Positions 1 to 64,000 of a stretch of 64,000 bases of DNA are shown one piece after another. The stretch's first letter is position 1, and each line of letters opens with the position of its first letter. Source of the DNA: an uncultured Microbacterium sp. (GTDB lineage Bacteria; Actinomycetota; Actinomycetes; Actinomycetales; Microbacteriaceae). A program made the position numbers and the translations under genes. Location of the stretch: NCBI GenBank assembly GCA_913774845.1, contig CAJYJO010000033.1, positions 1 to 64,000 of the forward strand, read 5' to 3'. The notes under the pieces were generated by a model. The model saw only the letters and a program-made list of their open reading frames with translations. It was not told the origin of the DNA and did no database searches.

Positions 1-102
1 CGCTTCGTCTTCCACGCCCTCGTGGTCTACGCCCCCAAGAAGAGCCGCGTCGGCAAAGCCGTCCGCACCATCGAGCCCCTCGAAGACGAAGTCACCGCCT
101 GA
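1..102 (+). CDS. C-terminal end of an unidentified protein (5' truncated)
   Basis: Only the last 33 codons are in the window, read in frame from base 1 to a TGA at 100-102. The fragment begins with a hydrophobic stretch (RFVFHALVVYAP) and continues with a basic patch (KKSRVGK) and an acidic tail. This could be the end of a membrane protein with a cytosolic tail. Codon use (third positions almost all G or C) fits a real gene. There is too little to name a family. Confidence 0.6.
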   Translation, partial: RFVFHALVVYAPKKSRVGKAVRTIEPLEDEVTA

Positions 103-136
103 GCGCACCCCGCGCGCGGCGGCGTACCCTGGAGGC

Positions 137-394
137 ATGTCCTCTGACGCACCCATCCGTATGTTCGGCGCCGACTGGTGCCGTGACTGCATCCGCACGA
201 AGAAGCAGCTCGACGAGCTCGGCATCGACTACGAATACGTCGACCTGGTGGCCGACCCCGCCGCCGCCGACGTCGCCAAAGAGATCTCGGGCCGCACGAG
301 CATCCCCGTCGTGGTCTACCCCGACTCCAGCCACCACGTCGAGCCGAGCAACGCCGACGTCGAGGCCAAGCTCCGCGAGCTCTCGCTGATCTGA
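137..394 (+). CDS. Glutaredoxin/mycoredoxin-like thiol-disulfide protein
   Basis: This 85-residue protein has the thioredoxin-fold glutaredoxin layout: a first strand, the redox motif W-C-R-D-C (C15 and C18), a helix, and the cis-proline segment TSIPVVV. Actinobacterial mycoredoxins reduce mycothiol-mixed disulfides. The CRDC motif differs from the CGYC of mycoredoxin-1, so the preferred substrate may differ. The ATG is preceded by a purine-rich GGAGG at 130-134. The gene stands alone, a few bases before the amidohydrolase gene. It is a small cytosolic protein of normal family length with both cysteines intact. Family assignment is firm; the specific redox partner is inferred. Confidence 0.85.
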   Translation: MSSDAPIRMFGADWCRDCIRTKKQLDELGIDYEYVDLVADPAAADVAKEISGRTSIPVVVYPDSSHHVEPSNADVEAKLRELSLI

Positions 395-404
395 CCGTGT
401 CGGT

Positions 405-1343
405 GTGACCCTCGACGCCGCCTGGTCCGTCCGCCGGGCGCTCACCGCCGAGGTCGGCACGGCGCTCCCCGCCTTCGTCGACCACCACGTGCATCTGCAC
501 CTCGTCGACGCCTCGGCGATGCCCACCCGCGGGATCGCCGGCGTGGTCGACCTCGGCGGCGACCCGGCAGCGCTCGCCCGTCGCGCGCGCGGCCTCCCCC
601 GGGTCGCCTACGCGGGCGCCTTCCTCACGGCGCCGGGCGGTTACCCGCAGGGGCGCGCGTGGGCGCCGGCGTCGATCGTGCGCGCGGTGACGGATCCCTC
701 TCTCCACCCGGGCGTCGAGGGGGGCGCGCGTACCGCCGTCGACGAGCAGGCGGATGCCGGAGCCTCCGTCATCAAGATCGCCCTGCACGCCGACGCGGGT
801 CCCGTGCTCTCCGACGTCCTGATCGAGGCGATCGTCGCCGCCGCGACGGCGCGCGCACTCCCCGTCGTCGCGCACGCGCAGGGACCGGGCCAGGTCGAGC
901 GCGCTCTCGAGGCGGGGGTGCACGCACTGGCGCACACCCCGTTCGACGCCCCCGTGTCACGGCGGACGCTGTCGCTCGCGGTTGCCTCGGGCCAGGCGTG
1001 GATCTCGACCCTCGACATCCACCGCGGGGCGGCACGCGAACGGGCCGTGGCGAATCTCCGGGCCTTCGCGGCCCGCGGCGGGCGGGTGCTCTACGGCACC
1101 GACCTGGGCAACGGCCCTCTGCCCGTGGGGCTCAACCGACGGGAGCTCCTCGCCCTGCACGAGGCGGGTGTCCGCGGTGACGCGCTCGTGAGGACCCTCA
1201 GCGATCCCTGGCCCGCGAGAGCGACCGACGGAGCCGTCTCGACCTTCGTCGCGGGCCCCGCGCCCACCGATACCGACGCCGTCCCCACCTGGCTGAGCCG
1301 GGGAACGGTCGTCCCGACCGAGGAGCTCACCCGTGTCGATTGA
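405..1343 (+). CDS. Metal-dependent amidohydrolase family protein
   Basis: This 312-residue protein looks like a member of the amidohydrolase superfamily. The first metal motif H-x-H is at H28/H30 (DHHVHLHL), later candidate ligands lie in VVAHAQG and ALAHTPFD, and a catalytic Asp candidate is in GTDLGNG. The start is GTG at 405. The stop overlaps the kynureninase start by 11 nt, so the two are almost certainly one transcript and translationally coupled. Coupling to kynU makes a hydrolytic step in tryptophan/kynurenine breakdown a reasonable idea, for example removal of the N-formyl group, but nothing in the sequence proves the substrate. It is shorter than dihydropyrimidinase-type relatives (about 450 aa). 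Confidence 0.75.
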   Translation: MTLDAAWSVRRALTAEVGTALPAFVDHHVHLHLVDASAMPTRGIAGVVDLGGDPAALARRARGLPRVAYAGAFLTAPGGYPQGRAWAPASIVRAVTDPSLHPGVEGGARTAVDEQADAGASVIKIALHADAGPVLSDVLIEAIVAAATARALPVVAHAQGPGQVERALEAGVHALAHTPFDAPVSRRTLSLAVASGQAWISTLDIHRGAARERAVANLRAFAARGGRVLYGTDLGNGPLPVGLNRRELLALHEAGVRGDALVRTLSDPWPARATDGAVSTFVAGPAPTDTDAVPTWLSRGTVVPTEELTRVD

Positions 1344-2664
1344 CCCCTCCCCCGCCGTCGGATCCGTCGACCGGCTCGAGGTCCCGCACCGCGCCTTCGA
1401 CGACGAAGCCGCCTCCCTCGACGCCGCCGACCCGCTCCGGCATCACCGCGACGCCTTCGTCGGTGCCGAGACGCCCCTGGTCTACTTCGACGGCAACTCC
1501 CTCGGCCGTCCGCCGCGGGCGACTGCCGAACGTCTCGCCCGCTTCGTGACCGACGAGTGGGGCGGCCGGCTCATCCGCGGCTGGGACGAGGCCTGGATGG
1601 ACCTGCCCTTCGCCATCGGCGACCGCATCGGCGCTCTCGCGCTGGGCGCGGCATCCGGTCAGACCGTCATCGGCGACTCCACGACGGTGCTGCTGTACAA
1701 GCTGCTGCGCGCCGCTCTCGACGCCCAGATGGGCGGCGACCCGGAGCGCGTCGAGATCGTCGTGGGCCGCGACGACTTCCCGACCGATCGCTACCTCGTC
1801 GAGGGCATCGCCGCCGAGCGCGGCGGACGCGTCGTCTGGATCGACGTCGACACCTCCCGCGGGGTGGATGCCGACCTCCTCCGCGCCGCGGTCGGTCCGC
1901 GCACCGCGGTGGTGCTGCTCAGCCACGTGTCGTACCGCTCGGGCTACCTCGCCGACGGTCCCGCCCTCACCGCCATCGCGCACGACGCCGGCGCCCTCGT
2001 CCTGTGGGACCTGTGCCACTCGGCGGGCTCCGTGCCGGTGGAGCTCGATGCCTGGGGGGCCGACCTCGCCGTCGGCTGCACCTACAAGTACCTCAACGGC
2101 GGGCCGGGCGCCCCCGCCTTCGCCTACGTCGCCGCGCGCCATCAGGCGGCGTTGACGCAGCCGGTGCAGGGGTGGATGGGGGCCGCCGACGTGTTCTCGA
2201 TGGGCCCTGTGTACCGCCCCGCCGACGGCATGCGCCGCTTCCTGTCGGGCACCCCGCCGGTGCTGGCGATGGTCGCCATGCAGGACACCCTCGATCTGCT
2301 CGAGGCCGCCGGGATCGCGGCGGTCCGGACGAAGTCGACCGCGCTCACCGACTTCGCGATGCGGGTGGCCGACGGCATCCTGGCCCCCCTCGGTGTGACC
2401 CTCGCCTCCCCGCGCGATGCGGCCGAACGCGGCGGGCACGTGACGCTGTCGCACCCGGCGATGCGCGCGGTGACGGCCCGGTTGTGGCAGGGCGACGTGA
2501 TCCCCGACTACCGCGACCCGCACGGGCTGCGCATCGGCCTCTCGCCCCTGTCGACGAGTTTCGCCGAGACGCTGACGGGCCTGCGCGCCGTCGCCGAGGC
2601 GGTGCGGGCCGAGGGCGGCGCCGCGCACGGGGTCGTCACGGGCGCGAGCCGTCGGGAGGTCTAG
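1333..2664 (+). CDS. kynU: Kynureninase (PLP-dependent)
   Basis: This 443-residue fold-type I PLP enzyme should cleave L-kynurenine to anthranilate and L-alanine (or the 3-hydroxy form). Family hallmarks are visible: YFDGNSLG near the N-terminus, VLWDLCHSAG with the PLP-pyridine Asp, the Schiff-base lysine K252 in GCTYKYLNGGPG, and a C-terminal substrate segment with HVTLSHP and RIGLSPL. Length is typical for the family. Its 5' end overlaps the amidohydrolase gene by 11 nt. No tryptophan 2,3-dioxygenase or anthranilate-degrading genes are in the window, so it may serve scavenging or NAD-related metabolism. Confidence in the family is high. Confidence 0.95.
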   Translation: MSIDPSPAVGSVDRLEVPHRAFDDEAASLDAADPLRHHRDAFVGAETPLVYFDGNSLGRPPRATAERLARFVTDEWGGRLIRGWDEAWMDLPFAIGDRIGALALGAASGQTVIGDSTTVLLYKLLRAALDAQMGGDPERVEIVVGRDDFPTDRYLVEGIAAERGGRVVWIDVDTSRGVDADLLRAAVGPRTAVVLLSHVSYRSGYLADGPALTAIAHDAGALVLWDLCHSAGSVPVELDAWGADLAVGCTYKYLNGGPGAPAFAYVAARHQAALTQPVQGWMGAADVFSMGPVYRPADGMRRFLSGTPPVLAMVAMQDTLDLLEAAGIAAVRTKSTALTDFAMRVADGILAPLGVTLASPRDAAERGGHVTLSHPAMRAVTARLWQGDVIPDYRDPHGLRIGLSPLSTSFAETLTGLRAVAEAVRAEGGAAHGVVTGASRREV

Positions 2665-2673
2665 CCTCGAAGG

Positions 2674-4422
2674 GTGATCGATCCGCTCCTCGTCGTCCTC
2701 GCCGGGGTGGTCGTGATCGCCCTCGCCACCGTCATCGGTCCGCGCTTCAACGTCGCCGGACCCCTCGTGCTGCTCGCGGTCGGCGCGGGCGTCAGCCTGC
2801 TGCCGTTCGTGCCGCCCTTCGCGGTGAACCCCGAGGTCATCCTCGTCGGGGTGCTTCCCCCGCTGCTGTATTCCGCGGCCGTGCAACTGCCCGCGATCGA
2901 GTTCCGCCGCGACTTCGCCCCCATTGCCGGGCTCTCGGTCCTGCTCGTGGTCGTCAGCTCGGTGCTGCTCGGGCTGTTCTTCTGGGCCGTGATCCCGGGG
3001 CTCGGTCTCACCCTCGGCATCGCGCTGGGCGCGATCCTGAGTCCCACGGATGCCGTGGCCACCTCGATCGCCAAGCGCCTGGGCATCTCCCCGCGCGTCG
3101 TGACGATGCTCGAGGGCGAGAGCCTGCTCAACGACGCCACCGCGCTCGTGCTGCTGCGCACGGCGGTGGCGGCCGTGGCATCCGGGTTCGCGTTCGGCGA
3201 CGCCCTGCTGAACTTCGCGTGGGCCGTGATCCTCGCCCTCGTCCTGGGCGCGGCGGTGGGCTGGGCCAACCTGCGGGTGCGGGAGAGGGTCGCCAACTCG
3301 GCCGCGAACACGGCGCTGAGCTTCACCGTGCCGTTCATCGCCTACCTGCCCACCGAGCACCTCGGCGGGTCGGGCCTGGTCGCCGCGGTCGTCGCGGGCA
3401 TCGTCACCGGCCAGGGCGCGGCGCGGCGCTTCACCCCCGAGCAGCGCATCAGCGACCGCCTCAACTGGCGCACCATCGAGCTGATCCTCGAAGGCGCCGT
3501 CTTCCTGGTCTTCGGACTCGAGCTCAAGGACATCGTCCGCGCGAACCTGGAAGAGCACGAGGGGCTGTGGCACGGCACGTGGCTGGCCCTCAGCGCCCTC
3601 GCCATCGCGCTGCTCGTGCGCGCCGCGTGGGTGACGGGCCTCATCGCCGTGCAGGCCCGTCGCAGTCGCTCGCTCGACCGGCACGAGGGCCGCGTCGACG
3701 ACGCTCGCGAACGCCTCGACGCCTTCGAGCGACAGCTTCGGGACGGGACGCTCGCCCGCCCACCGCGCAGCGACGACCCCGAACGCACCCGGCGCCGGAT
3801 CGGCTGGATGCGCGCGCGGATCTCGCGGACCGTCGCCGATCTGAACTACTACCGCGACACCCCGCTCGACCTGCGGCACGGCTCGATCATCGTGTGGGCG
3901 GGGATGCGCGGCGTCGTCACCCTCGCCGCCGCCCAGACCCTGCCCGAGGGTACGGCCCAGCGCCCCCTGCTGATCTTCGTCGCCTTCCTCGTCGCGCTGT
4001 TCAGCCTCGTGCTGCAGGGGCTGACGCTGTCGGCGGTGGTGCGGGGCGTCGGTCTCGCCGGCGAGGGTGGCGAGGGCCCGTCGCGCGAGGAGCAACGCGC
4101 CCTCGACGCGGAGCTCCGGGATGCCGCTTCGGCGGCGGTGCAGTCCGGTTCGCTCCGCCGCCGCGACGGGCGGGCCTTCCCCGCCGGACTCGTCGAGCGC
4201 GCCGGGGCGCGGCTGGTGCGGCCGCCCGACGAGGACGCCTCGGAACGGGTCCGCGATCTTCTCGAGCTGCGGCTGGCGTCGATCGGGGCCATGCGCCGCC
4301 GCTTGGGAGACGTCTCGCGCGACGGGCGGTACAGCACCGCCGCGCTGCGCCACGCGCTCGCGGAGCTCGACGCCGACGAGCTCAGCCTGGAGCTGCGCAT
4401 CGACGACGGCGAGGACGACTGA
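2674..4422 (+). CDS. CPA1-family Na+/H+ antiporter
   Basis: This 582-residue integral membrane protein has the monovalent cation:proton antiporter-1 core. About twelve hydrophobic segments fill the first 370 residues. The CPA1 ion-binding Asn-Asp pair lies in GESLLNDATALVL (about residues 147-159), with a preceding LSPTDAVAT motif. A soluble linker, then a returning TM block (IIVWAGMRGVVTLAAAQ), precede a charged cytosolic tail of about 130 residues rich in Arg, Asp and Glu. It should expel Na+ (or K+) in exchange for protons at the plasma membrane. The GTG start at 2674 follows kynU by only 9 nt, so it may be co-transcribed, although a functional link is not obvious. Confidence 0.92.
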   Translation: MIDPLLVVLAGVVVIALATVIGPRFNVAGPLVLLAVGAGVSLLPFVPPFAVNPEVILVGVLPPLLYSAAVQLPAIEFRRDFAPIAGLSVLLVVVSSVLLGLFFWAVIPGLGLTLGIALGAILSPTDAVATSIAKRLGISPRVVTMLEGESLLNDATALVLLRTAVAAVASGFAFGDALLNFAWAVILALVLGAAVGWANLRVRERVANSAANTALSFTVPFIAYLPTEHLGGSGLVAAVVAGIVTGQGAARRFTPEQRISDRLNWRTIELILEGAVFLVFGLELKDIVRANLEEHEGLWHGTWLALSALAIALLVRAAWVTGLIAVQARRSRSLDRHEGRVDDARERLDAFERQLRDGTLARPPRSDDPERTRRRIGWMRARISRTVADLNYYRDTPLDLRHGSIIVWAGMRGVVTLAAAQTLPEGTAQRPLLIFVAFLVALFSLVLQGLTLSAVVRGVGLAGEGGEGPSREEQRALDAELRDAASAAVQSGSLRRRDGRAFPAGLVERAGARLVRPPDEDASERVRDLLELRLASIGAMRRRLGDVSRDGRYSTAALRHALAELDADELSLELRIDDGEDD

Positions 4423-4516
4423 GCGGAATACCCCCGCTCCCCCGGCCGTTTCCTCCCGTGCGCAGGCGGTCACCGCGAGAGCCGCGGCAGCCCGCCTGCG
4501 GGAGAGAAGTGTCACC

Positions 4517-5269
4517 ATGAGCAGGTTCACCGGCAAGGTCGCCCTCGTCACCGGCGGCGGGAGCGGGATCGGCGCGGCCATCGCGCGAGAACTCGCCGCG
4601 GAGGACGCCTCGGTCGTGGTCACCGACATCGATCCGGATGCCGCCGCGCGCGTCGTCCAGCAGATCACCGACGCCGGCGGGACGGCCTCCGCCTTCACGC
4701 AGAACACGGCGAAGTGGAAGGATGCCGAGGCGGCGGTCGAGCATGCGAAGACCACCTACGGAGGACTGCACCTCGCCGTCAACAACGCCGGCATCGGCGG
4801 CCCCGCCGCGACGATCGGCGACTACGACGTCGACGCGTGGGATCGTGTGCGCGCGATCAACCTCGACGGGGTGTTCTACGGCCTGAAGTTCCAGTTGCCC
4901 GCGATCGTCGCCTCCGGTGGCGGAGCGGTGGTCAACATGGCATCCGTTCTGGGGTCCGTGGGCATCGCGCAGAGCTCGGCGTACGTCGCCGCCAAGCATG
5001 CCCTCGTGGGCCTGACGAAGGTCGCCGCTCTCGAGTACACCTCCCAGGGCGTGCGCACCAACGCCGTCGGCCCCGGCTTCATCGACACGCCTCTGGTGCG
5101 CTCGAGCCTGAGCCCCGAAGCGTTGTCGCACCTCGAGCGCGAGCACGCGACGGGCCGCCTGGGCACCGACGCCGAGGTCGCGGCCCTGACGCTGTTCCTG
5201 CTGAGCGACGCCGCCTCGTTCATCTCGGGCAGCTATCACCTCGTCGACGGCGGGTACTCGGCGCACTGA
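4517..5269 (+). CDS. SDR-family NAD(P)-dependent oxidoreductase
   Basis: This is a 250-residue classical short-chain dehydrogenase/reductase. The nucleotide-binding motif TGGGSGIG is at residues 12-19, NNAG follows at mid-protein, the catalytic Ser is in NMASVLGS, and the YxxxK pair is Y156/K160 (YVAAK). D41 after the second strand (VVTDID) favours NAD(H) over NADP(H). The ATG at 4517 is chosen because GGAGAGAAG lies just upstream and the family N-terminus (FTGKVALVTG) begins there; open reading upstream lies in the antiporter gene. The substrate is not predictable from sequence. It is a single-gene unit with 94 nt to the antiporter. Confidence 0.93.
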   Translation: MSRFTGKVALVTGGGSGIGAAIARELAAEDASVVVTDIDPDAAARVVQQITDAGGTASAFTQNTAKWKDAEAAVEHAKTTYGGLHLAVNNAGIGGPAATIGDYDVDAWDRVRAINLDGVFYGLKFQLPAIVASGGGAVVNMASVLGSVGIAQSSAYVAAKHALVGLTKVAALEYTSQGVRTNAVGPGFIDTPLVRSSLSPEALSHLEREHATGRLGTDAEVAALTLFLLSDAASFISGSYHLVDGGYSAH

Positions 5270-5385
5270 GCCGATCGCCCCGGGCCCGTCGCGCGCTGCG
5301 CGGCGGGCCTGTGTCGTACCGCCCGCGTGCGTCGCCGCGGGGCGCTCTCGCAGGGTCGTGGGGCACAATGGACGCGGAGGTTTCC

Positions 5386-5862
5386 ATGAGCGATCCGATC
5401 CCGACGATGCCGTCATCCGCGGATGCCGCCGGGACCAGCCCCGTGCCCCTCGTGCACGCCGCGGCCGAGTGCCCGAAGTGCTTCACCGAGCTGCAGAGCG
5501 ACCGCGACTGGTGGCGCGCCCGTCCGGCCGGCTCGCGCCTGGTGGGTCTGGTCGTCGCTCGCCCGGACATGCCGACCGTCGTGCAGCAGCGCGACGATCT
5601 CACCCGGTTCGGCGTGCCGATCGAGGGCTTCCGCCATCCCGCGCCCGAGACCATGGAGGGCTGGGCGAACCGCCTCGACCGCTTCTTCGGCACCCTGACC
5701 CGCGGCGACGTGCTCGTCGTGGCGAGCGTGCACGCCCTCGGGGTGACGCGCGAGGACGAGACGCGCGCCGTCGCGGATCTGCGCCGACGCGGCGTGATGG
5801 TCAAGGTGCTCTCCCACGGCGACCGGCACCTGCACGACGCGGGCCTGACCGGTCGCGGCTGA
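5386..5862 (+). CDS. Resolvase-like domain protein lacking the recombinase nucleophile
   Basis: This 158-residue protein has a Cys-pair leader (CPKC near residue 25), then a segment resembling the N-terminal catalytic domain of serine recombinases: a first strand LVGLVVARP, a Q-x-x-DDL helix, FGVPIEGF, then LTRGDVLVVASVHALG and LRRRGVMVKVL. These match the core strand-helix pattern, including the GD-LVV signature. Where resolvases carry the R-V-S-T nucleophile, this protein reads V-A-R-P, so DNA cleavage is not expected. No C-terminal HTH is present. The start ATG at 5386 is chosen for GGAGG at 5376-5380 with ideal spacing. Function unknown; the fold is inferred from pattern only. Confidence 0.7.
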   Translation: MSDPIPTMPSSADAAGTSPVPLVHAAAECPKCFTELQSDRDWWRARPAGSRLVGLVVARPDMPTVVQQRDDLTRFGVPIEGFRHPAPETMEGWANRLDRFFGTLTRGDVLVVASVHALGVTREDETRAVADLRRRGVMVKVLSHGDRHLHDAGLTGRG

Positions 5863-5928
5863 CGCCTCGCGTCGGAGCGTCGCCGCGGAACCGGCGCCGT
5901 CATCACCGGGTGGCACGCTCCGAGGCGT
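5862..5928. terminator. Possible bidirectional terminator (bulged hairpin)
   Basis: ACGCCT and CGGAGCGT on the left pair with ACGCTCCGAGGCGT on the right (5915-5928), with a 5-nt left bulge and a loop of about 34 nt that itself has a CCGGCGCCG core. It lies between two convergent genes. The long loop makes it less certain than other hairpins in the window. Confidence 0.4.
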
Positions 5929-5965
5929 GATCCGCCCGCCGCAAGCCGCGACGGACCGGCACGGT

Positions 5966-8305
5966 TCAGGCGCCGACGTACCGCGCGAGATGCTCGCCGG
6001 TGAGGGTCGACCGCGCGGCGACGAGGTCGGCGGGCGTGCCCTCGAACACCACGGCACCACCGTCGCGACCCGCACCGGGGCCCAGATCGATGATCCAGTC
6101 GGCGTGCGCCATGACCGCCTGGTGATGCTCGATCACCACGACGGTGTTACCGGCATCGACCAGTTGGTCGAGCAGGCGCAGCAGCGTGTCGACGTCGGCG
6201 AGGTGGAGCCCCGTGGTGGGCTCGTCGAGCACGTACACCGCCCCGGACTTCGCCATCGAGATCGCGAGCTTGAGCCGCTGGCGTTCTCCGCCCGAGAGCG
6301 TGTTCAGCGACTGCCCGAGCGTGAGGTAGCCGAGACCGACGTCGCGCAGGCGACCGAGCACCGCGACGGCCGGGCCCTTCGTGAGGAACTCCGACGCCTC
6401 GACGACCGACATCGCCAGCACCTCCGCGATGTTCCTGCCGTCGAGGGTGCACTCGAGAACGTCGTCGGAGAAGCCCGTCCCGGCGCACAGCTCGCAGACC
6501 GTCTCGACGGTCGACTGGAACCCCAGCTGCGTGACGATGACGCCGAGACCCTTGCAGGCGGGGCAGGCGCCCTCGCTGTTCGCGCTGAAGAGGGCCGGCT
6601 TCACCCCGTTCGCCTTCGCGAACGCCGCGCGCACCGCGTCGAGGATGCCGGTGTACGTCGCGGGGCTGCTGCGCCGTGATCCCTTGATGGCGGTCTGGTC
6701 GACGACCACGACGTCGTCGAAGGCGGGCAGGTTGCCGTGGACGAGCGAGGACTTCCCCGATCCCGCCACACCCGTCACGACCGTCAGCACCCCGCGCGGC
6801 ACGTCGACGTCGACAGCGCGCAGATTGTGCTGCCGCGCGTCGCGGATGGGCAGAGCGCCGGTGGCTGCGCGCACGGTGTCTTTCAGGCGTGCGCGGTGAT
6901 CGAGGAAGCGGCCGGTCAAGGTGTCGGAGGCGCGCAGACCCGCGACGTCTCCCTCGTACTGCACGGTGCCGCCGTCGCGCCCGGCGCGCGGTCCGAGATC
7001 GACGACGTGGTCGGCGATCTCGATGACCTCGGGCTTGTGCTCGACGACGAGCACGGTGTTCCCCTTGTCGCGCAACTGCTGCAGCGTCTCGTTCATGCGC
7101 TGGATGTCGTGCGGGTGCAGCCCCGCGGTCGGCTCGTCGAAGACGTAGGTGATGTCGCTGAGGCTGGACCCGAGGTGCCGGATCATCTTCGTGCGCTGCG
7201 CCTCGCCGCCCGACAGCGTGCCGCTCGCACGATCGAGCGAGAGGTATCCGAGCCCGATGTGCACGAAGGCATCGAGGGTGTCGCGCAGTCCCTGGATGAG
7301 CGGCGCGACGGTGGGGTCGTCGATCGTGCGCACCCAGGCGGCGAGATCGGTGATCTGCATCGCCGCGGCATCCGCGATGTTGACCTCGCCGATGCGCGAC
7401 GAGCGCGCCCCTTCGTTCAGGCGGGTGCCCGCGCATGCAGGGCACGCGATGAACGTCACCGCGCGATCGACGAAGGCCCGGACGTGCGGTTGCAGAGCAT
7501 CGCGGTCTTTCTGCAGCATGCTCTTGGTGACCTTGGGCACGAGACCCTCGTAGGTCATATTGGTGTTGGCGATGCGCACCTTCGTCTGCTCTTTGTAGAG
7601 GAAGTCGTGGCGCTCCTGCTCGGTGAAGTCCTGCACGGGCTTGTCGCCGTCGACGAAGCCCGACTCGCTGTAGATGCGTACCATCCAGCCGTCGGCGGTG
7701 TAGCCGGGCACGAGGATCGCGCCCGCGCGCAACGACAACGTCGCGTCGACGAGCTGGTCGAGATCGATGTCGCTGACCTGCCCGAGCCCCTCGCACTCGG
7801 GGCACATACCGCCCGTGATCTCGAACGAGCGGCGCTCCTTCGTGCCCTTCTTGGCGCCGGTCGTGTGCGTGACGGCCCCCGCGCCCGAGATCGAGGGCAC
7901 GTTGAACGAGAACGCCTGCGACGACCCGACGTGCGGGCGACCGAGCCGACTGAAGAGCACGCGGAGCATGGCGTGCACGTCGGTGGCCGTGCCGACGGTC
8001 GAGCGGGCGTTGGCCGCCATGCGCTCCTGATCGACGCGGATGGTGGCGCTGAGGTTCTCGAGCGCGTCGACGTCGGGCCGCGAGAGCTCCCCCATGAACT
8101 GCTGCACGAACGTGGGGTAGGTCTCATTGATGAGCCGCTGCGACTCCGCGGCGATCGTGCCGAACACGAGGGACGACTTGCCCGAGCCGCTCACGCCGGT
8201 GAACACCGTCAGCCGGCGCTTGGGGACGTCGAGATCGACGTTCTTCAGGTTGTTCTCGCGCGCACCGCGCACGCGGATGACGTCGTGGGTGTCGGGACCG
8301 TTCAT
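5966..8305 (-). CDS. UvrA-like ABC ATPase (short UvrA2/DrrC type)
   Basis: This 779-residue protein carries two UvrA-type ABC cassettes. Walker A motifs are GVSGSGKSS near residue 37 and GVAGSGKSS mid-protein. The signatures are LSGGEAQRTK and LSGGERQRLK, and the Walker B regions are VFDEPTAGLH and VLDEPTTGLH. Zinc-finger cysteine pairs appear as CPECEG, CPACAG, CPACKG and CELCAG. Canonical UvrA is about 950 aa; this length matches the short class that lacks the UvrB-binding insert and is linked to drug or DNA-adduct tolerance (DrrC, UvrA2). The ATG at 8305 is chosen because GAGGAG precedes it by 6 nt and the family N-terminus starts there. It is monocistronic. Confidence 0.92.
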   Translation of the reverse strand: MNGPDTHDVIRVRGARENNLKNVDLDVPKRRLTVFTGVSGSGKSSLVFGTIAAESQRLINETYPTFVQQFMGELSRPDVDALENLSATIRVDQERMAANARSTVGTATDVHAMLRVLFSRLGRPHVGSSQAFSFNVPSISGAGAVTHTTGAKKGTKERRSFEITGGMCPECEGLGQVSDIDLDQLVDATLSLRAGAILVPGYTADGWMVRIYSESGFVDGDKPVQDFTEQERHDFLYKEQTKVRIANTNMTYEGLVPKVTKSMLQKDRDALQPHVRAFVDRAVTFIACPACAGTRLNEGARSSRIGEVNIADAAAMQITDLAAWVRTIDDPTVAPLIQGLRDTLDAFVHIGLGYLSLDRASGTLSGGEAQRTKMIRHLGSSLSDITYVFDEPTAGLHPHDIQRMNETLQQLRDKGNTVLVVEHKPEVIEIADHVVDLGPRAGRDGGTVQYEGDVAGLRASDTLTGRFLDHRARLKDTVRAATGALPIRDARQHNLRAVDVDVPRGVLTVVTGVAGSGKSSLVHGNLPAFDDVVVVDQTAIKGSRRSSPATYTGILDAVRAAFAKANGVKPALFSANSEGACPACKGLGVIVTQLGFQSTVETVCELCAGTGFSDDVLECTLDGRNIAEVLAMSVVEASEFLTKGPAVAVLGRLRDVGLGYLTLGQSLNTLSGGERQRLKLAISMAKSGAVYVLDEPTTGLHLADVDTLLRLLDQLVDAGNTVVVIEHHQAVMAHADWIIDLGPGAGRDGGAVVFEGTPADLVAARSTLTGEHLARYVGA

Positions 8306-8417
8306 GCGCTGCTCCTCGGATCGACCCCCAGTGTGGCGGACACCACCGACATCCGCGACGCTCTCCGCGCACACCCGGCGGTCGCGCGGTCGCCACGCGG
8401 AGTCCGGGCGCACAGAA

Positions 8418-8451
8418 CGGTGCCCCCGTGGACGAATCCACGGGGGCACCG
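8418..8451 (-). terminator. Intrinsic terminator of the DEAD-box helicase gene
   Basis: A perfect 14-bp stem (8418-8431 with 8438-8451, arms CGGTGCCCCCGTGG and its complement) closes a 6-nt loop. It starts 12 nt past the stop codon of the minus-strand helicase gene. No clear T-tract follows, as is usual in GC-rich actinobacteria. Confidence 0.75.
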
Positions 8452-8463
8452 GAGAAGGATCGA

Positions 8464-10011
8464 TCAGCCCTGAGCGCGGCGGTTGGTGCGCGGGTTGCGG
8501 GCCCCGACGACCATCCCGGTCGTGGGGGCACCGGATGCCGAGCGCCCCGCGCCCTGCGACCGCGAGGCGCCCGCACCGGCACGCTGTCCGCCGCCGGCGC
8601 CCTGGCCACGACCGGCTCCAGAGCGCTGGCCCTGGCCGCGACCGCCCTGGGGCGCGTGACCGGCCGCAGCGGCGGTCTCGGACGACTGCCCGTTGCCACC
8701 GCGGCCTCGACGACGACGACCGCCGCCGGCCGAGGCGGCATCCTGGCCCTGCGCGCGCTCGGCGCGCTTGCGCTGCGCGTTGGCACCCTGCGAGCGTCCG
8801 CCGCCCTGGGGCTGCGCGACGACGGGCTCGGGCTTGACGTACGGGGCGACCTCGCCGACGAGCGCGACGACCTCGGGAGAGGTGGGGGTGACCGGCTGCG
8901 GCGTCGCCGAGATCTTGGCCTTGCGGAGGATGTCGAGGGTGTCGCGACGCTGCTCGGGGAGCATGATCGTCACGACGTCGCCGGCCGAACCCGCGCGAGC
9001 CGTGCGACCGGAGCGGTGCAGGTACGCCTTGTGCTCGACGGGCGGGTCGACGTGCACGACCAGCTCGACGCCGTCGACGTGCACGCCGCGGGCGGCGACG
9101 TCGGTGGCGACGAGCACCTTCGCGCGGCCGTCGCCGAACGCGGCGAGGTTGCGGTCACGAGCGGGCTGCGAGAGGTTGCCGTGCAGGTCGACGGCGGGGA
9201 TGCCCGACGCCGTGAGCTGCTTCGCGAGCTTCTTGGCCTGGTGCTTGGTGCGCATGAAAAGGATGCGACGGGCCGTGCCCGAGGCGAGCGTCTGCACCAG
9301 GTCTTTCTTGGCATCCGCGTCGGCCGGGGCGAAGACGTGGTGCGTCATCGCGGCGACGTGGGAGTGCGCCTCGTCGACCGAGTGCAGCACCTCGTTGCGC
9401 AGGAACCGCTTCACGAGCTTGTCGACGCCGTTGTCGAGCGTCGCCGAGAACAGCAGGCGCTGGCCGTCGGCCGGCGTCCGGCCGAGCAGGCGCGTGACGC
9501 CGGGGAGGAAGCCGAGGTCGGCCATGTGGTCGGCCTCGTCGAGGACGGTGATCTCGATGTCGCCGAGGTTCGCGAAGCCCTGACCGATGAGGTCCTCGAG
9601 GCGGCCGGGGCACGCCACGAGGATGTCGACGCCCGCGTTCAGCGCGTCGACCTGGCGCTTCTGGTTGACACCGCCGTAGACCGTGGTGGTGACCAGGCCG
9701 TAGGCGGCGGCGAGGGGCTTGATGACCTCGTCGATCTGGTTCGCCAGCTCGCGGGTGGGGGCGAGCACGAGCGCGCGGGGCTTACGTCCGCGGCGGCGCT
9801 CGGTCGAGGACGCGAGGCGCGCGACGAGCGGCAGCGAGAACGCGAGGGTCTTGCCCGAGCCGGTCTTGCCGCGGCCGAGCACGTCGCGGCCGGCGAGGGT
9901 GTCGGGCAGGGTGTCGGCCTGGATCGGGAACGGCTCGTTCTTGCCCTGAGCGGCGAGAACGTCGATGAGGGGGGCGGGCACGCCGAGGTCGGCGAAAGTC
10001 TGGGACGTCAT
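8464..10011 (-). CDS. DEAD-box RNA helicase with Gly/Arg-rich tail
   Basis: This 515-residue ATP-dependent RNA helicase has a Q motif (FADLGVPAPLIDVLAAQG...PFPIQ), Walker A GRGKTGSGKT, APTRELA, VLDEADHM (DEAD), FSATL (SAT), and C-terminal motifs VATDVAARGVHV and HRSGRTARAG. After about residue 385 comes a low-complexity basic tail rich in Gly, Gln, Arg and Ala (GGRRRRGRGG), typical of RNA-binding disordered regions. Such enzymes act in ribosome assembly and mRNA turnover, often in the cold. The ATG at 10011 is preceded by AGGAG with 5-nt spacing. The 197-nt upstream region without genes may carry a long leader. A second DEAD-box gene is at 44617-46821. Confidence 0.95.
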   Translation of the reverse strand: MTSQTFADLGVPAPLIDVLAAQGKNEPFPIQADTLPDTLAGRDVLGRGKTGSGKTLAFSLPLVARLASSTERRRGRKPRALVLAPTRELANQIDEVIKPLAAAYGLVTTTVYGGVNQKRQVDALNAGVDILVACPGRLEDLIGQGFANLGDIEITVLDEADHMADLGFLPGVTRLLGRTPADGQRLLFSATLDNGVDKLVKRFLRNEVLHSVDEAHSHVAAMTHHVFAPADADAKKDLVQTLASGTARRILFMRTKHQAKKLAKQLTASGIPAVDLHGNLSQPARDRNLAAFGDGRAKVLVATDVAARGVHVDGVELVVHVDPPVEHKAYLHRSGRTARAGSAGDVVTIMLPEQRRDTLDILRKAKISATPQPVTPTSPEVVALVGEVAPYVKPEPVVAQPQGGGRSQGANAQRKRAERAQGQDAASAGGGRRRRGRGGNGQSSETAAAAGHAPQGGRGQGQRSGAGRGQGAGGGQRAGAGASRSQGAGRSASGAPTTGMVVGARNPRTNRRAQG

Positions 10012-10208
10012 GAATACTCCTGCCGCGGCGCACGCGCGCACGGCGGTTCGGGATGCCGCGATGCTGCGGCTGCAGGGGCGAAGGCGCCGGGTGGCGCATC
10101 CGTTCGCCGTGAAGGTCAAAGGCCCGAGAAGAGGGGGCCGGTGCGTTCGACGACGCTCGGAGCGGAAAGCTCCACGGACCAGTCTATCGGTTCCGCGCCC
10201 CCGCGCCG

Positions 10209-10781
10209 TCAGCCCGCCGCCCGCCAGCACCCGGCGACATGGTCGTCGACCATTCCGGAGGACTGCATCAGGGCGTACATCGTGGTCGGGCCGACGAAGC
10301 GGAAGCCGCGGCGACGCAGCTCCTTGCTCATCGCCGTCGACTCCGGCGTCACGGCCGGCACCTCCGCGAAGATCGCGGGCGGCGTGTGGGCCGCGGGCGC
10401 GAAGGACCACATGAGGGCGTCGAACTCGCCTTCTTGCATGCCGGCGACGAGGGCGGCGTTGTCGATAACGGCCTCGATCTTGCCGCGGTGGCGGATGATG
10501 CCGGCATCCTGGAGGAGCCGCTCGACGTCGTCGGGACCGAAGCTCGCCACGATCGACGGCTCGAAACCGTCGAACACCTCGCGGAAGCGCGGACGCTTGC
10601 GCAGGATGGTGATCCAGGCGAGGCCCGCCTGGAAGCCCTCGAGGCTCATCTTCTCGAACAGCGGACGGTCGCCGCGCAGCGTCGTGCCCCACTCCTCGTC
10701 GTGATAGCGCTGGTACTCGGGATCGGTGCCCGCCCATGCGCAGCGGGTGACGCCGTCGGACCCGGTGACGAGATCGCTCAT
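10209..10781 (-). CDS. tag: DNA-3-methyladenine glycosylase I
   Basis: This 190-residue protein matches Tag throughout. It has the N-terminal RCAWAG segment, YHDEEWG with the conserved EEWG, FEKMSLEGFQAGLAW(ITILRKR), and the substrate-pocket region near FDALMWSF. The C-terminal part is RRRGFRFVGPTTMYALMQSSGMVDDH, followed by C184, matching a Zn-binding site of this family. It excises 3-methyladenine from alkylated DNA as the first step of base excision repair. Length is typical. It lies between the helicase and acyl-CoA oxidase-like genes on the same strand, but each is separated by over 140 nt, so it is probably transcribed alone. Confidence 0.96.
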   Translation of the reverse strand: MSDLVTGSDGVTRCAWAGTDPEYQRYHDEEWGTTLRGDRPLFEKMSLEGFQAGLAWITILRKRPRFREVFDGFEPSIVASFGPDDVERLLQDAGIIRHRGKIEAVIDNAALVAGMQEGEFDALMWSFAPAAHTPPAIFAEVPAVTPESTAMSKELRRRGFRFVGPTTMYALMQSSGMVDDHVAGCWRAAG

Positions 10782-10842
10782 GCGTCCAGGCTAGGCGCGG
10801 CCTCCGACATCGCGCCGCGACGCGTCACGGCGACGGACCGGC

Positions 10843-10889
10843 GACGCGAGAACAGGCCGACCCTCGACGGATCGGCCTGTTCTCGCGTC
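10843..10889 (-). terminator. Strong intrinsic terminator after the acyl-CoA oxidase-like gene
   Basis: A perfect 18-bp inverted repeat (10843-10860 and 10872-10889; arm begins GACGCGAGAACAGGCCGA) surrounds an 11-nt loop. It starts 37 nt beyond the stop codon of the minus-strand gene at 10926. It is one of the two longest perfect stems in the window. Confidence 0.85.
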
Positions 10890-10925
10890 ATCCCCCGTCC
10901 TCCTCGAGGACCGGGACGGATGCCG

Positions 10926-13028
10926 TCACCGGGCGGGCTTCTTCTCCGGAACGGGGGCGTTGCCCGAGGCCTTCAGCTCGGCGTAGTACGCCGCGGCCTC
11001 GTTCTGGCGGTCGTCCTCGACGCCCGAGGCGATCGAGGCGCGGATGTGCTCCGGGCCGTAGCCGAAGGCGTCGACGAGGTCCTGGGCGTGCGGGCGGAGT
11101 CGGGCGCACAGACGGTCGATGTAGCTCGACACCGCCGCGGCACGCTGCGTCGAGAGCCGGCCGTTGATGAGGTACCAGGCCAGGTGCTTCTCGATGAGCT
11201 GCAGACCGAACAGGTCGCGCAGCCAGGTGAGCACCCGGAGGGTGTCGCGGTCGCCGATGCGGTTGATGGCGTCGGTGAAGGCCTCCCACTGCAGCAGTTC
11301 GCCGTGCGCGCGAGCGGCCTCGATGAGCTCGGCCTGGTTCTCGTTGAACAGCGCCGCCGCCTCCTCGCGGGAGAGCTTGGATGCCGGGCGCAGGCGCCCC
11401 GCGATGTCGGCGATCATCTGCTGCACCCGACCGGCCAGCAGCTCGTGCTGCTGCTCGGCGCGCAGGCCCTTCTCGACCGACCGGGCGGTCGAGCCGAAGT
11501 CGCTGACCGCCTGGCCCAGCTGACGCATCCCCGCACCGTGGAAGAGCTTGCCGGCCGTCTGGCCGACGGCGAAGGCGGCGAGCTGCTTGGCATCCTTGCC
11601 CGTGAACTGCTTCGCGTAGTCGGCGAGCAGACGCTTGCCGACCAGCTGCAGGAGGATGTTGTTGTCGCCCTCGAAGGTGACGTAGATGTCGAGGTCGGCG
11701 CGCAGACCCACGAGTCGGTTCTCGAAGAGGAAGCCCTGCCCGCCGCACGCCTCGCGCGACTCCTGCAGGGTGTCGAGCGCGTGCCAGGTCGACAGCGGCT
11801 TGAGGGCCGCGGCGAGGGTCTCGAGGTCTTCGCGATCGGCGTCGGTGTCGAGAGCGCCGCTGAAGACGCCGTCGAACTTCTGCAGGAACTCGTCGTGAGC
11901 GAAGATCTCGGCATACGTCGTGGCCAGGCGCGGCAGGAGCCGGCGCTGGTGCTTGCCGTAGTCGAGCAGCGTCACCTCGGGGGTGCCGCTGCCGGAGTCG
12001 AACTGCCGGCGCTGGTTGCCGTAGGTGATGGCGATGGTCAGGCCGATCGCCGACGCCCACGCAGCGGCTCCGTCGAGCGAGACGCGGCCCTGTACGAGGG
12101 TGCCGAGCATCGTGAAGAAACGGCGGCCGGGGCTCGCGATGTCGCTCGAGTAGGTGCCGTCGGCGGCGACGTCGCCGTAACGGTTGAGCAGGTTCGTCCG
12201 CGGGACGCGCACCTGATCGAAGTGCAGCCGGCCGTTGTCGATGCCGTTCAGACCGCCCTTGAGGCCGTCGTCCTCACCGCCGATGCCGGGGAGGAAGTTC
12301 CCTTCGTCGTCGCGGAGCGGAACGTAGAAGCAGTGCACACCGTGGTTCACGCCGTTCGTGATGAGCTGGGCGAAGACCGTCGCGGCCTTGCCGTGGAGGG
12401 CGGCATTGCCCAGGTAGTCCTTCCACGCACCGCGGAACGGCGTGTGGATGACGAACTCCTCGGTCGCGGGGTCGTAGGTCGCGGTCGTGCCGATCGCCGA
12501 CACGTCGGAACCGTGTCCCGTCTCGGTCATCGCGAACGCGCCGGGGATCTCGAGGCTCATGATGCCCGGCAGCCATTTGTCGTGGTGCTCGCGCGTCCCC
12601 AGCTGCAGCACGGCCGAGCCGAACAGGCCCCACTGCACGCCCGACTTGATCTGCAGGCTCGGGTCGGCGGCGACGAGCTCCTCGAACCCGGCGATGTTCG
12701 CCCCGTTGTTCTCTTCGCCCCCGAGACGCTTCGGGAAGGCGCGGTGCACGGCCTTGTTCTGCACCAGCAGGTGGAGCTGACTGAGGGTGCGCTCGCGGTG
12801 CGCGTCCATGCCCAGGCTGTCGTCGCGCCACAGCGCGGGGTCTTTGATCATCTCGCGCGCCTCGCGGCGCGTGTCGGCCCACGTGCCGAGCAGGAGGTCG
12901 GTGACCTTCTCGGTGTCGATGCGCGCTTCCGCGGCCTCGGCGGCGGAATGCGCAGCGGTGGGCGCTCCCCCGACGGGTGTGCGCGTGCTCGTGGCGGGCG
13001 TGGTGGGACGGACGGCGGCGTCGGTCAT
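10926..13028 (-). CDS. Acyl-CoA dehydrogenase/oxidase-like flavoprotein
   Basis: This 700-residue protein has the large acyl-CoA oxidase layout rather than the 380-residue dehydrogenase layout. An N-terminal helical domain contains FPKRLGG and FEELVAADPSLQIKSGVQWGLFG. The middle beta-domain carries the FAD/substrate motif FAMTETGHGSDV, and two C-terminal helical domains include GRVSLDGAAAWASAIGL and the ACGGQGF signature. It should catalyse FAD-dependent alpha,beta-oxidation of acyl-CoA thioesters in fatty acid breakdown. Whether the electron acceptor is O2 or ETF is not decided by sequence. Promoter elements and a palindrome lie upstream, and a strong terminator follows, so it is a single-gene unit. 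Confidence 0.9.
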   Translation of the reverse strand: MTDAAVRPTTPATSTRTPVGGAPTAAHSAAEAAEARIDTEKVTDLLLGTWADTRREAREMIKDPALWRDDSLGMDAHRERTLSQLHLLVQNKAVHRAFPKRLGGEENNGANIAGFEELVAADPSLQIKSGVQWGLFGSAVLQLGTREHHDKWLPGIMSLEIPGAFAMTETGHGSDVSAIGTTATYDPATEEFVIHTPFRGAWKDYLGNAALHGKAATVFAQLITNGVNHGVHCFYVPLRDDEGNFLPGIGGEDDGLKGGLNGIDNGRLHFDQVRVPRTNLLNRYGDVAADGTYSSDIASPGRRFFTMLGTLVQGRVSLDGAAAWASAIGLTIAITYGNQRRQFDSGSGTPEVTLLDYGKHQRRLLPRLATTYAEIFAHDEFLQKFDGVFSGALDTDADREDLETLAAALKPLSTWHALDTLQESREACGGQGFLFENRLVGLRADLDIYVTFEGDNNILLQLVGKRLLADYAKQFTGKDAKQLAAFAVGQTAGKLFHGAGMRQLGQAVSDFGSTARSVEKGLRAEQQHELLAGRVQQMIADIAGRLRPASKLSREEAAALFNENQAELIEAARAHGELLQWEAFTDAINRIGDRDTLRVLTWLRDLFGLQLIEKHLAWYLINGRLSTQRAAAVSSYIDRLCARLRPHAQDLVDAFGYGPEHIRASIASGVEDDRQNEAAAYYAELKASGNAPVPEKKPAR

Positions 13029-13063
13029 TTCGGCACCTTTCGACGTTGCAAAGGGATGCCACT

Positions 13064-13114
13064 ACGGTAGGTGTCCCACAACGACCGGGCAATCATTGTG
13101 TGAGGTCTACACAA
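13064..13114 (-). promoter_or_regulatory. Promoter and adjacent palindrome upstream of the acyl-CoA oxidase-like gene
   Basis: On the minus strand, TTGCCC (plus 13087-13092) and TACCGT (plus 13064-13069) stand 17 nt apart, a sigma70-like -35/-10 pair, 36 nt upstream of the start codon. Immediately upstream lies the palindrome TTGTGT-N7-ACACAA (13096-13114). Its position just before the -35 element suggests a binding site for a fatty-acid-responsive regulator. That is inferred; no regulator gene is adjacent. Confidence 0.5.
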
Positions 13115-13237
13115 GGCTCGCGGGCGACGTGCGGCGGGGTCGTTGTGGACGGTCAACATTCCCGGGAGCGGGCTGAAGAGGGCCTTGGCGAGGCGGGGGG
13201 GGCGCGGACAACCGAGGTCTCCGCGGCGCGCTGGGGT

Positions 13238-13369
13238 GTGACCGGTGGCTTCGACGGGCTCAGCCACCTCCGCCGGAGGGGGGCGAGGCGGGGGGCTGCG
13301 TCGGCAGGCGCAAACGCCCTCACGACGAGCAGCGCCGTGACCGGTGGCTTCGACGGGCTCAGCCACCTC
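13238..13369 (+). repeat. Two direct copies of a 33-nt hairpin-forming intergenic repeat
   Basis: Copies at 13238-13270 and 13337-13369 are identical over 33 nt, starting GTGACCGGTGGCTTCGACGG, with 99-nt spacing. Each contains GGTGGCT...AGCCACC, a 7-bp stem with a TCGACGGGCTC loop. Similar elements containing TTCGACGGGCTCA are common between genes of Microbacteriaceae, from memory. Here they fill the 366-nt gap between the acyl-CoA oxidase-like promoter and the 3' end of recQ; no gene is seen in that gap. Confidence 0.8.
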
Positions 13370-13394
13370 GGCCGGGGGGCGCTGCGACCGGCGG

Positions 13395-15431
<2,037 letters not shown>

Positions 15432-15465
15432 CCCTCCACGGTAACCCCGGCCACCGACACCGATA

Positions 15466-15498
15466 CCGCCCCGGCATCGGCGGTGGATACCGGGGCGG
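15466..15498 (-). terminator. Terminator after eccC
   Basis: CCGCCCCGG (15466-15474) and CCGGGGCGG (15490-15498) form a 9-bp stem around a 15-nt loop, starting 19 nt past the eccC stop codon on the minus strand and ahead of recQ. Confidence 0.6.
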
Positions 15499-15516
15499 CT
15501 GTGGAGGAGCCGTACG

Positions 15517-18500
15517 TCAGTGCGTCGACGGCGCGAAGGCCAGCTGCGCGGCGACGAGACCGTGCTCGCGGCTGACGATCTGCGCGCGCCCGGGGGCGGC
15601 CCGCTCGGGCTTGACGCGTCCGATGAGCGCCCCCTCCTCGGGGTTCCCGCCCAGGAGGATGCCCGTGACACCGAGGTCGGTGAAGCGCTGGATGATCGGG
15701 TCGTACGCGGCACGGCTGGCGCCGCCCGATCGACGCGTGAGGATGACGTGCAGACCCAGATCGCCGGCCTGGGCGAGCAACGGCTGCAGGACCGCGAGCG
15801 GATTCCCCTGACTCGTGGCGACGAGGTCGTAGTCGTCGACCAGGATGAAGCCCTCGGCGCCCGTCCACCAGCTTCGCTCGCGCAGCTGCGTCGGGGTGAC
15901 GTCCGGACCCGGGATGCGGGTGGAGAAGTACTGCGCGAGGTCGTTCATCCCGCCGGTGGCGAGGTCGTGCGAGGTGAGGTACGCGCCGAGGTAGTCGTCG
16001 GGGATCTCACCGAGCAGGGCACGACGGTAGTCGACGACGAAGATCTTGGCCTCCGCCGGGGTGTACAGCCGCTGGATCTCCCGTGCCACGCCCCGCAGGA
16101 ACGACGACTTGCCCATCCCCGAGTCGCCGTAGACGAAGAGGTGCGGCTCCACCCGGGGGTCGACGCCGAACGGCGACAGCTGGGCCTCCTCGAGGCCGAG
16201 CAGCAACCGGGTCTCCGCGGGCTCGGTGAGCGCGCGCACCTCGTCGAGCGAGATGTTCTCGGGCAGCAGCCGCAGCTTCGGGCCGGGCTTCCCGCGCCAC
16301 GCGGCACTGACCCGCCCGATCATGTCGGTCACGCCGTCGGCGATCGTCGTCGGGTCGTCGGAGCCGTCGATGCGCGGAACCGAGGTGAGCATCTGAAGCG
16401 TGGCGGGACTCAGACCGCGACCGGGCTGACCGACGGGCACGTTGGCCGCCTGCTTGCGGTCGACGTCGGAGTCGGTGGGATCACCCAGTCGCAGCTCGAG
16501 ACGCGTCTGGATGAGGTCCTTGAGGTTCGCGCGGATCTCGAGCCACCGATTCGCCGTGACGACCACGTGCACGCCGAAGCTGAGACCGCGGGCGGCGATC
16601 GTCTGCACGCGCGCCTCGAGCGGCTCGAACTCCGCGCGCAGGGTCGACCACCCGTCGATGACGAGGAAGACGTCGCCGAACCCGTCGTCGAGGCGTCCCT
16701 CGCGGCGGCGGGAACGGTACGTGTCGATCGAGTCGACGGCGTTGCGGCGGAAGTACTGCTCGCGCGCGTCGAGCACTGCTTCGACCTCGGCGATGGTCCG
16801 GCGCACCGCCTCCGGCTCGGTGCGCGTGGCGACGCCCGAGACGTGCGGGTGCCGCTGCATCGCCGTGAACCCGCCGCCGCCGAAGTCGAGCACGAAGAAC
16901 TGCAGCTCCAGCGGCGTGCCGGTGAGCGCGAGCGCGGAGACGAGCGTGCGGGCCAGCGTGGACTTGCCGCTCAACGGCGACCCGACGATCGCGACGTGAC
17001 CGGCCGCACCGCCGAGCGAGACCGTGAGGTTGTCGCGGCGCTGCTCGAGGGGGATGTCGACGATGCCGACCGGCACCGTGAGGGCGCCGGCGTCGCGCCA
17101 GCGCCGCGAGACGAGACCGAGCTCCGGGTCCTCCGCCAGGTCGGGCATCAGCTCGTCGAGCGGCGTCGGCTCGGCCAGGGGCGGCAGCCACACCTGGTGC
17201 GCCTCCGGCCCGCGATCCTTCATCCGATCGACAGCGATCTGGAACGTCGACCGCTTCTCGGCGACGGGGGCCGCGGTCTCGGACGCCGCGGCATCCTGAT
17301 CGTCCGCCGGGTCGTCGTCGGGCTGGGCGGCGGCGGTGAACACCTCGACGCGGGCGGGTCCGGATGCCGCGGCGTCGATCGCGTCGACCGCGAGACCGGC
17401 CGTGCCGCGGGGGCGCCCCGAGACGTAGGCCGCGCGGAACTGCACGAGGTTCTCGGTGTCGCTCTTGAGGAAGCCCACGCCCGGTTCCTGCGGGAGGGTG
17501 TACGCGTCGGCGGTGCCGATGATCGTGCGCGACTCGGCGGCCGAGAAGGTGCGCAGACCGATCCGGTACGAGAGGTAGGTGTCGAGCCCGCGGAGCTTGC
17601 CCTCCTCGAGGCGCTGCGAGGCGAGCAGGAGGTGCACGTGCAGGGAGCGGCCGACGCGACCGATGTTGAGGAAGCTGTCGACGAACTCGGGCTTCGCCGT
17701 GAGCAGCTCGGAGAACTCGTCGACGACGATGAGCAGCGCCGGAAGCGGTGCGAGGTCGGTGCGGCCCCCGCGGCGCGCGGCCTCGTACTCGCCGACGTTG
17801 GCGAAGTTGCCTGAGGCGCGCAGCAGCTCCTGGCGGCGCACGACCTCGCCCTGCAGCGCGTCCTGGAAGCGGTCGACGAGCGCGAGCTCGGCGCCGAGGT
17901 TGGTGATCACGGCCGAGACATGAGGCATCTCGGCCATGCCGGCGAAGGTCGCGCCGCCCTTGAAGTCGACGAGCACGAAGTTCAGCTGCTCGGGCGAGTG
18001 GGTCATGGCGAGGGCGAGGACGAGGGTGCGCAGCACCTCGGACTTGCCGGAACCGGTGGCCCCGACCATCACACCGTGCGGGCCCATGCCCTGCGACGCG
18101 GACTCCTTCAGGTCGAGCACGAGAGGGGCGCCCGACGGCTCCTGGCCGATCGGAACCCGCAGACGGTCGCGCTCGAGTCGCGGCGTCCACGCCCGGTCGA
18201 AGTCGACCGCCCGCACGTCCGGCAGCCCCAGCAGCTCGGTCAGTTCCGCCTGCCCCTGCGTCGTCGGCGCGTCCACGACCACCATGGGTGCGGGGCGCAA
18301 CGGCATCAGGCGCCGCGCCGTCGCCTCTGCCTCGGCGATGCTCATGGCATCCGGGACGAAGGCCTCAGCGCGACCGGCGCCGTCGATGAACTCGGCGGAG
18401 GCGGGGACGACGGGGGCGTCCGACCGGCGGGAGCGGGCCGGGACGACGGGGGCGTCGGCCAGAGCGATGCGGGCCGTGGTCGGGTCGTCGAGCTCGGCCC

Positions 18501-19521
18501 AGCGGCTCGGCAGGTCGACGACGGTGACGCCCTGCGCACCCTCGAGTCCCGCGAGCGGGCTGTTCGAGGGGGTCTCGACGCCGTCGACCACGATCACGAT
18601 GTGCGGGGTGATCCCGCCGCCGGGAGCGAAGCGCGGGCGCGAGGTGACCTGCTCGGGGAGCATGTCGACCAGCTCGTCGAGGGATGCCGAGATCATGCGG
18701 GCGGGACCCAGCTTGTCCTGCACGCGCGACGACATCGCGTGGGGGAGCCATTTGATCCAGTCCCACGCCGCGAGCTGCGCCGGGCCCGCGAGGACCGCGA
18801 TCAGGACGTCCTCGGGGTCGTGCAGCGTCGCCGCGGACGCGACCACCGCTCGGGCGAGACTGCGCACCGCCTCGTCGTCGGAACCGACGACCTCGACGCG
18901 CGCGTAGTCGGCGAGCGGGAACCCCAGCGGCAGGTCGCGCTGCACTTCATGGGTGAGCATGAAGCGGTGCGCGGCCGAGGCGGCGACGGGGTCGAGCTGG
19001 GCGAGCGGCGGCAGCTCGGGCGCTTCGAGGGAGAGGCTGAGCGGCTGGTCGGTCACCCCGACGCGCGCGAGCAGGAAGGTCTCGTCCCCCGGCTGCCGCT
19101 CCCACACCCGCGAGCGCTCCTCGGCGATGAAGGGCAGAGCGGCCGGCGCCGGCATGATCCACCCGCCGTGGCGGCGCTGCTTGCGTGCCGCGACCCGCAC
19201 GGTGTCGCGCAGGTCGGCCAGGTAGGCGAGGTACTCGCGGCGGTTGCCGAGGACCTGGGCGTTGCGCTGCGCGCGCTGGCGCCATCCGTTGACCGCGACG
19301 AAGCCCAGCGACGACAGCAGGAACATGCCGCCGATGAGGAAGCCCGTCGGTCCGCTGTTCGAGATGGTCACCATGACGATGGCGCCCACGCTGCCGAGCA
19401 TCGGCAGCAGAGAGGTCAGGATGCCGCTCCCGCCCTCGTTCGGCACGAGCTCGGGCGGCGGCTGGACGACGATGCGGCCGTTCGGAAGCGACGGCGGGGC
19501 GATGCGCGGACCGGTGCTCAC
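15517..19521 (-). CDS. eccC: Type VII secretion FtsK/SpoIIIE ATPase EccC
   Basis: This 1334-residue protein is the motor of the type VII system. The short N-terminal region is followed by two hydrophobic segments (about residues 36-80) that anchor it in the membrane. Three P-loop domains follow: GATGSGKSE near residue 487, GSPLSGKST near 850 and YGDSGMGKSS near 1136. The first domain also carries LNFVLVDFKGGATF and LLIVVDEFSELL (Walker B). Mycobacterial ESX-1 splits this protein in two; here it is a single chain. It should recognise the C-terminal YxxxD/E signal of Esx partners and energise export. The start overlaps the RDD-FHA stop by 4 nt (ATGA), so the three minus-strand genes are translationally coupled. 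Confidence 0.95.
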   Translation of the reverse strand: MSTGPRIAPPSLPNGRIVVQPPPELVPNEGGSGILTSLLPMLGSVGAIVMVTISNSGPTGFLIGGMFLLSSLGFVAVNGWRQRAQRNAQVLGNRREYLAYLADLRDTVRVAARKQRRHGGWIMPAPAALPFIAEERSRVWERQPGDETFLLARVGVTDQPLSLSLEAPELPPLAQLDPVAASAAHRFMLTHEVQRDLPLGFPLADYARVEVVGSDDEAVRSLARAVVASAATLHDPEDVLIAVLAGPAQLAAWDWIKWLPHAMSSRVQDKLGPARMISASLDELVDMLPEQVTSRPRFAPGGGITPHIVIVVDGVETPSNSPLAGLEGAQGVTVVDLPSRWAELDDPTTARIALADAPVVPARSRRSDAPVVPASAEFIDGAGRAEAFVPDAMSIAEAEATARRLMPLRPAPMVVVDAPTTQGQAELTELLGLPDVRAVDFDRAWTPRLERDRLRVPIGQEPSGAPLVLDLKESASQGMGPHGVMVGATGSGKSEVLRTLVLALAMTHSPEQLNFVLVDFKGGATFAGMAEMPHVSAVITNLGAELALVDRFQDALQGEVVRRQELLRASGNFANVGEYEAARRGGRTDLAPLPALLIVVDEFSELLTAKPEFVDSFLNIGRVGRSLHVHLLLASQRLEEGKLRGLDTYLSYRIGLRTFSAAESRTIIGTADAYTLPQEPGVGFLKSDTENLVQFRAAYVSGRPRGTAGLAVDAIDAAASGPARVEVFTAAAQPDDDPADDQDAAASETAAPVAEKRSTFQIAVDRMKDRGPEAHQVWLPPLAEPTPLDELMPDLAEDPELGLVSRRWRDAGALTVPVGIVDIPLEQRRDNLTVSLGGAAGHVAIVGSPLSGKSTLARTLVSALALTGTPLELQFFVLDFGGGGFTAMQRHPHVSGVATRTEPEAVRRTIAEVEAVLDAREQYFRRNAVDSIDTYRSRRREGRLDDGFGDVFLVIDGWSTLRAEFEPLEARVQTIAARGLSFGVHVVVTANRWLEIRANLKDLIQTRLELRLGDPTDSDVDRKQAANVPVGQPGRGLSPATLQMLTSVPRIDGSDDPTTIADGVTDMIGRVSAAWRGKPGPKLRLLPENISLDEVRALTEPAETRLLLGLEEAQLSPFGVDPRVEPHLFVYGDSGMGKSSFLRGVAREIQRLYTPAEAKIFVVDYRRALLGEIPDDYLGAYLTSHDLATGGMNDLAQYFSTRIPGPDVTPTQLRERSWWTGAEGFILVDDYDLVATSQGNPLAVLQPLLAQAGDLGLHVILTRRSGGASRAAYDPIIQRFTDLGVTGILLGGNPEEGALIGRVKPERAAPGRAQIVSREHGLVAAQLAFAPSTH

Positions 19522-20516
19522 GCGGGACCTCCGATGAGACGACTGAGGGTGAAGACGCGCTCGCCCAGGCGCACGCGCGTGCCGTCTTCGAGAAGAGTGC
19601 GGGCTCCGGGACGCAGCGGGTGGACGGTGCCGTCGTCGTCGATGAGCTCGGACCCGTTCGTGGATCCCGCGTCGGTGACCCAGATGACGTCGCCGTCGTG
19701 CTCCAGACGCAGGTGCGTCTTGGAGATGAGGCGGTCCGGATCATCCACGGCGATCAACACGTCGCCGGGCTGCTCGGCCACGGGCGCACGGCCGAAGTTC
19801 ACCGCGGCCGGCAGCTCGAACTGCGCGCGTTGGCCGGTGTCGAACGTGACGAGCAGCTGGTCGCGCCCCGCCGCGGGCGCGGCGATCGCGACGGGCGCCG
19901 CCGTCTCGGGGACGGCGGATGCCGCGCGCTCACCGGCGAGGACCGGTGCGGCGAGCGCGACGAGCGGCGCGTCCCAGGCGGGGGCGGCCGGAAGGGAGGG
20001 GGCGGCGTCGATCCGCAGCGGGTCCCGGGTCGCAGCGGAACGCGCGTGCACCGTCGGTTCGGCCAGATCGCGGGCCTCCGCGGCATCCGCGTCCCTCCGC
20101 CCGCGCGGGACGGAGAGCAGGACGGTACCGGCGGCGCGATCGGCCCAGGAACGTTGACGGCCCGAGCGGTCGAAAGCGGCGGAGGCGACGACGACCCAGG
20201 CACCGACGACGAGCACGAGCCCGCCCAGCACCACCAGGGTGCCGCGGACGAACGCGCGTCCCGCACCCGGAACGACCGGCGACTCGGCACGCGCGGCGCG
20301 CAGACCGAACAGCAGCGCCCCCGGGGTGAGTCCCCGTCGCGCCTGCAGGATCCAGAGCCCCAGGAGGGCCTCCAAGGCGACCGCGATCCCGAGGACGGGA
20401 GAGCCGAGAAGGGATGCCACGCCCGCGGCGATCACGACCAGGGCCGCGTCGACGCTGAAGGCGCCCACGCGCGTCCCGACCGGCGCGGGCGCGCCGGGGG
20501 GCGGCGACTGCGTCAT
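19518..20516 (-). CDS. RDD-family membrane protein with C-terminal FHA domain
   Basis: This 332-residue protein has an N-terminal RDD-like membrane part of about 140 residues (VGAFSVDAALVVIAAGVASLL, GLTPGALLFGLR, VRGTLVVLGGLVLVVG), a variable Ala/Pro-rich linker, then a forkhead-associated domain. FHA hallmarks are FGRAP, RLISKTHLRL and DAGSTNGSEL. FHA domains bind phosphothreonine peptides, so this is a membrane-anchored phospho-reader in the type VII operon. The likely role is to couple Ser/Thr kinase signalling to secretion; the phosphorylated partner is unknown. Its ATG overlaps the upstream eccD-like stop (ATGA), and its stop overlaps the eccC start. Confidence 0.88.
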   Translation of the reverse strand: MTQSPPPGAPAPVGTRVGAFSVDAALVVIAAGVASLLGSPVLGIAVALEALLGLWILQARRGLTPGALLFGLRAARAESPVVPGAGRAFVRGTLVVLGGLVLVVGAWVVVASAAFDRSGRQRSWADRAAGTVLLSVPRGRRDADAAEARDLAEPTVHARSAATRDPLRIDAAPSLPAAPAWDAPLVALAAPVLAGERAASAVPETAAPVAIAAPAAGRDQLLVTFDTGQRAQFELPAAVNFGRAPVAEQPGDVLIAVDDPDRLISKTHLRLEHDGDVIWVTDAGSTNGSELIDDDGTVHPLRPGARTLLEDGTRVRLGERVFTLSRLIGGPA

Positions 20517-21859
20517 GTCGCCATCATCGCACGCGCGATCTCGATCGCCCCGGCCGCGAGCATGCCGGCCGGAAGCGACAGAGCAGTCGCGAGCGCCTCG
20601 AAGACGTCGCCCGTCCGCGACCATCCCAGCGACCGCAGACCCCGGCCCACGGGGACGACGAGAAGGGCCGCGCCGAGGCCGACCAGCAGCAGGATGCCGG
20701 CGATCCCGACGAGCAGTTCGGGCGAGAACGCGGGGAGGAGGGCCCCCAGCACGGCGGCGAGGACGATCACCGCGCCCGCGCGGGCCACCCACCGCAGGGA
20801 GGGCACGGTGCTGCGCCGCGAACCGAGCAGGAGCGCCAGGACCACGGTGACCGCGAGGGCGATGCGTCCGCCGAGGACGACCGGTTCACCCGCGGGGAAC
20901 GACGGCAGGGCCGCGAAGGCGCTCGCCGCGCCGGCGGCGACGAGCAGCAGCGTGCCGATCGACAACCGCGCCGTGGACCGTTGGACGAGGGCGTCGGCGT
21001 CGTCGGCCTCGATTGTGCGGACCTCGTCGGGGAGGTTCTGCCGCACCGTCCATCGGGTGCTCTGGAAGCGGCCGTAGTCGATGAAGGTGCCGGGGGCCAC
21101 GTCGACCAGGCTCGCCTGGAGGATTCGCTGGGCGACCGGAACCAGACCGAGCGTCACGGCCGCCGGCGCCGACACGTCGAGGTGCAGCAGCAGCGCCGCC
21201 CCCCACACCGCGGCGAGCATCGCCAGGACGATGGCCGCGGTGCGGCTCTGCGCGCACAGGGAGTCGGTGGAGCCGAGTACGCCGAGCACCCCGGCGACGA
21301 TCGCGGCGCTCAGCACTCCGGTGAAGACGGCGACGAGGTCGGCGGAGGCGGGCAGGTCGGGGACCACGGCGACGCCGCCGCCGAACGCGAGGGCGATGAC
21401 TCCGACAACGGGTGCGAGCGTTGCCGTGCGCGCGCGGGCACGGAGTCCGAAGACCGCCGCAGCGAGCAGCGCCGCGACGAGGGCGAGCACCCCCACGGGC
21501 GCGCGGACCTGCTCCGGGAGGGCGTCGGCGCTCTGCAGCCTCAGAAGGGCCAGGATGCCGCCCCCCGCCGCCAGGACCCACCACGCCGCCGCGAGCCGCG
21601 CCGCCCGAGCCTCGGTCGCGCGCACCGTCGCGCCGGGAAGCGATGCCGTCGGGTCGACGAGCACGAGCACCGCACCGTCGTCGAGACCGGTCATCGGCGT
21701 GGAGCGGAGGATCTCGCGCCCCGAGATACCCACGACGCGCGTATGGCGCGTCGGCGCCGAGCCCGCCGCGCGCAGCACGTCGTCAACACGCGCCTGCAGG
21801 GGAACGACCAGGTCGAAGCGCGAATCGCCATCGATGAGGGCGACACGGCGCCCGTGCAT
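20513..21859 (-). CDS. EccD-like type VII membrane protein (second EccD)
   Basis: This 448-residue protein has an N-terminal ubiquitin/YukD-like segment of about 70 residues (RRVALIDGDSRFDLVVPLQ, then GREIL and DDGAVLVLVD), followed by eleven or so hydrophobic segments to the C-terminus. A cytosolic loop of about 60 residues splits them (SLVDVAPGTFIDYGRF...RQNLPDEVRTIEADDADALVQRSTARL). This is the EccD layout, but sequence similarity to the EccD at 26780 is low by eye. The start is uncertain: ATG at 21859 follows AGAGGTG closely, while TTG at 21874 follows GAGGGGG with better spacing. It is first in the minus-strand operon, with the palindrome at 21978-22001 upstream. Confidence 0.8.
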   Translation of the reverse strand: MHGRRVALIDGDSRFDLVVPLQARVDDVLRAAGSAPTRHTRVVGISGREILRSTPMTGLDDGAVLVLVDPTASLPGATVRATEARAARLAAAWWVLAAGGGILALLRLQSADALPEQVRAPVGVLALVAALLAAAVFGLRARARTATLAPVVGVIALAFGGGVAVVPDLPASADLVAVFTGVLSAAIVAGVLGVLGSTDSLCAQSRTAAIVLAMLAAVWGAALLLHLDVSAPAAVTLGLVPVAQRILQASLVDVAPGTFIDYGRFQSTRWTVRQNLPDEVRTIEADDADALVQRSTARLSIGTLLLVAAGAASAFAALPSFPAGEPVVLGGRIALAVTVVLALLLGSRRSTVPSLRWVARAGAVIVLAAVLGALLPAFSPELLVGIAGILLLVGLGAALLVVPVGRGLRSLGWSRTGDVFEALATALSLPAGMLAAGAIEIARAMMAT

Positions 21860-21977
21860 CACCTCTGCGCTCAACGGTCCCCCTCGCTCTCGCGCCACGA
21901 CGGCCCGCGGGCCGGCGACCGCACCAGCGTATCCGGCCGGCACCGGGCCGTTCGTCTTTCGATCCGCCACCGGGGAT

Positions 21978-22001
21978 AAAGATGAGAGAATTGTCATCTT
22001 T
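21978..22001. promoter_or_regulatory. Palindrome in the divergent type VII promoter region
   Basis: AAAGATGA (21978-21985) and TCATCTTT (21994-22001) form a perfect 8-bp inverted repeat separated by 8 nt (GAGAATTG). It lies in an AT-rich patch of the 292-nt gap between the eccD-like start and the first esx gene. Size and position suit an operator bound by a dimeric regulator, or a promoter core serving both directions. No regulator gene sits next to it. Confidence 0.6.
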
Positions 22002-22166
22002 GAATATGGGTCCCGGGGTTGTCGATCCGGGTCGCCATTACGTAGGTTCGAAGTCCGGTGGGGGGCTCCGGCTCCTCCACCGATGCCGCCGACGGACCTC
22101 CGTCCCGGGCGGACATCCGATTCCCCTATGCCCGGGCGCGCCCGGAGGAACAACGAGGAGACAGTC

Positions 22167-22478
22167 GTGGCAGATCTCATCGCAGCCCAGGAGGGTGCGC
22201 TTCGTCGCGGTGCCGAGGCGGTCAACACCGCCAAGGGCGGCATCGACGAGCAGGTCCGGAAGGTCCGTTCCGAGCTCGACCAGGTGGCCGGCTTCTGGAC
22301 CGGTGCGGCGGCCGGTTCGTACACACAGCTCATGCAGCGGTGGAATGAAGAGACCACCAAGCTCAACAACGTGCTCGTCACGCTCGAAGACGCGCTGCGC
22401 GGCACCGAGCGCGACCAGGCCGCCTCGGAAGAGTCGCACCAGCAGACCATCGGCAACCTGGGCTCGCTGCTCGGCTGA
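22167..22478 (+). CDS. WXG100-family type VII secreted protein (EsxA-like, pair 1)
   Basis: This 103-residue helical hairpin protein has the central turn motif W-T-G in VAGFWTGAAAGSY. The GTG at 22167 is chosen for GAGGAG 6 nt upstream and because the length then matches the family. There is no signal peptide, as expected for a type VII substrate. It clearly resembles the protein at 26080-26397: both have EGAL-RG near the start, RDQAA in the second helix and GSLLG or DSLLGG at the end. It should form a heterodimer with the next gene's product, secreted through the EccB/C/D machine. It opens the plus-strand half of the locus. Confidence 0.92.
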   Translation: MADLIAAQEGALRRGAEAVNTAKGGIDEQVRKVRSELDQVAGFWTGAAAGSYTQLMQRWNEETTKLNNVLVTLEDALRGTERDQAASEESHQQTIGNLGSLLG

Positions 22479-22507
22479 CCCCGCTCGACACGAAAGAAGG
22501 AACTCCC

Positions 22508-22795
22508 ATGCAGTCCATGTCCGTTCGTCCCGAGCAGGTCATCGCCCTCTCCGGTCAGATCCGCAACGGCGCCGCCGGCATCCGCACCCGTCTCGACGAG
22601 CTCGAGTCGCAGGTCAACGCCCTGCGCGCCTCCTGGGACGGTGAGGCGCAGACCGCCTACGACCAGGCCCAGGCCCAGTGGACCCAGTCCATCACCCGCC
22701 TCAACGAACTGCTCCAGCAGATCGCGGGCAAGACCGACGAGATCGCCCAGGGTTACACCTCGACCGACAAGTCCGCCGCCGGCCGCTTCGTCTGA
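22508..22795 (+). CDS. WXG100-family type VII secreted protein (EsxB-like, pair 1)
   Basis: This 95-residue protein has the helix-turn-helix WXG100 form with W-D-G in LRASWDGEAQTAY, and ends in QGYTSTDKSAAGRF. The Y-x-x-x-D element YTSTD is the C-terminal type VII export signal of EsxB-type partners, recognised by EccC. AGAAGGA lies 6-8 nt before the ATG. It lies 29 nt downstream of its partner, so the pair is one transcript. It is paralogous to 26399-26686, which has the same YxTTD ending. It probably supplies the secretion signal for the dimer. Confidence 0.93.
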   Translation: MQSMSVRPEQVIALSGQIRNGAAGIRTRLDELESQVNALRASWDGEAQTAYDQAQAQWTQSITRLNELLQQIAGKTDEIAQGYTSTDKSAAGRFV

Positions 22796-22806
22796 GTCAC
22801 CGGGAG

Positions 22807-22832
22807 CCGGCGGTCGCTGCGGCGGCCGCCGG
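22807..22832 (+). terminator. Attenuator-like hairpin after esx pair 1
   Basis: CCGGCGG (22807-22813) pairs with CCGCCGG (22826-22832) over a 12-nt loop, starting 12 nt after the esx stop. A partial terminator here would raise esx transcript levels above those of the downstream genes, which suits abundant secreted substrates. This is inference from structure alone. Confidence 0.4.
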
Positions 22833-22900
22833 TTTCTGCGGCCCGCCCGGGCCTCCCCCCCTTCCGCGCCACGCGCACACGTCCGCGCTTCGAGAAACGA

Positions 22901-23302
22901 GTGAATCTGATGAACGGTCAGGTCGGTTACGACGGCGACCAGGTGCAGCACAACGTCGTGCTGTTGACCGAGGTTCCCGAGGAGATTCCGGCCGCCGACA
23001 TCATCCGGCAGGTCGACGGCAACTCCGCCGAGGACACCTCCGCCGAGTTCACCCGCCACCTCGAGCAGCGAGCGAGAGAATTGGCGGCGGAGATCGAGAA
23101 TCTCCGCGGGTGGGTGCTTCTCAACGCCCAGAACCTCGCCCAGGCGGTGGCCGCCCTGCAGGAACGCGACATGATCAACGCCACCGACGCGCAGCAGGCG
23201 CTGTCGGTCATCGACTCGGCGTCGCAGCCGGCCCCGTCGGGGGGTTCCTCGCCGGCAGGCGCAGACGGTACGAAAGCATTCCTCTCGGGGCTTCCCCGAT
23301 GA
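22901..23302 (+). CDS. Unidentified type VII locus protein, 133 aa
   Basis: I do not recognise this family. The protein is acidic and mostly helical, with a polar N-terminus (NGQVGYDGDQVQHN), a possible coiled coil around residues 45-95 (EFTRHLEQRARELAAEIENL...NAQNLAQAVAALQERD), and a Ser/Pro/Gly-rich C-terminus. It has no signal peptide or membrane segment. The single LRGW echoes a WXG-like turn, but the spacing is wrong for WXG100. GTG at 22901 or ATG at 22910 could start it; neither has a strong ribosome site. The stop overlaps the mycosin 1 start by 4 nt, so it is tightly coupled. A substrate or chaperone of this locus is possible. Confidence 0.75.
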   Translation: MNLMNGQVGYDGDQVQHNVVLLTEVPEEIPAADIIRQVDGNSAEDTSAEFTRHLEQRARELAAEIENLRGWVLLNAQNLAQAVAALQERDMINATDAQQALSVIDSASQPAPSGGSSPAGADGTKAFLSGLPR

Positions 23303-24588
23303 CGCGGGCCCGCAATCGCCGAGCGGTCTGGACCGCGGTGGCGATCGTCGCCGCGCTGCTTGTCCCGTTTGCACCCTCGCCCGCATTCGCCGAAGACACA
23401 GACGCCCAATGGTGGGCCGACGCGTACGGCGTCGATGCGACGCACGCCGCGGGGTTCACGGGCGCGGGCGTCAAAGTGGCTGTCATCGACTCGCAGATCA
23501 ACCCGAACCTGCCCGTCTTCGCCGGCCGAAACCTCTCGGTCTCCGAGACGCGCGTCTGCGCGACCGGATCCGAACCGGTGTCCGACGTCGCCGACTCGGG
23601 GACCATCCACGGGACGACGATGGCGGCCATGATCATCGGGAACGGCACGGGGGCGGGAGAGGTTCGCGGAATCGCTCCGGACGCCGACCTGACGTTCTAT
23701 GGCCTCGGACCCAAGAACGGCCCGGACTGCGAAGAACCGACGGATGATCGGCTCGGAAACATTGGCACTCTTATTAAAGCGGCCGTCGACGACGGCGCCC
23801 AGGTCATCAGCATGTCGTACGGATCGGGGACCCGAGACTACGACGTCCCCGTGATGGCATACGCCCTGGCGCGGGGGGTGGCCGTGGTGATCTCGGAGCC
23901 GAACTGGTCCGAAGTGTCCAACAGTAAGACGGACGTCGCGTCCATGAACGGCGTCGTGGGCGTCAGCGAGGTGAACCGGGCCGGCGAACTCCAGAGGCAC
24001 CTCAACGGCGACGCCTTCGTCGTGCCGGAAACCACGGTCGTCGCCGCCGGGGACAATCTGCCCACCGTGGGTGCGCAAGGCGACTGGTCCAAGACGGAGG
24101 TCAGCGGCGGATCCTCTTACGCAGCGCCCCTCGTCGCGGGGATGCTCGCCCTTGCGGCGCAGAAATATCCTCAGGCGACGGGCAATCAGCTGGTGCACGC
24201 ACTCATCTCGAGCACGAACGGGACCGTGCATGAGCCCGTGCGCACGGAGAACGGATACGGGTACGGCGCCGCCTGGTTGCCGACGCTCCTGACGGTCGAC
24301 CCGCTGCAGTATCCCGATGAGACCCCCCTGATGGGAAAACCGCTCGGCACGCCCACAGCCGATCAGATCGCCGAAGCCCGAGAGCAAGGATTCGTCGCTC
24401 CCCCCTCCCAGACACAGCCTCGCAACACGTTCGACCGGGGCGACATGCAGGAGGCGCCGGTCAGCATCATGACCTTCGTGCCGTGGATCATCGGCCTCCT
24501 CATCGTCCTCGTCCTGGTCGCCGGGGCCGTCACTGTCTTCGTCATCACTCGCCAACGTCGCCAGACCCGAGAAGGGACCACACCATGA
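23299..24588 (+). CDS. Mycosin-like subtilase 1 of the type VII locus
   Basis: This 429-residue membrane-anchored S8 protease has an N-terminal signal sequence (about residues 1-31, ending PAFA) and the catalytic triad D64 (AVIDS), H104 (TIHGTTMA) and S273 (GGSSYAAP). The oxyanion Asn is in SEPNW, and one C-terminal TM (about residues 390-418) is followed by a basic tail. This is the mycosin form: the protease faces outward and stabilises or processes the secretion complex. It differs from the second mycosin at 29441 in its diverged GSSYAAP nucleophile motif. ATGA overlaps link it to both neighbouring genes, so it is made alongside the 133-aa protein and the Gly-rich protein. Confidence 0.9.
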   Translation: MTRARNRRAVWTAVAIVAALLVPFAPSPAFAEDTDAQWWADAYGVDATHAAGFTGAGVKVAVIDSQINPNLPVFAGRNLSVSETRVCATGSEPVSDVADSGTIHGTTMAAMIIGNGTGAGEVRGIAPDADLTFYGLGPKNGPDCEEPTDDRLGNIGTLIKAAVDDGAQVISMSYGSGTRDYDVPVMAYALARGVAVVISEPNWSEVSNSKTDVASMNGVVGVSEVNRAGELQRHLNGDAFVVPETTVVAAGDNLPTVGAQGDWSKTEVSGGSSYAAPLVAGMLALAAQKYPQATGNQLVHALISSTNGTVHEPVRTENGYGYGAAWLPTLLTVDPLQYPDETPLMGKPLGTPTADQIAEAREQGFVAPPSQTQPRNTFDRGDMQEAPVSIMTFVPWIIGLLIVLVLVAGAVTVFVITRQRRQTREGTTP

Positions 24589-25997
24589 CCGGGCCCAACG
24601 AACAGCGCCTCATCGACTTCGCCGACACGGGAAGCGCCTGGGACATGCCGGGGAACCTCCCGCTCGTCACCGGGCTGCAGTCGTTGAAGCAGGTTCTGCA
24701 GAAGGTCGCCGAGAACCCCGGTGTGATGGGACAGACCGGGACTGCGGCGAGCACCCTCTTCGGCGCGACCGCCGTCGAGGTGCAGGAGCAGATCACCTGG
24801 GTCCAGGTCAACGCGGCGATCGTGATCTCCCAGGCGAACTCCGTTCGCGAGCGCGCACGCGAATCCCTGGCCAACCTGCCGCAGGGGTCGATGACCGAGG
24901 GACAAGCAGCGGCCGTCCGAGGGGCGACCGTCGGGGCGACGCTCGTCCTCGGACCCGTCGCTTTCCTCGCGGGCGAGGGAGCCGCTGCCGCGATCAATGG
25001 ATACCTTTCGAACCAGCGTGAAGAGGCCGCCGCGCGGGCGATGTCGGCGCACGCCGCCGAAATGGACAAGATCACGCTCGAGGCTCCGCCGGAGTTCCAG
25101 GTCGATCGCTCCAAGCAGCCCGTCTCCGGCGACCCCACGACCGACGGCACGACGTGGAACGGCGGCGGTGGCGGTGGCAGCGGCCGCTCCGGCACGCCCA
25201 CGTTCCAGCCCGCTCCCGTCGGTGGACCGTCGGGATACACACCCGGTGGGGGCGGCGGTGACTTCGTCGGTAGCGATCCCTCGGGCGGTGACGAAGGCCG
25301 CAGCGACTACGGCCCGTTCCACATCGACGTCCCGCAGGCCAACCTCGGACCGCGGCCTCCCATCGATCTCGGCTCTATCCCGCCGACCCCGACGCCGGAC
25401 GGCCCGCTCAACGGCTCTCCCACGCTGCCCGGGGTCATCCCGGCGGCTCCGGGATCGGGCGGCCTGAGCGGTGGCGCCGGTGCCGGCCTGGGATCCGGCC
25501 TCACCGCCGGCCTGGTCGCCGGCGGCGGCGGAGCCGCGGCCCTGGCCAATCTCGCCCGCGGTGCGGGCACTCCGGGCGGCAGCCTCTTCGGCGGCGGCAC
25601 CGCGACCTCCGGCACCGCGGCCCGCTCCGGCGGCCTGCTCGGCAAGACCGCGCCCGGCGGATCCGGTCTCGGTGCGCGCGGCGTCGGCGGAGTGGCCGGC
25701 GGCGGCACGGCCGGGGGTAGCACCAGCGGCTCCTCGGCAGCTCGCGGCGCAGGCATGCGAGCGGGCGGCCTGGCCGGCGCAGGCGGCACGGGCGGGACCG
25801 GTGCGGCCGGCGGCGCCACGGGTGCGGCCGGCGGTGGCAGCCGGGGCGTCGGTGGTATGGGCGGGCCGGGCTCGCGCTCGGATCGCCGCAACGAAGCGGC
25901 CCGTGGCCTGGGCGGCCCCATCGCCCCGCGCATGGAGGACGACGAAGAGATCGGCCCCCGCTCCGAGAACGCGCAGGCCGGCGGACGAGACGACTGA
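24585..25997 (+). CDS. Gly-rich putative type VII substrate, 470 aa
   Basis: No family is recognised. Residues 1-170 look helical, with a hydrophobic stretch (about 105-140, GATVGATLVLGPVAFLAGEG) resembling a hairpin or a membrane-active segment. Residues 180-290 are Gly/Pro/Ser-rich. Residues 300-430 are a low-complexity Gly/Ala region with repeated GG-AGG runs and many RSGG/AARG steps. The C-terminus is charged (MEDDEEIGPRSE). This two-part plan (helical head, Gly-rich tail) recalls PE/PPE and EspB-type substrates, but no PE, PPE or WXG motif is visible. The start overlaps the mycosin 1 stop (ATGA). It lies directly ahead of esx pair 2, which supports export by this system. Confidence 0.8.
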   Translation: MTGPNEQRLIDFADTGSAWDMPGNLPLVTGLQSLKQVLQKVAENPGVMGQTGTAASTLFGATAVEVQEQITWVQVNAAIVISQANSVRERARESLANLPQGSMTEGQAAAVRGATVGATLVLGPVAFLAGEGAAAAINGYLSNQREEAAARAMSAHAAEMDKITLEAPPEFQVDRSKQPVSGDPTTDGTTWNGGGGGGSGRSGTPTFQPAPVGGPSGYTPGGGGGDFVGSDPSGGDEGRSDYGPFHIDVPQANLGPRPPIDLGSIPPTPTPDGPLNGSPTLPGVIPAAPGSGGLSGGAGAGLGSGLTAGLVAGGGGAAALANLARGAGTPGGSLFGGGTATSGTAARSGGLLGKTAPGGSGLGARGVGGVAGGGTAGGSTSGSSAARGAGMRAGGLAGAGGTGGTGAAGGATGAAGGGSRGVGGMGGPGSRSDRRNEAARGLGGPIAPRMEDDEEIGPRSENAQAGGRDD

Positions 25998-26079
25998 GCA
26001 GCCGGACCACCGGCCGAAATCACCGGGCCTCCGGCGCGCCACGAGCGCGACCAGTGCGGCCCCGACGGAGGACACCACG

Positions 26080-26397
26080 ATGACCGACCGCATCTCCGCG
26101 GAAGAGGGAGCCCTCGCCCGAGGCTCCCAGGCGGTGAACGGCGCGCACGCCGACATCGCCGACAGCACGCGACGCGTGCTCGCCGAACTCGACGAGCTGC
26201 AGGGTCGATGGGTGGGCGAAGCGGCGACCTCCTACGGTGTTCTCGTCAACGAGTGGACGGCGGGCGCGAACCGGCTGAACGACGTGCTGCTCACCCTGAG
26301 CGCCGCGCTCCAGGCCACCGCGCGCGACCAGGCCGCCGTCGAAGACGCCCACCGCACGACGATCAGCGGGCTGGACAGCCTGCTGGGAGGACAGTGA
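26080..26397 (+). CDS. WXG100-family type VII secreted protein (EsxA-like, pair 2)
   Basis: This 105-residue protein has the WXG100 turn W-V-G in LQGRWVGEAATSY and the EEGALARG start and LDSLLGG end it shares with the pair 1 protein at 22167. CGGAGGA lies about 7 nt before the ATG. It has no signal peptide. Its stop is 1 nt before the next esx ATG, so the pair should be made in equal amounts. The two pairs are clearly paralogous by eye, with conserved positions around RDQAA and N-RLNDVL/KLNNVL, so a local duplication is likely. Confidence 0.92.
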   Translation: MTDRISAEEGALARGSQAVNGAHADIADSTRRVLAELDELQGRWVGEAATSYGVLVNEWTAGANRLNDVLLTLSAALQATARDQAAVEDAHRTTISGLDSLLGGQ

Positions 26398-26398
26398 G

Positions 26399-26686
26399 AT
26401 GGAAGACCTTCGCGTCACCCCCGAATCGCTCCACGCCGCGGCCGCGCGCCTGCGTTCCGAGAGCGCGCGTATCGACGCCGCCCTCGGCAGCCTCGACGCC
26501 GAGGTCACCCGCCTGCGCGGGCAGTGGGAAGGCGCCGCGCAGTCGGCGTACGACACCGCCCAGCGCCAGTGGACGACCACGCTCGAGCACATGCGCGACG
26601 TCCTCCGTCGCATCGCGAACGCGACCGACGGCATCGCCGACGACTACGTGACCACCGACCGGGCGTCCGCGACGCGATTCCGCTGA
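26399..26686 (+). CDS. WXG100-family type VII secreted protein (EsxB-like, pair 2)
   Basis: This 95-residue protein has W-E-G in LRGQWEGAAQSAY and ends in DDYVTTDRASATRF. YVTTD is the YxxxD export signal, matching YTSTD of pair 1. It starts 1 nt after the previous stop codon (TGAGATG). Similarity to 22508-22795 runs through both helices (TA-QRQWT versus QAQAQWT). It should be the EccC-recognised partner in the second heterodimer. Next comes a 93-nt gap before eccD that holds a TAGTAT-like -10 element near 26727. Confidence 0.92.
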   Translation: MEDLRVTPESLHAAAARLRSESARIDAALGSLDAEVTRLRGQWEGAAQSAYDTAQRQWTTTLEHMRDVLRRIANATDGIADDYVTTDRASATRFR

Positions 26687-26779
26687 GCGAGGGCGTCCGG
26701 CACGGGGCGACCTCCCCGGCGACGATAGTATTTCGAGGTCTGACCGCTGGGGGCTTCGGTCCGGGAGAGGGGGTCGCGG

Positions 26780-28114
26780 GTGGCTGACGTCATAAACGCG
26801 ACGCGTGCGTTGCTGCGCTTGTCGGTGCAGAGCGAGGGGCGCCGTCTCGATATCGCCATTCCGGCTCAGGTGCCCGTCATCGAGTTCCTCCCCGGCTTCG
26901 CGCGCTCACTGGGCGTGCTCGACCCGTCGATGACGTCGTCGGGATACGCCCTCCACCGCGCCGACGGGACCGTCGTCGACGTCGCTCGCGGGGCCTCCGC
27001 CCAGGGCATCATCGACGGCGAGGTGCTCACGCTCGTCCGCGGCGGGCTCGTCGCCCAGCCCCGGGTCTACGACGACATCGTCGAAGCCGTCATCGACGCC
27101 ACCGCCCAGCAGAACCGCCCGTGGACCACGCGCGACAACGCGCGCACCGCTCTCGCCGTCAGCCTCGCCCTCCTGGGCGTGTGCGCGATCCTCCTCCTCG
27201 CCGCCGGACGCGCGCTCCCCTTCGGCGCGCTCGTCGCCGGCGGCGGCGCGATCGTGCTCCTCGTCGTCTCGTCCGTCGTCTCCCGGCTCGGCCAGGGCGA
27301 GGCGGGCCAAGGCCTCGGGATGGCGGCATCCGTCTTCGCTGCCGTTGCCGGTTACCTGGCCGTCCCGACGGCCTTCGAGCTGTGGGGCTGGCCGATGGCC
27401 GCCGCCGGCGGCGCGGCCTTCGTCATCGCGGGCGTCGCGCTGGCCCTGTCGCGCGACCGCGCCGAGGTGCAGCTCGCCCCGCTGATCGCGGGCGGCGCGA
27501 TCGGCGTGACCGGCACGATGGCCGCCTTCTTCCCGCCGGCGATGATCTGGACGCTCATGGTCGGTGTCGTCGCCACGCTCGGCGGCGCCCTGCCCTGGCT
27601 CGCGCTGGGCACGACCCGGTTGCGCGTCGTCTCGCCGCAGAGCGACGCCGAGATGTTCGCCGACCCCGAGCCGATCGACGCCGACGACGTCGCCGCTCGC
27701 GTCGCGCAGGGCAAACGCATCCTCATCGCGCTGCGCCTCGCCCTCGCCGCGGTCGTCCTCGTCGCCACCCCACTGGTCGCGGCGCAGAACGCCACCGGTG
27801 CGCTCGTCTGCTCCCTCGCGTTCGCCGGCATGATGTTCCCCTCGCGCCAGACCTTCGCGCGCTCGGGCGTGCTCACGGTGATGGCCACCGGCATCCTGGG
27901 TCTGGTGGTCGCGGGAGTCGCGGCGTCGCTCGCGCAGCCGGGACTGCGGGTCGGCATCCTCATCGTGCTCGCCGTGGCGACGGTGAGCGTCGTCACCGTC
28001 ACGCTGCTGGCGCCCAAGACCCGCCTCCGGCTCATCCGCCTCGCCGACACCGCCGAGCTGCTGGTGCTGGCGTCGCTGCTCCCCCTGGCGGTCATCTCGT
28101 CCGGACTGGCCTGA
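26780..28114 (+). CDS. eccD: Type VII secretion integral membrane protein EccD
   Basis: This 444-residue protein has an N-terminal ubiquitin-like (YukD) domain of about 95 residues (LLRLSVQSEGRRLDIAIPAQVPVIEFLP...DGEVLTLV), then about eleven TM segments from residue 120 to the end. In ESX structures EccD dimerises and forms the membrane raft around EccB and EccC. The start is GTG at 26780 after GAGAGGGGG. It opens a tight run with eccB (1-nt gap) and mycP. A second, divergent EccD-like protein is encoded at 20513-21859, and no EccE is seen. Confidence 0.93.
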   Translation: MADVINATRALLRLSVQSEGRRLDIAIPAQVPVIEFLPGFARSLGVLDPSMTSSGYALHRADGTVVDVARGASAQGIIDGEVLTLVRGGLVAQPRVYDDIVEAVIDATAQQNRPWTTRDNARTALAVSLALLGVCAILLLAAGRALPFGALVAGGGAIVLLVVSSVVSRLGQGEAGQGLGMAASVFAAVAGYLAVPTAFELWGWPMAAAGGAAFVIAGVALALSRDRAEVQLAPLIAGGAIGVTGTMAAFFPPAMIWTLMVGVVATLGGALPWLALGTTRLRVVSPQSDAEMFADPEPIDADDVAARVAQGKRILIALRLALAAVVLVATPLVAAQNATGALVCSLAFAGMMFPSRQTFARSGVLTVMATGILGLVVAGVAASLAQPGLRVGILIVLAVATVSVVTVTLLAPKTRLRLIRLADTAELLVLASLLPLAVISSGLA

Positions 28115-28115
28115 C

Positions 28116-29444
28116 ATGGCCACCAAGGGCGACCTGATCGAGGCGCAGAACTTCTCGCGCCGTCGTCTGCTCACGGCTTTCGTCAGCGGCGCCCCGGGCG
28201 GCAAGGAACTGCAGCCGAGCTCGCCGCTGCGCGCCGTCATCGCGGCGATCGCCCTGACGGTGCTCGTGGTGCTCGTCGGCGTCTTCTACGGGCTCATCCG
28301 TCCGGGCCTGCCCACGGGTTGGGAGAACGGCAAGCTGGTGCTCGTCTCCGACACGGGGGCCCGCTTCGTCACCGTCGAGGGGGTGCTGCATCCCGTCATC
28401 AACACCGCGAGCGCCCGCCTCCTCCTCCCGGCCAATCAGTACGGCGTCATCTCCACCGATCAGGCCACCCTGGCCGGGACACCGGTGGGCGACACGCTCG
28501 GCATCACCGGGGCACCCGACGAGCTGCCCCCGACATCGGGACTCCTCAACACGGGCTGGAGCGCGTGCGTCTCCGGCGACGTCGGCGTCGACGTTCGCCT
28601 GTCGACGGCGAGCGGCCCCACCCCCGCGACCGATCGCGCCGTGGTGGTGTCGGTCGACGGCATCCTGCACGTGGTCCAGGGCGGCCGCAGCTTCGCCGTG
28701 TCGAGCACCGAAGCCGACGCCGTGCTGCGCGCGGCCGGCATCTCGTCGCTCAATCCGATCCCGGTGCCCGCCTCGTGGCTCGACCTCTTCACGGCGGGGA
28801 CCGCGCTCACCCCCATCACGTTGCAGAACTACGGCGAGGCCGTCCCGGGCACCTCGCTGCGCGCCGGACAGGTGGTCAGGCAGGCGGGCGCCCCCGAAGA
28901 CGAGCGGTTCCTCGTGCAGACCGGCGGCGTGCTCGAGTCGCTCTCTCCCCTGGCCTGGCAGCTGTATCAGCTCGGCAGCGGCAGCGCCCTCGGGGGCCAG
29001 GTCACCGAGGTCACCGCCGACGAGATCCGCAGCCTCCCCACCGCGACGCAGGGGCTCGGCGACGAGTGGCCCGACACCGGCTTCGAGACCGTCGCCGCAG
29101 GTCAACGCCCGTGCGCGGTGCTCACCACGGGCGACAGCGGGGCCGAGACGGCGCTCGCGACCCAGCCGACCTCGACCGCCGTCACCGCCGGCGTCCGCGT
29201 CGACCCCAGCCACGGTGCGCTCGTGCGCTCCGGAGGGCGTGGTGACCAGAACGCGAGCATCCTCACGCTCGTGGATGCCACCGGCACCGCCTTCCCGCTC
29301 CCGGGAGCGACCGACGAGACCATCGCGCGCCTCGGCTACACGTCCGATCAGATCGGCGCCATCGCCGACGGCTGGACGGCGCTGCTGCCCACCGGTCCGT
29401 CGCTGAGCGAGGACGCCGCGCAGCGCACGCCGGAGGCGAAGTGA
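28116..29444 (+). CDS. eccB: Type VII secretion protein EccB
   Basis: This 442-residue protein has a short cytosolic start (MATKGDLIEAQNFSRRRLLTAFVSG), one TM segment (about residues 40-62), and a large extracytoplasmic domain. The conserved EccB N-terminal motif with -Q-FSRRR- just ahead of the helix is clear, and the outer domain has repeated beta-rich R repeats around a core with the pair TGWSACVSG and GQRPCAVLT. The two Cys residues would form the conserved periplasmic disulfide. Its stop overlaps the mycP GTG (GTGA). EccB is the only copy in the locus and probably forms the outer hub of the complex. Confidence 0.94.
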   Translation: MATKGDLIEAQNFSRRRLLTAFVSGAPGGKELQPSSPLRAVIAAIALTVLVVLVGVFYGLIRPGLPTGWENGKLVLVSDTGARFVTVEGVLHPVINTASARLLLPANQYGVISTDQATLAGTPVGDTLGITGAPDELPPTSGLLNTGWSACVSGDVGVDVRLSTASGPTPATDRAVVVSVDGILHVVQGGRSFAVSSTEADAVLRAAGISSLNPIPVPASWLDLFTAGTALTPITLQNYGEAVPGTSLRAGQVVRQAGAPEDERFLVQTGGVLESLSPLAWQLYQLGSGSALGGQVTEVTADEIRSLPTATQGLGDEWPDTGFETVAAGQRPCAVLTTGDSGAETALATQPTSTAVTAGVRVDPSHGALVRSGGRGDQNASILTLVDATGTAFPLPGATDETIARLGYTSDQIGAIADGWTALLPTGPSLSEDAAQRTPEAK

Positions 29445-30760
29445 CCCGTAGCGGCCCTCGGCGACGCGCGCTCGCGGCGGCGCTCGGGCTCGGCATCCTG
29501 TTCAGCGTGGCATCCTCCCCCGCTCATGCCGCGGCCCCGGTCCTGGCCGCCACCACCGACACCCAGTGCACGGCGACCACGCGCGTGCCGCAGGCGCCCC
29601 CCGCGCTCGATCGCCTGCAGAGCACGTCCGCGTGGGCGCTCACGCGCGGCGAAGGGGTGACCGTCGCCGTCGTCGACTCGGGTGTGGCGACGAACCCGCA
29701 CCTCGACGCGGTGGTCGTCCCGGGCGTCAACCTCGTCCCCGACGGCACCGACGCCTCCGGCCGCACCGACCAGCTCGGACACGGCACCGTCATCGCCGGC
29801 CAGATCGCGGCACAGGTCATCTCGGGTTCCGGGGTGCAGGGGCTCGCGCCGGCGGCGAAGATCCTCCCCGTGCGCGTCTACGCGGGCGATTCGAAGGAGC
29901 TCGTCGACGCCGGTTTCGGTCCGAATACGCAGCGGATGGCCGAGGGTATCCGTGCCGCCGCCGACCGCGGCGCCCAGATCATCAACGTCTCGATGAGCAC
30001 GACCGAGCGCAACGCCGCTCTCGCCGACGCCGTCGCGTACGCCACCGGACGCGGCAGCCTCGTCGTCGGCAGCGCGGGAAACCGCAGCTCCGTGGCCGCG
30101 GTCGAGACCGACGAGACCGACGGTGCACGGTACCCGGCCGGTTTCGCCGACGCGATCGGGGTGACCGCCACCGACCTCAGCGGGTCGGTCACCGAGGCCA
30201 GCATCTTCGGACCCCACGTGACCCTGGCCGCGCCCGGTCAGGAGATCGCGTCGGCCTGGCCCCTCGGCGGCGACTGCGTGGTGGCGGCGAGCGAACCCGC
30301 GACCAGCTGGGCCGCCGCGTACGCGTCGGCGGCGGCGGCTCTCGTCGCCTCCGCCCATCCGGACGAGACCCCCGCGCAGTGGGCCTACCGTCTCGAGGCG
30401 ACCGCGGTGCGCCCGCAGCCGGACGAGCGTTCCAACGTGTCGGGCTGGGGCGTCGTGCAGCCCTACGACGCGCTCGTGCTCGTCCCGGGCTCGGGTCTGC
30501 GCGGGCCCGCGAGTCCCTTCACGTCGGCTTCGCCCTCCCCCTCCCCCACGGCGACATCCGCGGCGGTGTCGATCGTCGTCGGTCCCGGACCGGATGCCGC
30601 CGCCCTCACGACCGCGACCGGCATCGGTCTTGCAGGACTCGTCGCGCTCGGAGCGATCGGCGCGCTCGCGGTCTTCGTCAGCCGACGCCGCGACGAGAGC
30701 GCCCCGCGCCGCCCCGCGCCGACCGGGCGCGGCCTGTATCGGGACGAGACCGCCGAGTAG
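29441..30760 (+). CDS. mycP: Type VII secretion-associated serine protease mycosin 2
   Basis: This 439-residue mycosin has a signal peptide (about residues 1-30, ending AHA), triad D79 (AVVDSG), H114 (LGHGT) and S289 (ATSWAAAY), oxyanion Asn in SAGN, then a Ser/Pro/Thr-rich stalk, one TM segment (about residues 390-412) and a basic tail. The nucleophile motif reads ATSWAAA where subtilases usually have GTS-AAP; the Pro is missing. N-terminal Cys43 may bond to the prodomain-like extension, as in mycobacterial mycosins. It is the last gene of the plus-strand run, followed at once by a hairpin terminator. Confidence 0.93.
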   Translation: MTRSGPRRRALAAALGLGILFSVASSPAHAAAPVLAATTDTQCTATTRVPQAPPALDRLQSTSAWALTRGEGVTVAVVDSGVATNPHLDAVVVPGVNLVPDGTDASGRTDQLGHGTVIAGQIAAQVISGSGVQGLAPAAKILPVRVYAGDSKELVDAGFGPNTQRMAEGIRAAADRGAQIINVSMSTTERNAALADAVAYATGRGSLVVGSAGNRSSVAAVETDETDGARYPAGFADAIGVTATDLSGSVTEASIFGPHVTLAAPGQEIASAWPLGGDCVVAASEPATSWAAAYASAAAALVASAHPDETPAQWAYRLEATAVRPQPDERSNVSGWGVVQPYDALVLVPGSGLRGPASPFTSASPSPSPTATSAAVSIVVGPGPDAAALTTATGIGLAGLVALGAIGALAVFVSRRRDESAPRRPAPTGRGLYRDETAE

Positions 30761-30761
30761 A

Positions 30762-30783
30762 CGGGCGCGTTTACGTGCGCCCG
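30762..30783 (+). terminator. Terminator at the end of the type VII plus-strand operon
   Basis: CGGGCGC (30762-30768) and GCGCCCG (30777-30783) form a 7-bp stem, starting 2 nt after the mycP stop. The 8-nt loop GTTTACGT can pair further to a tighter loop. Confidence 0.65.
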
Positions 30784-30825
30784 GGGATTGCGGGTGCGCC
30801 GGGGCCATCGGGGGGACCGCGGGTC

Positions 30826-31236
30826 GGCGCGGGACGGGAAGGGAGGAGAAACCGGCACCGGAGGACCCAGACCCGCGCAACCGCCCTCCCCCCGCCGACT
30901 CCCCTCCCGCGATCCAGCCCCGGGCGCAAGCCCCGGGCGCAGCCCCCACCGCCGGCACCCCACCCCGGACGCGCGGCGCGCGCCGGGAACGGAGGAGAAA
31001 CCGGCACCGGAGGACCCAAACCCGCGCAACCACCCTCCCCCCGCCGATTCCCCTCCCGCGGCGATCCAGTCCCGGGCGGAGACCCCGACCGCAGCCCCCA
31101 CCGCCGGTACCCCACCCGGGACGCGCGGCGCGCGGGACGGGAAGGGAGGAGAAACCGGCACCGGAGGACCCAAACCCTCGGAACCACCCTCCCCCCGCCG
31201 ATTCCCCTCCCGCGGGGGGGATTCAGCCCCGGGGTC
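30826..31236. repeat. Three tandem copies of a ~150-bp repeat between mycP and the FHA gene
   Basis: A unit containing GGAGGAGAAACCGGCACCGG followed by a run of C-rich tracts (CCCTCCCCCCGCCGA, CCCCTCCCGC) occurs three times. The shared GAGAAACC element begins at 30846, 30995 and 31149, giving periods of 149 and 154 nt. Copies differ by scattered substitutions and short indels, and the last runs up to the stop codon of the convergent FHA gene. I see no convincing gene in this 476-nt stretch: the three copies are not in one frame. Strong C-run/G-run strand asymmetry is notable. Confidence 0.8.
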
Positions 31237-32667
31237 CTACGCGGACGGACCGGCGGGACGCAGCTCGAGGTGCGCGTCGCCGAGGCGGAAGCGGACCGGC
31301 ACGGGCGCCGTGCCACCCGCGCCGATGCGCTCTGCGCGGCCGTCGTCGAGCACGAGGGTCACGCCGTTGGTGGAGTCGAGGTCGGTCACGGTCCAGCCGG
31401 TCACCGTCCAGTCGAGACGCGCGTGCTGCTTCGACACCGTACGCGTGGAGTCGACCACCGCGATCGCCTGGACGGATTCATCGGATGCCGCGGGCTTGCG
31501 GCCCAGCACGACGGTGCGGCTGGTCAGCGGCACCTGACGACCGTCGGGCAGGCCGAGCGTCCACTCTCCGCGGCGTCGCGAACGCGGACGCAGCTGCGTC
31601 TGCTCGTCGACCGGCGCCGCGGCAGCATCCGCCGCATCCGTGGACGGCGCGTCCGTGACATCCGTGGTCTCCTCGACCCGTTCGAAGGTCGGGGTTGCCG
31701 TGATCGCGGAGGGCGGGTCGGCGGGAGCGGATGCCGAGACCCCGGCCGCGGACTCGGATCCGGGGGCACGGGCGATGGTCGCGTCGGGTGCGGCGGGATC
31801 CGCGGCCTCGAGCGCGCCAGCACGGGCGGGGCCCGCTGTGGCGTCGGACGGGACCTCGGAGCCGGACGTGGCCGGAGTCGATGCGACGGGGGCCGGAGCA
31901 GACGCGGCCGCGGAAGCCGGCGCCGGGGCATCAGCGACCGCAGAACCAGGAGCGGGCTCGGGAGACGCCGAGGCCGGAGCAGACGCGGCCGCGAGGGACG
32001 GCGCGGAGTCAGACGCGGCCGCCGGCGCCGGCGAACCCGCGGCCGACACACCGGGGGCAGACGCGGAGGGCGGCACGTCGTCGGCGGCGCGCGCGGAGCG
32101 GCGCAGGGAGGTGTGCTCGAGCTCGGGCGCGATCTCGACGGGGCCGGGGAGGGTGGGGATGACCGCCGGGGCCTCCGGTTCCGGGGCGGCGGAACGCGAC
32201 CCGGCTGCCGCGGCGGCGACACCCGGCACCGCGGCGATCGGTCCGGCGGGTTCGGCCGACACCGGGGCCTCGACGGGCGACGGGGCGGTCGGCTCGGGGG
32301 AGGCGGCATCCCTCGCCTTCCCCCCGGAGGCGAGCAGCGTCGACCAGACCGGCGGGAAGAGCACCGCGAGCGCCGTCGTCCCGGCACCCCGGCCGGACGC
32401 GGTGCCGATCCGGTGGGCGGCGCGGGCCTTGAGCACGAGCGCGTAGACGTTGACGAACGGCACGAGCAGCAGCACGGCGCGGACGGGATCGATGCGTCCG
32501 AGGCGGAAGATCTCGGCGTCGTTCACCACCGGCACCCACGCCCGCCACGTCTCGACGCCGCGCGCGTCGAACACCCGCGCGAGACCGATGGCGTACCAGA
32601 TGTGCAGCGCCACGGCCGGCACGAGGAGCGCCCCCGCGATCGCGGCGATCAGGCTCAGAACCAGCAT
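31237..32667 (-). CDS. Membrane protein with C-terminal FHA domain (type VII locus)
   Basis: This 476-residue protein has three hydrophobic segments in its first 110 residues (LVLSLIAAIAGALLVPAVAL; ...PVRAVLLLVPFVNVYALVL; ...GTTALAVLFPPVWSTLL), resembling a DUF5684-type signal-peptidase-associated membrane region. A 240-residue Ala/Pro/Ser-rich linker follows, and then an FHA domain with LGRKP, RTVSKQHARLD and DLDSTNGVTLV. DEQTQLRPR just before the FHA region is a candidate phosphothreonine site for self-binding. It is convergent with mycP and separated by the 150-bp repeats. A role in phospho-regulation of secretion is inferred from position. The linker varies strongly in composition, as expected of a disordered tether. 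Confidence 0.82.
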   Translation of the reverse strand: MLVLSLIAAIAGALLVPAVALHIWYAIGLARVFDARGVETWRAWVPVVNDAEIFRLGRIDPVRAVLLLVPFVNVYALVLKARAAHRIGTASGRGAGTTALAVLFPPVWSTLLASGGKARDAASPEPTAPSPVEAPVSAEPAGPIAAVPGVAAAAAGSRSAAPEPEAPAVIPTLPGPVEIAPELEHTSLRRSARAADDVPPSASAPGVSAAGSPAPAAASDSAPSLAAASAPASASPEPAPGSAVADAPAPASAAASAPAPVASTPATSGSEVPSDATAGPARAGALEAADPAAPDATIARAPGSESAAGVSASAPADPPSAITATPTFERVEETTDVTDAPSTDAADAAAAPVDEQTQLRPRSRRRGEWTLGLPDGRQVPLTSRTVVLGRKPAASDESVQAIAVVDSTRTVSKQHARLDWTVTGWTVTDLDSTNGVTLVLDDGRAERIGAGGTAPVPVRFRLGDAHLELRPAGPSA

Positions 32668-32718
32668 GCGTCCTCCGTCGACGGTCGCCCTCGACGCTAC
32701 CGTGCGCCGCGCGCGGAT

Positions 32719-32913
32719 TCAGCCGACGGCCCGGGTCAGGGGGACGGGCGGCGCCACGGTCGCAGGGTCGAGGTCGACGCGCCGCGCCGCGCAGCCGACG
32801 CAGCGCACGTAGCGGATACGCCCCTCGGCGGTGGTGTGTGCGGACTCGGTGAGCCAGGCGTGCTCGTGCGGCGGGGCACTGACGGGCGGGGGAAGGGTTC
32901 GGGGGATGCTCAT
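32719..32913 (-). CDS. Small CxxC protein, 64 aa, next to a CGNR gene
   Basis: This short protein has a Pro-rich start (SIPRTLPPPVSAPP), then HEHAWLTESAHTTAEGRIRYVRCVGCAARRVDL. The His-x-His, S-H-T and Cys-x-x-Cys pattern suggests one zinc site. Its ATG at 32913 is 26 nt from the start of the divergently transcribed CGNR gene. I recall similar anonymous small proteins in other actinobacteria next to CGNR-type genes. Codon use fits. Function unknown; a small zinc-ribbon regulator or partner is the best guess. The next gene on the same strand (31237) starts 52 nt beyond its stop. Confidence 0.65.
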   Translation of the reverse strand: MSIPRTLPPPVSAPPHEHAWLTESAHTTAEGRIRYVRCVGCAARRVDLDPATVAPPVPLTRAVG

Positions 32914-32938
32914 GGACTCAGCGTGATGTAATGCCCTT

Positions 32939-33454
32939 ATGCACCTCAACCCTTACGGCGAGTACGCGGTCCTCCTCGCAGCCTCGCTGGCGAACGACTG
33001 GCCGGTCGACCGCGCGGGGATCGAGGAGCGCACGATCGAGATGGGGATGACGATGCGCTTCCCGGTCGCGGCCGACGATCACGAGCGCACGCGCGGCGTC
33101 GTCGACGAGTGGCTGCGCGTGGTCGACGAGACGGACCCGGCCGCGCGCGCTGCGCTGCTGAACGCGCAGATGGCGGCGGTGACCGCGTATCCCCGCCTGA
33201 CCGACCACGACGGCGAGGGCTGGCACCTCCACTACAGGGACAGCGACGAGGCCCTGCCCCGCGTGCTCGCGGCCGTCATCTCGGTGGGCACCTCGCTGCA
33301 CCTCGTCACCCGCGGCATGGACCGTCTGCGGCGATGCGCCGCCGCGCCCTGTACGCGCGTCGTCGTCGACGTCACGCGCAACGGCCGGCAGCGCTACTGC
33401 TCGGTGCGCTGCGCGAATCGCGCGGCCGTGCGCCGGCATCGGGCCCGGAGCTGA
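32939..33454 (+). CDS. CGNR zinc-finger (ABATE domain) protein
   Basis: This 171-residue protein has an ABATE-type N-terminal domain (LAASLANDWP..., later VLAAVISVGTSLH) and a C-terminal zinc finger RCAAAPCTRVVVDVTRNGRQRYCSVRCANRAAVRRHR, given here in parts: RCAAAPC, RQRYCSVRC and ANRAAVRRHR. The four Cys that bind Zn are intact, but the family-naming CGNR reads CANR. Such proteins are thought to be DNA-binding regulators of stress or antibiotic response. Its start, ATG at 32939, is 26 nt from the divergent 64-aa gene, so the two likely share a promoter. It is followed by an intergenic gap of 117 nt. Confidence 0.88.
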   Translation: MHLNPYGEYAVLLAASLANDWPVDRAGIEERTIEMGMTMRFPVAADDHERTRGVVDEWLRVVDETDPAARAALLNAQMAAVTAYPRLTDHDGEGWHLHYRDSDEALPRVLAAVISVGTSLHLVTRGMDRLRRCAAAPCTRVVVDVTRNGRQRYCSVRCANRAAVRRHRARS

Positions 33455-33571
33455 TCCGGGCGGGAACCCCACCTGTCCGCGGCGCGAACGCAGAGTCCAC
33501 CGGCGCCCGACCATGCGACGGCGGCAACGGGCAGAATAGCCGCGGCACGACCCCGCGAAGCCGGAGCGCCC

Positions 33572-33845
33572 TCACACGTCCGGTGTGTGCAGCCGCGCGA
33601 GGATCGCGACGGTGCCGCCGATCCTGCCGAGCTCGTCGCGCGCCATCTGCCCGGTCGTGCGGTCGCCGCGGCGCATCGAGAAGAAGAGCACGAGGTAGTC
33701 CCGCACGGCGCCGGCGAGGATCACGCCGACGATGATCCAGATGGTGCCCGGCAGGTAGCCCATCTGCGCGGCGAGCACGGGACCGACGAGGGGACCGGCA
33801 CCCGCGATCGCGGCGAAGTGGTGGCCGTAGAGCACACGGCGATCG
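33572..33845 (-). pseudogene. Internal remnant of carbon starvation protein CstA
   Basis: A 90-residue stretch closely matches the internal CstA motif block: RRVLYGHHFAAIAGAG, PLVGPVLAAQMGYLPGT and AGAVRDYLVLFFSMRRG, then GQMARDELGRIGG. Intact CstA (peptide/pyruvate carrier) is about 700 residues with 16 or more TM helices, and this segment normally lies near residues 90-180. Here the upstream side is unrelated Arg/Ser/Pro sequence, and the frame ends at a TGA right after TVAILARLHTPDV. So both the N-terminal and C-terminal parts are missing. It cannot be a working transporter. Extra codons upstream to 34105 are open but look like noise. Confidence 0.8.
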
Positions 33846-34140
33846 CGTCCACCGGCTCCGGAGCCTGTCGGGTGGGACGGCGACCGGGGGAGGGTCGGGT
33901 CGGTGATGACGTCGTCGTCGACGGATGCGCTCAGGGTGTCTCCTGTTCGCGCCACTGCGGACTCGGGAAGGCTAAGCGGATGCCGAGCCCCGGGCCCGCG
34001 GCATCCCTCCCGCGTGCGATGAGCGGCGCGATCGGTGCGACGAGCGGTCCTCCCCGCTCGATACGGCAGCGCGGAGGGGATGGCGGAACACGGCGCGCCC
34101 CGCATACGTTGCTGTGGACACCGACGACAGGAGACGCCCG

Positions 34141-34476
34141 ATGGCCGATGAACTGACCGTGACCCGCAACGACGAGGAACGCCGCTACGAGATCCACGTG
34201 GGCGACGAGCTCGGCGGATTCCTCGAGTTCGAGCCCGCGGGCGACCGCGTCGAGCTCCCCCACACCGAGATCGATCCCGCTTTCACGGGCAAGGGCCTCG
34301 GCTCCCGCCTGGCGAGCGAGGCACTGTCCGACCTCGCGCGCCGGGGCGACACCGTCATCCCCTCGTGCCCGTTCCTCGCGCACTACCTCCGCGAGCACGA
34401 CGTGCCGGGGCTCGTCGTCGAGTGGCCCGACGAGGACGACGCCACCGACTCCGCGGGGCCCGGCGAACCGTCGTGA
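34141..34476 (+). CDS. GNAT-family N-acetyltransferase, short YjdJ type
   Basis: This 111-residue protein belongs to the small single-domain GCN5-related acetyltransferases: NDEERRYEIHVGDELGGFLEF, VELPHTEIDPAFTGKGLGSRLA and CPFLAHYL. The acetyl-CoA pyrophosphate loop is GKGLGS. The family often acts on small amines or N-termini; the substrate is not predictable. The ATG at 34141 follows AGGAGA and reads directly into the family core. Its TGA overlaps the GTG of the pirin gene (GTGA), so the two are coupled. No membrane segment. Confidence 0.87.
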   Translation: MADELTVTRNDEERRYEIHVGDELGGFLEFEPAGDRVELPHTEIDPAFTGKGLGSRLASEALSDLARRGDTVIPSCPFLAHYLREHDVPGLVVEWPDEDDATDSAGPGEPS

Positions 34477-35492
34477 CCCGCCTGGACGTCGCGCCCCCGG
34501 AGTCCGAGGGGCCGGTCGCCTGCGACGGGCCGAGCGCACTCGTCGTCGAGGCGCGCGAGGTCCCGCTCGGCGGGGTCCGCGGAATGGAGGTGCATCGCAC
34601 GCTCCCCCACCGCGCCCTGCCGATGGTGGGCGCGTGGTGCTTCCTCGACCGTTTCGGCCCGCAGGACACGCTCATGCGCGTCGAGCCGCACCCGCACATC
34701 GGGCTGCAGACGGTGACCTGGCCGATCGTGGGCGAGGTGCGCCACCGGGATGCCGTCGGAAGTGACGTGGTCGTGCGGCCGGGGGCGTTGAACCTCATGA
34801 CGAGCGGTGCCGGCATCGCCCACTCGGAGTACTCGGTGGGAGAGGGGCCGATCCCGCTCGACGCCCTGCAGCTCTGGGTCGCCCTCCCCGAGGCGCGTCG
34901 CCACGGCTCCCCCGCCTTCGAACGGCACGAGGACCTCCCCGTGCTCGACCTCGGCAACGGCGCTGAGGCCGTCGTGGTGATGGGCGATCTGGGCGGGGTC
35001 GTCTCGCCGGCGACCGTGCACACCCCGATCGTGGGTGCCGAACTGCGCCTCCCCGCCGGCGTCGACGTGCGGCTCCCCCTGCACCCGCACTGGGAGTACG
35101 CGCTGTCCGGCATGACCGGCGTCGCCGTCGTGGAGACGGGGATGGATGCCGTCGACGCCGACGCCGCGCGACGCTCGAGCCCCGCGGTCGAGCCGGGGGA
35201 CACGGCATCCGTCGATCACACCCGGCTCGTCTACCTCGGCAGGGGCCGCGACCACGTGGTCGTGCGCAGCGCCGAGGGCGCGCGCGTCTTCCTGCTGGGC
35301 GGAGAGCCGTTCGAGGCCGACATCGTCATGTGGTGGAACTTCGTCGGCCGCACGCACGACGAGATCGTCGAGGCGCGCGAGGCGTGGGAAGCGCACGCCG
35401 ATCGCTTCGGCGCGGTCGTCGACCACGGCCCCGAGCGCATCCCCGCACCGCCGCTGCCCGCGGTGCGGCTGACCCCGCGTCGGCGGCGCTGA
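34473..35492 (+). CDS. Pirin-family bicupin protein
   Basis: This 339-residue protein is a pirin: N-terminal cupin with RTLPHRALPMVGAWCFLDRFGP, the Fe/metal-binding residues in EPHPHIGLQTVTW and RDAVGSD, GALNLMTSGAGIAHSE, then a C-terminal cupin with HPHWEYALSG and LGGEPFEADIVMWWNFVGRTHDEI. Bacterial pirins can act as quercetinases or bind metabolic enzymes; which applies here is unknown. It is somewhat longer than the 230-290 aa of typical pirins, partly by an Arg-rich C-terminus. The GTG start overlaps the acetyltransferase stop by 4 nt. Confidence 0.9.
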   Translation: MTRLDVAPPESEGPVACDGPSALVVEAREVPLGGVRGMEVHRTLPHRALPMVGAWCFLDRFGPQDTLMRVEPHPHIGLQTVTWPIVGEVRHRDAVGSDVVVRPGALNLMTSGAGIAHSEYSVGEGPIPLDALQLWVALPEARRHGSPAFERHEDLPVLDLGNGAEAVVVMGDLGGVVSPATVHTPIVGAELRLPAGVDVRLPLHPHWEYALSGMTGVAVVETGMDAVDADAARRSSPAVEPGDTASVDHTRLVYLGRGRDHVVVRSAEGARVFLLGGEPFEADIVMWWNFVGRTHDEIVEAREAWEAHADRFGAVVDHGPERIPAPPLPAVRLTPRRRR

Positions 35493-35510
35493 CCGACACC
35501 CGCGAACGGA

Positions 35511-35542
35511 CGCGGCGCCCGAGCCGAAGCCCGGGCGCCGCG
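35511..35542. terminator. Bidirectional terminator between pirin and the S8 protease
   Basis: CGCGGCGCCCG (35511-35521) and CGGGCGCCGCG (35532-35542) form an 11-bp stem, extendable by one A-T pair, around a 10-nt loop. It lies between two genes that converge here. Confidence 0.75.
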
Positions 35543-35558
35543 TGCGTGACAGCGAGGG

Positions 35559-38500
35559 TCAGCGTCGGACGACGAGGGTGGTGCGCCCCTCGGAGCCCTC
35601 CACCGTGGTGCTTCCGCCGTAGACCGCCTTCACCCGCTGCGAGCCGCGCTGCTGCGGGTCGAGCGTGACCGTGGCCGTGCCGTTCTGCAGCGTGGCGGTG
35701 TAGTCCTTGCCGCCGACGGTCACCGTGACCTCGCCCTGGGCGGCGGGGCCGAACGTCGGGCGCACCGTGACGGTGGCCGTGAACGTGTCGGTGCTGGTCC
35801 CGGTCCGGGGCGTCACTGCGACCGTCGTGCGCGAGGCGCTGACGACCGCGACCCCGGCGCTGTCGGCGGTGCCCGTGAGCCCCGTCGCCGCGTCGGTGGC
35901 GGTGACCCGCACGCTCAGCACACGACCGACGTCGTCGCGCTGGATGCGGTAGGTGGATGCCGTGGCCCCGGGGATCGGCTCCCCGTCGCGCAGCCACTGC
36001 GTGGCCGTCGTCACGTCGGACGGGTCCCACGTGCCGGTCGTCGCCGTGAGGAGGCGGCCGATCTTCGCGGTGCCCGACACGGTCGGGGCCTCCACGGAGA
36101 CGGGAGCCGCCTCGCCCGAGTCGACCGTGAGCACCGTCTGCACGTCGGAGTCGCCGTACTGCACGAGGCCGAGGTACCGCGTCTGGGCCGCGAGGCCCTG
36201 CCACGACAGCTCGTACGACGTCGACACTCCCTGCTCGACGGGCAGCGGGTTCGGCGTCGCCGTCAGCTGGCCCTCGCCGCCGGGGGCGACGTTGGCGTAC
36301 GTCATGTCCCACGTGAAGGGACCGGTGAACGAGTAGAGGTTCGCCTCGATGAGGTACGTGCCCGGGGTGGGGTTCGGCAGCGTCACCCGCTCGTCGGCCG
36401 AGGCCGTCGCGGAAGTGAAGCGCTCGTAGTACCGCAGGTCGTCGGGGCTGACCACGCGCGACACGAACAGGTCGAGATCGCTGCCGGTGTCGTCCGAGGA
36501 GTTCAGGTCGAAGCGCGAGAGGGTCGTCCCCTCGGGCACCTCCACCGTCCACCGGACGTACCCGTCGGCGTCACCGGAGTTCTGGTCGCCGGTGTGGCCC
36601 TCGACGGGGTTGTCGGCGTCGGTCAGCAGCGTCTGCTTCGCGAGTCCCGACAGCGTCAGCGGCAGTTCACCTCCGACGCCGGGCAGGACCTCCACGGTCG
36701 TCGATCCCGACAGACCCGTGCCCGACACCTCGGCCGGAGCCTCGGCCGTGGCGGGACGGATCGCGATCGGCGAGCGCACCTGCGTCGACCCGTTCGCCCA
36801 CGTGAGGAAACCGGTCGTCCACTGCTCGGCGGCAGCGTCGGTCCGGGCGAAGGTGACGGTGAACGTCTTCTGCTCACCGGCCGCGCCGAACTCGAGCGTC
36901 GACGGCTCGACCGTGGCATCCACTCCGGGGACGTCGACGGATGCCGTGAACGTGCCCGCCTGCGTGGCGGTGACCGTGCGGGTCACGGTCTGCGGCTTGG
37001 CCAGCGAACCGATCGAGATGGAGGCGAGGTTGAGGTCGCTCCCGTCGATGGGGGCGACGCCGAAGTCGGCGAGACCCTTGCCCTGCAGGAACGCCGCCCA
37101 GTCGGCGGGGCCGTTCAGGTACAGCAGACCCGGGTCGAAGTACTTCGTCGGGTCGACGTGACCGGCGCCCTGCGCGAACGGATCCTGCGCGGGATCGCCC
37201 TCGGCGTCGACGGTGTCGTAGGCGGTCGTCATCATCGCCGACTTCACCTCGGCCGGCGTCGCGAGGGGGCGCTCACCGAGGTAGAGCGCGGCCAGACCCG
37301 CGATGTGCGGCGACGACATCGACGTGCCCGAGAGGAACTCGAACGTCGGGTCGGCACCGGGGGCGTTGGCGGCGGCGGCGAGGATGGCCACGCCGGGCGC
37401 CGAGATGTCGGGCTTGAGGATGTCGCTGCCGTCGGCGAGCATCGGTCCGCGGCTCGAGAACCCGGCGACCTGCGGGGTCGGGGTCTCGACGCCCGTGACG
37501 TTCTCGCCCACGAGGGTCGCGGTGGCATCCGCGTTGCCGCGCACGTAGGCGAGCAGGGCGTCGCGGTAGCGCGCGTCGATGTGCACGGTCGGCACGGAGT
37601 GGAAGTCGTTGTCGACCGAGGCGGGCGTGACGTTGACGAGGATCATGCCCACGCCGCCGGCGTCCTTCACGGCCTGCGACTTCTCGATGCGGGCGTTCTG
37701 CCCGCGGTCGCACACGACGATCTTGCCCGCGGCCTTCGCCGCGTCGAGCGAGCCGAGCAGGCACAGCGCCGCGTTGGCGGGATCGGTTCCGGATGCCGCG
37801 ATGTCACCCGCGTAGACGACGGGCGCCGTGACCTCCTGACCCGCGGGCACCGACACCGACGCACCGGCGGCCTGGAAGCCGTCGGGCAGCTTCACGGTTC
37901 CCTCGTACGTGGGGATCGTCGACGCCGCGACCGTGGTGTACCAGGGCGAGGCGTGGTCGGCGGTCGAGGCGCCGGGGCCGGAGTTGCCGGCCGAGACCGA
38001 GACGAAGACGCCGGCCGCGGCCGCGTTGAAGAACGCCTGGTCCTCGAGGGCCAGGGTCGAGGTGGCCGCGCCGCCGCCGATCGAGTAGTTGATGACGTCG
38101 ACACCGTCGGACACGGCGCCGTTGATGGCACTGAGCAGGTCACTCAGGGCGCAGACGTCGTCGGTGGTCACGAGCGGGTCGGGGCCGGCCCAGCACGCCT
38201 TGTAGGCGGCGACCTTCGCGGCCGGCGCGACACCCGAGATGGCGCCGAAGTCGACGCCCTCGACGCTGGCCTCGACGCCGTTGTTGCCGGCGGCCGTGCT
38301 GGCGGTGTGCGAGCCGTGCGCGTCGCCGTCGCGCGGGGAGACGTAGTCAGCCTCGAAGGTGAAGCCGGTGGCCGCGGCACCCTGGTCGAAGTAGCGGGCG
38401 CCGACGAGCTTGGTCGAGTAGTCCGACAGCGACCAGCCGTTGCCCTCGGCCACACGGGTGGAGCGGAAGTCGGTGCCGTCGCCCTTGCGGAAGACGACGT

Positions 38501-39131
38501 CGTTGCCGTCGAGGTAGGGCGCAGCTCCCGGGGTGGTGCCCAGCGGGTCGCCCGCGAACGCCGGGTTCTCGGGGGCGATGCCGGTGTCGATCACGCCGAC
38601 GACGACGCCCTCGCCCGCGGCGTCGATCCCGCCGACGCGCTGCCACACGCCGTTGTCTCCCTCGAGACCGAGGAACTGGGTCGACGGAACGGCGTGGGGG
38701 TGGCGGATCTCGTCGGGGACGACCTTCTGCACACCCTTCGTCGCGGCAAGCTTGGCGGCCTGGTTCGGGTCCATGGTCGCGCTGAAGCCGTTGACGGCGA
38801 TCGTGTACGTCGCGTCGGGGCGCACGCCCGCCTCCTCGGCGACGTTCTGCTGCCGCTCCTCGAGGAAGGCCGAATACTCGCGCGCCTGCGGGGAGTCGGT
38901 GTCGAGACGCGCGTCGTCGGACTTCGTGGCATCCAGACCGGGCTCACCGCCCTCGTAGGTGGCGACCGGTGCCTCGTCGAGGACGACGATGTACCGCCCC
39001 GTGGCGGATTCGATGGGTGTGGGAGGCGTCACCCCCTCGCCCACGTCGGCAGCCTGAACGGCTGTGGCTCCGGCAACGGTGAACAGTCCGGCCAGGGAAA
39101 TGGCCGCGACCGAACGCAGGGTTCGACCCAT
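35559..39131 (-). CDS. Large secreted S8 subtilase with PA and beta-rich C-terminal domains
   Basis: This 1190-residue secreted protease has a signal peptide (about residues 1-30, ending QAA), an I9-type propeptide (YIVVLDEAPVATYEG...VNGFSATMDPNQAAKLA), and the triad D182 (VIDTG), H272 (AHGSH) and S604 (GTSMSSP). A PA-type insertion lies between H and S. The long C-terminal part holds an Fn3-like block, a PPC-type bacterial domain (GTYLIEANLYSFTGPF), and two Ig-like repeats ending in a Big_3/5-like segment. It is an extracellular protein degrader; no anchor is present. The start ATG at 39131 follows GGAG at 6 nt. Confidence 0.93.
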   Translation of the reverse strand: MGRTLRSVAAISLAGLFTVAGATAVQAADVGEGVTPPTPIESATGRYIVVLDEAPVATYEGGEPGLDATKSDDARLDTDSPQAREYSAFLEERQQNVAEEAGVRPDATYTIAVNGFSATMDPNQAAKLAATKGVQKVVPDEIRHPHAVPSTQFLGLEGDNGVWQRVGGIDAAGEGVVVGVIDTGIAPENPAFAGDPLGTTPGAAPYLDGNDVVFRKGDGTDFRSTRVAEGNGWSLSDYSTKLVGARYFDQGAAATGFTFEADYVSPRDGDAHGSHTASTAAGNNGVEASVEGVDFGAISGVAPAAKVAAYKACWAGPDPLVTTDDVCALSDLLSAINGAVSDGVDVINYSIGGGAATSTLALEDQAFFNAAAAGVFVSVSAGNSGPGASTADHASPWYTTVAASTIPTYEGTVKLPDGFQAAGASVSVPAGQEVTAPVVYAGDIAASGTDPANAALCLLGSLDAAKAAGKIVVCDRGQNARIEKSQAVKDAGGVGMILVNVTPASVDNDFHSVPTVHIDARYRDALLAYVRGNADATATLVGENVTGVETPTPQVAGFSSRGPMLADGSDILKPDISAPGVAILAAAANAPGADPTFEFLSGTSMSSPHIAGLAALYLGERPLATPAEVKSAMMTTAYDTVDAEGDPAQDPFAQGAGHVDPTKYFDPGLLYLNGPADWAAFLQGKGLADFGVAPIDGSDLNLASISIGSLAKPQTVTRTVTATQAGTFTASVDVPGVDATVEPSTLEFGAAGEQKTFTVTFARTDAAAEQWTTGFLTWANGSTQVRSPIAIRPATAEAPAEVSGTGLSGSTTVEVLPGVGGELPLTLSGLAKQTLLTDADNPVEGHTGDQNSGDADGYVRWTVEVPEGTTLSRFDLNSSDDTGSDLDLFVSRVVSPDDLRYYERFTSATASADERVTLPNPTPGTYLIEANLYSFTGPFTWDMTYANVAPGGEGQLTATPNPLPVEQGVSTSYELSWQGLAAQTRYLGLVQYGDSDVQTVLTVDSGEAAPVSVEAPTVSGTAKIGRLLTATTGTWDPSDVTTATQWLRDGEPIPGATASTYRIQRDDVGRVLSVRVTATDAATGLTGTADSAGVAVVSASRTTVAVTPRTGTSTDTFTATVTVRPTFGPAAQGEVTVTVGGKDYTATLQNGTATVTLDPQQRGSQRVKAVYGGSTTVEGSEGRTTLVVRR

Positions 39132-39195
39132 TGTGCGCTCCAAACGGGGGGATGATGTGAGCGATCTGCGCGACATCGGCGGCGCGCGTTGGTCA

Positions 39196-39224
39196 AACAT
39201 AACTCAGGGCGAATTCATCGCAAA
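39196..39224 (-). promoter_or_regulatory. Sigma70-like promoter of the S8 protease gene
   Basis: On the minus strand TTTGCG (plus 39219-39224) and TATGTT (plus 39196-39201) are spaced by 17 nt in a strikingly AT-rich patch that also has a T6 run (39229-39234). The -10 element lies 64 nt before the start codon. It overlaps the end of the upstream membrane gene. Confidence 0.5.
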
Positions 39225-39826
39225 CGCATTTTTTGAACTCGGTCTGGCGCAGGGCCGGCCCGCCGTCCGCTCGAGCCGTTCGCCCGCACCGCCAGCCGGG
39301 CCCACCCGCGCGCGATCATTGCCAGGACGACTCCCCCGACGACCCACGTCGAGAACGCCCCGAACGCGCCCGTGACGAACAGGCCGAACACGAGCGCCGC
39401 GACCATCGCCACGGCGATCGCCAGCACCGTCGCCACGAGCAGCAGGACGGCCCGGAAGGGATGCTGCCGGAAGCTGCGCGGACCGTCGAGGGCACCGGCA
39501 TCCGCGTTCCCCGCCGGAGAGGCGACGACGATCGCGACGAGCAGGCCGACCGCCCCGGCGAGAGGCGACAGGACCGTCAGCGCCGCGACGACCACCAGGG
39601 CGACGATCACCGCGGCGAGGGCGCGGACGACCCGGGGACGCCTGACCCCCGGCGCTCCGACCAGGACGAGCGTCGCAGTCGCCGCCGCGATGAGCACGAC
39701 CGTCGAGACGGCCAGCAGGCCGAGAAAGCCCCCGCCGACCGCGGGCGTGGCACCGGGCAGCACGCAGAGCGCCTGCACGAGCGCGTTCACGAGCACCACG
39801 CCGGCTATCACGGCGACGCGCTTCAC
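39215..39826 (-). CDS. Unidentified multi-pass membrane protein
   Basis: This 203-residue protein has about five hydrophobic segments (VAVIAGVVLVNALVQALCVL; FLGLLAVSTVVLIAAATATLVL; VRALAAVIVALVVVAALTVL; PFRAVLLLVATVLAIAVAMVAAL; TWVVGGVVLAMIARGW), with a Gly/Asp-rich loop between the fourth and earlier helices and a basic C-terminal tail. I do not recognise the family. The GTG at 39826 overlaps the lipoprotein stop (GTGA), so it is the third gene of a coupled operon phosphoesterase-lipoprotein-membrane protein. Codon use fits a genuine gene. Confidence 0.75.
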   Translation of the reverse strand: MKRVAVIAGVVLVNALVQALCVLPGATPAVGGGFLGLLAVSTVVLIAAATATLVLVGAPGVRRPRVVRALAAVIVALVVVAALTVLSPLAGAVGLLVAIVVASPAGNADAGALDGPRSFRQHPFRAVLLLVATVLAIAVAMVAALVFGLFVTGAFGAFSTWVVGGVVLAMIARGWARLAVRANGSSGRRAGPAPDRVQKMRLR

Positions 39827-40170
39827 GGCGTGACTCCGGCCGCACGGTCGATGACCTCGCGGACGCTGCCGTCGAAGATCACGGTCGACGACACGGTCAC
39901 CGTGACGCGGTCGGGGTCGGACCCGGGCGACGACGCCGCGACGTCCTCCCCCGCGCTCGTCGTCCCGGCGCACGCGACCGAGCCGTCGTCGCCGCGCGAG
40001 CAGGTGGGCACGTCGCGCAGGGCGATCCCCTGCTCCTGCAGCACGTCGATCGTGGCGAAACGCACCTCGGTCAGGTGGTTGCCGCCGACGGGGGCGATCG
40101 CGGCGATCTGCGAGCACCCCGCGAGAGCGGCGACCGCCAGGAGCGGCACGACCGACAGCACCCGCCTCAC
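39823..40170 (-). CDS. Small lipoprotein
   Basis: This 115-residue protein begins with a lipoprotein signal peptide MRRVLSVVPLLAVAALAGCS, with the lipobox L-A-G-C and Cys19 to be acylated. The mature part has two more Cys (VPTCSRGDDGSVAC), likely a disulfide, and a C-terminal strand region (VTVTVSSTVIFDGS). It should sit on the outer face of the membrane. It overlaps the phosphoesterase stop (ATGA) and the membrane protein start (GTGA). No family is recognised; the pairing with a secreted phosphoesterase suggests a cell-envelope role. Confidence 0.8.
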   Translation of the reverse strand: MRRVLSVVPLLAVAALAGCSQIAAIAPVGGNHLTEVRFATIDVLQEQGIALRDVPTCSRGDDGSVACAGTTSAGEDVAASSPGSDPDRVTVTVSSTVIFDGSVREVIDRAAGVTP

Positions 40171-41960
40171 AGCCCGCGCTCCCTCTCGTAGGCGAGCAGC
40201 CGCGCCCGCTCGGTGACGTGCTGCGCCTCGAGCTGCGCGTCCGAGATGACCGACAGGTCGAAGGGTGCGGGCAGCAGCAGTTCGGTGTTGCGGTCCAGCG
40301 GCGAGCCGCGGCGCATCAGGGGCGTCTCAGCCCAGTCGTTCGCGGCGAGTTCGCGACTGCGGCTGGCGAGGTCGGCGATCGAGCCCGACGAGCCGGGCAC
40401 CGCCGGCGACGAATGATCCAGCAACGTCGTGAACAGCGACAGCGTGCCGTCGCGGTTGTCGACGATCTCGACGACCTGCTGCTGCTGCGGGAAATCGATG
40501 CACGAGGCGGTCGTGATCTCCCAGAACCCGCCGGTGTCGGTGGGGTGGGCCAGAATCTGGTTGAGGTGCGTGTGGCCGTTGAGCCAGCCGACGACGATCG
40601 GGAACTCCTGCAGCAGCGCGATGAAGTCCTCGGCCCCGTAGAGCTTCTCGTCGGCCCCCGGTCGTGTCGCCCGGTTCTCGAGGGTGAGGCTGTTGTGGTG
40701 GCTGAAGATCAGCGCGAGCACCTGATCCCGCTGGGCGATCTCGAGCTGCGCCCGCAGCCACCGCATCTGCGACTCGGGCACCGCGCCATCGGGACCGGCG
40801 ACGGCGTTGCAGGTGTCGAGCCCGAACGCGCGGACGCGGGGGCTCAGGTCGGCCTGCCACCACGTCTCACCCGACGCGAGGTTCTGAGCGGTGAAGCCGT
40901 GACCGATCGGCCCCGGGGTCGGCTGGGTGCGGAAGTGCTCGGCCATGAACTCGCGCTGCTCGAACAGGTAGCGTTCCCCGTTCGCCGGCACCTTCTTGAA
41001 CCCCGGATCACCGGATGCCAGCCCCAGCGCCGCGAGAGCCTGCGACAGCACGCTCGTGCTCGACGCCCACCCCTCCAGAGCGGTGCCGGCCGTGGCATCC
41101 AGGGAATACGATTTCCGACCGCCGACGGCGAGGGCGCGCAGCTGCGGGCTGATGTCGAACGTGCCGAGCAGCAGCGTGTCGTGATTGCCGTAGACCGCGT
41201 ACCAGGGGGCGGGCAGGCCCACCGACTCGACCTTCGCGGCGATCGCCTGCGAAAGCAGGTCGGGCAGACGCGGGAAACCGTAGTCTCCGAACGCGCCGCC
41301 GCGCGGATCGCCGGGGCGGTACGCCCACGTCGCCTCGCTCCACGCCTGCACGCCCTGCCACTCGGGGCCGCCGGTGGCGGGGTCGACGGCGAGGCCGTCC
41401 ATCAGGTCGATGTACCAGCGCAGCTCGAGGTGGGAGTGCATGTCGGCGCTGTCGCCCGTGACGATCGCCGCGCTCATCGGGGCTCCGGTCAGCGGGCTGT
41501 AGCGTGCGTCCGAGAACGCCTGCACCATCGCCGCCGTCGCGTGCGGGCTGAGCGGGTCCTGCGGGTGGAAGGCCGAGCCCCACGCCGAGTGGTCCTGCAC
41601 GATCATGGGTTCGATGCGGCCTGGCGACTGCGCCTCGATGACGTGCAGGTCGGACAGGTGGCCGAGGTACAGCAGCGACCGTCGGGCTGTGGTGCGGGCG
41701 GCCGACGGCGCCCGACGCAGCACGTCGGTACGGGGGAGGTACGGCTCACCCGGGCCGGTCGTGAGCGCGCGATAACGCCCCGAGACGAGAGAGCCCTGAC
41801 GGATGGTCTGCTGCAGGGTGGTGGGGATGCCGGCGGCGAGCGCTGCGGGCGCGGCGGCGGCGCGCGCGGACGCGGTCGAGAGCGTGTCGAGTCCGATCCC
41901 CGTCGCGGCGGCGGCGGCAGCGGCGACGTGGAGGAACTGACGGCGGGACAGTCCGGTCAC
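40167..41960 (-). CDS. TIGR03767-family secreted metallophosphoesterase (Tat-exported)
   Basis: This 597-residue protein has a twin-arginine signal (LSRRQFLHVAAAAAA, about residues 5-19) and binuclear-metal phosphoesterase motifs: SDLHVIE, TGDSAD, YGNHD, FSHHNS and NGHTH. Actinobacterial proteins of this family are annotated as TIGR03767 metallophosphoesterases, from memory; the substrate is unknown. The GTG at 41960 places the Tat motif at the expected position. Tat export implies folding with metal in the cytosol. It heads the three-gene coupled operon. Downstream on the plus side is a triple direct repeat. Confidence 0.9.
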   Translation of the reverse strand: MTGLSRRQFLHVAAAAAAATGIGLDTLSTASARAAAAPAALAAGIPTTLQQTIRQGSLVSGRYRALTTGPGEPYLPRTDVLRRAPSAARTTARRSLLYLGHLSDLHVIEAQSPGRIEPMIVQDHSAWGSAFHPQDPLSPHATAAMVQAFSDARYSPLTGAPMSAAIVTGDSADMHSHLELRWYIDLMDGLAVDPATGGPEWQGVQAWSEATWAYRPGDPRGGAFGDYGFPRLPDLLSQAIAAKVESVGLPAPWYAVYGNHDTLLLGTFDISPQLRALAVGGRKSYSLDATAGTALEGWASSTSVLSQALAALGLASGDPGFKKVPANGERYLFEQREFMAEHFRTQPTPGPIGHGFTAQNLASGETWWQADLSPRVRAFGLDTCNAVAGPDGAVPESQMRWLRAQLEIAQRDQVLALIFSHHNSLTLENRATRPGADEKLYGAEDFIALLQEFPIVVGWLNGHTHLNQILAHPTDTGGFWEITTASCIDFPQQQQVVEIVDNRDGTLSLFTTLLDHSSPAVPGSSGSIADLASRSRELAANDWAETPLMRRGSPLDRNTELLLPAPFDLSVISDAQLEAQHVTERARLLAYERERGL

Positions 41961-42010
41961 GAGATCATCCGTTCGGGCGGAGGAGGGACTCGAATCTAGC
42001 GCCTCGGCGC

Positions 42011-42127
42011 GCCGGCCGTCGAGCGCGTCGGTCGGGGTCGGGGCCGCCGCAAGGCGCCGGCCGTCGAGCGCGTCGGTCGGGAGGTCGGGGCGGCCGAAAG
42101 GCGCTGGCCGTCGAGCGCGTCGGTCAG
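42011..42127. repeat. Three direct copies of a 25-nt GC-rich unit at the vanY 3' end
   Basis: The unit GCYGGCCGTCGAGCGCGTCG, continuing GTCRG, occurs at 42011-42035, 42056-42080 and 42103-42127 (periods 45 and 47). The last copy covers the stop codon of the carboxypeptidase gene. The two others lie between that gene and the phosphoesterase start. The variation (CC/CT, GG/AG) is slight, suggesting recent local duplication. Confidence 0.75.
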
Positions 42128-43263
42128 TAGGTCGGGGCGGCGGGGAGGCCGAAGAACTCCTCGAGGGTCGTGTAGCCGCCCTCGTGGTACGCCCGGGCCA
42201 GTTCCGGCCCGATGTACCGCAGATGCCACGCCTCGGGTTCGTACCCGCTGACGCTCTCGCGCCCCTCGGCGTACCGCGTGATGAAGCCGTACTCCCACGC
42301 GTGCTCACGCACCCACGCACCCTGGCGAGAGCCGGCGACGTCGTCGAGGGTGGCGCAGGACCCGTCACACGGCACGATGTCGACGGCGAGCCCGGTCTGA
42401 TGCTCGCTGTATCCGGCCCGCGCGCTCTCGCGATCGGCCTCGTCGACGCCGCCGACCGCAACGCGACCGGCGTAGGTCGACTGCTGCGTGGAGAACGAGC
42501 GGAACGCGCTGAGGTAGCCGATCTCCCCCGCGCCCGCGTCGGCAGCGGCGCGCACCAGTGTCGTGAGTGCGCCGGCGGCGGCCTGTCGGAGCGCGGACTG
42601 CTCCAGGGCACGGACGGCGTCGGGCATGACGAGGTCGCCCGCGCGATAGTCGAGCGGGTCGAGAGGCCGCTGCTTGTTGACCACGACCCATTGACGGTCG
42701 GGGTCGGACAGCGACACGCACGGCGCGATCCCGGATGCCACCGCCTCGCGGAACGCGCTGCCCCCGCCGGCGGCGGCGATCGCCGCACCGTCGTCGCCCG
42801 CGGAGAGCGCGGCGGTGAACGTCGGGTCGTCGCACGGCGTCGCCGTCGCCGCCACCGCTGCGAGCTGCGGCACCGGGAGACCCGCGTCGGGAACGGCCGG
42901 AGGACCGGTGACGGTCGCGACGGCTCCGTCGGCGACGGCGGAGGTCGCCGCTTCACCGCTGACCCCCGAGACCGCCGCTCCGATCGCGACACCGCCCGCG
43001 ACGATGACGAGAACCGCGGCCACCCCCGCGCCGAGGCGACGACGACGGAAGGTCGGGTTCGAGGCGGTGTCGGCAAATACGGTACGGACGCTGCGCGTCG
43101 AGGGCGACGACGCCCGGAGTGCACGTCGGCTGGGCGGGGTCGGGGAGTTCGGTTCCGTCACCGGCGTCTGCGGGAGGGTGAGCGCCGCGGTCGCGAGTCG
43201 CTCCGCCTCCGCGCGCGCGGCGCGGCGGGGGGAGAGCTCGGGATCGGGTATCACTCGACCCAT
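42124..43263 (-). CDS. VanY-type D-alanyl-D-alanine carboxypeptidase (M15B)
   Basis: This 379-residue protein has a cytosolic Arg/Ser-rich start, one TM (about residues 77-98), a long Ala-rich stalk, and a C-terminal M15B domain. Zn-site motifs are SEHQTGLAVDIV (H and D) and EAWHLRYIG (catalytic E and H), with a substrate segment YLSAFRSFSTQQSTY. It should trim the terminal D-Ala of peptidoglycan stem peptides, lowering cross-linking. It carries Cys pairs likely to bond in the outer domain. The GC-rich direct repeats touch its 3' end. Confidence 0.9.
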   Translation of the reverse strand: MGRVIPDPELSPRRAARAEAERLATAALTLPQTPVTEPNSPTPPSRRALRASSPSTRSVRTVFADTASNPTFRRRRLGAGVAAVLVIVAGGVAIGAAVSGVSGEAATSAVADGAVATVTGPPAVPDAGLPVPQLAAVAATATPCDDPTFTAALSAGDDGAAIAAAGGGSAFREAVASGIAPCVSLSDPDRQWVVVNKQRPLDPLDYRAGDLVMPDAVRALEQSALRQAAAGALTTLVRAAADAGAGEIGYLSAFRSFSTQQSTYAGRVAVGGVDEADRESARAGYSEHQTGLAVDIVPCDGSCATLDDVAGSRQGAWVREHAWEYGFITRYAEGRESVSGYEPEAWHLRYIGPELARAYHEGGYTTLEEFFGLPAAPTY

Positions 43264-43394
43264 TCTCGCCCGCGGTCCGACGCGGGTCGACCCCCGGCGC
43301 GCGGGTCGGGCCGAGCGGACGCCTCCTGCGCGCCGCCATTGCAGCGCGCATCGTTGCGATGATCGATCTCGGATCGGTACGCCTTGCCGTTTCG

Positions 43395-43410
43395 TAGAAC
43401 ATGTGTTCGA
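43395..43410 (+). promoter_or_regulatory. LexA (SOS) box upstream of the radical SAM gene
   Basis: TAGAACATGTGTTCGA fits the actinobacterial SOS-box form TCGAAC-N4-GTTCGA: the palindrome GAAC-ATGT-GTTC is perfect at 43397-43408. It ends 8 nt before the ATG at 43419. The same gene family (Rv2578c) is in the LexA regulon of Mycobacterium tuberculosis as I recall it, which strengthens the call. Confidence 0.8.
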
Positions 43411-43418
43411 CTGTAATC

Positions 43419-44522
43419 ATGAGATGGCAGGGTCAGCAGCTGGGTGTGGACAACCTCGATGCCCTACCCGGCCTCGAGCAGATGGACGGCCTGATGCGGT
43501 CGGTGACGACGCCCGAATTCGCCGGCATGACGTTCCACGAGGTGCTGTGCAAGAGCGCTCTCAACCGCGTTCCCGGCGCCTCCGCCATGCCGTTCGACTG
43601 GACGGTGAACCCCTACCGTGGCTGCAGTCATGCGTGTTCGTACTGCTTCGCCCGGAAGACGCACGAATACCTCGACCTCGATTACGGGGTCGACTTCGAC
43701 TCGCAGATCGTCGTCAAGGTCAACGTCGCCGAGGTGCTGCGCACCGAGTTGCGCCGAGGCTCATGGGCGCGCGAGCCGGTCATGCTCGGCACCAACACCG
43801 ATCCGTACCAGCGGGCGGAGGGGCGCTATCGGCTCATGCCCGACATCGTCGGCGCGCTCACCGACACCGGGACGCCGTTCTCGATCCTGACGAAGGGCAC
43901 GCTGCTCCGAAGGGATCTGCCCCTTCTCACCGAGGCGGCCCAGCAGGTGAAGGTGACGCTGGCGATGTCGATCGCGGTGTTCGACGACGCCCTGCAGCAC
44001 TCCATCGAGCCCGGCACCCCGAGCGCCCAGGCACGTCTCGAGACCGTCCGCGCCGCGACCGCCGCGGGCTTCCGCGTCACGGTGTTCCTCATGCCGATCC
44101 TGCCGCACCTCACCGACTCGATCCCGGTGCTCGACGACGCCCTCGCCCGCATCCGCGCGGCGGGCGCCGCGCGAGTGGTCTACGGTGCGCTGCACCTGCG
44201 TCCCGGCGCGAAGCAGTGGTTCCTGCAGTGGTTGGAGCGGGAGCACCCGCATCTCGTGTCGTCGTACCGCGGGCTGTACCCCGGCGTCTCGACACAGGCA
44301 CCCAAGGCGTACCGCGCCTGGCTCGGCAAGCGCATGCGACCGCTGCTGCGCATGCACCGCCTCGACGGGTGGGACGAAGACGACCACCCCCGCGGCCGCC
44401 CCCAGCCCGGACTCGCCGCGCGCACACCGCCGGCGAGCGGCCTCGGACCGGTCCGCGGCACCGGCGGCGCGGCATCCGCCCGCCCACGTGTGGCCCCGGC
44501 GAGCGAGCCGACGCTCTTCTGA
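43419..44522 (+). CDS. Rv2578c-family radical SAM protein
   Basis: This 367-residue protein has the radical SAM CxxxCxxC motif C69-x3-C73-x2-C76 (RGCSHACSYCFARKTHEY), the family block PFDWTVNPYRGC, and MLGTNTDPYQRAEG. Family members bind a 4Fe-4S cluster and SAM; the mycobacterial homolog is DNA-damage-induced, possibly a DNA-lesion repair or photolyase-like enzyme. The ATG at 43419 is preferred because a start at 43401 would lie within the SOS box. The C-terminal 50 residues are Pro/Gly/Ala-rich. It should be induced on DNA damage. Confidence 0.9.
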   Translation: MRWQGQQLGVDNLDALPGLEQMDGLMRSVTTPEFAGMTFHEVLCKSALNRVPGASAMPFDWTVNPYRGCSHACSYCFARKTHEYLDLDYGVDFDSQIVVKVNVAEVLRTELRRGSWAREPVMLGTNTDPYQRAEGRYRLMPDIVGALTDTGTPFSILTKGTLLRRDLPLLTEAAQQVKVTLAMSIAVFDDALQHSIEPGTPSAQARLETVRAATAAGFRVTVFLMPILPHLTDSIPVLDDALARIRAAGAARVVYGALHLRPGAKQWFLQWLEREHPHLVSSYRGLYPGVSTQAPKAYRAWLGKRMRPLLRMHRLDGWDEDDHPRGRPQPGLAARTPPASGLGPVRGTGGAASARPRVAPASEPTLF

Positions 44523-44573
44523 CGAGCGCCGAGAGCAGTGGTCATCGGACGCCGCCGCTGCGACTGGGAACCA

Positions 44574-44608
44574 CGAAGCCCCCATCGCGACGGGCGATGG
44601 GGGCTTCG
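44574..44608. terminator. Bidirectional terminator, radical SAM and DEAD-box helicase genes
   Basis: A perfect 15-bp stem (44574-44588 with 44594-44608; arm CGAAGCCCCCATCGC) around a 5-nt loop lies between the convergent genes at 44522 and 44617. It is the strongest-looking terminator between two opposing genes in the window. Confidence 0.85.
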
Positions 44609-44616
44609 GATGGGTC

Positions 44617-46821
<2,205 letters not shown>

Positions 46822-47228
46822 GGGGGACTTCCTGGGTTCTGTTCGCGCGAAACAGCATCACCGCTCGTGGCGGTGGGATACCCGGACTGTCGTCGGCCGG
46901 GGGCCATTCACTGATGGGTCGAGGCCGCGATCGCGTCCTGTCCATCGGCCCCTTGGACTCACAAACCCATCCGCGCATCACACGCGGTGTCCAGAGCCGA
47001 CCGCCCTACGTTACAGCCCGCGCCTGGGAATGGCATCCATGCCCCTCCCCCGCACCCCTCGTCCCACTTATGGCCAATGCCAGCCGCCCCCACCCCCCAC
47101 AAGTGGGACACGCACCACCAGAACCGGGACACACCCCAGCACCCCGCACCACCAGAACCGGGACACACCCCCAGCACCCCCCCCACGCCCGCGCCGCAGC
47201 GGCGCGAGGGGTGACCGAAAATAGACGC
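46822..47228. repeat. 407-nt intergenic region with a 34-bp duplication and an inverted repeat
   Basis: The gap between the divergent helicase and monooxygenase-like genes has no supported gene. It contains a tandem duplication (47112-47145 and 47146-47180; GCACCACCAGAACCGGGACA core), and a GTCCCACTT / AAGTGGGAC inverted repeat at 47061-47069 and 47101-47109. GGGACAC motifs recur three times. The helicase leader occupies the 46822-46850 side. This C-rich strand asymmetry may form unusual secondary structure. Confidence 0.6.
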
Positions 47229-47852
47229 ATGGCAGACACCGACGCCCACCCCATCACGGTGGCGATCGAGCGGCGCATCGACCCGACGCGCACCGCCGAA
47301 GCGACCTCCTGGATGCAGGCCGGCACCGACCTCGCGACCGCCTTCCCCGGCTTCCTCGGCTCGGGCTGGGTGCGCGCGGGCGAAGACAGCGACCTCTGGT
47401 ACATGCTGTACCGCTTCCGCGACCTGAGCACGCTGGAGGGGTGGGAGACTTCCTCGCAGCGGGAGTGGTGGCTCGACTCGGGCCGCCCGTTCGCGCGCGA
47501 GGAGCGCATGGAGCGTCGCACCGGCATCGAGGGATGGTTCGATGCGGCGTTCGGCTCCGTCCTCGAGCGGGCGGATGCCACGACCTCGCCGATCCAGCAG
47601 CCGGTGCCGCCCGCGCCGCCGCGGTGGAAGCAGGCCGTGACGATCTGGGTCGGCTTCTTCCCGACGAACCTGCTCGCCTCGTGGCTGCTGGGCTTCGTGC
47701 CCGGCTTCGCCGAGGTGCCCCTGGTGCTGCGGGTGCTGGCGACGACCCTCATGCTCACCCCCGTCATGACCTACGCCGTGCTGCCGTGGGTCACCCGCCT
47801 GCTGCACCCGTGGCTGCAGCGTCCGCCCCGTTCCCGAAAGGCCTCGTCATGA
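47229..47852 (+). CDS. ABM-like protein with C-terminal membrane segments
   Basis: This 207-residue protein has an N-terminal antibiotic-biosynthesis-monooxygenase-like ferredoxin-fold domain (about residues 9-105: PITVAIERRIDP...FPGFLGSGWVRA, LWYMLYRFRDL), then a Pro-rich linker and two TM segments (about residues 135-190). This fusion is common in actinobacteria; function is unclear, perhaps a heme or quinone-handling membrane protein. The ATG overlaps no upstream gene. Its stop overlaps the aldose epimerase start by 4 nt (ATGA), so the two form one unit. Confidence 0.8.
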   Translation: MADTDAHPITVAIERRIDPTRTAEATSWMQAGTDLATAFPGFLGSGWVRAGEDSDLWYMLYRFRDLSTLEGWETSSQREWWLDSGRPFAREERMERRTGIEGWFDAAFGSVLERADATTSPIQQPVPPAPPRWKQAVTIWVGFFPTNLLASWLLGFVPGFAEVPLVLRVLATTLMLTPVMTYAVLPWVTRLLHPWLQRPPRSRKASS

Positions 47853-48751
47853 CCGCCGATCCCACCGGCCAGCGCTTCCACCTGCGCGGACCCCGCTCCT
47901 CCGCCGAGATCGCCCAGGTGGGCGCCGCATTGCGCGCTCTCACCGTCGACGGCATCGACCTCGTGCCGCGTTACCCCGACGACGTGCCGACTCCCGCGGC
48001 ATCCGGGGTCGTGCTGGTGCCGTGGCCCAACCGCATCCGCGACGGGAAGTACACCTTCGCCGGCGAAGACCTGCAGTTGGCGATCAGCGAGCCGAAGTTC
48101 GGCAACGCCAGCCACGGGCTCCTGCGTTTCGGCGCCTACCAGCCGATCGAGCACACCGACGACCGGCTCGTGTTGGGCGCGGACGTCGTGCCGCAGACGG
48201 GGTACCCGTTCCATCTGCGCACCCGCGTGGAGTACGTCCTCGAGGACGACGGCCTGCACGTGACCCACCGCATCGAGAACGTCGGCGCGAAAGCGGCTCC
48301 GCTCGCCCTCGGTGTCCACCCGTACCTGCAGATCGGCGGGGTGCCGACCGAGGATCTCGTCCTGCATTCGACGGGCACGAGCACCCTGGTGCTCGACGAG
48401 CGCAACATCCCGGTGGACGAGGTGCCGGTCGACGGTCGCACCGACCTGCGCGGGGGCGTGCGCCTCGGCGACGCGGCCCTCGACAACGGCTACCGAGGGC
48501 TGGAAAGGGATGCCGACGGCCGTGCGCGGCACACGCTCACCGCCCCCGATGGCCGGCACCTGACGCTGTGGCAGGACGAGGGGTTCCGCTGGGCGCAGGT
48601 GTTCACAACCGACCGTTATCCGGGTCAGCCGCTGGCCGTGGCGATCGAACCGATGACGGCTCCGGCGAACGCGTTCGCGACGGGGACCGACCTCGACGTG
48701 CTCGAACCGGGGGTCGGGATGTCTCGGGAATGGGGACTGCACTTCGGCTGA
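47849..48751 (+). CDS. Aldose 1-epimerase family protein
   Basis: This 300-residue galactose-mutarotase-like protein has VLVPWPNRIRDGKY, FGNASHGLLRFGAY (the conserved HG with a catalytic His), ALGVHPYLQIGG (second His), and a C-terminal IEPMTAPANAF segment with catalytic Glu. It interconverts alpha and beta anomers of aldoses. Length is typical. The start overlaps the previous stop by 4 nt, so it is translationally coupled to the ABM-like gene, although the functional tie is not obvious. A strong hairpin follows the stop. Confidence 0.9.
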   Translation: MTADPTGQRFHLRGPRSSAEIAQVGAALRALTVDGIDLVPRYPDDVPTPAASGVVLVPWPNRIRDGKYTFAGEDLQLAISEPKFGNASHGLLRFGAYQPIEHTDDRLVLGADVVPQTGYPFHLRTRVEYVLEDDGLHVTHRIENVGAKAAPLALGVHPYLQIGGVPTEDLVLHSTGTSTLVLDERNIPVDEVPVDGRTDLRGGVRLGDAALDNGYRGLERDADGRARHTLTAPDGRHLTLWQDEGFRWAQVFTTDRYPGQPLAVAIEPMTAPANAFATGTDLDVLEPGVGMSREWGLHFG

Positions 48752-48758
48752 ACCGGGG

Positions 48759-48786
48759 TCGCTTGTCCCCCATTTGGGGGACAAGC
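48759..48786 (+). terminator. Terminator after aldose 1-epimerase
   Basis: CGCTTGTCCCCC (48759-48770) and GGGGGACAAGCG (48775-48786) form a perfect 12-bp stem with a 4-nt loop ATTT, starting 8 nt after the stop codon. Confidence 0.85.
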
Positions 48787-48994
48787 GAATGGGCGTATGA
48801 CCTGGGGAAAGCCGAGGCAATCCCTTTCCTTTCGCTCGGCCACGGAGGGTACCATGTGCGCTGACGGTTTCCGTCGAGGCCGGGGGTGGCGAGGACCACG
48901 GCTCCTCCGGTCGATACCCGAATGAGCCGACGGGGGCCGAGGGTCCCGCTCTGTGGGGGGAGTCTCGTTCCGTCACGAGGAAAGATCCCCCACT

Positions 48995-50263
48995 ATGAGC
49001 ACCGCGCTCCGCTCCGCCGTCCCCTTCTCCGTCTCGGCGCCCCGACCGTCCGCCCTCACCCGCCGCCTCGGTACCGTGCCCTCGCTGCACGCGGGCGCCG
49101 CCGCTCTGGTGCTGCTGGTGGGCGGGCTGCTGCTGTCGATTGCGACGACGAGCGACCCCCTGTGGTGGCAGCTGCACTTCAGCCAGCTCGGGATCTTCGG
49201 CGACTTCTCCAGCGCCGTCTTCAACTCCACGCTCAAGGTCAGCGGCCTGGTTGTGGTGTTCTTCGCGTTCTGCGTGCGCCGCGACGTGCGCGCGATGGGC
49301 CGCGGACCGGCGCGCCGCGGCTCGGCGACGCTGGCCGGCGTCTGCTACAGCATGGTCGGCGTCAACCTCGCGCTCGTCGGCTGCATCCCCCTCAACACCG
49401 ACAAGGACCTCCACGACCGCGTCGCCGCGCTGATGGTGCTCGGCTTCCTCGCACTCATCGTGTGCGCGCCGTTCGTGTTCCACCGACTGGGCGTCGCGAT
49501 GACCCTCAGCACCGTGGTGGCGATCGCCTGGCTCGTCGCCTCGATCGCGCTCTTCGTGACCGCCACGATCAACCTCGCCCTCTTCGAGACCATCTCGTGC
49601 TCCGCGATGTTCGCGTGGTCCGGCGTGTTCACCTGGACCCTGCGCGCGCGAGCCCTGCCGACGACGACGGATGCCGCGACCCCCGCCGCCCCCGCCCGCG
49701 CGGTGCCCCGCCGCGCCCGCCGTCCGCTGCTCGCTCACCGCTCGAGCGCCGCCCGGTCAGGAGGCGCGCAGCGCCCGGTGAGCGCGCGGCGCCCGCTGAG
49801 CGCCCGTCCCTCCCGCACGCCCCTCGCCGCGGCGTCGAACGCGTCTGCGCCTCTCGCGGGCGCGCGGTCCGCGCGTCCCCGCACCGCCGCCGCATCCCGG
49901 CCAGGCGAGGGCTCGAGCATGTCGATCCGCCCGGGCGGCGGCATCCCCCCGACGACCGGCGCACCGGTCCGCGCCTTCCGCGCGCCCGTGGCGACCACCG
50001 CTTCGGGACCCCGCGCACGCCGAGCCGAAGCGGCGCCGCCGATCGCGCGACCGGTCGCTCCGCCGCTCCTGCGCACCTCTGCCGGGCGGCGTGGCGCCGA
50101 CGCCCCGTCGTGTCGCCCGCCGCGACGGCGGGGCGGGCTCGTCAGTGCTTCTCGCGCAGCTCGCGGCGGCTCAGCGGATGCCCGTCGTCGGTCGACGTCG
50201 GGACCGGGTCGGTCTGCCGCGCCTCCCGTCGCGCGCGACGGCGCTCGCTCGCCCCTTCGATGA
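48995..50263 (+). CDS. DUF998-like membrane protein with long disordered C-terminal tail
   Basis: This 422-residue protein has six hydrophobic segments in residues 28-212 (AAALVLLVGGLLLSIATT; LKVSGLVVVFFAFCV; GVNLALVGCIPLNTD; LMVLGFLALIVCAPFVFH; TLSTVVAIAWLVASIALFVTA; ETISCSAMFAWSGVFTW), matching a DUF998-type core (HFSQLGIFG). Residues 215-422 are Arg/Ala/Pro/Ser-rich, with no clear fold. The start has GAGGAAAG upstream. The final 122 nt (50142-50263) overlap the convergent RND gene, and a hairpin at 50116-50132 lies inside the frame. Either the tail is real, or an old stop was lost by frameshift. The membrane part is well supported; the tail is uncertain. Confidence 0.7.
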   Translation: MSTALRSAVPFSVSAPRPSALTRRLGTVPSLHAGAAALVLLVGGLLLSIATTSDPLWWQLHFSQLGIFGDFSSAVFNSTLKVSGLVVVFFAFCVRRDVRAMGRGPARRGSATLAGVCYSMVGVNLALVGCIPLNTDKDLHDRVAALMVLGFLALIVCAPFVFHRLGVAMTLSTVVAIAWLVASIALFVTATINLALFETISCSAMFAWSGVFTWTLRARALPTTTDAATPAAPARAVPRRARRPLLAHRSSAARSGGAQRPVSARRPLSARPSRTPLAAASNASAPLAGARSARPRTAAASRPGEGSSMSIRPGGGIPPTTGAPVRAFRAPVATTASGPRARRAEAAPPIARPVAPPLLRTSAGRRGADAPSCRPPRRRGGLVSASRAARGGSADARRRSTSGPGRSAAPPVARDGARSPLR

Positions 50264-53200
50264 GGTTGTAGAGCGTCGGCAGCACCAGCAGGGTCAGGAA
50301 CGTCGACGACACGAGACCCCCGATCACCACGACCGCGAGCGGCTGCGAGATGAACCCGCCGTGACCGGTGATGCCCAGGGCCATCGGCACGAGCGCGAAG
50401 ATCGCGGCGAGCGCCGTCATGAGGATGGGCCGCAGTCGACGCGCCCCGCCGACGATCGTGGCGTCGTGCACGCTGAGCCCGCGCGCGCGGTACTGGTTCA
50501 CGAGGTCGATCAGCACGATCGCGTTCGTCACCACGATGCCCACCAGCATCAGCGCGCCGATCATGCCGGCGACGCCCAGCGGCACCCCCGTGATCAACAG
50601 CATGAGGATCGCGCCCGTGGCGGCGAAGGGCACCGAGACGAGCAGCTCGAGCGGCTGACGCAGCGACTTGAAGGTCGCGACCATCACGACGTAGACGATG
50701 AGGATCGCCGCCAGCAGCGCCAGACCGAGCTGGCCGAACGCGTCCTGCTGGTCGGTGACGACCCCGCCGACATCCGCGGTCGCCCCGTCGGGCAGCTGCA
50801 CGTCGCGCAGCGCCTGGGTGACGGTGGCCGACGAGCTGCCGAGGTCGTCGGAGGTGGGGGTGACGGTGATGGAAGCCGTGCGCAGGCCGCGCGACGTCGT
50901 GATCGACGGCGGCGTCTGGCTCTGCTCGACCGTGGCGATCTCGTCGAGGCGCACGGTACCGCTCGCCGTCGGGATCTCCAGCGCCCGCAGGTCGTCGATC
51001 GTGGCGGGCGGATTGGCCGTCGCGAGGTACACGGTCACGCCGCGTCCGTCGAGCTCGACGGTGCCCGCCTGTCGGGGCTGCTGCGCACCCGAGACGAGGG
51101 CGCCCACGGCCCGCTCCGACAGGCCGCGTTCGGCGGCGGCGTCGCGGTCGACGCGCACCGAGACGAAGGGGAGGGATGCCGAGAGGCTGCTGGTGACCTG
51201 CCCGATACCGTCGCGTCCCTCGAGGCCCGCGACGACCGCGTCGCTCGCCTGCTGCAGGGCCTGGGAGTCGGGGGCGGTGACGTCGACGGTGATGTCGGTG
51301 GAGCCGAAGCCCCCGCCGGAGGCGGCCACCTCGATCTCGCCGGCATCCGGGAGTCCCTCCAGCTCGGTGCGCACGCGCTCGCGGAGGTCGACCTGGTCGG
51401 TGCCGGAGTCGGAGGTGATCGAGTAGGTGATCCCGGTGCCGCCGCCCGAGAACGCGTCGCGCAGGGCGGAGCCGCTCGAGCCGATCGAGGTCTGCACGGT
51501 CTGCACGCCCGGCGTGTTCAGCAGCACCTCCTCCACCTTCTGTGCCGCGGCGTCCTCGGCGTCGAGGCTGGGCGCCGCACCGATCTTCTGGGTCACGGTG
51601 AAGGTGTTCTGTCCGGAGTCGCCGAGGAAGTCGGTCTTCAGCAGCGGCACCGAGGCGAGCGTCCCGCCGAGCACGAGCACCGCGAGGGTCAGGGTGACCC
51701 AGGAGTGCTTCAGGGTCCAGCTGAGGATGGGGACGTACGCCTTCTGCAGACGCGACGGGGGCGCGTCCGGCGCCTCGGGGTCGACCGGTTCGCCCGCGGC
51801 ATCCCGGATCACCTTCCCGGGCTTGAGGAACCACGACGCCAGGACCGGCACGATCGTCAAGGACACCAGGAGCGAGGCAGCCATCGCGATGGTGACGGTG
51901 AGCGAGAACGGGCGGAACAGCTCCCCGGTGACGTCGCCGACGAAGGCGATCGGCAGGAACACCGCGACCGAGGTGATCGTGGATGCCGTGATCGCGGCCG
52001 CGACCTCGCGCACCGCCCGGACGATGGTGGGGATCTTGTCGGCGTCGCCCACGTAGTGGCGCTTGATGTTCTCGATGACCACGATCGAGTCGTCGACGAC
52101 GCGACCAATCGCGATCGTGAGCGCACCGAGCGTGAGGATGTTGAGCGAGTAGCCGAAGGCCTGCAGCCCGACGAAGGTGATGAGCACGCTCGTGGGGATG
52201 GAGATCGCGGTGACCAGGGTCGAGCGCACCGACAGCAGGAACACGAGGATGACGATCACCGCGAAGACGAGGCCGAGCAGTCCCTCCTGCGCGAGCGCTT
52301 CGATGGACTGCTGTACGAACGGCGCCTGATCGAACACCACCGTGAAGGTGGCACCCTGCCCGAGGTCGGATTCGAGCGCCGGGAGGGCGGCGAGAACCCC
52401 GCGCGAGACGTCGACGGTGTTGGCGGCGGGGAGCTTCGTGACGGCGATCGTCAGCGCGGGCTCCCCGTCGACGCGCGAGAGCGTCGTGACGGGGTCGCTC
52501 TGCAGCTCGACGGAGGCGACGTCGGCGATCGTGGTCTGCCCGGCCCGGGCCTGGGCGGCATCCGTCGGCACGAGCGGGAGCGCGGAGATCTCGTCGACGC
52601 TGGTGAGCTTGGCCCCGGTCTGCACGGTGAGGGTCTGATCGCCCTCGGTCAGCGAGCCGCCGGGGAAGAGCACGCCGTTCGCGTCGAGCGCGTCGGTGAT
52701 GGCCTGCTGGCCGAACCCGCGTTCGGCGAGCTTCGTCGAGTCGGGGGTGATGGTGACGCGCCGACCGGTGCCGCCGACCACCTGTGCGCCGTTGACGCCG
52801 TCGACGTCTTCGAGGTCGGGTACGACGCTGTTCTCGAGGATCGACTGCGTCGCCTGCGCATCGCTGAAGCCGGTGACGGCGAGCTGGATGACGGGGAAGT
52901 CGTCGATGCTCGCCGAGGCGACGGTGGTGTCGGCCGACTCGGGCAGTTGATCGTTGATGCGGGCGATCGCGGCGAGGATCTTCTGCTGGGCGCCGGCGAG
53001 GTCGGTGCCGTAGGTGAACGACGCCGACACGATCGAGGAGTTCGTCGTGCTGGTCGCGGTCGTGGACTCCAGCCCCTCGACGCCGCGGATGGCGTTCTCG
53101 ATGGGCGTGGACACGTCGGCCTCGACGACCTCGGGAGAGGCGCCCGGGTAGGTCGTCACGACCGCGAGCTGCGGGAACTCGATCGACGGGATGAGTTCCT

Positions 53201-53303
53201 GCTTCAGGCTCGTCAGCGCGAGGCCGCCGAAGATCGCCGCGACGATCGTGACGAGCGCGATGAGCGCGCGATTCTTCAGGCTGAGGACGGCCAGGTACGA
53301 CAC
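50142..53303 (-). CDS. RND-family efflux pump permease (HAE1/SwrC-like)
   Basis: This 1053-residue protein has the RND two-fold plan. N-terminal TM1 (SLKNRALIALVTIVAAIFGGLAL) and a large outer loop with LIPSIEFPQLAVVTTYPGASPEVVE are followed by six TM helices, with the proton-relay pair in GRVVDDSIVVIENI; the second half has a similar loop and helices. Gram-positive SwrC/YerP pumps export lipopeptides and biocides without an outer-membrane partner. No membrane-fusion protein or outer-membrane gene is adjacent. A short charged C-terminus ends the chain (REKH). A perfect GATACAG palindrome lies 49-64 nt upstream. Confidence 0.93.
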   Translation of the reverse strand: MSYLAVLSLKNRALIALVTIVAAIFGGLALTSLKQELIPSIEFPQLAVVTTYPGASPEVVEADVSTPIENAIRGVEGLESTTATSTTNSSIVSASFTYGTDLAGAQQKILAAIARINDQLPESADTTVASASIDDFPVIQLAVTGFSDAQATQSILENSVVPDLEDVDGVNGAQVVGGTGRRVTITPDSTKLAERGFGQQAITDALDANGVLFPGGSLTEGDQTLTVQTGAKLTSVDEISALPLVPTDAAQARAGQTTIADVASVELQSDPVTTLSRVDGEPALTIAVTKLPAANTVDVSRGVLAALPALESDLGQGATFTVVFDQAPFVQQSIEALAQEGLLGLVFAVIVILVFLLSVRSTLVTAISIPTSVLITFVGLQAFGYSLNILTLGALTIAIGRVVDDSIVVIENIKRHYVGDADKIPTIVRAVREVAAAITASTITSVAVFLPIAFVGDVTGELFRPFSLTVTIAMAASLLVSLTIVPVLASWFLKPGKVIRDAAGEPVDPEAPDAPPSRLQKAYVPILSWTLKHSWVTLTLAVLVLGGTLASVPLLKTDFLGDSGQNTFTVTQKIGAAPSLDAEDAAAQKVEEVLLNTPGVQTVQTSIGSSGSALRDAFSGGGTGITYSITSDSGTDQVDLRERVRTELEGLPDAGEIEVAASGGGFGSTDITVDVTAPDSQALQQASDAVVAGLEGRDGIGQVTSSLSASLPFVSVRVDRDAAAERGLSERAVGALVSGAQQPRQAGTVELDGRGVTVYLATANPPATIDDLRALEIPTASGTVRLDEIATVEQSQTPPSITTSRGLRTASITVTPTSDDLGSSSATVTQALRDVQLPDGATADVGGVVTDQQDAFGQLGLALLAAILIVYVVMVATFKSLRQPLELLVSVPFAATGAILMLLITGVPLGVAGMIGALMLVGIVVTNAIVLIDLVNQYRARGLSVHDATIVGGARRLRPILMTALAAIFALVPMALGITGHGGFISQPLAVVVIGGLVSSTFLTLLVLPTLYNLIEGASERRRARREARQTDPVPTSTDDGHPLSRRELREKH

Positions 53304-53351
53304 GGGAGGACCCTCCGGGATCAGGGGGCGGATGCCGCGACGCGGCCGTTG

Positions 53352-53367
53352 GATACAGGTCTGTATC
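53352..53367. promoter_or_regulatory. Palindromic operator candidate upstream of the RND pump
   Basis: GATACAG-GT-CTGTATC (53352-53367) is a perfect 7+2+7 palindrome, with a related GATACTG half-site 11 nt away on the same strand of the pump promoter (plus 53373-53381 region). Its placement, 49 nt before the pump ATG, fits a TetR/MarR-type repressor site. No regulator is adjacent. Confidence 0.65.
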
Positions 53368-53414
53368 GAACGTCAGTATCGCACGCACCCCGTCCGCGAA
53401 GCCCGGGCTGGCGC

Positions 53415-53780
53415 TCAGACCAGCGAACCCACAGTCAGCCCGATGGCCGCGGCGAGCACCGACCCGACGAACGACGCGGCCGCGTACGCGACGGAGGCGC
53501 GCGTGCGTCCCTCCTCGGCCAGCAGTGCCGTCGTCACCGCCACCGCACTGAAGGTCGTGTAGCCCCCGAGCAGCCCCGTGCCGAGGATCGCCCGTAACGC
53601 CTCGTCGGTCGGCAGGGCGCTCAGGATGCCGAGCGCGAGCGCCCCGGTGAGGTTGACGGCGAGGATCCCCCACGGGAAGCGCTCCCCGGTCCGGCGGCGC
53701 ACGGCGACGTCGAGGAGGTACCGCAGCGCCGCGCCGACGCCGCCGGCGAGCGCCACGGCGAGAAAGAGCAGCGGCGTCAC
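53415..53780 (-). CDS. crcB: Fluoride channel Fluc/CrcB (copy 1)
   Basis: This 121-residue protein with four TM helices has the Fluc hallmarks GGVGAALRYLL (TM1), NLTGALALGIL (with the polar-track Asn), and GLLGGYTTFSA (the TM3 break with the Phe box). Fluc channels lower cytosolic F- and work as dimers, often as two-gene heterodimers. The second copy, which in actinobacteria is usually the neighbour, lies 9.4 kb away at 63215-63586. Start ATG at 53780. The 74-aa gene lies 32 nt upstream on the same strand. Confidence 0.93.
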   Translation of the reverse strand: MTPLLFLAVALAGGVGAALRYLLDVAVRRRTGERFPWGILAVNLTGALALGILSALPTDEALRAILGTGLLGGYTTFSAVAVTTALLAEEGRTRASVAYAAASFVGSVLAAAIGLTVGSLV

Positions 53781-53812
53781 GCCGTCAATCTACTCGTCGC
53801 CGCGTCGGCGAC

Positions 53813-54037
53813 TTACGCCTCGAGCGCCTCGATGCGACGACGCAGTTCGACGGCCTTCTCGGCGCCGATCTGAGCCTCGGCGAGCTTGAGCGCAGCGCTC
53901 GCGGTGAGCGTGCGGGCCACGAGGTAGGTGGGGCTCGCTTTGAGGTCGGGGATGACGTCGAGGATGATGCCCTCGGCATCGGGATCGGTCATGAGCTTGC
54001 CGAGCTTGATCTTTGCCAGGTCGTAGCGAGCGGTCAT
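53813..54037 (-). CDS. Unidentified 74-aa protein
   Basis: This short helical, charged protein (TARYDLAKIKLGKLMTDPD..., later ALKLAEAQIGAEKAVELRRRIEALEA) has no Cys, no TM and no signal peptide. The ATG at 54037 has a perfect AAGGAGG with 5-nt spacing, so it is strongly translated. I see a loose resemblance to small domains fused to some esterases and glucosidases, but this is not secure. It sits directly downstream of the operator at 54085-54096, so it belongs to the cassette regulon rather than to crcB. Confidence 0.65.
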   Translation of the reverse strand: MTARYDLAKIKLGKLMTDPDAEGIILDVIPDLKASPTYLVARTLTASAALKLAEAQIGAEKAVELRRRIEALEA

Positions 54038-54084
54038 CGGTCCTCCTTGAACGGGGCGCGCCGTCGCGCCCTCGGCAGATTGTT

Positions 54085-54096
54085 GCACATATGTCC
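54085..54096 (-). promoter_or_regulatory. Cassette operator C (GCACATATGTCC)
   Basis: One of three copies of the near-palindrome GNACAWATGTNC in the cassette. It lies 47-59 nt upstream of the 74-aa gene start and just past the 3' end of the minus-strand esterase. The core ACATATGT is a perfect 8-bp palindrome. Confidence 0.6.
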
Positions 54097-54098
54097 CG

Positions 54099-54995
54099 TT
54101 ATGTCATCGATCGCTCGGGATCGCGCGAGAGAGCGCCCACGAGCGCGTAGGCCGCGCGCGCCTCGGGCGTCCAGAACGCCCCGACGTAGACGTGGAACCC
54201 CGCCGGAGCGGTCTCCAGACGCACCGACGCCCGCTCGGCGCGCGCCCGCCGGGCGAAGGCGACGGCGTCGTCGAAGAAGATGTCGCGACCCCCCTGGAAC
54301 ACGAGCGTCGGCGGCAGCCCGGCGAGCTCCATCCGCGCGAGATTGAGCAGCGGGTCGTCGAGCCCCCGATCGCCCACCCACGCCTCCGCGCCGGCTCGAA
54401 GACCGGGAACGCGTAGCGAGGGATCCCGCGGCACCCGACGCGCGATCCCCGGGTCGGTGAGAGCGAGATCGAGCCACGGCGAGAACAGCACGAGCGCGTC
54501 CGGTCGACGCGCGGCGCGCAGGGCGAGCCCCACCGCCACGGCCCCTCCGGCCGAGTCGCCCGCCACGAGGAGGCGGGAGGTCCCCGCCCGTGCGGCAAGA
54601 CGTTCGTACTGCGCGTCGATCACGGCGAGGGTGTCGTCGGCCCCGCGCTCGGGCGCCAGGGGGTAGCAGACCACGGTGATCGCGGCCCCGGTCGCCCGAG
54701 CGAGACGCTCGACGATCCACCAGTGCTCCGGGACGAGCGGATTCACGAGTCCCCCACCGGGCAGGTACATCAACTCCAGCCCGGGGGTCCGCGCAGCCGG
54801 CTCGTAACGATAGACGGGCAGCCCGTCCTGACGCGAGACGACCACACGGCCTGAGCGGCGCAGGCGCGCGGGCGGCTCGGCCGGGCGCCGGCCGGGGCCG
54901 AGCGTCTCGAGGTAGTCGTCACGGGCCAGTGCGAGGCGGATCGGCCGCGCGTTCACCCACATCGCCGCGGTCGTGAGCATCATCGACAGCGACAC
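54099..54995 (-). CDS. Alpha/beta hydrolase (HSL-type esterase 1)
   Basis: This 298-residue protein has the hormone-sensitive-lipase family layout. The oxyanion region PGGGLVNP replaces the usual HGGG, the nucleophile motif is GDSAGGA, and the catalytic Asp and His regions are GGRDIFFDD and PAGFHVY. It should hydrolyse a small carboxylic ester. A second esterase with intact HGGGW is at 57693. ATG at 54995 follows the SRPBCC stop by 3 nt, so it is the third gene of the minus-strand operon. Confidence 0.88.
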   Translation of the reverse strand: MSLSMMLTTAAMWVNARPIRLALARDDYLETLGPGRRPAEPPARLRRSGRVVVSRQDGLPVYRYEPAARTPGLELMYLPGGGLVNPLVPEHWWIVERLARATGAAITVVCYPLAPERGADDTLAVIDAQYERLAARAGTSRLLVAGDSAGGAVAVGLALRAARRPDALVLFSPWLDLALTDPGIARRVPRDPSLRVPGLRAGAEAWVGDRGLDDPLLNLARMELAGLPPTLVFQGGRDIFFDDAVAFARRARAERASVRLETAPAGFHVYVGAFWTPEARAAYALVGALSRDPERSMT

Positions 54996-54998
54996 TGA

Positions 54999-55439
54999 CT
55001 ACTCCTTGCGCGCGTCCGCCATGTCGGCGAGCGCGTTCGTCGTCACCGAACGGACGACAGCCGGCAGACCCGCGGCGATCTTGCGCCCGACGAGGGGGCC
55101 GAACACCATGGCGAGGGGCCCGGAGATCTGCACGGCGTGCGTCACCGACAGTCCGTTCGGCGTCTGGCGCATGCGGTGCGGGAACGACAGCACCGCCCCC
55201 GGCAACCCGATGCGGAAGTTCATCGCGACCCCCGGCTGCAATTCGGTGAAGGTGAAGCGCTGCGCGGGGGTTCCGTGGTTGACCACCCGGCCGGAGTCAC
55301 CGACGCGCGCGGGCACGGGGAAGGTGGCCTCACGCAGGTCAGGATCGTCGAGGGCCCAGTCCCCGGGGGTGGTCCACCTCTTCCACACCGCATCGGCGGT
55401 GGCGGTGGTGAGGTGCGTGTACTCGCGGCGCCAGGTCAT
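54999..55439 (-). CDS. SRPBCC-family protein (START-like)
   Basis: This 146-residue protein has the SRPBCC/polyketide-cyclase-like helix-grip pattern: YTHLTTATADAVWKRWTTPGDWALDDPD, later VTHAVQISGPLAMVFGPLVGR and a C-terminal helix. Such domains hold hydrophobic ligands and sometimes catalyse steps on them. Its ATG overlaps the amine oxidase stop by 4 nt (ATGA), and it is followed by the esterase with a 3-nt gap. It may bind the same ligand as its operon partners. Confidence 0.85.
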   Translation of the reverse strand: MTWRREYTHLTTATADAVWKRWTTPGDWALDDPDLREATFPVPARVGDSGRVVNHGTPAQRFTFTELQPGVAMNFRIGLPGAVLSFPHRMRQTPNGLSVTHAVQISGPLAMVFGPLVGRKIAAGLPAVVRSVTTNALADMADARKE

Positions 55440-56857
55440 CGGGCGACTCCCGTCTGTTCGTAATCGGTCGAGGAGGAGGTCAGGATGCCGCGGGCTTGGA
55501 GCGCCGCGCGCTCACCGGCGCGGACGGCGCCGTCCATGAATCCCGTCCAGCGATCGGCCGTCTCGGTACCGGCCCAGAGGATCGGCCCGACGGGGGCGGC
55601 CAGGGCACGGGCGTAGGGCACGACCGCTCCCGGCCCCGGGGCGGCGGTGGGGCCACCGCCGACCCAGGGCTCGGCGCCCCAGCGCTGGTCGATGTACCCG
55701 ATGGCATCCAGTGCCCGGGGGCCGAACAGATCCGCGAAGGACGACAGCGCTCGCGCTCTGCGCTCGGCGGGTGCCAGCTCGTCCCACTCGCGGGCGTAGA
55801 CCCCGCCGATGAAGCCGAGGAGCACGCCGGGGGCGTCGGCGCGAGCGGGACCGGCGTCGAACGTGATGAAGATCGGGCCGGTGTCGGACAGCCCTTGCCC
55901 CGACAGGTCGTGGTCGCGCCAGAACGGCCGCTCGTACACGGCGTAGGCCTTCGACAGCACCCCGGCCGGCCAGCGCTGGGCCATCTGGGCATGAGAGGGG
56001 GGAAGGGAGGGTGCGAAATCGATCCTGCCGCGCACGGCCGGCGGCACGGCGACGACGACGGCGCGGGCGGTCACCGTCTCGTCGGTCGTCGACACGCGCA
56101 CCCCCTCGGCAACGGTCTCGATGCGTCGCACCGGGGCGCTCACCCGCAGAGCCGACCCGAGCGCGTCGGCGAGACGCGCGGCGATCGCATGCGAGCCCTC
56201 GGCGAAGTGCTCCTCCTGCGCGCCACCCTCGGTGTCGAGCATCGACGACAGCCCACCCGCCTGATGGATGTAGTGCAGAGCGTGCAGGAAGGAGATCTCG
56301 TCGGGCTCGCATCCCCACGTCGTCCGGCCCGCGATCGCGATGAGCCCTCGCGCCGCCGGAGAAGCGTACGAGCGGCGCAACCACGATCCGAGGCTCTCGG
56401 CGTCCCAGCTCGCGGCCTGCGGGGCGGCGGCGGGGTTCCCCCGGGGGACGGTGCGCGCCAGGCGGTCGAGAGTGAGCTGGATCCGTCCCACGTCGAGCAG
56501 GCTCGCGCCGACCGGAGGCACCGTGCCCCGGTAGCGCCGGTGCTCGCCGCGCCACCGGATGACGTTGCGACCCGCGGCGTAGGTCCGATAGCGCGAGACG
56601 CCCACTTCGTCGGCGAGCGCCAGGATGCGATCCTGGCCGGGGCCGACGAATGTGCCGCCGAGGTCGACGTGCACCCCCGCCACCTCCGCCGACGACACGC
56701 GTCCGCCCACGCGGGGCGCCGCTTCGAACACCGCCACCGTCGCGCCGAATTGGCGAAGCCGGTGAGCGGCGGTCAGGCCCGAGAGACCTGCGCCGACCAC
56801 GACCACGTCGACGTCGGGGGCCGGGGCCCGGTCCGCGGAGGGCGGGGAGGCGGTCAT
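55436..56857 (-). CDS. Flavin-dependent amine oxidase (FAD)
   Basis: This 473-residue flavoprotein has the dinucleotide motif VVVGAGLSGLTAAHRL near residue 20, FEAAPRVGGRV, and VDLGGTFVGPGQ. The C-terminal FAD-binding block is ILWAGTETADRWTGFMDGAVRAGERAA, with the family's GTE-x5-G-x-x-xGA motif. It should oxidise an amine (or a related CH-NH or CH-CH substrate) to an imine, releasing H2O2. ATG at 56857 follows GGAG; it overlaps the SRPBCC gene by 4 nt. It is divergent from the TetR gene with a 56-nt gap holding a short CCGACC/GGTCGG hairpin at 56884-56900. Confidence 0.92.
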   Translation of the reverse strand: MTASPPSADRAPAPDVDVVVVGAGLSGLTAAHRLRQFGATVAVFEAAPRVGGRVSSAEVAGVHVDLGGTFVGPGQDRILALADEVGVSRYRTYAAGRNVIRWRGEHRRYRGTVPPVGASLLDVGRIQLTLDRLARTVPRGNPAAAPQAASWDAESLGSWLRRSYASPAARGLIAIAGRTTWGCEPDEISFLHALHYIHQAGGLSSMLDTEGGAQEEHFAEGSHAIAARLADALGSALRVSAPVRRIETVAEGVRVSTTDETVTARAVVVAVPPAVRGRIDFAPSLPPSHAQMAQRWPAGVLSKAYAVYERPFWRDHDLSGQGLSDTGPIFITFDAGPARADAPGVLLGFIGGVYAREWDELAPAERRARALSSFADLFGPRALDAIGYIDQRWGAEPWVGGGPTAAPGPGAVVPYARALAAPVGPILWAGTETADRWTGFMDGAVRAGERAALQARGILTSSSTDYEQTGVAR

Positions 56858-56913
56858 AGGCTTACTCCGTTCCGAAGGCGACACCGACCACCCCGGTCGG
56901 CGAGGAGGACAGC

Positions 56914-57549
56914 GTGAGCGAGACGACGAGCCGGCCGATGCGGGCGCGCGGTCGCGCGCGTCGCGAGCTGCTGTTGGACGCCACGATCGCGATCATCGCC
57001 GAGGGGGGCATCGCGGCCGTCACGCACAGGTCGGTGGCCGCCGCGGCGGGGGTGCCGCACTCGTCGACGACGTACTTCTTCGACTCGCTCGACGACATGA
57101 TCGGCGAGGCCGTCGCGCACGCGATGGCGGCCGAGCTCGAGCGGCTCGAGCAGTTCCGCTCCGTTCTCGTCGCGGGCGCGAACAGCCCCGGGGCGGCGAT
57201 CGACGAGTTCGTCGAGATCGTGCGCAGCCAATCGCAGGACCACACGGTCGCGCAGTTCGAGATCTACCTCTTCGCCTCGCGTCATCCCGCCCTGCGTGTT
57301 CACGTCGAGAAGATCCTCGACGAGACGCGGGCGCTCGCGGCGGCCGTGCTGCAGACGAACGGCGTGACCGATCCGCACGCCGCCGCTGCGGTCGTCGCCC
57401 TGATCGACGGTTTCGCCCTGCATCGCATCGCCCGTTCCGAGGAGGTCCAGTTCCAGTCGCTGGCGCACGCCCTGCGTGCCGCCATCGTGGGGTTCGTGAC
57501 CCTCGCCGCGACCTCTTCGCTGGGCGAGGGGGATCACTCCCCCGCTTAA
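56914..57549 (+). CDS. TetR-family regulator of the catabolic cassette
   Basis: This 211-residue protein has a TetR N-terminal HTH (about residues 16-62: RRELLLDATIAIIAEGGIAAVTH...GVPHSSTTYFF) and a helical ligand-binding C-terminal domain. The GTG at 56914 follows GAGGAGG. It is divergent from the amine oxidase and lies 144 nt before the esterase 2/MFS operon. It is the only regulator in the cassette, so it is the prime candidate to bind the three GNACAWATGTNC sites, one of which sits 4 nt past its own stop codon. The ligand is unknown. Confidence 0.92.
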   Translation: MSETTSRPMRARGRARRELLLDATIAIIAEGGIAAVTHRSVAAAAGVPHSSTTYFFDSLDDMIGEAVAHAMAAELERLEQFRSVLVAGANSPGAAIDEFVEIVRSQSQDHTVAQFEIYLFASRHPALRVHVEKILDETRALAAAVLQTNGVTDPHAAAAVVALIDGFALHRIARSEEVQFQSLAHALRAAIVGFVTLAATSSLGEGDHSPA

Positions 57550-57552
57550 TTG

Positions 57553-57564
57553 GCACAAATGTAC
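57553..57564 (+). promoter_or_regulatory. Cassette operator A (GCACAAATGTAC)
   Basis: Copy of GNACAWATGTNC at 57553-57564, 129 nt upstream of the esterase 2 start and just after the TetR stop. It matches operator B on the opposite strand nearly base for base (GTACAAATGTGC). An AT-rich promoter-like region follows (to about 57650). Confidence 0.65.
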
Positions 57565-57692
57565 ACGTTTCTCGCGTGGGAAGCCTCCTCTCGGCGGCAA
57601 ATTCACATCTTCGTCACACAAAACGGTACTCGTGTGCAATAAAGTGACCCGATAGTCGATCCCATTGCCGTGATCGACAGAAGGGTTCCGCG

Positions 57693-58763
57693 ATGCTCCG
57701 TCCCCGTCCCCAGGACCACCTGCTCCGCTGGGGCGCGCGCGCCCTCGGGTCGCTTCCCCCCGCGGTGCTCCGCGCGGTGAACGGCCGCCCCGTCGTGATC
57801 GACGGCAACACCCTGCACCCCGCGGTGCAGACGTCTCTGCGCGTGATGAACGACGCACCCGGCGCCGCGTTCGAGCGACTCCCCCTCGACGAGGCCCGCG
57901 CGCACATCGAGCTCGAGGCGTGGACATTCGCCGGGACGACGAAGCTCGCGCAGAGGGACGACATCGAGATCCCCACCCGCGCCGGCCGGATTCCGGGCCG
58001 CGTGTATCGCGCGGACCTCGACCGCGCGGCATCCGGGATCATCGTGTACCTCCACGGCGGCGGCTGGGTGCTCGGATCGGTCGACAGCGCGGATGCCACG
58101 TGTTGCACCCTCGCGAAGACCTCGGGCATGACGGTGGTGTCGGTCGGCTACCGACGGGCCCCCGAGGCGCCGTTCCCGGCGGGGCTCCACGACAGCGTCG
58201 ACGCGTTCCGGTGGGTGCGCGACAACGCCGCGCGATTCGGCGGAACCGCTGACGCGGTCGGCGTCGGCGGCGAGAGCGCGGGCGGCAACCTCTCGGCGGT
58301 CGTGGCGTCGGTCACCCGGGACGACGCCGAGGGCGCCCCGGCGTTCCAGATCCTGTTCTGTCCCGTCACCGACCTCTCGCGCAAGCACAACTCGTACGCG
58401 CTGTTCGCCGACGGTTTCTTCCTCACGGAGGCGCAGATGGACTGGTACGCCGCGCACTACCTGAGCGGCGGCGGAAGCGCCGATGATCCGCTGGTCTCGC
58501 CCCTGCGCGCCGAGGATCTCTCGGGCCTGGCCCCGGCGTATGTCGCGGTGTCGGGTTTCGACGTGCTCCGCGACGAGGGCGTCGCCTACGCCGAGCGTCT
58601 CGAGGCCGCCGGTGTCGCAACGCACCTCGTGACCCACACCGGCCAGATCCACGGGTTCTTCAACGCCTGCGGGGCGCTGCGCGATGCGCGCGACGCCGTG
58701 GCGGATGCCGGCCGTTGGGCCGTGACGACGCTCGCGGCGGCGCGGACGGGCGGCGTCCGGTGA
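57693..58763 (+). CDS. Alpha/beta hydrolase (HSL-type esterase 2)
   Basis: This 356-residue protein has the full HSL signature: oxyanion YLHGGGWVLGS, nucleophile GGESAGGN, catalytic Asp near VSGFDVLRDEG, and His in QIHGFFNAC. An N-terminal cap of about 100 residues precedes it. It should cleave short-chain or acetyl esters. ATG at 57693 follows AAGGG at 57682. The stop overlaps the MFS start by 4 nt (GTGA). It is likely induced together with the transporter through operator A. Confidence 0.92.
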   Translation: MLRPRPQDHLLRWGARALGSLPPAVLRAVNGRPVVIDGNTLHPAVQTSLRVMNDAPGAAFERLPLDEARAHIELEAWTFAGTTKLAQRDDIEIPTRAGRIPGRVYRADLDRAASGIIVYLHGGGWVLGSVDSADATCCTLAKTSGMTVVSVGYRRAPEAPFPAGLHDSVDAFRWVRDNAARFGGTADAVGVGGESAGGNLSAVVASVTRDDAEGAPAFQILFCPVTDLSRKHNSYALFADGFFLTEAQMDWYAAHYLSGGGSADDPLVSPLRAEDLSGLAPAYVAVSGFDVLRDEGVAYAERLEAAGVATHLVTHTGQIHGFFNACGALRDARDAVADAGRWAVTTLAAARTGGVR

Positions 58764-60037
58764 CCGCTGACGCGACGCCCGCCCCCCTCACCGCCTATGC
58801 CGAACCCACCCGCCCCGTTCACGCGGGCTGGATCGCGGCCTTCGCCGGGGTGTGGCTCGGACTGTGGATGGCGCAGCTCGTCCCGGTGCAGGTGCTGCTG
58901 CCCCTGCAGATCGCCGCGCAGCACGCCTCGGACGACTGGCTCGTCTCGCTCGTCGCCTACGGCCTGGTCAGCGCCGTGGCGGGGACGTTCGTCGTCGTCG
59001 CCTACCCGATCGTGGGCGCGCTGAGCGACCGCACCCGGTCGCGGTTCGGACGCCGTCGCCCCTGGATCTTCGGCGGTGTCCTGCTCTCGGCCGCCGGGCT
59101 CGCACTCCTCGGCGTCCAGACCGAGACGCTCGGCACCGTGACGATGTGGACCGCGGTCATGATGGGCTTCTGCATGGCCTCCGCCGCCCTCACCGCCGTC
59201 ATGGCCGACCGCGTGCCCGCGGGGCAGCGGGGCCTCGTGTCGGGCTGGATCTCGGCGCCGAACGCTCTCGGCATCCTGCTGGGGATCGTGCTGGTCACCG
59301 CGGTGTTCACCACGACGGCCTCGGGCTACCTCGCGCTGGCCGTGTGCTGCGTGGCCCTGGCCGTGCCGTTCCTGCTCGTTCTGCGCGACGTTCCGCTGAC
59401 CGCGGCCGACGCGGCGCTGCTCGGCCCGCTCACCGCCCGCACGATCATCTCCTCGATCTGGGTCGACCCCCGACGCCACCCCGATTTCGCGTGGACCGTC
59501 GCGAGCCGGGTGCTCATCAACCTCGGCAACGCGATCGCGACGACGATGCTGCTCTACTTCTTCACCTTCGCGCTGGGGGTGGCCGACCCGACCGGCTTCC
59601 TCGTCTTCACGACGGTGATCTACATGGTCGTGACGATCGTGGCATCCGTCGCCCTCGGCAAGCTCAGCGACGTGGTTCAGCGTCGTCGCGTGTTCGTCCT
59701 CGCCTCGGGGGTCGCCCAGGCCGTCGCGGCCCTACTGCTCGCCGTAGACCCGGCCGAGTCGTCCGCCGTGATCGGCGCCGTGCTGCTCGGGCTCGGACAG
59801 GGGTGCTTCTTCGCCGTCGACCAGGCCCTGGCCACGCAGGTCCTGCCCTCGGCCGAGACGCGCGGCAAAGACGTCGGGATCATGAACATCGCCCTGGCCG
59901 GTCCGCAGGCGTTCGGCCCCCTGCTCGGGGCGGGGGCCGTGGTGCTGTTCGGCGGGTTCTCGGGGCTGTTCCTCGCCAGCGGATTGGCGGGCCTGCTCGG
60001 CTCGGTCATCATCATGCGGGTGCGCTCGGTGCGGTGA
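58760..60037 (+). CDS. MFS transporter of the cassette
   Basis: This 425-residue protein has twelve hydrophobic segments, with the MFS loop 2-3 motif as GALSDRTRSRFGRRRPWI and a second-half equivalent LGKLSDVVQRRRVF. It resembles SLC45/sugar-type MFS carriers (GRRRPWI). Expected role: import of the cassette's substrate, or export of a product. The GTG start overlaps the esterase stop by 4 nt. It is convergent with the aldehyde dehydrogenase across a 9-bp terminator stem. Confidence 0.92.
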   Translation: MTADATPAPLTAYAEPTRPVHAGWIAAFAGVWLGLWMAQLVPVQVLLPLQIAAQHASDDWLVSLVAYGLVSAVAGTFVVVAYPIVGALSDRTRSRFGRRRPWIFGGVLLSAAGLALLGVQTETLGTVTMWTAVMMGFCMASAALTAVMADRVPAGQRGLVSGWISAPNALGILLGIVLVTAVFTTTASGYLALAVCCVALAVPFLLVLRDVPLTAADAALLGPLTARTIISSIWVDPRRHPDFAWTVASRVLINLGNAIATTMLLYFFTFALGVADPTGFLVFTTVIYMVVTIVASVALGKLSDVVQRRRVFVLASGVAQAVAALLLAVDPAESSAVIGAVLLGLGQGCFFAVDQALATQVLPSAETRGKDVGIMNIALAGPQAFGPLLGAGAVVLFGGFSGLFLASGLAGLLGSVIIMRVRSVR

Positions 60038-60044
60038 TCGTCGA

Positions 60045-60070
60045 CGGATGCCGGGAGCCCGCGGCATCCG
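60045..60070. terminator. Bidirectional terminator between MFS and aldehyde dehydrogenase
   Basis: CGGATGCCG (60045-60053) and CGGCATCCG (60062-60070) form a perfect 9-bp stem with an 8-nt loop between two convergent stop codons. Confidence 0.75.
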
Positions 60071-60082
60071 CGCGGTGTCGAA

Positions 60083-61549
60083 TCAGCCGTAGAGCAGCCG
60101 GATGATGCGCTCGACGAGACGGTCGACCTTCGCCGTACGCCGCATCGTGGTCAACGTCACCAGCGGGAAGCGCTGACGGGTCAGCGCCTTGGGGTACGCG
60201 AACTCGCGGAGACCGTCCGCACCGTGGATGCGTCCGAACCCGGAATCACCCACCCCGCCGAAGGGAAGGGCGGGAACCGCGGCGAACGAGATGACCGAGT
60301 TGATCGCGATCATTCCTCCGCGCAGGCGCAGGGCGAGCTCGCTCCCCCGCTTCCTCGAGAACACCGACCCCGACAGTCCGTATCGCACGGCGTTGGCCTT
60401 CTCGACGGCCTCGTCCATGGATGCCACGCGGTTGACGACCAGGGTCGGCCCGAAGGTCTCCTCGCGCACGGCATCCGCCTCCTCGTCGACGTCGGTGAGG
60501 AGGACGGGTTGCAGGGTGGTCCCCGGGGCCGGGGCCGATCCGACGCGCGCCGTCGCCCCCCGCGCGAGCGCATCGGCGACGTGCGCCCGGACCACGTCGG
60601 CCTGGCGCGGCATGGTCAGCGGGCCGAGCGTCGCCACGTCGTCGGCGCCGGCGCGGAGTTCGCGCGTGCGCTCGGCGACGGCCTCGACGAAGCGGTCGTA
60701 GATCTTCGCGTGCGCGTAGACGCGTTCGATGCCGATGCAGGTCTGACCCGCGTTCGAGTACGCACCCCAGACGGCCGCCTCGGCCGCGGCCGCGAGATCG
60801 GCGTCCTCGTCGACGAGGAGGGCGTCTTTGCCACCCGCCTCGATCACGACCGGGGTGAGGCTCTCGGCGCACGCGGCCATGACGGCCTTGCCCGTCGCCG
60901 TGGATCCGGTGAAGGCCACCTTGTCGACACCCGAGCGGCAGAGGGCGGCGCCGGTGGGCCCGAGACCGGTCACCACGGCGAAGACATCGGCCGACCCGCC
61001 CGCGCGCACGAAGGAGCGCTGCAGCCACACGCCCACGCCGGGGGTGTACTCGCTGGGCTTGAACACCACGGCGTTGCCCGCGGCGAGCGCGTACGCGATC
61101 GAGCCCATGGGCGTGAAGACCGGGTAGTTCCACGGGCCGATGACCCCGACCACGCCGTACGGGGTGTAGCCGACGCTCGCCGACTGGTTGAGCATCAGCA
61201 CCCCCGCGCCCACGCGACGCCGACGCAGGACCGGGCGCGCGTGGGTCGCCGCCCAGGCCAGGTGGTCGAGGGCGAGCATGATCTCGAGCCGGGCGTCGCC
61301 ACGGGGCTTGCCGGTCTCGGCGCGCACCACGGCGATGAGGTCGTCGAGGTGCGCCACGATGTCGCGCCGCCAGGCCTGCAGCGCGCGCCGCCGCCCCTCG
61401 AAACCGAGGGACCGCCACTCGCGCGCCGCGCGCCGCGCGCGGTCCACCGCCGACACCACCTCGGCGGGGCCCCGCACCGGGAAGGTGTCGACGACGCGCC
61501 CATCGAGAGGGCTCAGCGAGTCGAAGGTGTCGGTGGTCACGGCATCCAT
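60083..61549 (-). CDS. Aldehyde dehydrogenase
   Basis: This 488-residue NAD(P)-dependent aldehyde dehydrogenase has GPWNYPVFTPMG, TGSTATGKAV, the catalytic E in VIEAGGKDA, and the catalytic Cys C271 in GQTCIGIERVY; the C-terminal GG-IAINSV and FGGVGDSGFG blocks follow. It oxidises aldehydes to acids. The C-terminus ends with a basic amphipathic extension (residues 455-488), as in membrane-near class-3-type ALDHs. It starts 1 nt upstream of the aldolase stop, so the pfkB-aldolase-ALDH operon is tightly coupled. It could take an aldehyde from the aldolase or amine oxidase. Confidence 0.95.
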   Translation of the reverse strand: MDAVTTDTFDSLSPLDGRVVDTFPVRGPAEVVSAVDRARRAAREWRSLGFEGRRRALQAWRRDIVAHLDDLIAVVRAETGKPRGDARLEIMLALDHLAWAATHARPVLRRRRVGAGVLMLNQSASVGYTPYGVVGVIGPWNYPVFTPMGSIAYALAAGNAVVFKPSEYTPGVGVWLQRSFVRAGGSADVFAVVTGLGPTGAALCRSGVDKVAFTGSTATGKAVMAACAESLTPVVIEAGGKDALLVDEDADLAAAAEAAVWGAYSNAGQTCIGIERVYAHAKIYDRFVEAVAERTRELRAGADDVATLGPLTMPRQADVVRAHVADALARGATARVGSAPAPGTTLQPVLLTDVDEEADAVREETFGPTLVVNRVASMDEAVEKANAVRYGLSGSVFSRKRGSELALRLRGGMIAINSVISFAAVPALPFGGVGDSGFGRIHGADGLREFAYPKALTRQRFPLVTLTTMRRTAKVDRLVERIIRLLYG

Positions 61550-61550
61550 G

Positions 61551-62198
61551 TCACGCTCCGTGCTTCTGTCCGTACCCGGTCGAGACCGCGGCGGTGAGCA
61601 CCGCGGCCTGCTGCTCGGGGCTGAGTTCGGCGGGCACCGCCACCGCCCGCGCGCGCAGGAAGATGTCGCACGCCCACTCGAGCAGGGCGGTGTTCGTCAC
61701 CGCGTCGGCGAGGTCTCGGCCCGTGGTGACGGCGCCGTGGTGGGCGAGAATCGCGGCATTGGCGGCGGCGAGGGCGTCGCCCGTGGCCGCGGCGAGCTCG
61801 GCCGAGCCGAAGACCGAGAAGGGCACCACCTCGATCTCGCCCCCGAGGGCGAGCTGTTGGTAGTGCACGCAGGGCAGTCGGTCCGAGACGAGTGAGAGGG
61901 CGATCGCCGCGGGGGCGTGCGTGTGCACGACGGCCCCGACGGCCTCGTCGGCGTAGGCCGCGAGGTGCAGGTCGAGCTCGGAGCTCGGGGCGAGCGCCCC
62001 CTCGACGACTCTCTTCTCGCCGTCGACGATCACGACGTCGTCGGCGACCGCCTCGGCGAAGACCACTCCGGTCGCCGTGATCGCGATGCCCCCGTCCACG
62101 CGCACGCTGACGTTGCCCGCTGTCCCCTTGACCAGGCCCTGCGCGGCGAGAGAACGGCAGGCCTCCGCCACGGCTTCTCGCACACCGCTCGCGATCAC
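61551..62198 (-). CDS. Class II aldolase/adducin-family protein (L-fuculose-phosphate aldolase-like)
   Basis: This 215-residue protein has the class II aldolase layout: KGTAGNVSVRV, the Zn-binding HTHAP near mid-protein, and HHGAVTTGRDL near residue 145. Members cleave sugar phosphates such as L-fuculose-1-phosphate into DHAP plus an aldehyde. With a PfkB kinase upstream and an aldehyde dehydrogenase downstream, this makes a phosphorylate-cleave-oxidise sequence. The GTG start at 62198 overlaps the kinase stop by 4 nt (GTGA). It is a normal length for the family. Confidence 0.92.
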   Translation of the reverse strand: MIASGVREAVAEACRSLAAQGLVKGTAGNVSVRVDGGIAITATGVVFAEAVADDVVIVDGEKRVVEGALAPSSELDLHLAAYADEAVGAVVHTHAPAAIALSLVSDRLPCVHYQQLALGGEIEVVPFSVFGSAELAAATGDALAAANAAILAHHGAVTTGRDLADAVTNTALLEWACDIFLRARAVAVPAELSPEQQAAVLTAAVSTGYGQKHGA

Positions 62199-63124
62199 AG
62201 CACTCCCGCCGAGAGCAGAGCGTCGATGGATGCCGCGTCGTACGCGCCGTGATCGGTACCCACGCCGGCGACGACCTGTGCGGCGGTGGCCGATCCGAAG
62301 CGCGCGGCGTCGCGCGAGGACCACCCGCGGAGTTTGGCGAAGACGAAGCCGGCCGAGAAGGCGTCTCCGCCGCCGCTGGTGTCGACCGGTTCCGCGGGCA
62401 CGATGGGGACGAACTCGAGGTCGCCACCGTCGACCACCACGATGTCGTCGCCGCCGTTGGTGCACGCGACGACCGCTGCTCCCGCCGCGTGCAGGGCGCG
62501 GGCGGCGGCGGGCAGGTCGTCGGCGCCGGTCCAGCCGATGGCCTGCTCGGCGTTGGGGAGCACGTAGTCGGTGTGCGCGAGCAGGGGCTCGATGAGCGCG
62601 TAGAACGCGGGGTCGCCGCCGATGAGGAAGTCGAGCGACGTCGTCGCTCCGTGCCGACGGGCGTACTCCAGGATCTCGATGACGTTCTCGGGACCGAGCA
62701 GCTCGGGCGCTCCGACGTGGACGTGGTCGGCGGCGGCGAGCGCGTCCCAGGGCACGACGTCGGCGGCGAGCGCGTTGGCCCCGACCACGTGGAGCGCCGG
62801 TCGCGACCCGTCGGAGCGGATGGGGAGAACGGATGCCGAGGTCGGCAGTTCGTCGATGCGCAGGTTCGACACGTCGATGCCGGCGTCGCCGAGCAGGCCG
62901 ACCAGCACGCGTCCGGCGACGTCGTCACCCACGGCTCCGCTCGTCACCACGCGCGCGCCGAGCTTGTTGAGCACGAGCGCGGTGCCGCCGGCGGGTCCCG
63001 CTGCGGACATCACGATCTCGTCGACGAGGAGCGAGCCCTGCCCCTCGGGGATCTCATCGACGGGCTGGACGATCGTGTCGAGCACGTGGGCTCCGAGCGT
63101 GACGATCGAGGGGGCGGCGTTCAT
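62195..63124 (-). CDS. PfkB-family carbohydrate kinase
   Basis: This 309-residue ribokinase-type enzyme has an N-terminal GGTALVLNKLGA, and the C-terminal PfkB signature DTSGGGDAFSAGFV with the catalytic Asp; the usual DT-x-GAGD reads DTSGGGD. Substrate may be a sugar or polyol; the specificity lid differs from ribokinase. ATG at 63124 follows GGAGG by 8 nt. It heads the operon pfkB-aldolase-ALDH, with operator B 53-64 nt upstream. It likely phosphorylates the substrate for the aldolase. Confidence 0.93.
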   Translation of the reverse strand: MNAAPSIVTLGAHVLDTIVQPVDEIPEGQGSLLVDEIVMSAAGPAGGTALVLNKLGARVVTSGAVGDDVAGRVLVGLLGDAGIDVSNLRIDELPTSASVLPIRSDGSRPALHVVGANALAADVVPWDALAAADHVHVGAPELLGPENVIEILEYARRHGATTSLDFLIGGDPAFYALIEPLLAHTDYVLPNAEQAIGWTGADDLPAAARALHAAGAAVVACTNGGDDIVVVDGGDLEFVPIVPAEPVDTSGGGDAFSAGFVFAKLRGWSSRDAARFGSATAAQVVAGVGTDHGAYDAASIDALLSAGVL

Positions 63125-63176
63125 CGTCGAACCTCCGGGTCGGGTGACCGGCGCGGCGAACCCACGACGGTAAGTG

Positions 63177-63188
63177 GCACATTTGTAC
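63177..63188 (-). promoter_or_regulatory. Cassette operator B (GTACAAATGTGC on the minus strand)
   Basis: Third copy of GNACAWATGTNC, in the promoter of the pfkB-aldolase-ALDH operon, 53-64 nt before the pfkB ATG. On the plus strand the flanks extend the symmetry to GTGG...CCAC (63174-63191). Confidence 0.65.
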
Positions 63189-63214
63189 CACTTTCTCGCC
63201 GGGTTCGACAAGCT

Positions 63215-63586
63215 TCAGCGCGCGGGACGTCCTCCGCGGCCGAGCAGGACGCCCGCCCACGCCGCCGCCGTCCCGACGACGACGGTCGCCGCGCCCCACC
63301 ACAGCAGCCCCGGATCCGCGGACTCCACGGCGAGCGCGCTGTAGGTCGTGAAGCCACCCAACACGCCGGTCCCGAGGAACAACTGCGTCCGCTGTCGGCG
63401 CGAGGAGTGCGGCATCCGGGCCCGCCATCCGAACAGGATGCCGATGGCGAACGCCCCGACCACGTTGATCAGCGGAACGAGCGCGGGACCCAGGTCGGCG
63501 GAGAGGGCGAGGGTCAGAGCGGCCCGCACCGCGGTGCCGACCGCGCCGCCGACGGCGACGAGGACGACGTCACGCCACATGCTCAC
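63215..63586 (-). CDS. crcB: Fluoride channel Fluc/CrcB (copy 2)
   Basis: This 123-residue four-TM protein has GGAVGTAVRAAL, NVVGAFAIGILFG and GVLGGFTTYSALAVE (Phe-box region with TTYS). The GTG at 63586 or ATG at 63580 starts it. Sequence differs clearly from copy 1 at 53415, as in Fluc heterodimers. Between the two crcB genes lies the catabolic cassette. It runs on the minus strand and ends 26 nt from operator B. Confidence 0.92.
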   Translation of the reverse strand: MSMWRDVVLVAVGGAVGTAVRAALTLALSADLGPALVPLINVVGAFAIGILFGWRARMPHSSRRQRTQLFLGTGVLGGFTTYSALAVESADPGLLWWGAATVVVGTAAAWAGVLLGRGGRPAR

Positions 63587-63768
63587 CGCGCCACCCTACG
63601 CCGCGGCGCGGGCGCGCCCGGTCGATCTTCGTCGATGTCCACGACACCCGGGCGATCTCCCGGAACGTCCGGGCGCCATCGACACTCGATCCGCACCCCG
63701 CAACCCCCGCGACACCGCCCTCTCCGGTGGAGCAGAATCCGGGCGTCCACGCAATGGAAGGCAGCCCC

Positions 63769-64000
63769 ATGCGCACATCGAGACCGATCGCCCTCGTCGC
63801 CGCGGCGGCGTGCCTCCTGCTGCTGACGGGGTGCGGCATCCGGATCCCGAGCGACCCCGACGGAACGCTCGACGCCGTCCAGGGCGGTGTGCTGCGGGCC
63901 GGGATCTCACCCCACGGCGACCTGGTGCGCATCGAGGGCGACGAGCCGAGCGGTTCGGAGGTCGAGGCGCTGACCGCGTTCGCGCGATCGCTCGACGCCG
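63769..64000 (+). CDS. N-terminal part of a lipoprotein, probably a solute-binding protein
   Basis: The reading frame is open to the end of the window. The start MRTSRPIALVAAAACLLLLTGCG has the lipobox L-T-G-C (Cys22). After the anchor, a segment GVLRAGISPHGDLVRI...SEVEALTAFARSLDA resembles the first strand and helix of family 3 solute-binding proteins. GGAAGG lies about 7 nt before ATG 63769; an in-frame ATG at 63754 is less likely. Function rests on about 77 codons only. Confidence 0.75.
   Translation, partial: MRTSRPIALVAAAACLLLLTGCGIRIPSDPDGTLDAVQGGVLRAGISPHGDLVRIEGDEPSGSEVEALTAFARSLDA

Follow-up and report, generated by a model that had tools for sequence, protein, structure and literature searches.

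A type VII secretion locus of Microbacterium with two EccD paralogues and no detected EccE

Known ESX-type systems and the present locus

The mycobacterial systems ESX-1, -2, -3 and -5 share with the locus considered here EccB, EccC, EccD (with a ubiquitin-like domain and 11 TM segments), a mycosin, and WXG100 pairs that carry a YxxxD motif. In ESX-1, the mycosin MycP1 goes with a WXG/PPE-like substrate, EspB, whose C-terminal part is of low complexity. Passages of the structural reports describe solved ESX-3 and ESX-5 as using one EccD gene twice per protomer, together with EccE (PMC6986878, PMC8131196), and describe two conformers of EccD within the mycobacterial protomer: a bent, inner copy whose linker contacts EccB and EccC, and an extended, outer copy whose linker contacts EccE (PMC6986878, PMC11370616). 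One mycobacterial EccD sequence serves both conformations, and therefore mutations affect both seats at once; the scan of EccD3 could only argue for which conformer matters (PMC11370616). When eccE5 is deleted from reconstituted ESX-5, EccD levels fall and secretion is abolished, according to excerpts of PMC10597459.

The ESX-4 systems of non-mycobacterial actinomycetes are also similar, possessing EccB, EccC, EccD, MycP and two WXG proteins, often without EccE, as given in sections of PMC4791881 and PMC10906988. The sections of PMC4791881 at hand list EccD among the components of ESX-4 and describe rearrangements outside Mycolata, with no mention in them of a second EccD. Systems T7SSc to T7SSj (Garrett 2024) likewise place FHA and phosphatase components next to a T7SS core, but those cores are EssC-like and the abstract assigns one variant (T7SSd) to Actinomycetota; the main text has no words beginning Microbacter, Cellulomonas or RDD. 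Searches of an open-access library brought up no account of a two-EccD arrangement.

The window, a stretch of 64,000 nucleotides from an uncultured Microbacterium sp., contains a single T7SS locus at 15517-32667, in which the WXG100 pair, the mycosin, the EccD-like protein and the FHA protein each occur twice, and EccB and EccC once. All of these genes, as originally predicted, are present. The features are as follows.

15517..19521, minus strand: EccC, 1334 aa, EccCa and EccCb parts fused; TIGR03924 874 bits, TIGR03925 831 bits, well above cut-off
19518..20516, minus strand: RDD-FHA protein, 332 aa, start 20516; Pfam RDD 28.7 bits, FHA 31.8 bits
20513..21862, minus strand: EccD2, 449 aa, an EccD paralogue of divergent sequence; hinge motif missing from the linker; 11 hydropathy peaks
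21863..22166, no strand: intergenic region separating the divergently oriented eccD2 and esxA1 units; one terminator-like match
22167..22478, plus strand: EsxA-like WXG100, pair 1; WXG100 47.1 bits; no C-terminal YxxxD
22508..22795, plus strand: EsxB-like WXG100, pair 1; TIGR03930 81.1 bits; C-terminal YxxxD
22901..23302, plus strand: 133-aa protein (P133 family); helical-looking
23299..24588, plus strand: MycA, cassette mycosin; TIGR03921 108 bits, Peptidase_S8 98 bits; own clade
24585..25997, plus strand: Gly-rich protein of the G470 family, 470 aa, probably a secreted substrate; WXG100-like N-domain in relatives
26080..26397, plus strand: EsxA-like WXG100, pair 2; WXG100 41.8 bits
26399..26686, plus strand: EsxB-like WXG100, pair 2; TIGR03930 78.1 bits; C-terminal YxxxD
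26780..28114, plus strand: EccD1, 444 aa; TIGR03920 100.8 bits (cut-off 94.95); Pfam YukD and EccD above cut-off
28116..29444, plus strand: EccB; TIGR03919 175.4 bits (cut-off 154)
29441..30760, plus strand: MycB, EccB-linked mycosin; TIGR03921 238 bits; groups with canonical MycP
31237..32667, minus strand: FHA2; DUF5684 and FHA (Pfam)

The locus belongs to T7SSa by its EccC with FtsK-type ATPase domains, its EccB, its mycosins (though both fall below the curated TIGR03921 cut-off, 108 and 238 bits against 279) and its WXG100 pairs with YxxxD on one partner, which are predicted heterodimers. EccD1 qualifies by exceeding the TIGR03920 cut-off, EccD2 by profile comparison and tree only. Neither the EccE nor the EccA of the ESX-1/2/3/5 subtypes was detected, and an ESX-4-like core, without EccE and EccA, would have one EccD where this locus has two. 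Thus, unlike mycobacterial ESX, the locus has two EccD genes, no detected EccE, no EccA match above cut-off, an RDD-FHA protein tied to EccD2, and mycosin cassettes.

The EccD pair and its relation to EccE

EccD1 is built of a ubiquitin-like YukD domain, the hinge motif YDDIVEAV and an 11-TM domain. EccD2 has no NCBIfam match and a match to Pfam EccD that is sub-threshold only (E 0.033), but its profile aligns with that of EccD1 over 403 columns (hhalign probability 98.5, E 3.8e-15), and by hhalign and hydropathy it retains all 11 TM segments in the 6+5 layout, along with the EccD N-terminal domain. A gene-calling artefact was ruled out, since a codon-usage caller gives 20513-21859 and the protein is conserved among relatives. 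Against solved structures, neither protein found a match as a single sequence; the EccD2 profile gave chance-level matches only, and the EccD1 profile weakly matched a ubiquitin-like protein (E 0.052) and an EccD1 cytosolic domain (E 0.091).

In a tree of 118 sequences, taken from 25 of the 80 named loci and from family and other genomes (omitting EccD matches under 380 residues, the frame-broken EccD2 of G285 and three second-domain duplicates), each EccD forms its own clade: EccD1 55/55 and EccD2 50/50, with support of 0.989 and 0.986. The two clades are old, which rules out a recent local duplication of EccD. Distances among EccD1s are mirrored by those among EccD2s (Mantel r 0.924 over 47 pairs, 0 of 1000 permutations as high), a pattern to be expected of co-inherited genes in general. 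In 52 of the 80 named loci EccD2 and EccD1 share the same stretch; for 26 of the remaining 28 EccD2 is found elsewhere in the genome, two of these as short pieces only, and so it accompanies EccD1 in 78/80 loci or their genomes. This genome check set out from 50 of the 80 loci (the 28 and 22 others) and, with L153 left out, covered 49 genomes. The 40 core-complete named loci have one each of EccC, EccB, EccD1 and EccD2, save one split match each. (EccB is present in 157 of 393 genomes of the class.) Microbacterium testaceum (L099) is among the relatives that have this locus. EccD1 and EccD2 are an old pair, retained jointly. It is very hard to credit that EccD2 is a redundant duplicate in decay, even though its median pairwise distance is 1.73 times that of EccD1 and its frame is interrupted in G285 (a frame break, where EccC is split too), G147 (TAG) and G712 (TGA): decay does not sit well with an old single clade kept so consistently with EccD1, nor with the 15 columns that are invariant among 17 diverse EccD2s.

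The searches agree with the predicted absence of EccE and EccA. A profile search of the genome itself, in a run in which no control responded, returned no EccE match, and seven weak AAA matches to EccA, none above cut-off. The same EccE model exceeded its cut-off in 9 of 49 chosen genomes and is therefore able to detect EccE. Elsewhere in the genome neither EccE nor an ESX locus of normal arrangement was found, either of which would have spoken against the original prediction; there is one EccD match (TIGR03920) and one EccB match.

Over the 49 chosen genomes, strong EccD2 (E <= 1e-27) occurs in 30, EccE above cut-off in nine, neither in seven, and both together in none (hypergeometric 4.5e-5, ignoring kinship). 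Nor does EccE exceed its cut-off in any of the 49 genomes reached through EccD1 loci, at least five of which (L136, L144, L148, L150, L160) recur among the chosen ones with identical coordinates. EccE and EccD2 are near-exclusive. The presence of each tracks large clades, however, and few independent events therefore lie behind the exclusion. The same family also contains single-EccD loci without detected EccE (G052, G107, G158, G201), so EccE can be lost without EccD2. Minimal loci, e.g. L261, L164 and L169, have no unknown core-neighbour gene left as a candidate for EccE.

The linker hinge and a proposed arrangement

The hinge motif in its loose form is present in EccD1 55/55, in 8 of 13 other EccDs and in none of 50 EccD2s; the strict form reduces only the first figure, to 52/55. 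The median linker is 30 residues in EccD2, as compared to 39 in both EccD1 and other EccDs. The EccD1 hinge was equated with E110-A115 of EccD3 by pattern and place, EccD3 itself standing outside the alignment. According to passages on EccD3 (PMC11370616, PMC6986878), the protein loses its function when the charges of hinge residues are swapped; in the bent conformer these residues touch EccB/EccC, and in the extended one EccE.

Two jointly inherited EccDs and no detected EccE suggest that a single flexible part was split in evolution into two, each specialised. I lean slightly towards a T7SSa machine without EccE, built from two specialised EccD paralogues in fixed seats, a reading that draws on sequence comparisons. 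EccD1 would always take the bent, inner seat and EccD2 the extended, outer seat; with both so fixed, the asymmetry would be encoded in the genes and EccE would therefore be dispensable. The asymmetric complex that had been offered as one explanation of the paired parts would thus suit the EccD pair (fixed paralogues, hinge in EccD1 only), in the form of an EccD1:EccD2 barrel. I would give even chances to the broader proposal, that in a widespread T7SSa lineage the EccD homodimer became an obligate EccD1:EccD2 heterodimer, in which the hinge was kept for the seat facing EccB/EccC and lost for the outer one, EccE becoming unnecessary.

One of the FHA proteins, RDD-FHA, is coupled to EccD2: its gene shares 4 bases with the end of eccD2, and EccD2 is followed, on its own strand, by an FHA-family gene in 50 of the 52 named loci with EccD2 in the stretch. 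Made together with EccD2, RDD-FHA may fill or control the outer face in Micrococcales. The coupling, the lack of any genome with both EccE above cut-off and strong EccD2, and the missing hinge would also fit a different machine, in which EccD1 pairs with itself as usual and EccD2, possibly with RDD-FHA, is an extra peripheral subunit replacing EccE; the hinge motif may be missing from EccD2 simply because the protein acts elsewhere. I consider such a machine rather unlikely, in that EccD2 retains the EccD layout and N-terminal domain, some loci have neither EccE nor EccD2, and RDD-FHA was not detected next to EccD2 in L255, L258, L261 and L264.

If EccD1 and EccD2 do hold separate seats, then a natural gene duplication records the residue needs of each conformer, and separate genes would allow each seat to be mutated alone. 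The two-EccD lineage bears as well on how EccE-less systems work.

Mycosins, WXG100 pairs and the variable cassette

MycA has the catalytic Asp/His/Ser and a C-terminal hydrophobic stretch. The 55 cassette mycosins fall into a single clade (split support 1.0), while MycB clusters with canonical mycosins, and this separation rules out a recent local duplication giving MycA and MycB; extra cassette mycosins do arise by local duplication (e.g. G190, L168, L123). Every core-complete locus retains one EccB-linked mycosin, and MycB may be a structural cap tied to EccB. Cassette mycosins, on the other hand, range from zero to four copies while EccD1 and EccD2 stay at one each, and are lacking from the core-complete loci L119, L127, L150, L152, L164 and L169. 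The 133-aa and Gly-rich proteins tend to accompany MycA across relatives, and the second mycosin is part of a variable cassette with them. The second WXG100 pair is accessory: L119, L127, L164 and L169 have both EccDs with just one WXG100 pair and one mycosin. Within the pairs, YxxxD is found in 14 of 14 EsxB-like rows and 0 of 14 EsxA-like rows.

Loss of one pair member, which would count against the pairing as first described, is thus seen for mycosins and WXG100 pairs and not for EccD in core-complete loci. The paired parts do flank a divergent intergenic stretch (21863-22166), though the promoter predicted there showed no sigma-70 consensus. This placement, and the varying numbers of mycosins and WXG100 pairs, might be taken to favour the originally proposed alternative of two substrate-specific modules that have separate EccDs, mycosins and WXG100 pairs but the EccB/EccC channel in common. 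That proposal is improbable and does not fit EccD or the core: these are constant, variation in number is confined to MycA, the 133-aa protein, the Gly-rich protein and the second WXG100 pair, and the four loci just named keep both EccDs with a single pair and mycosin.

The 133-aa and Gly-rich proteins had been put forward as cargo or chaperones, to which their tendency to travel with MycA lends some support. In the Gly-rich family, 10 of 17 members match WXG100 at the N-terminus (single-member Pfam), the window's own member being without a match; the N-domain compared to the EsxA-like alignment scored 19.8 percent by hhalign. Members of P133 match EspC (2/15, best E 0.052) and WXG100 (1/15, 0.018) in Pfam, many unrelated families matching as weakly; NCBIfam matches are weak and scattered, and the EsxB-like alignment scored 4.2 percent by hhalign. 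Accessory cassettes would then consist of P133, MycA and the Gly-rich protein, at times with an additional WXG100 pair, and MycA probably processes the co-encoded Gly-rich substrate. Unlike in the case of ESX-1 EspB/MycP1, mycosin and candidate substrate here adjoin in cassettes that multiply, making the variable cassettes a source of natural protease-substrate candidates.

As for the remaining FHA protein, an FHA2-type protein adjoins a PP2C phosphatase in the two relatives checked.

The two-EccD locus and its genome

The original prediction described 15517-32667 as a type VII secretion system (T7SS) locus with most parts in pairs, a description that is borne out here with gene boundaries refined. 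The minus strand carries eccD2 (the divergent eccD paralogue), the gene for RDD-FHA (the FHA protein encoded beside it) and eccC, with a 4-base overlap at each junction. The plus strand reads esxA1-esxB1-P133-mycA-G470-esxA2-esxB2-eccD1-eccB-mycB, where P133 is a 133-aa protein, G470 a Gly-rich 470-aa protein, MycA the cassette mycosin and MycB the EccB-linked mycosin. Three features are placed as follows.

13395-15431, RecQ, next after eccC and outside the T7SS
20513-21862, minus strand, EccD2
31237-32667, minus strand, FHA2 (DUF5684 plus FHA)

A search of the surrounding genome (3.37 Mb) gave one EccD over the cut-off and one EccB. EccE and EccA had been claimed to be absent, and the same genome yielded no detectable EccE and weak EccA matches only. 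The EccD1 of the window is 87-91 percent identical to that of the eleven closest named loci, mostly from the Microbacterium testaceum group.

EccD2 as a second EccD and its distribution

EccD2 has no NCBIfam match and falls below the Pfam cut-off. Judged by its sequence, it is nonetheless a genuine EccD paralogue: its alignment with EccD1 spans both proteins end to end, and its 11 hydropathy peaks have the 6+5 layout of EccD1, which departs from the pattern solely by one additional peak in the N-terminal domain. In a tree of 118 EccDs, 55 EccD1 form one clade, 50 EccD2 another, and the remaining 13, which come from single-EccD loci and from other families, lie apart from both. The pairwise distances of EccD1 and EccD2 mirror one another, as expected from joint inheritance. 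In a search of open-access literature, judged by titles, abstracts and selected passages, I found no description of two EccDs in one system, nor any mention of it in the parts examined of Garrett 2024 and Newton-Foot 2016.

Among 299 genomes of the family, a single-sequence search found EccD2 in 20, all within the 25 that have EccB; an EccD2 profile was positive in three of the remaining five (G147, G191, G266), with none found in G018 and G052. A search with EccD1 gave 139 related stretches, the best 80 of which span Microbacterium, Leifsonia, Schumannella, Demequina, Agromyces, Mycetocola, Klugiella, Leucobacter, Cellulomonas, Sanguibacter, Actinotalea, Phycicoccus and others. Of these 80 stretches, 52 contain EccD2 themselves; for 26 of the other 28 it is elsewhere in the genome (two as short pieces), and genome searches found none for L134 and L149. 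Outside the family, EccD2 occurs in 7 genomes of four other families, two of them beyond the order.

In genus g19 of the family (L259-L263 with L088-L092), the T7SS is split between two places, the first with EccD1-EccB-MycB-FHA2 and the second with EccC-EccD2, joined by a WXG100 pair in G147 and G191 and without it in G266; G018 has no EccD2 match. At L047 (G285), EccC is divided between ORFs of 639 and 642 aa and the reading frame of EccD2 is broken, through either decay or sequencing error.

EccE, the EccD linker and the proposed seats of the two EccDs

In 49 EccB-bearing genomes, EccE exceeded the cut-off in 9 and reached E <= 0.001 in 13, and strong EccD2 (E <= 1e-27) was present in 30. 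No genome had both EccE over the cut-off and strong EccD2, and seven had neither. The nominal probability of this exclusion, 4.5e-5, overstates the evidence, since presence follows large clades. EccD2-bearing G043 has two weak EccE matches (24 and 19 bits), and EccE-bearing G333 a weak EccD2-profile match (21 bits). In a second set, of 49 genomes reached via EccD1 loci, none has EccE over the cut-off; there are three matches of about 19 bits.

The linker from the ubiquitin-like domain to TM1 has 38-39 residues in EccD1, with D-D-x-x-[DEN] in 55/55, and a median of 30 residues (26-92) in EccD2, with the motif in 0/50; 8/13 other EccDs have it. A strict form of the motif gives 52/55, 0/50 and 8/13, respectively, and a very loose form matches 4/50 EccD2. 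ESX-3 has two EccD3 conformers per protomer, and the linker touches EccB3 and EccC3 in the bent one but EccE3 in the extended one (PMC6986878); hinge residues E110-A115 of EccD3 are conserved and charge-swap sensitive (PMC11370616); and ESX-5 has EccB:EccC:EccD:EccE:MycP at 6:6:12:6:3 (PMC8131196). From the linker contrast, and by analogy with these conformers and this stoichiometry, I infer that EccD1 would take the bent, inner seat and EccD2 the outer one. The gene architecture and its conservation are well supported; the EccD1:EccD2 heterodimer with these seats is open to test and has roughly an even chance of being right.

Mycosins, FHA proteins and WXG100 genes

EccC, EccB, EccD1 and EccD2 occur once each in 17 core-complete stitched family loci, except for split hits in G285 and G201. 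MycA matches number 0 to 4 per locus, the window's count taking in one unrelated subtilase. The window holds a large 1190-aa subtilase with I9, PA, fn3 and Ig-like domains (35559-39131, minus strand), not a mycosin. Seven of 40 core-complete named loci have no MycA match, including L173, whose cassette mycosin was scored as MycB; the order P133-MycA-G470 is found at 27 of the 45 MycA matches in such loci, fragments and unrelated subtilases counted. Mycosins assigned to the cassettes by their distance from EccB fall into a single clade of 55, and EccB-linked mycosins cluster with those of other systems. The catalytic triad is complete in 52/55 MycA and 41/42 MycB.

In the MycB of L261, Ala replaces Ser. 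Extra cassette mycosin copies in L030 (G158) and L042 (G090) are broken, a sign of cassette turnover. The mycosins of four single-EccD T7SS loci, L089, L093, L094 and L095 (G052, G158, G107 and G201), no longer have the catalytic His and Ser (triad columns Asp, Arg, Asp/Glu), which fits a purely structural role.

In 50 of 52 named loci, EccD2 is followed by a gene of the FHA family, and this order is kept even when EccC is on the opposite side, as in L164 and L169. The GR...SxxH...NG pattern, which marks phosphothreonine binding, is retained in both FHA domains. In L119 and L127, though not in the window, FHA2 has a PP2C phosphatase as its neighbour.

Core-complete named loci have two WXG100 genes in 21 of 40 cases and four in 13, so the second pair is accessory. 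YxxxD is present in 14/14 EsxB-like rows, from both pairs, and 0/14 EsxA-like rows. Five further WXG100 genes lie on other contigs of the genome, two of them in neighbourhoods with T7SS_signal (Pfam) proteins, one bearing an alpha/beta hydrolase domain; these are possible T7SS substrates. At L299:5002-7883 an orphan WXG100 gene is followed by a YbaB-like protein and by 171-aa and 438-aa proteins without Pfam match. At L295:5049-7348 another adjoins a 421-aa T7SS_signal protein, an EspC-like 90-aa protein that just misses the Pfam cut-off, and a 159-aa protein with no family assignment. At L297:1977-5111 the T7SS_signal plus alpha/beta hydrolase protein is close to an orphan WXG100 gene.
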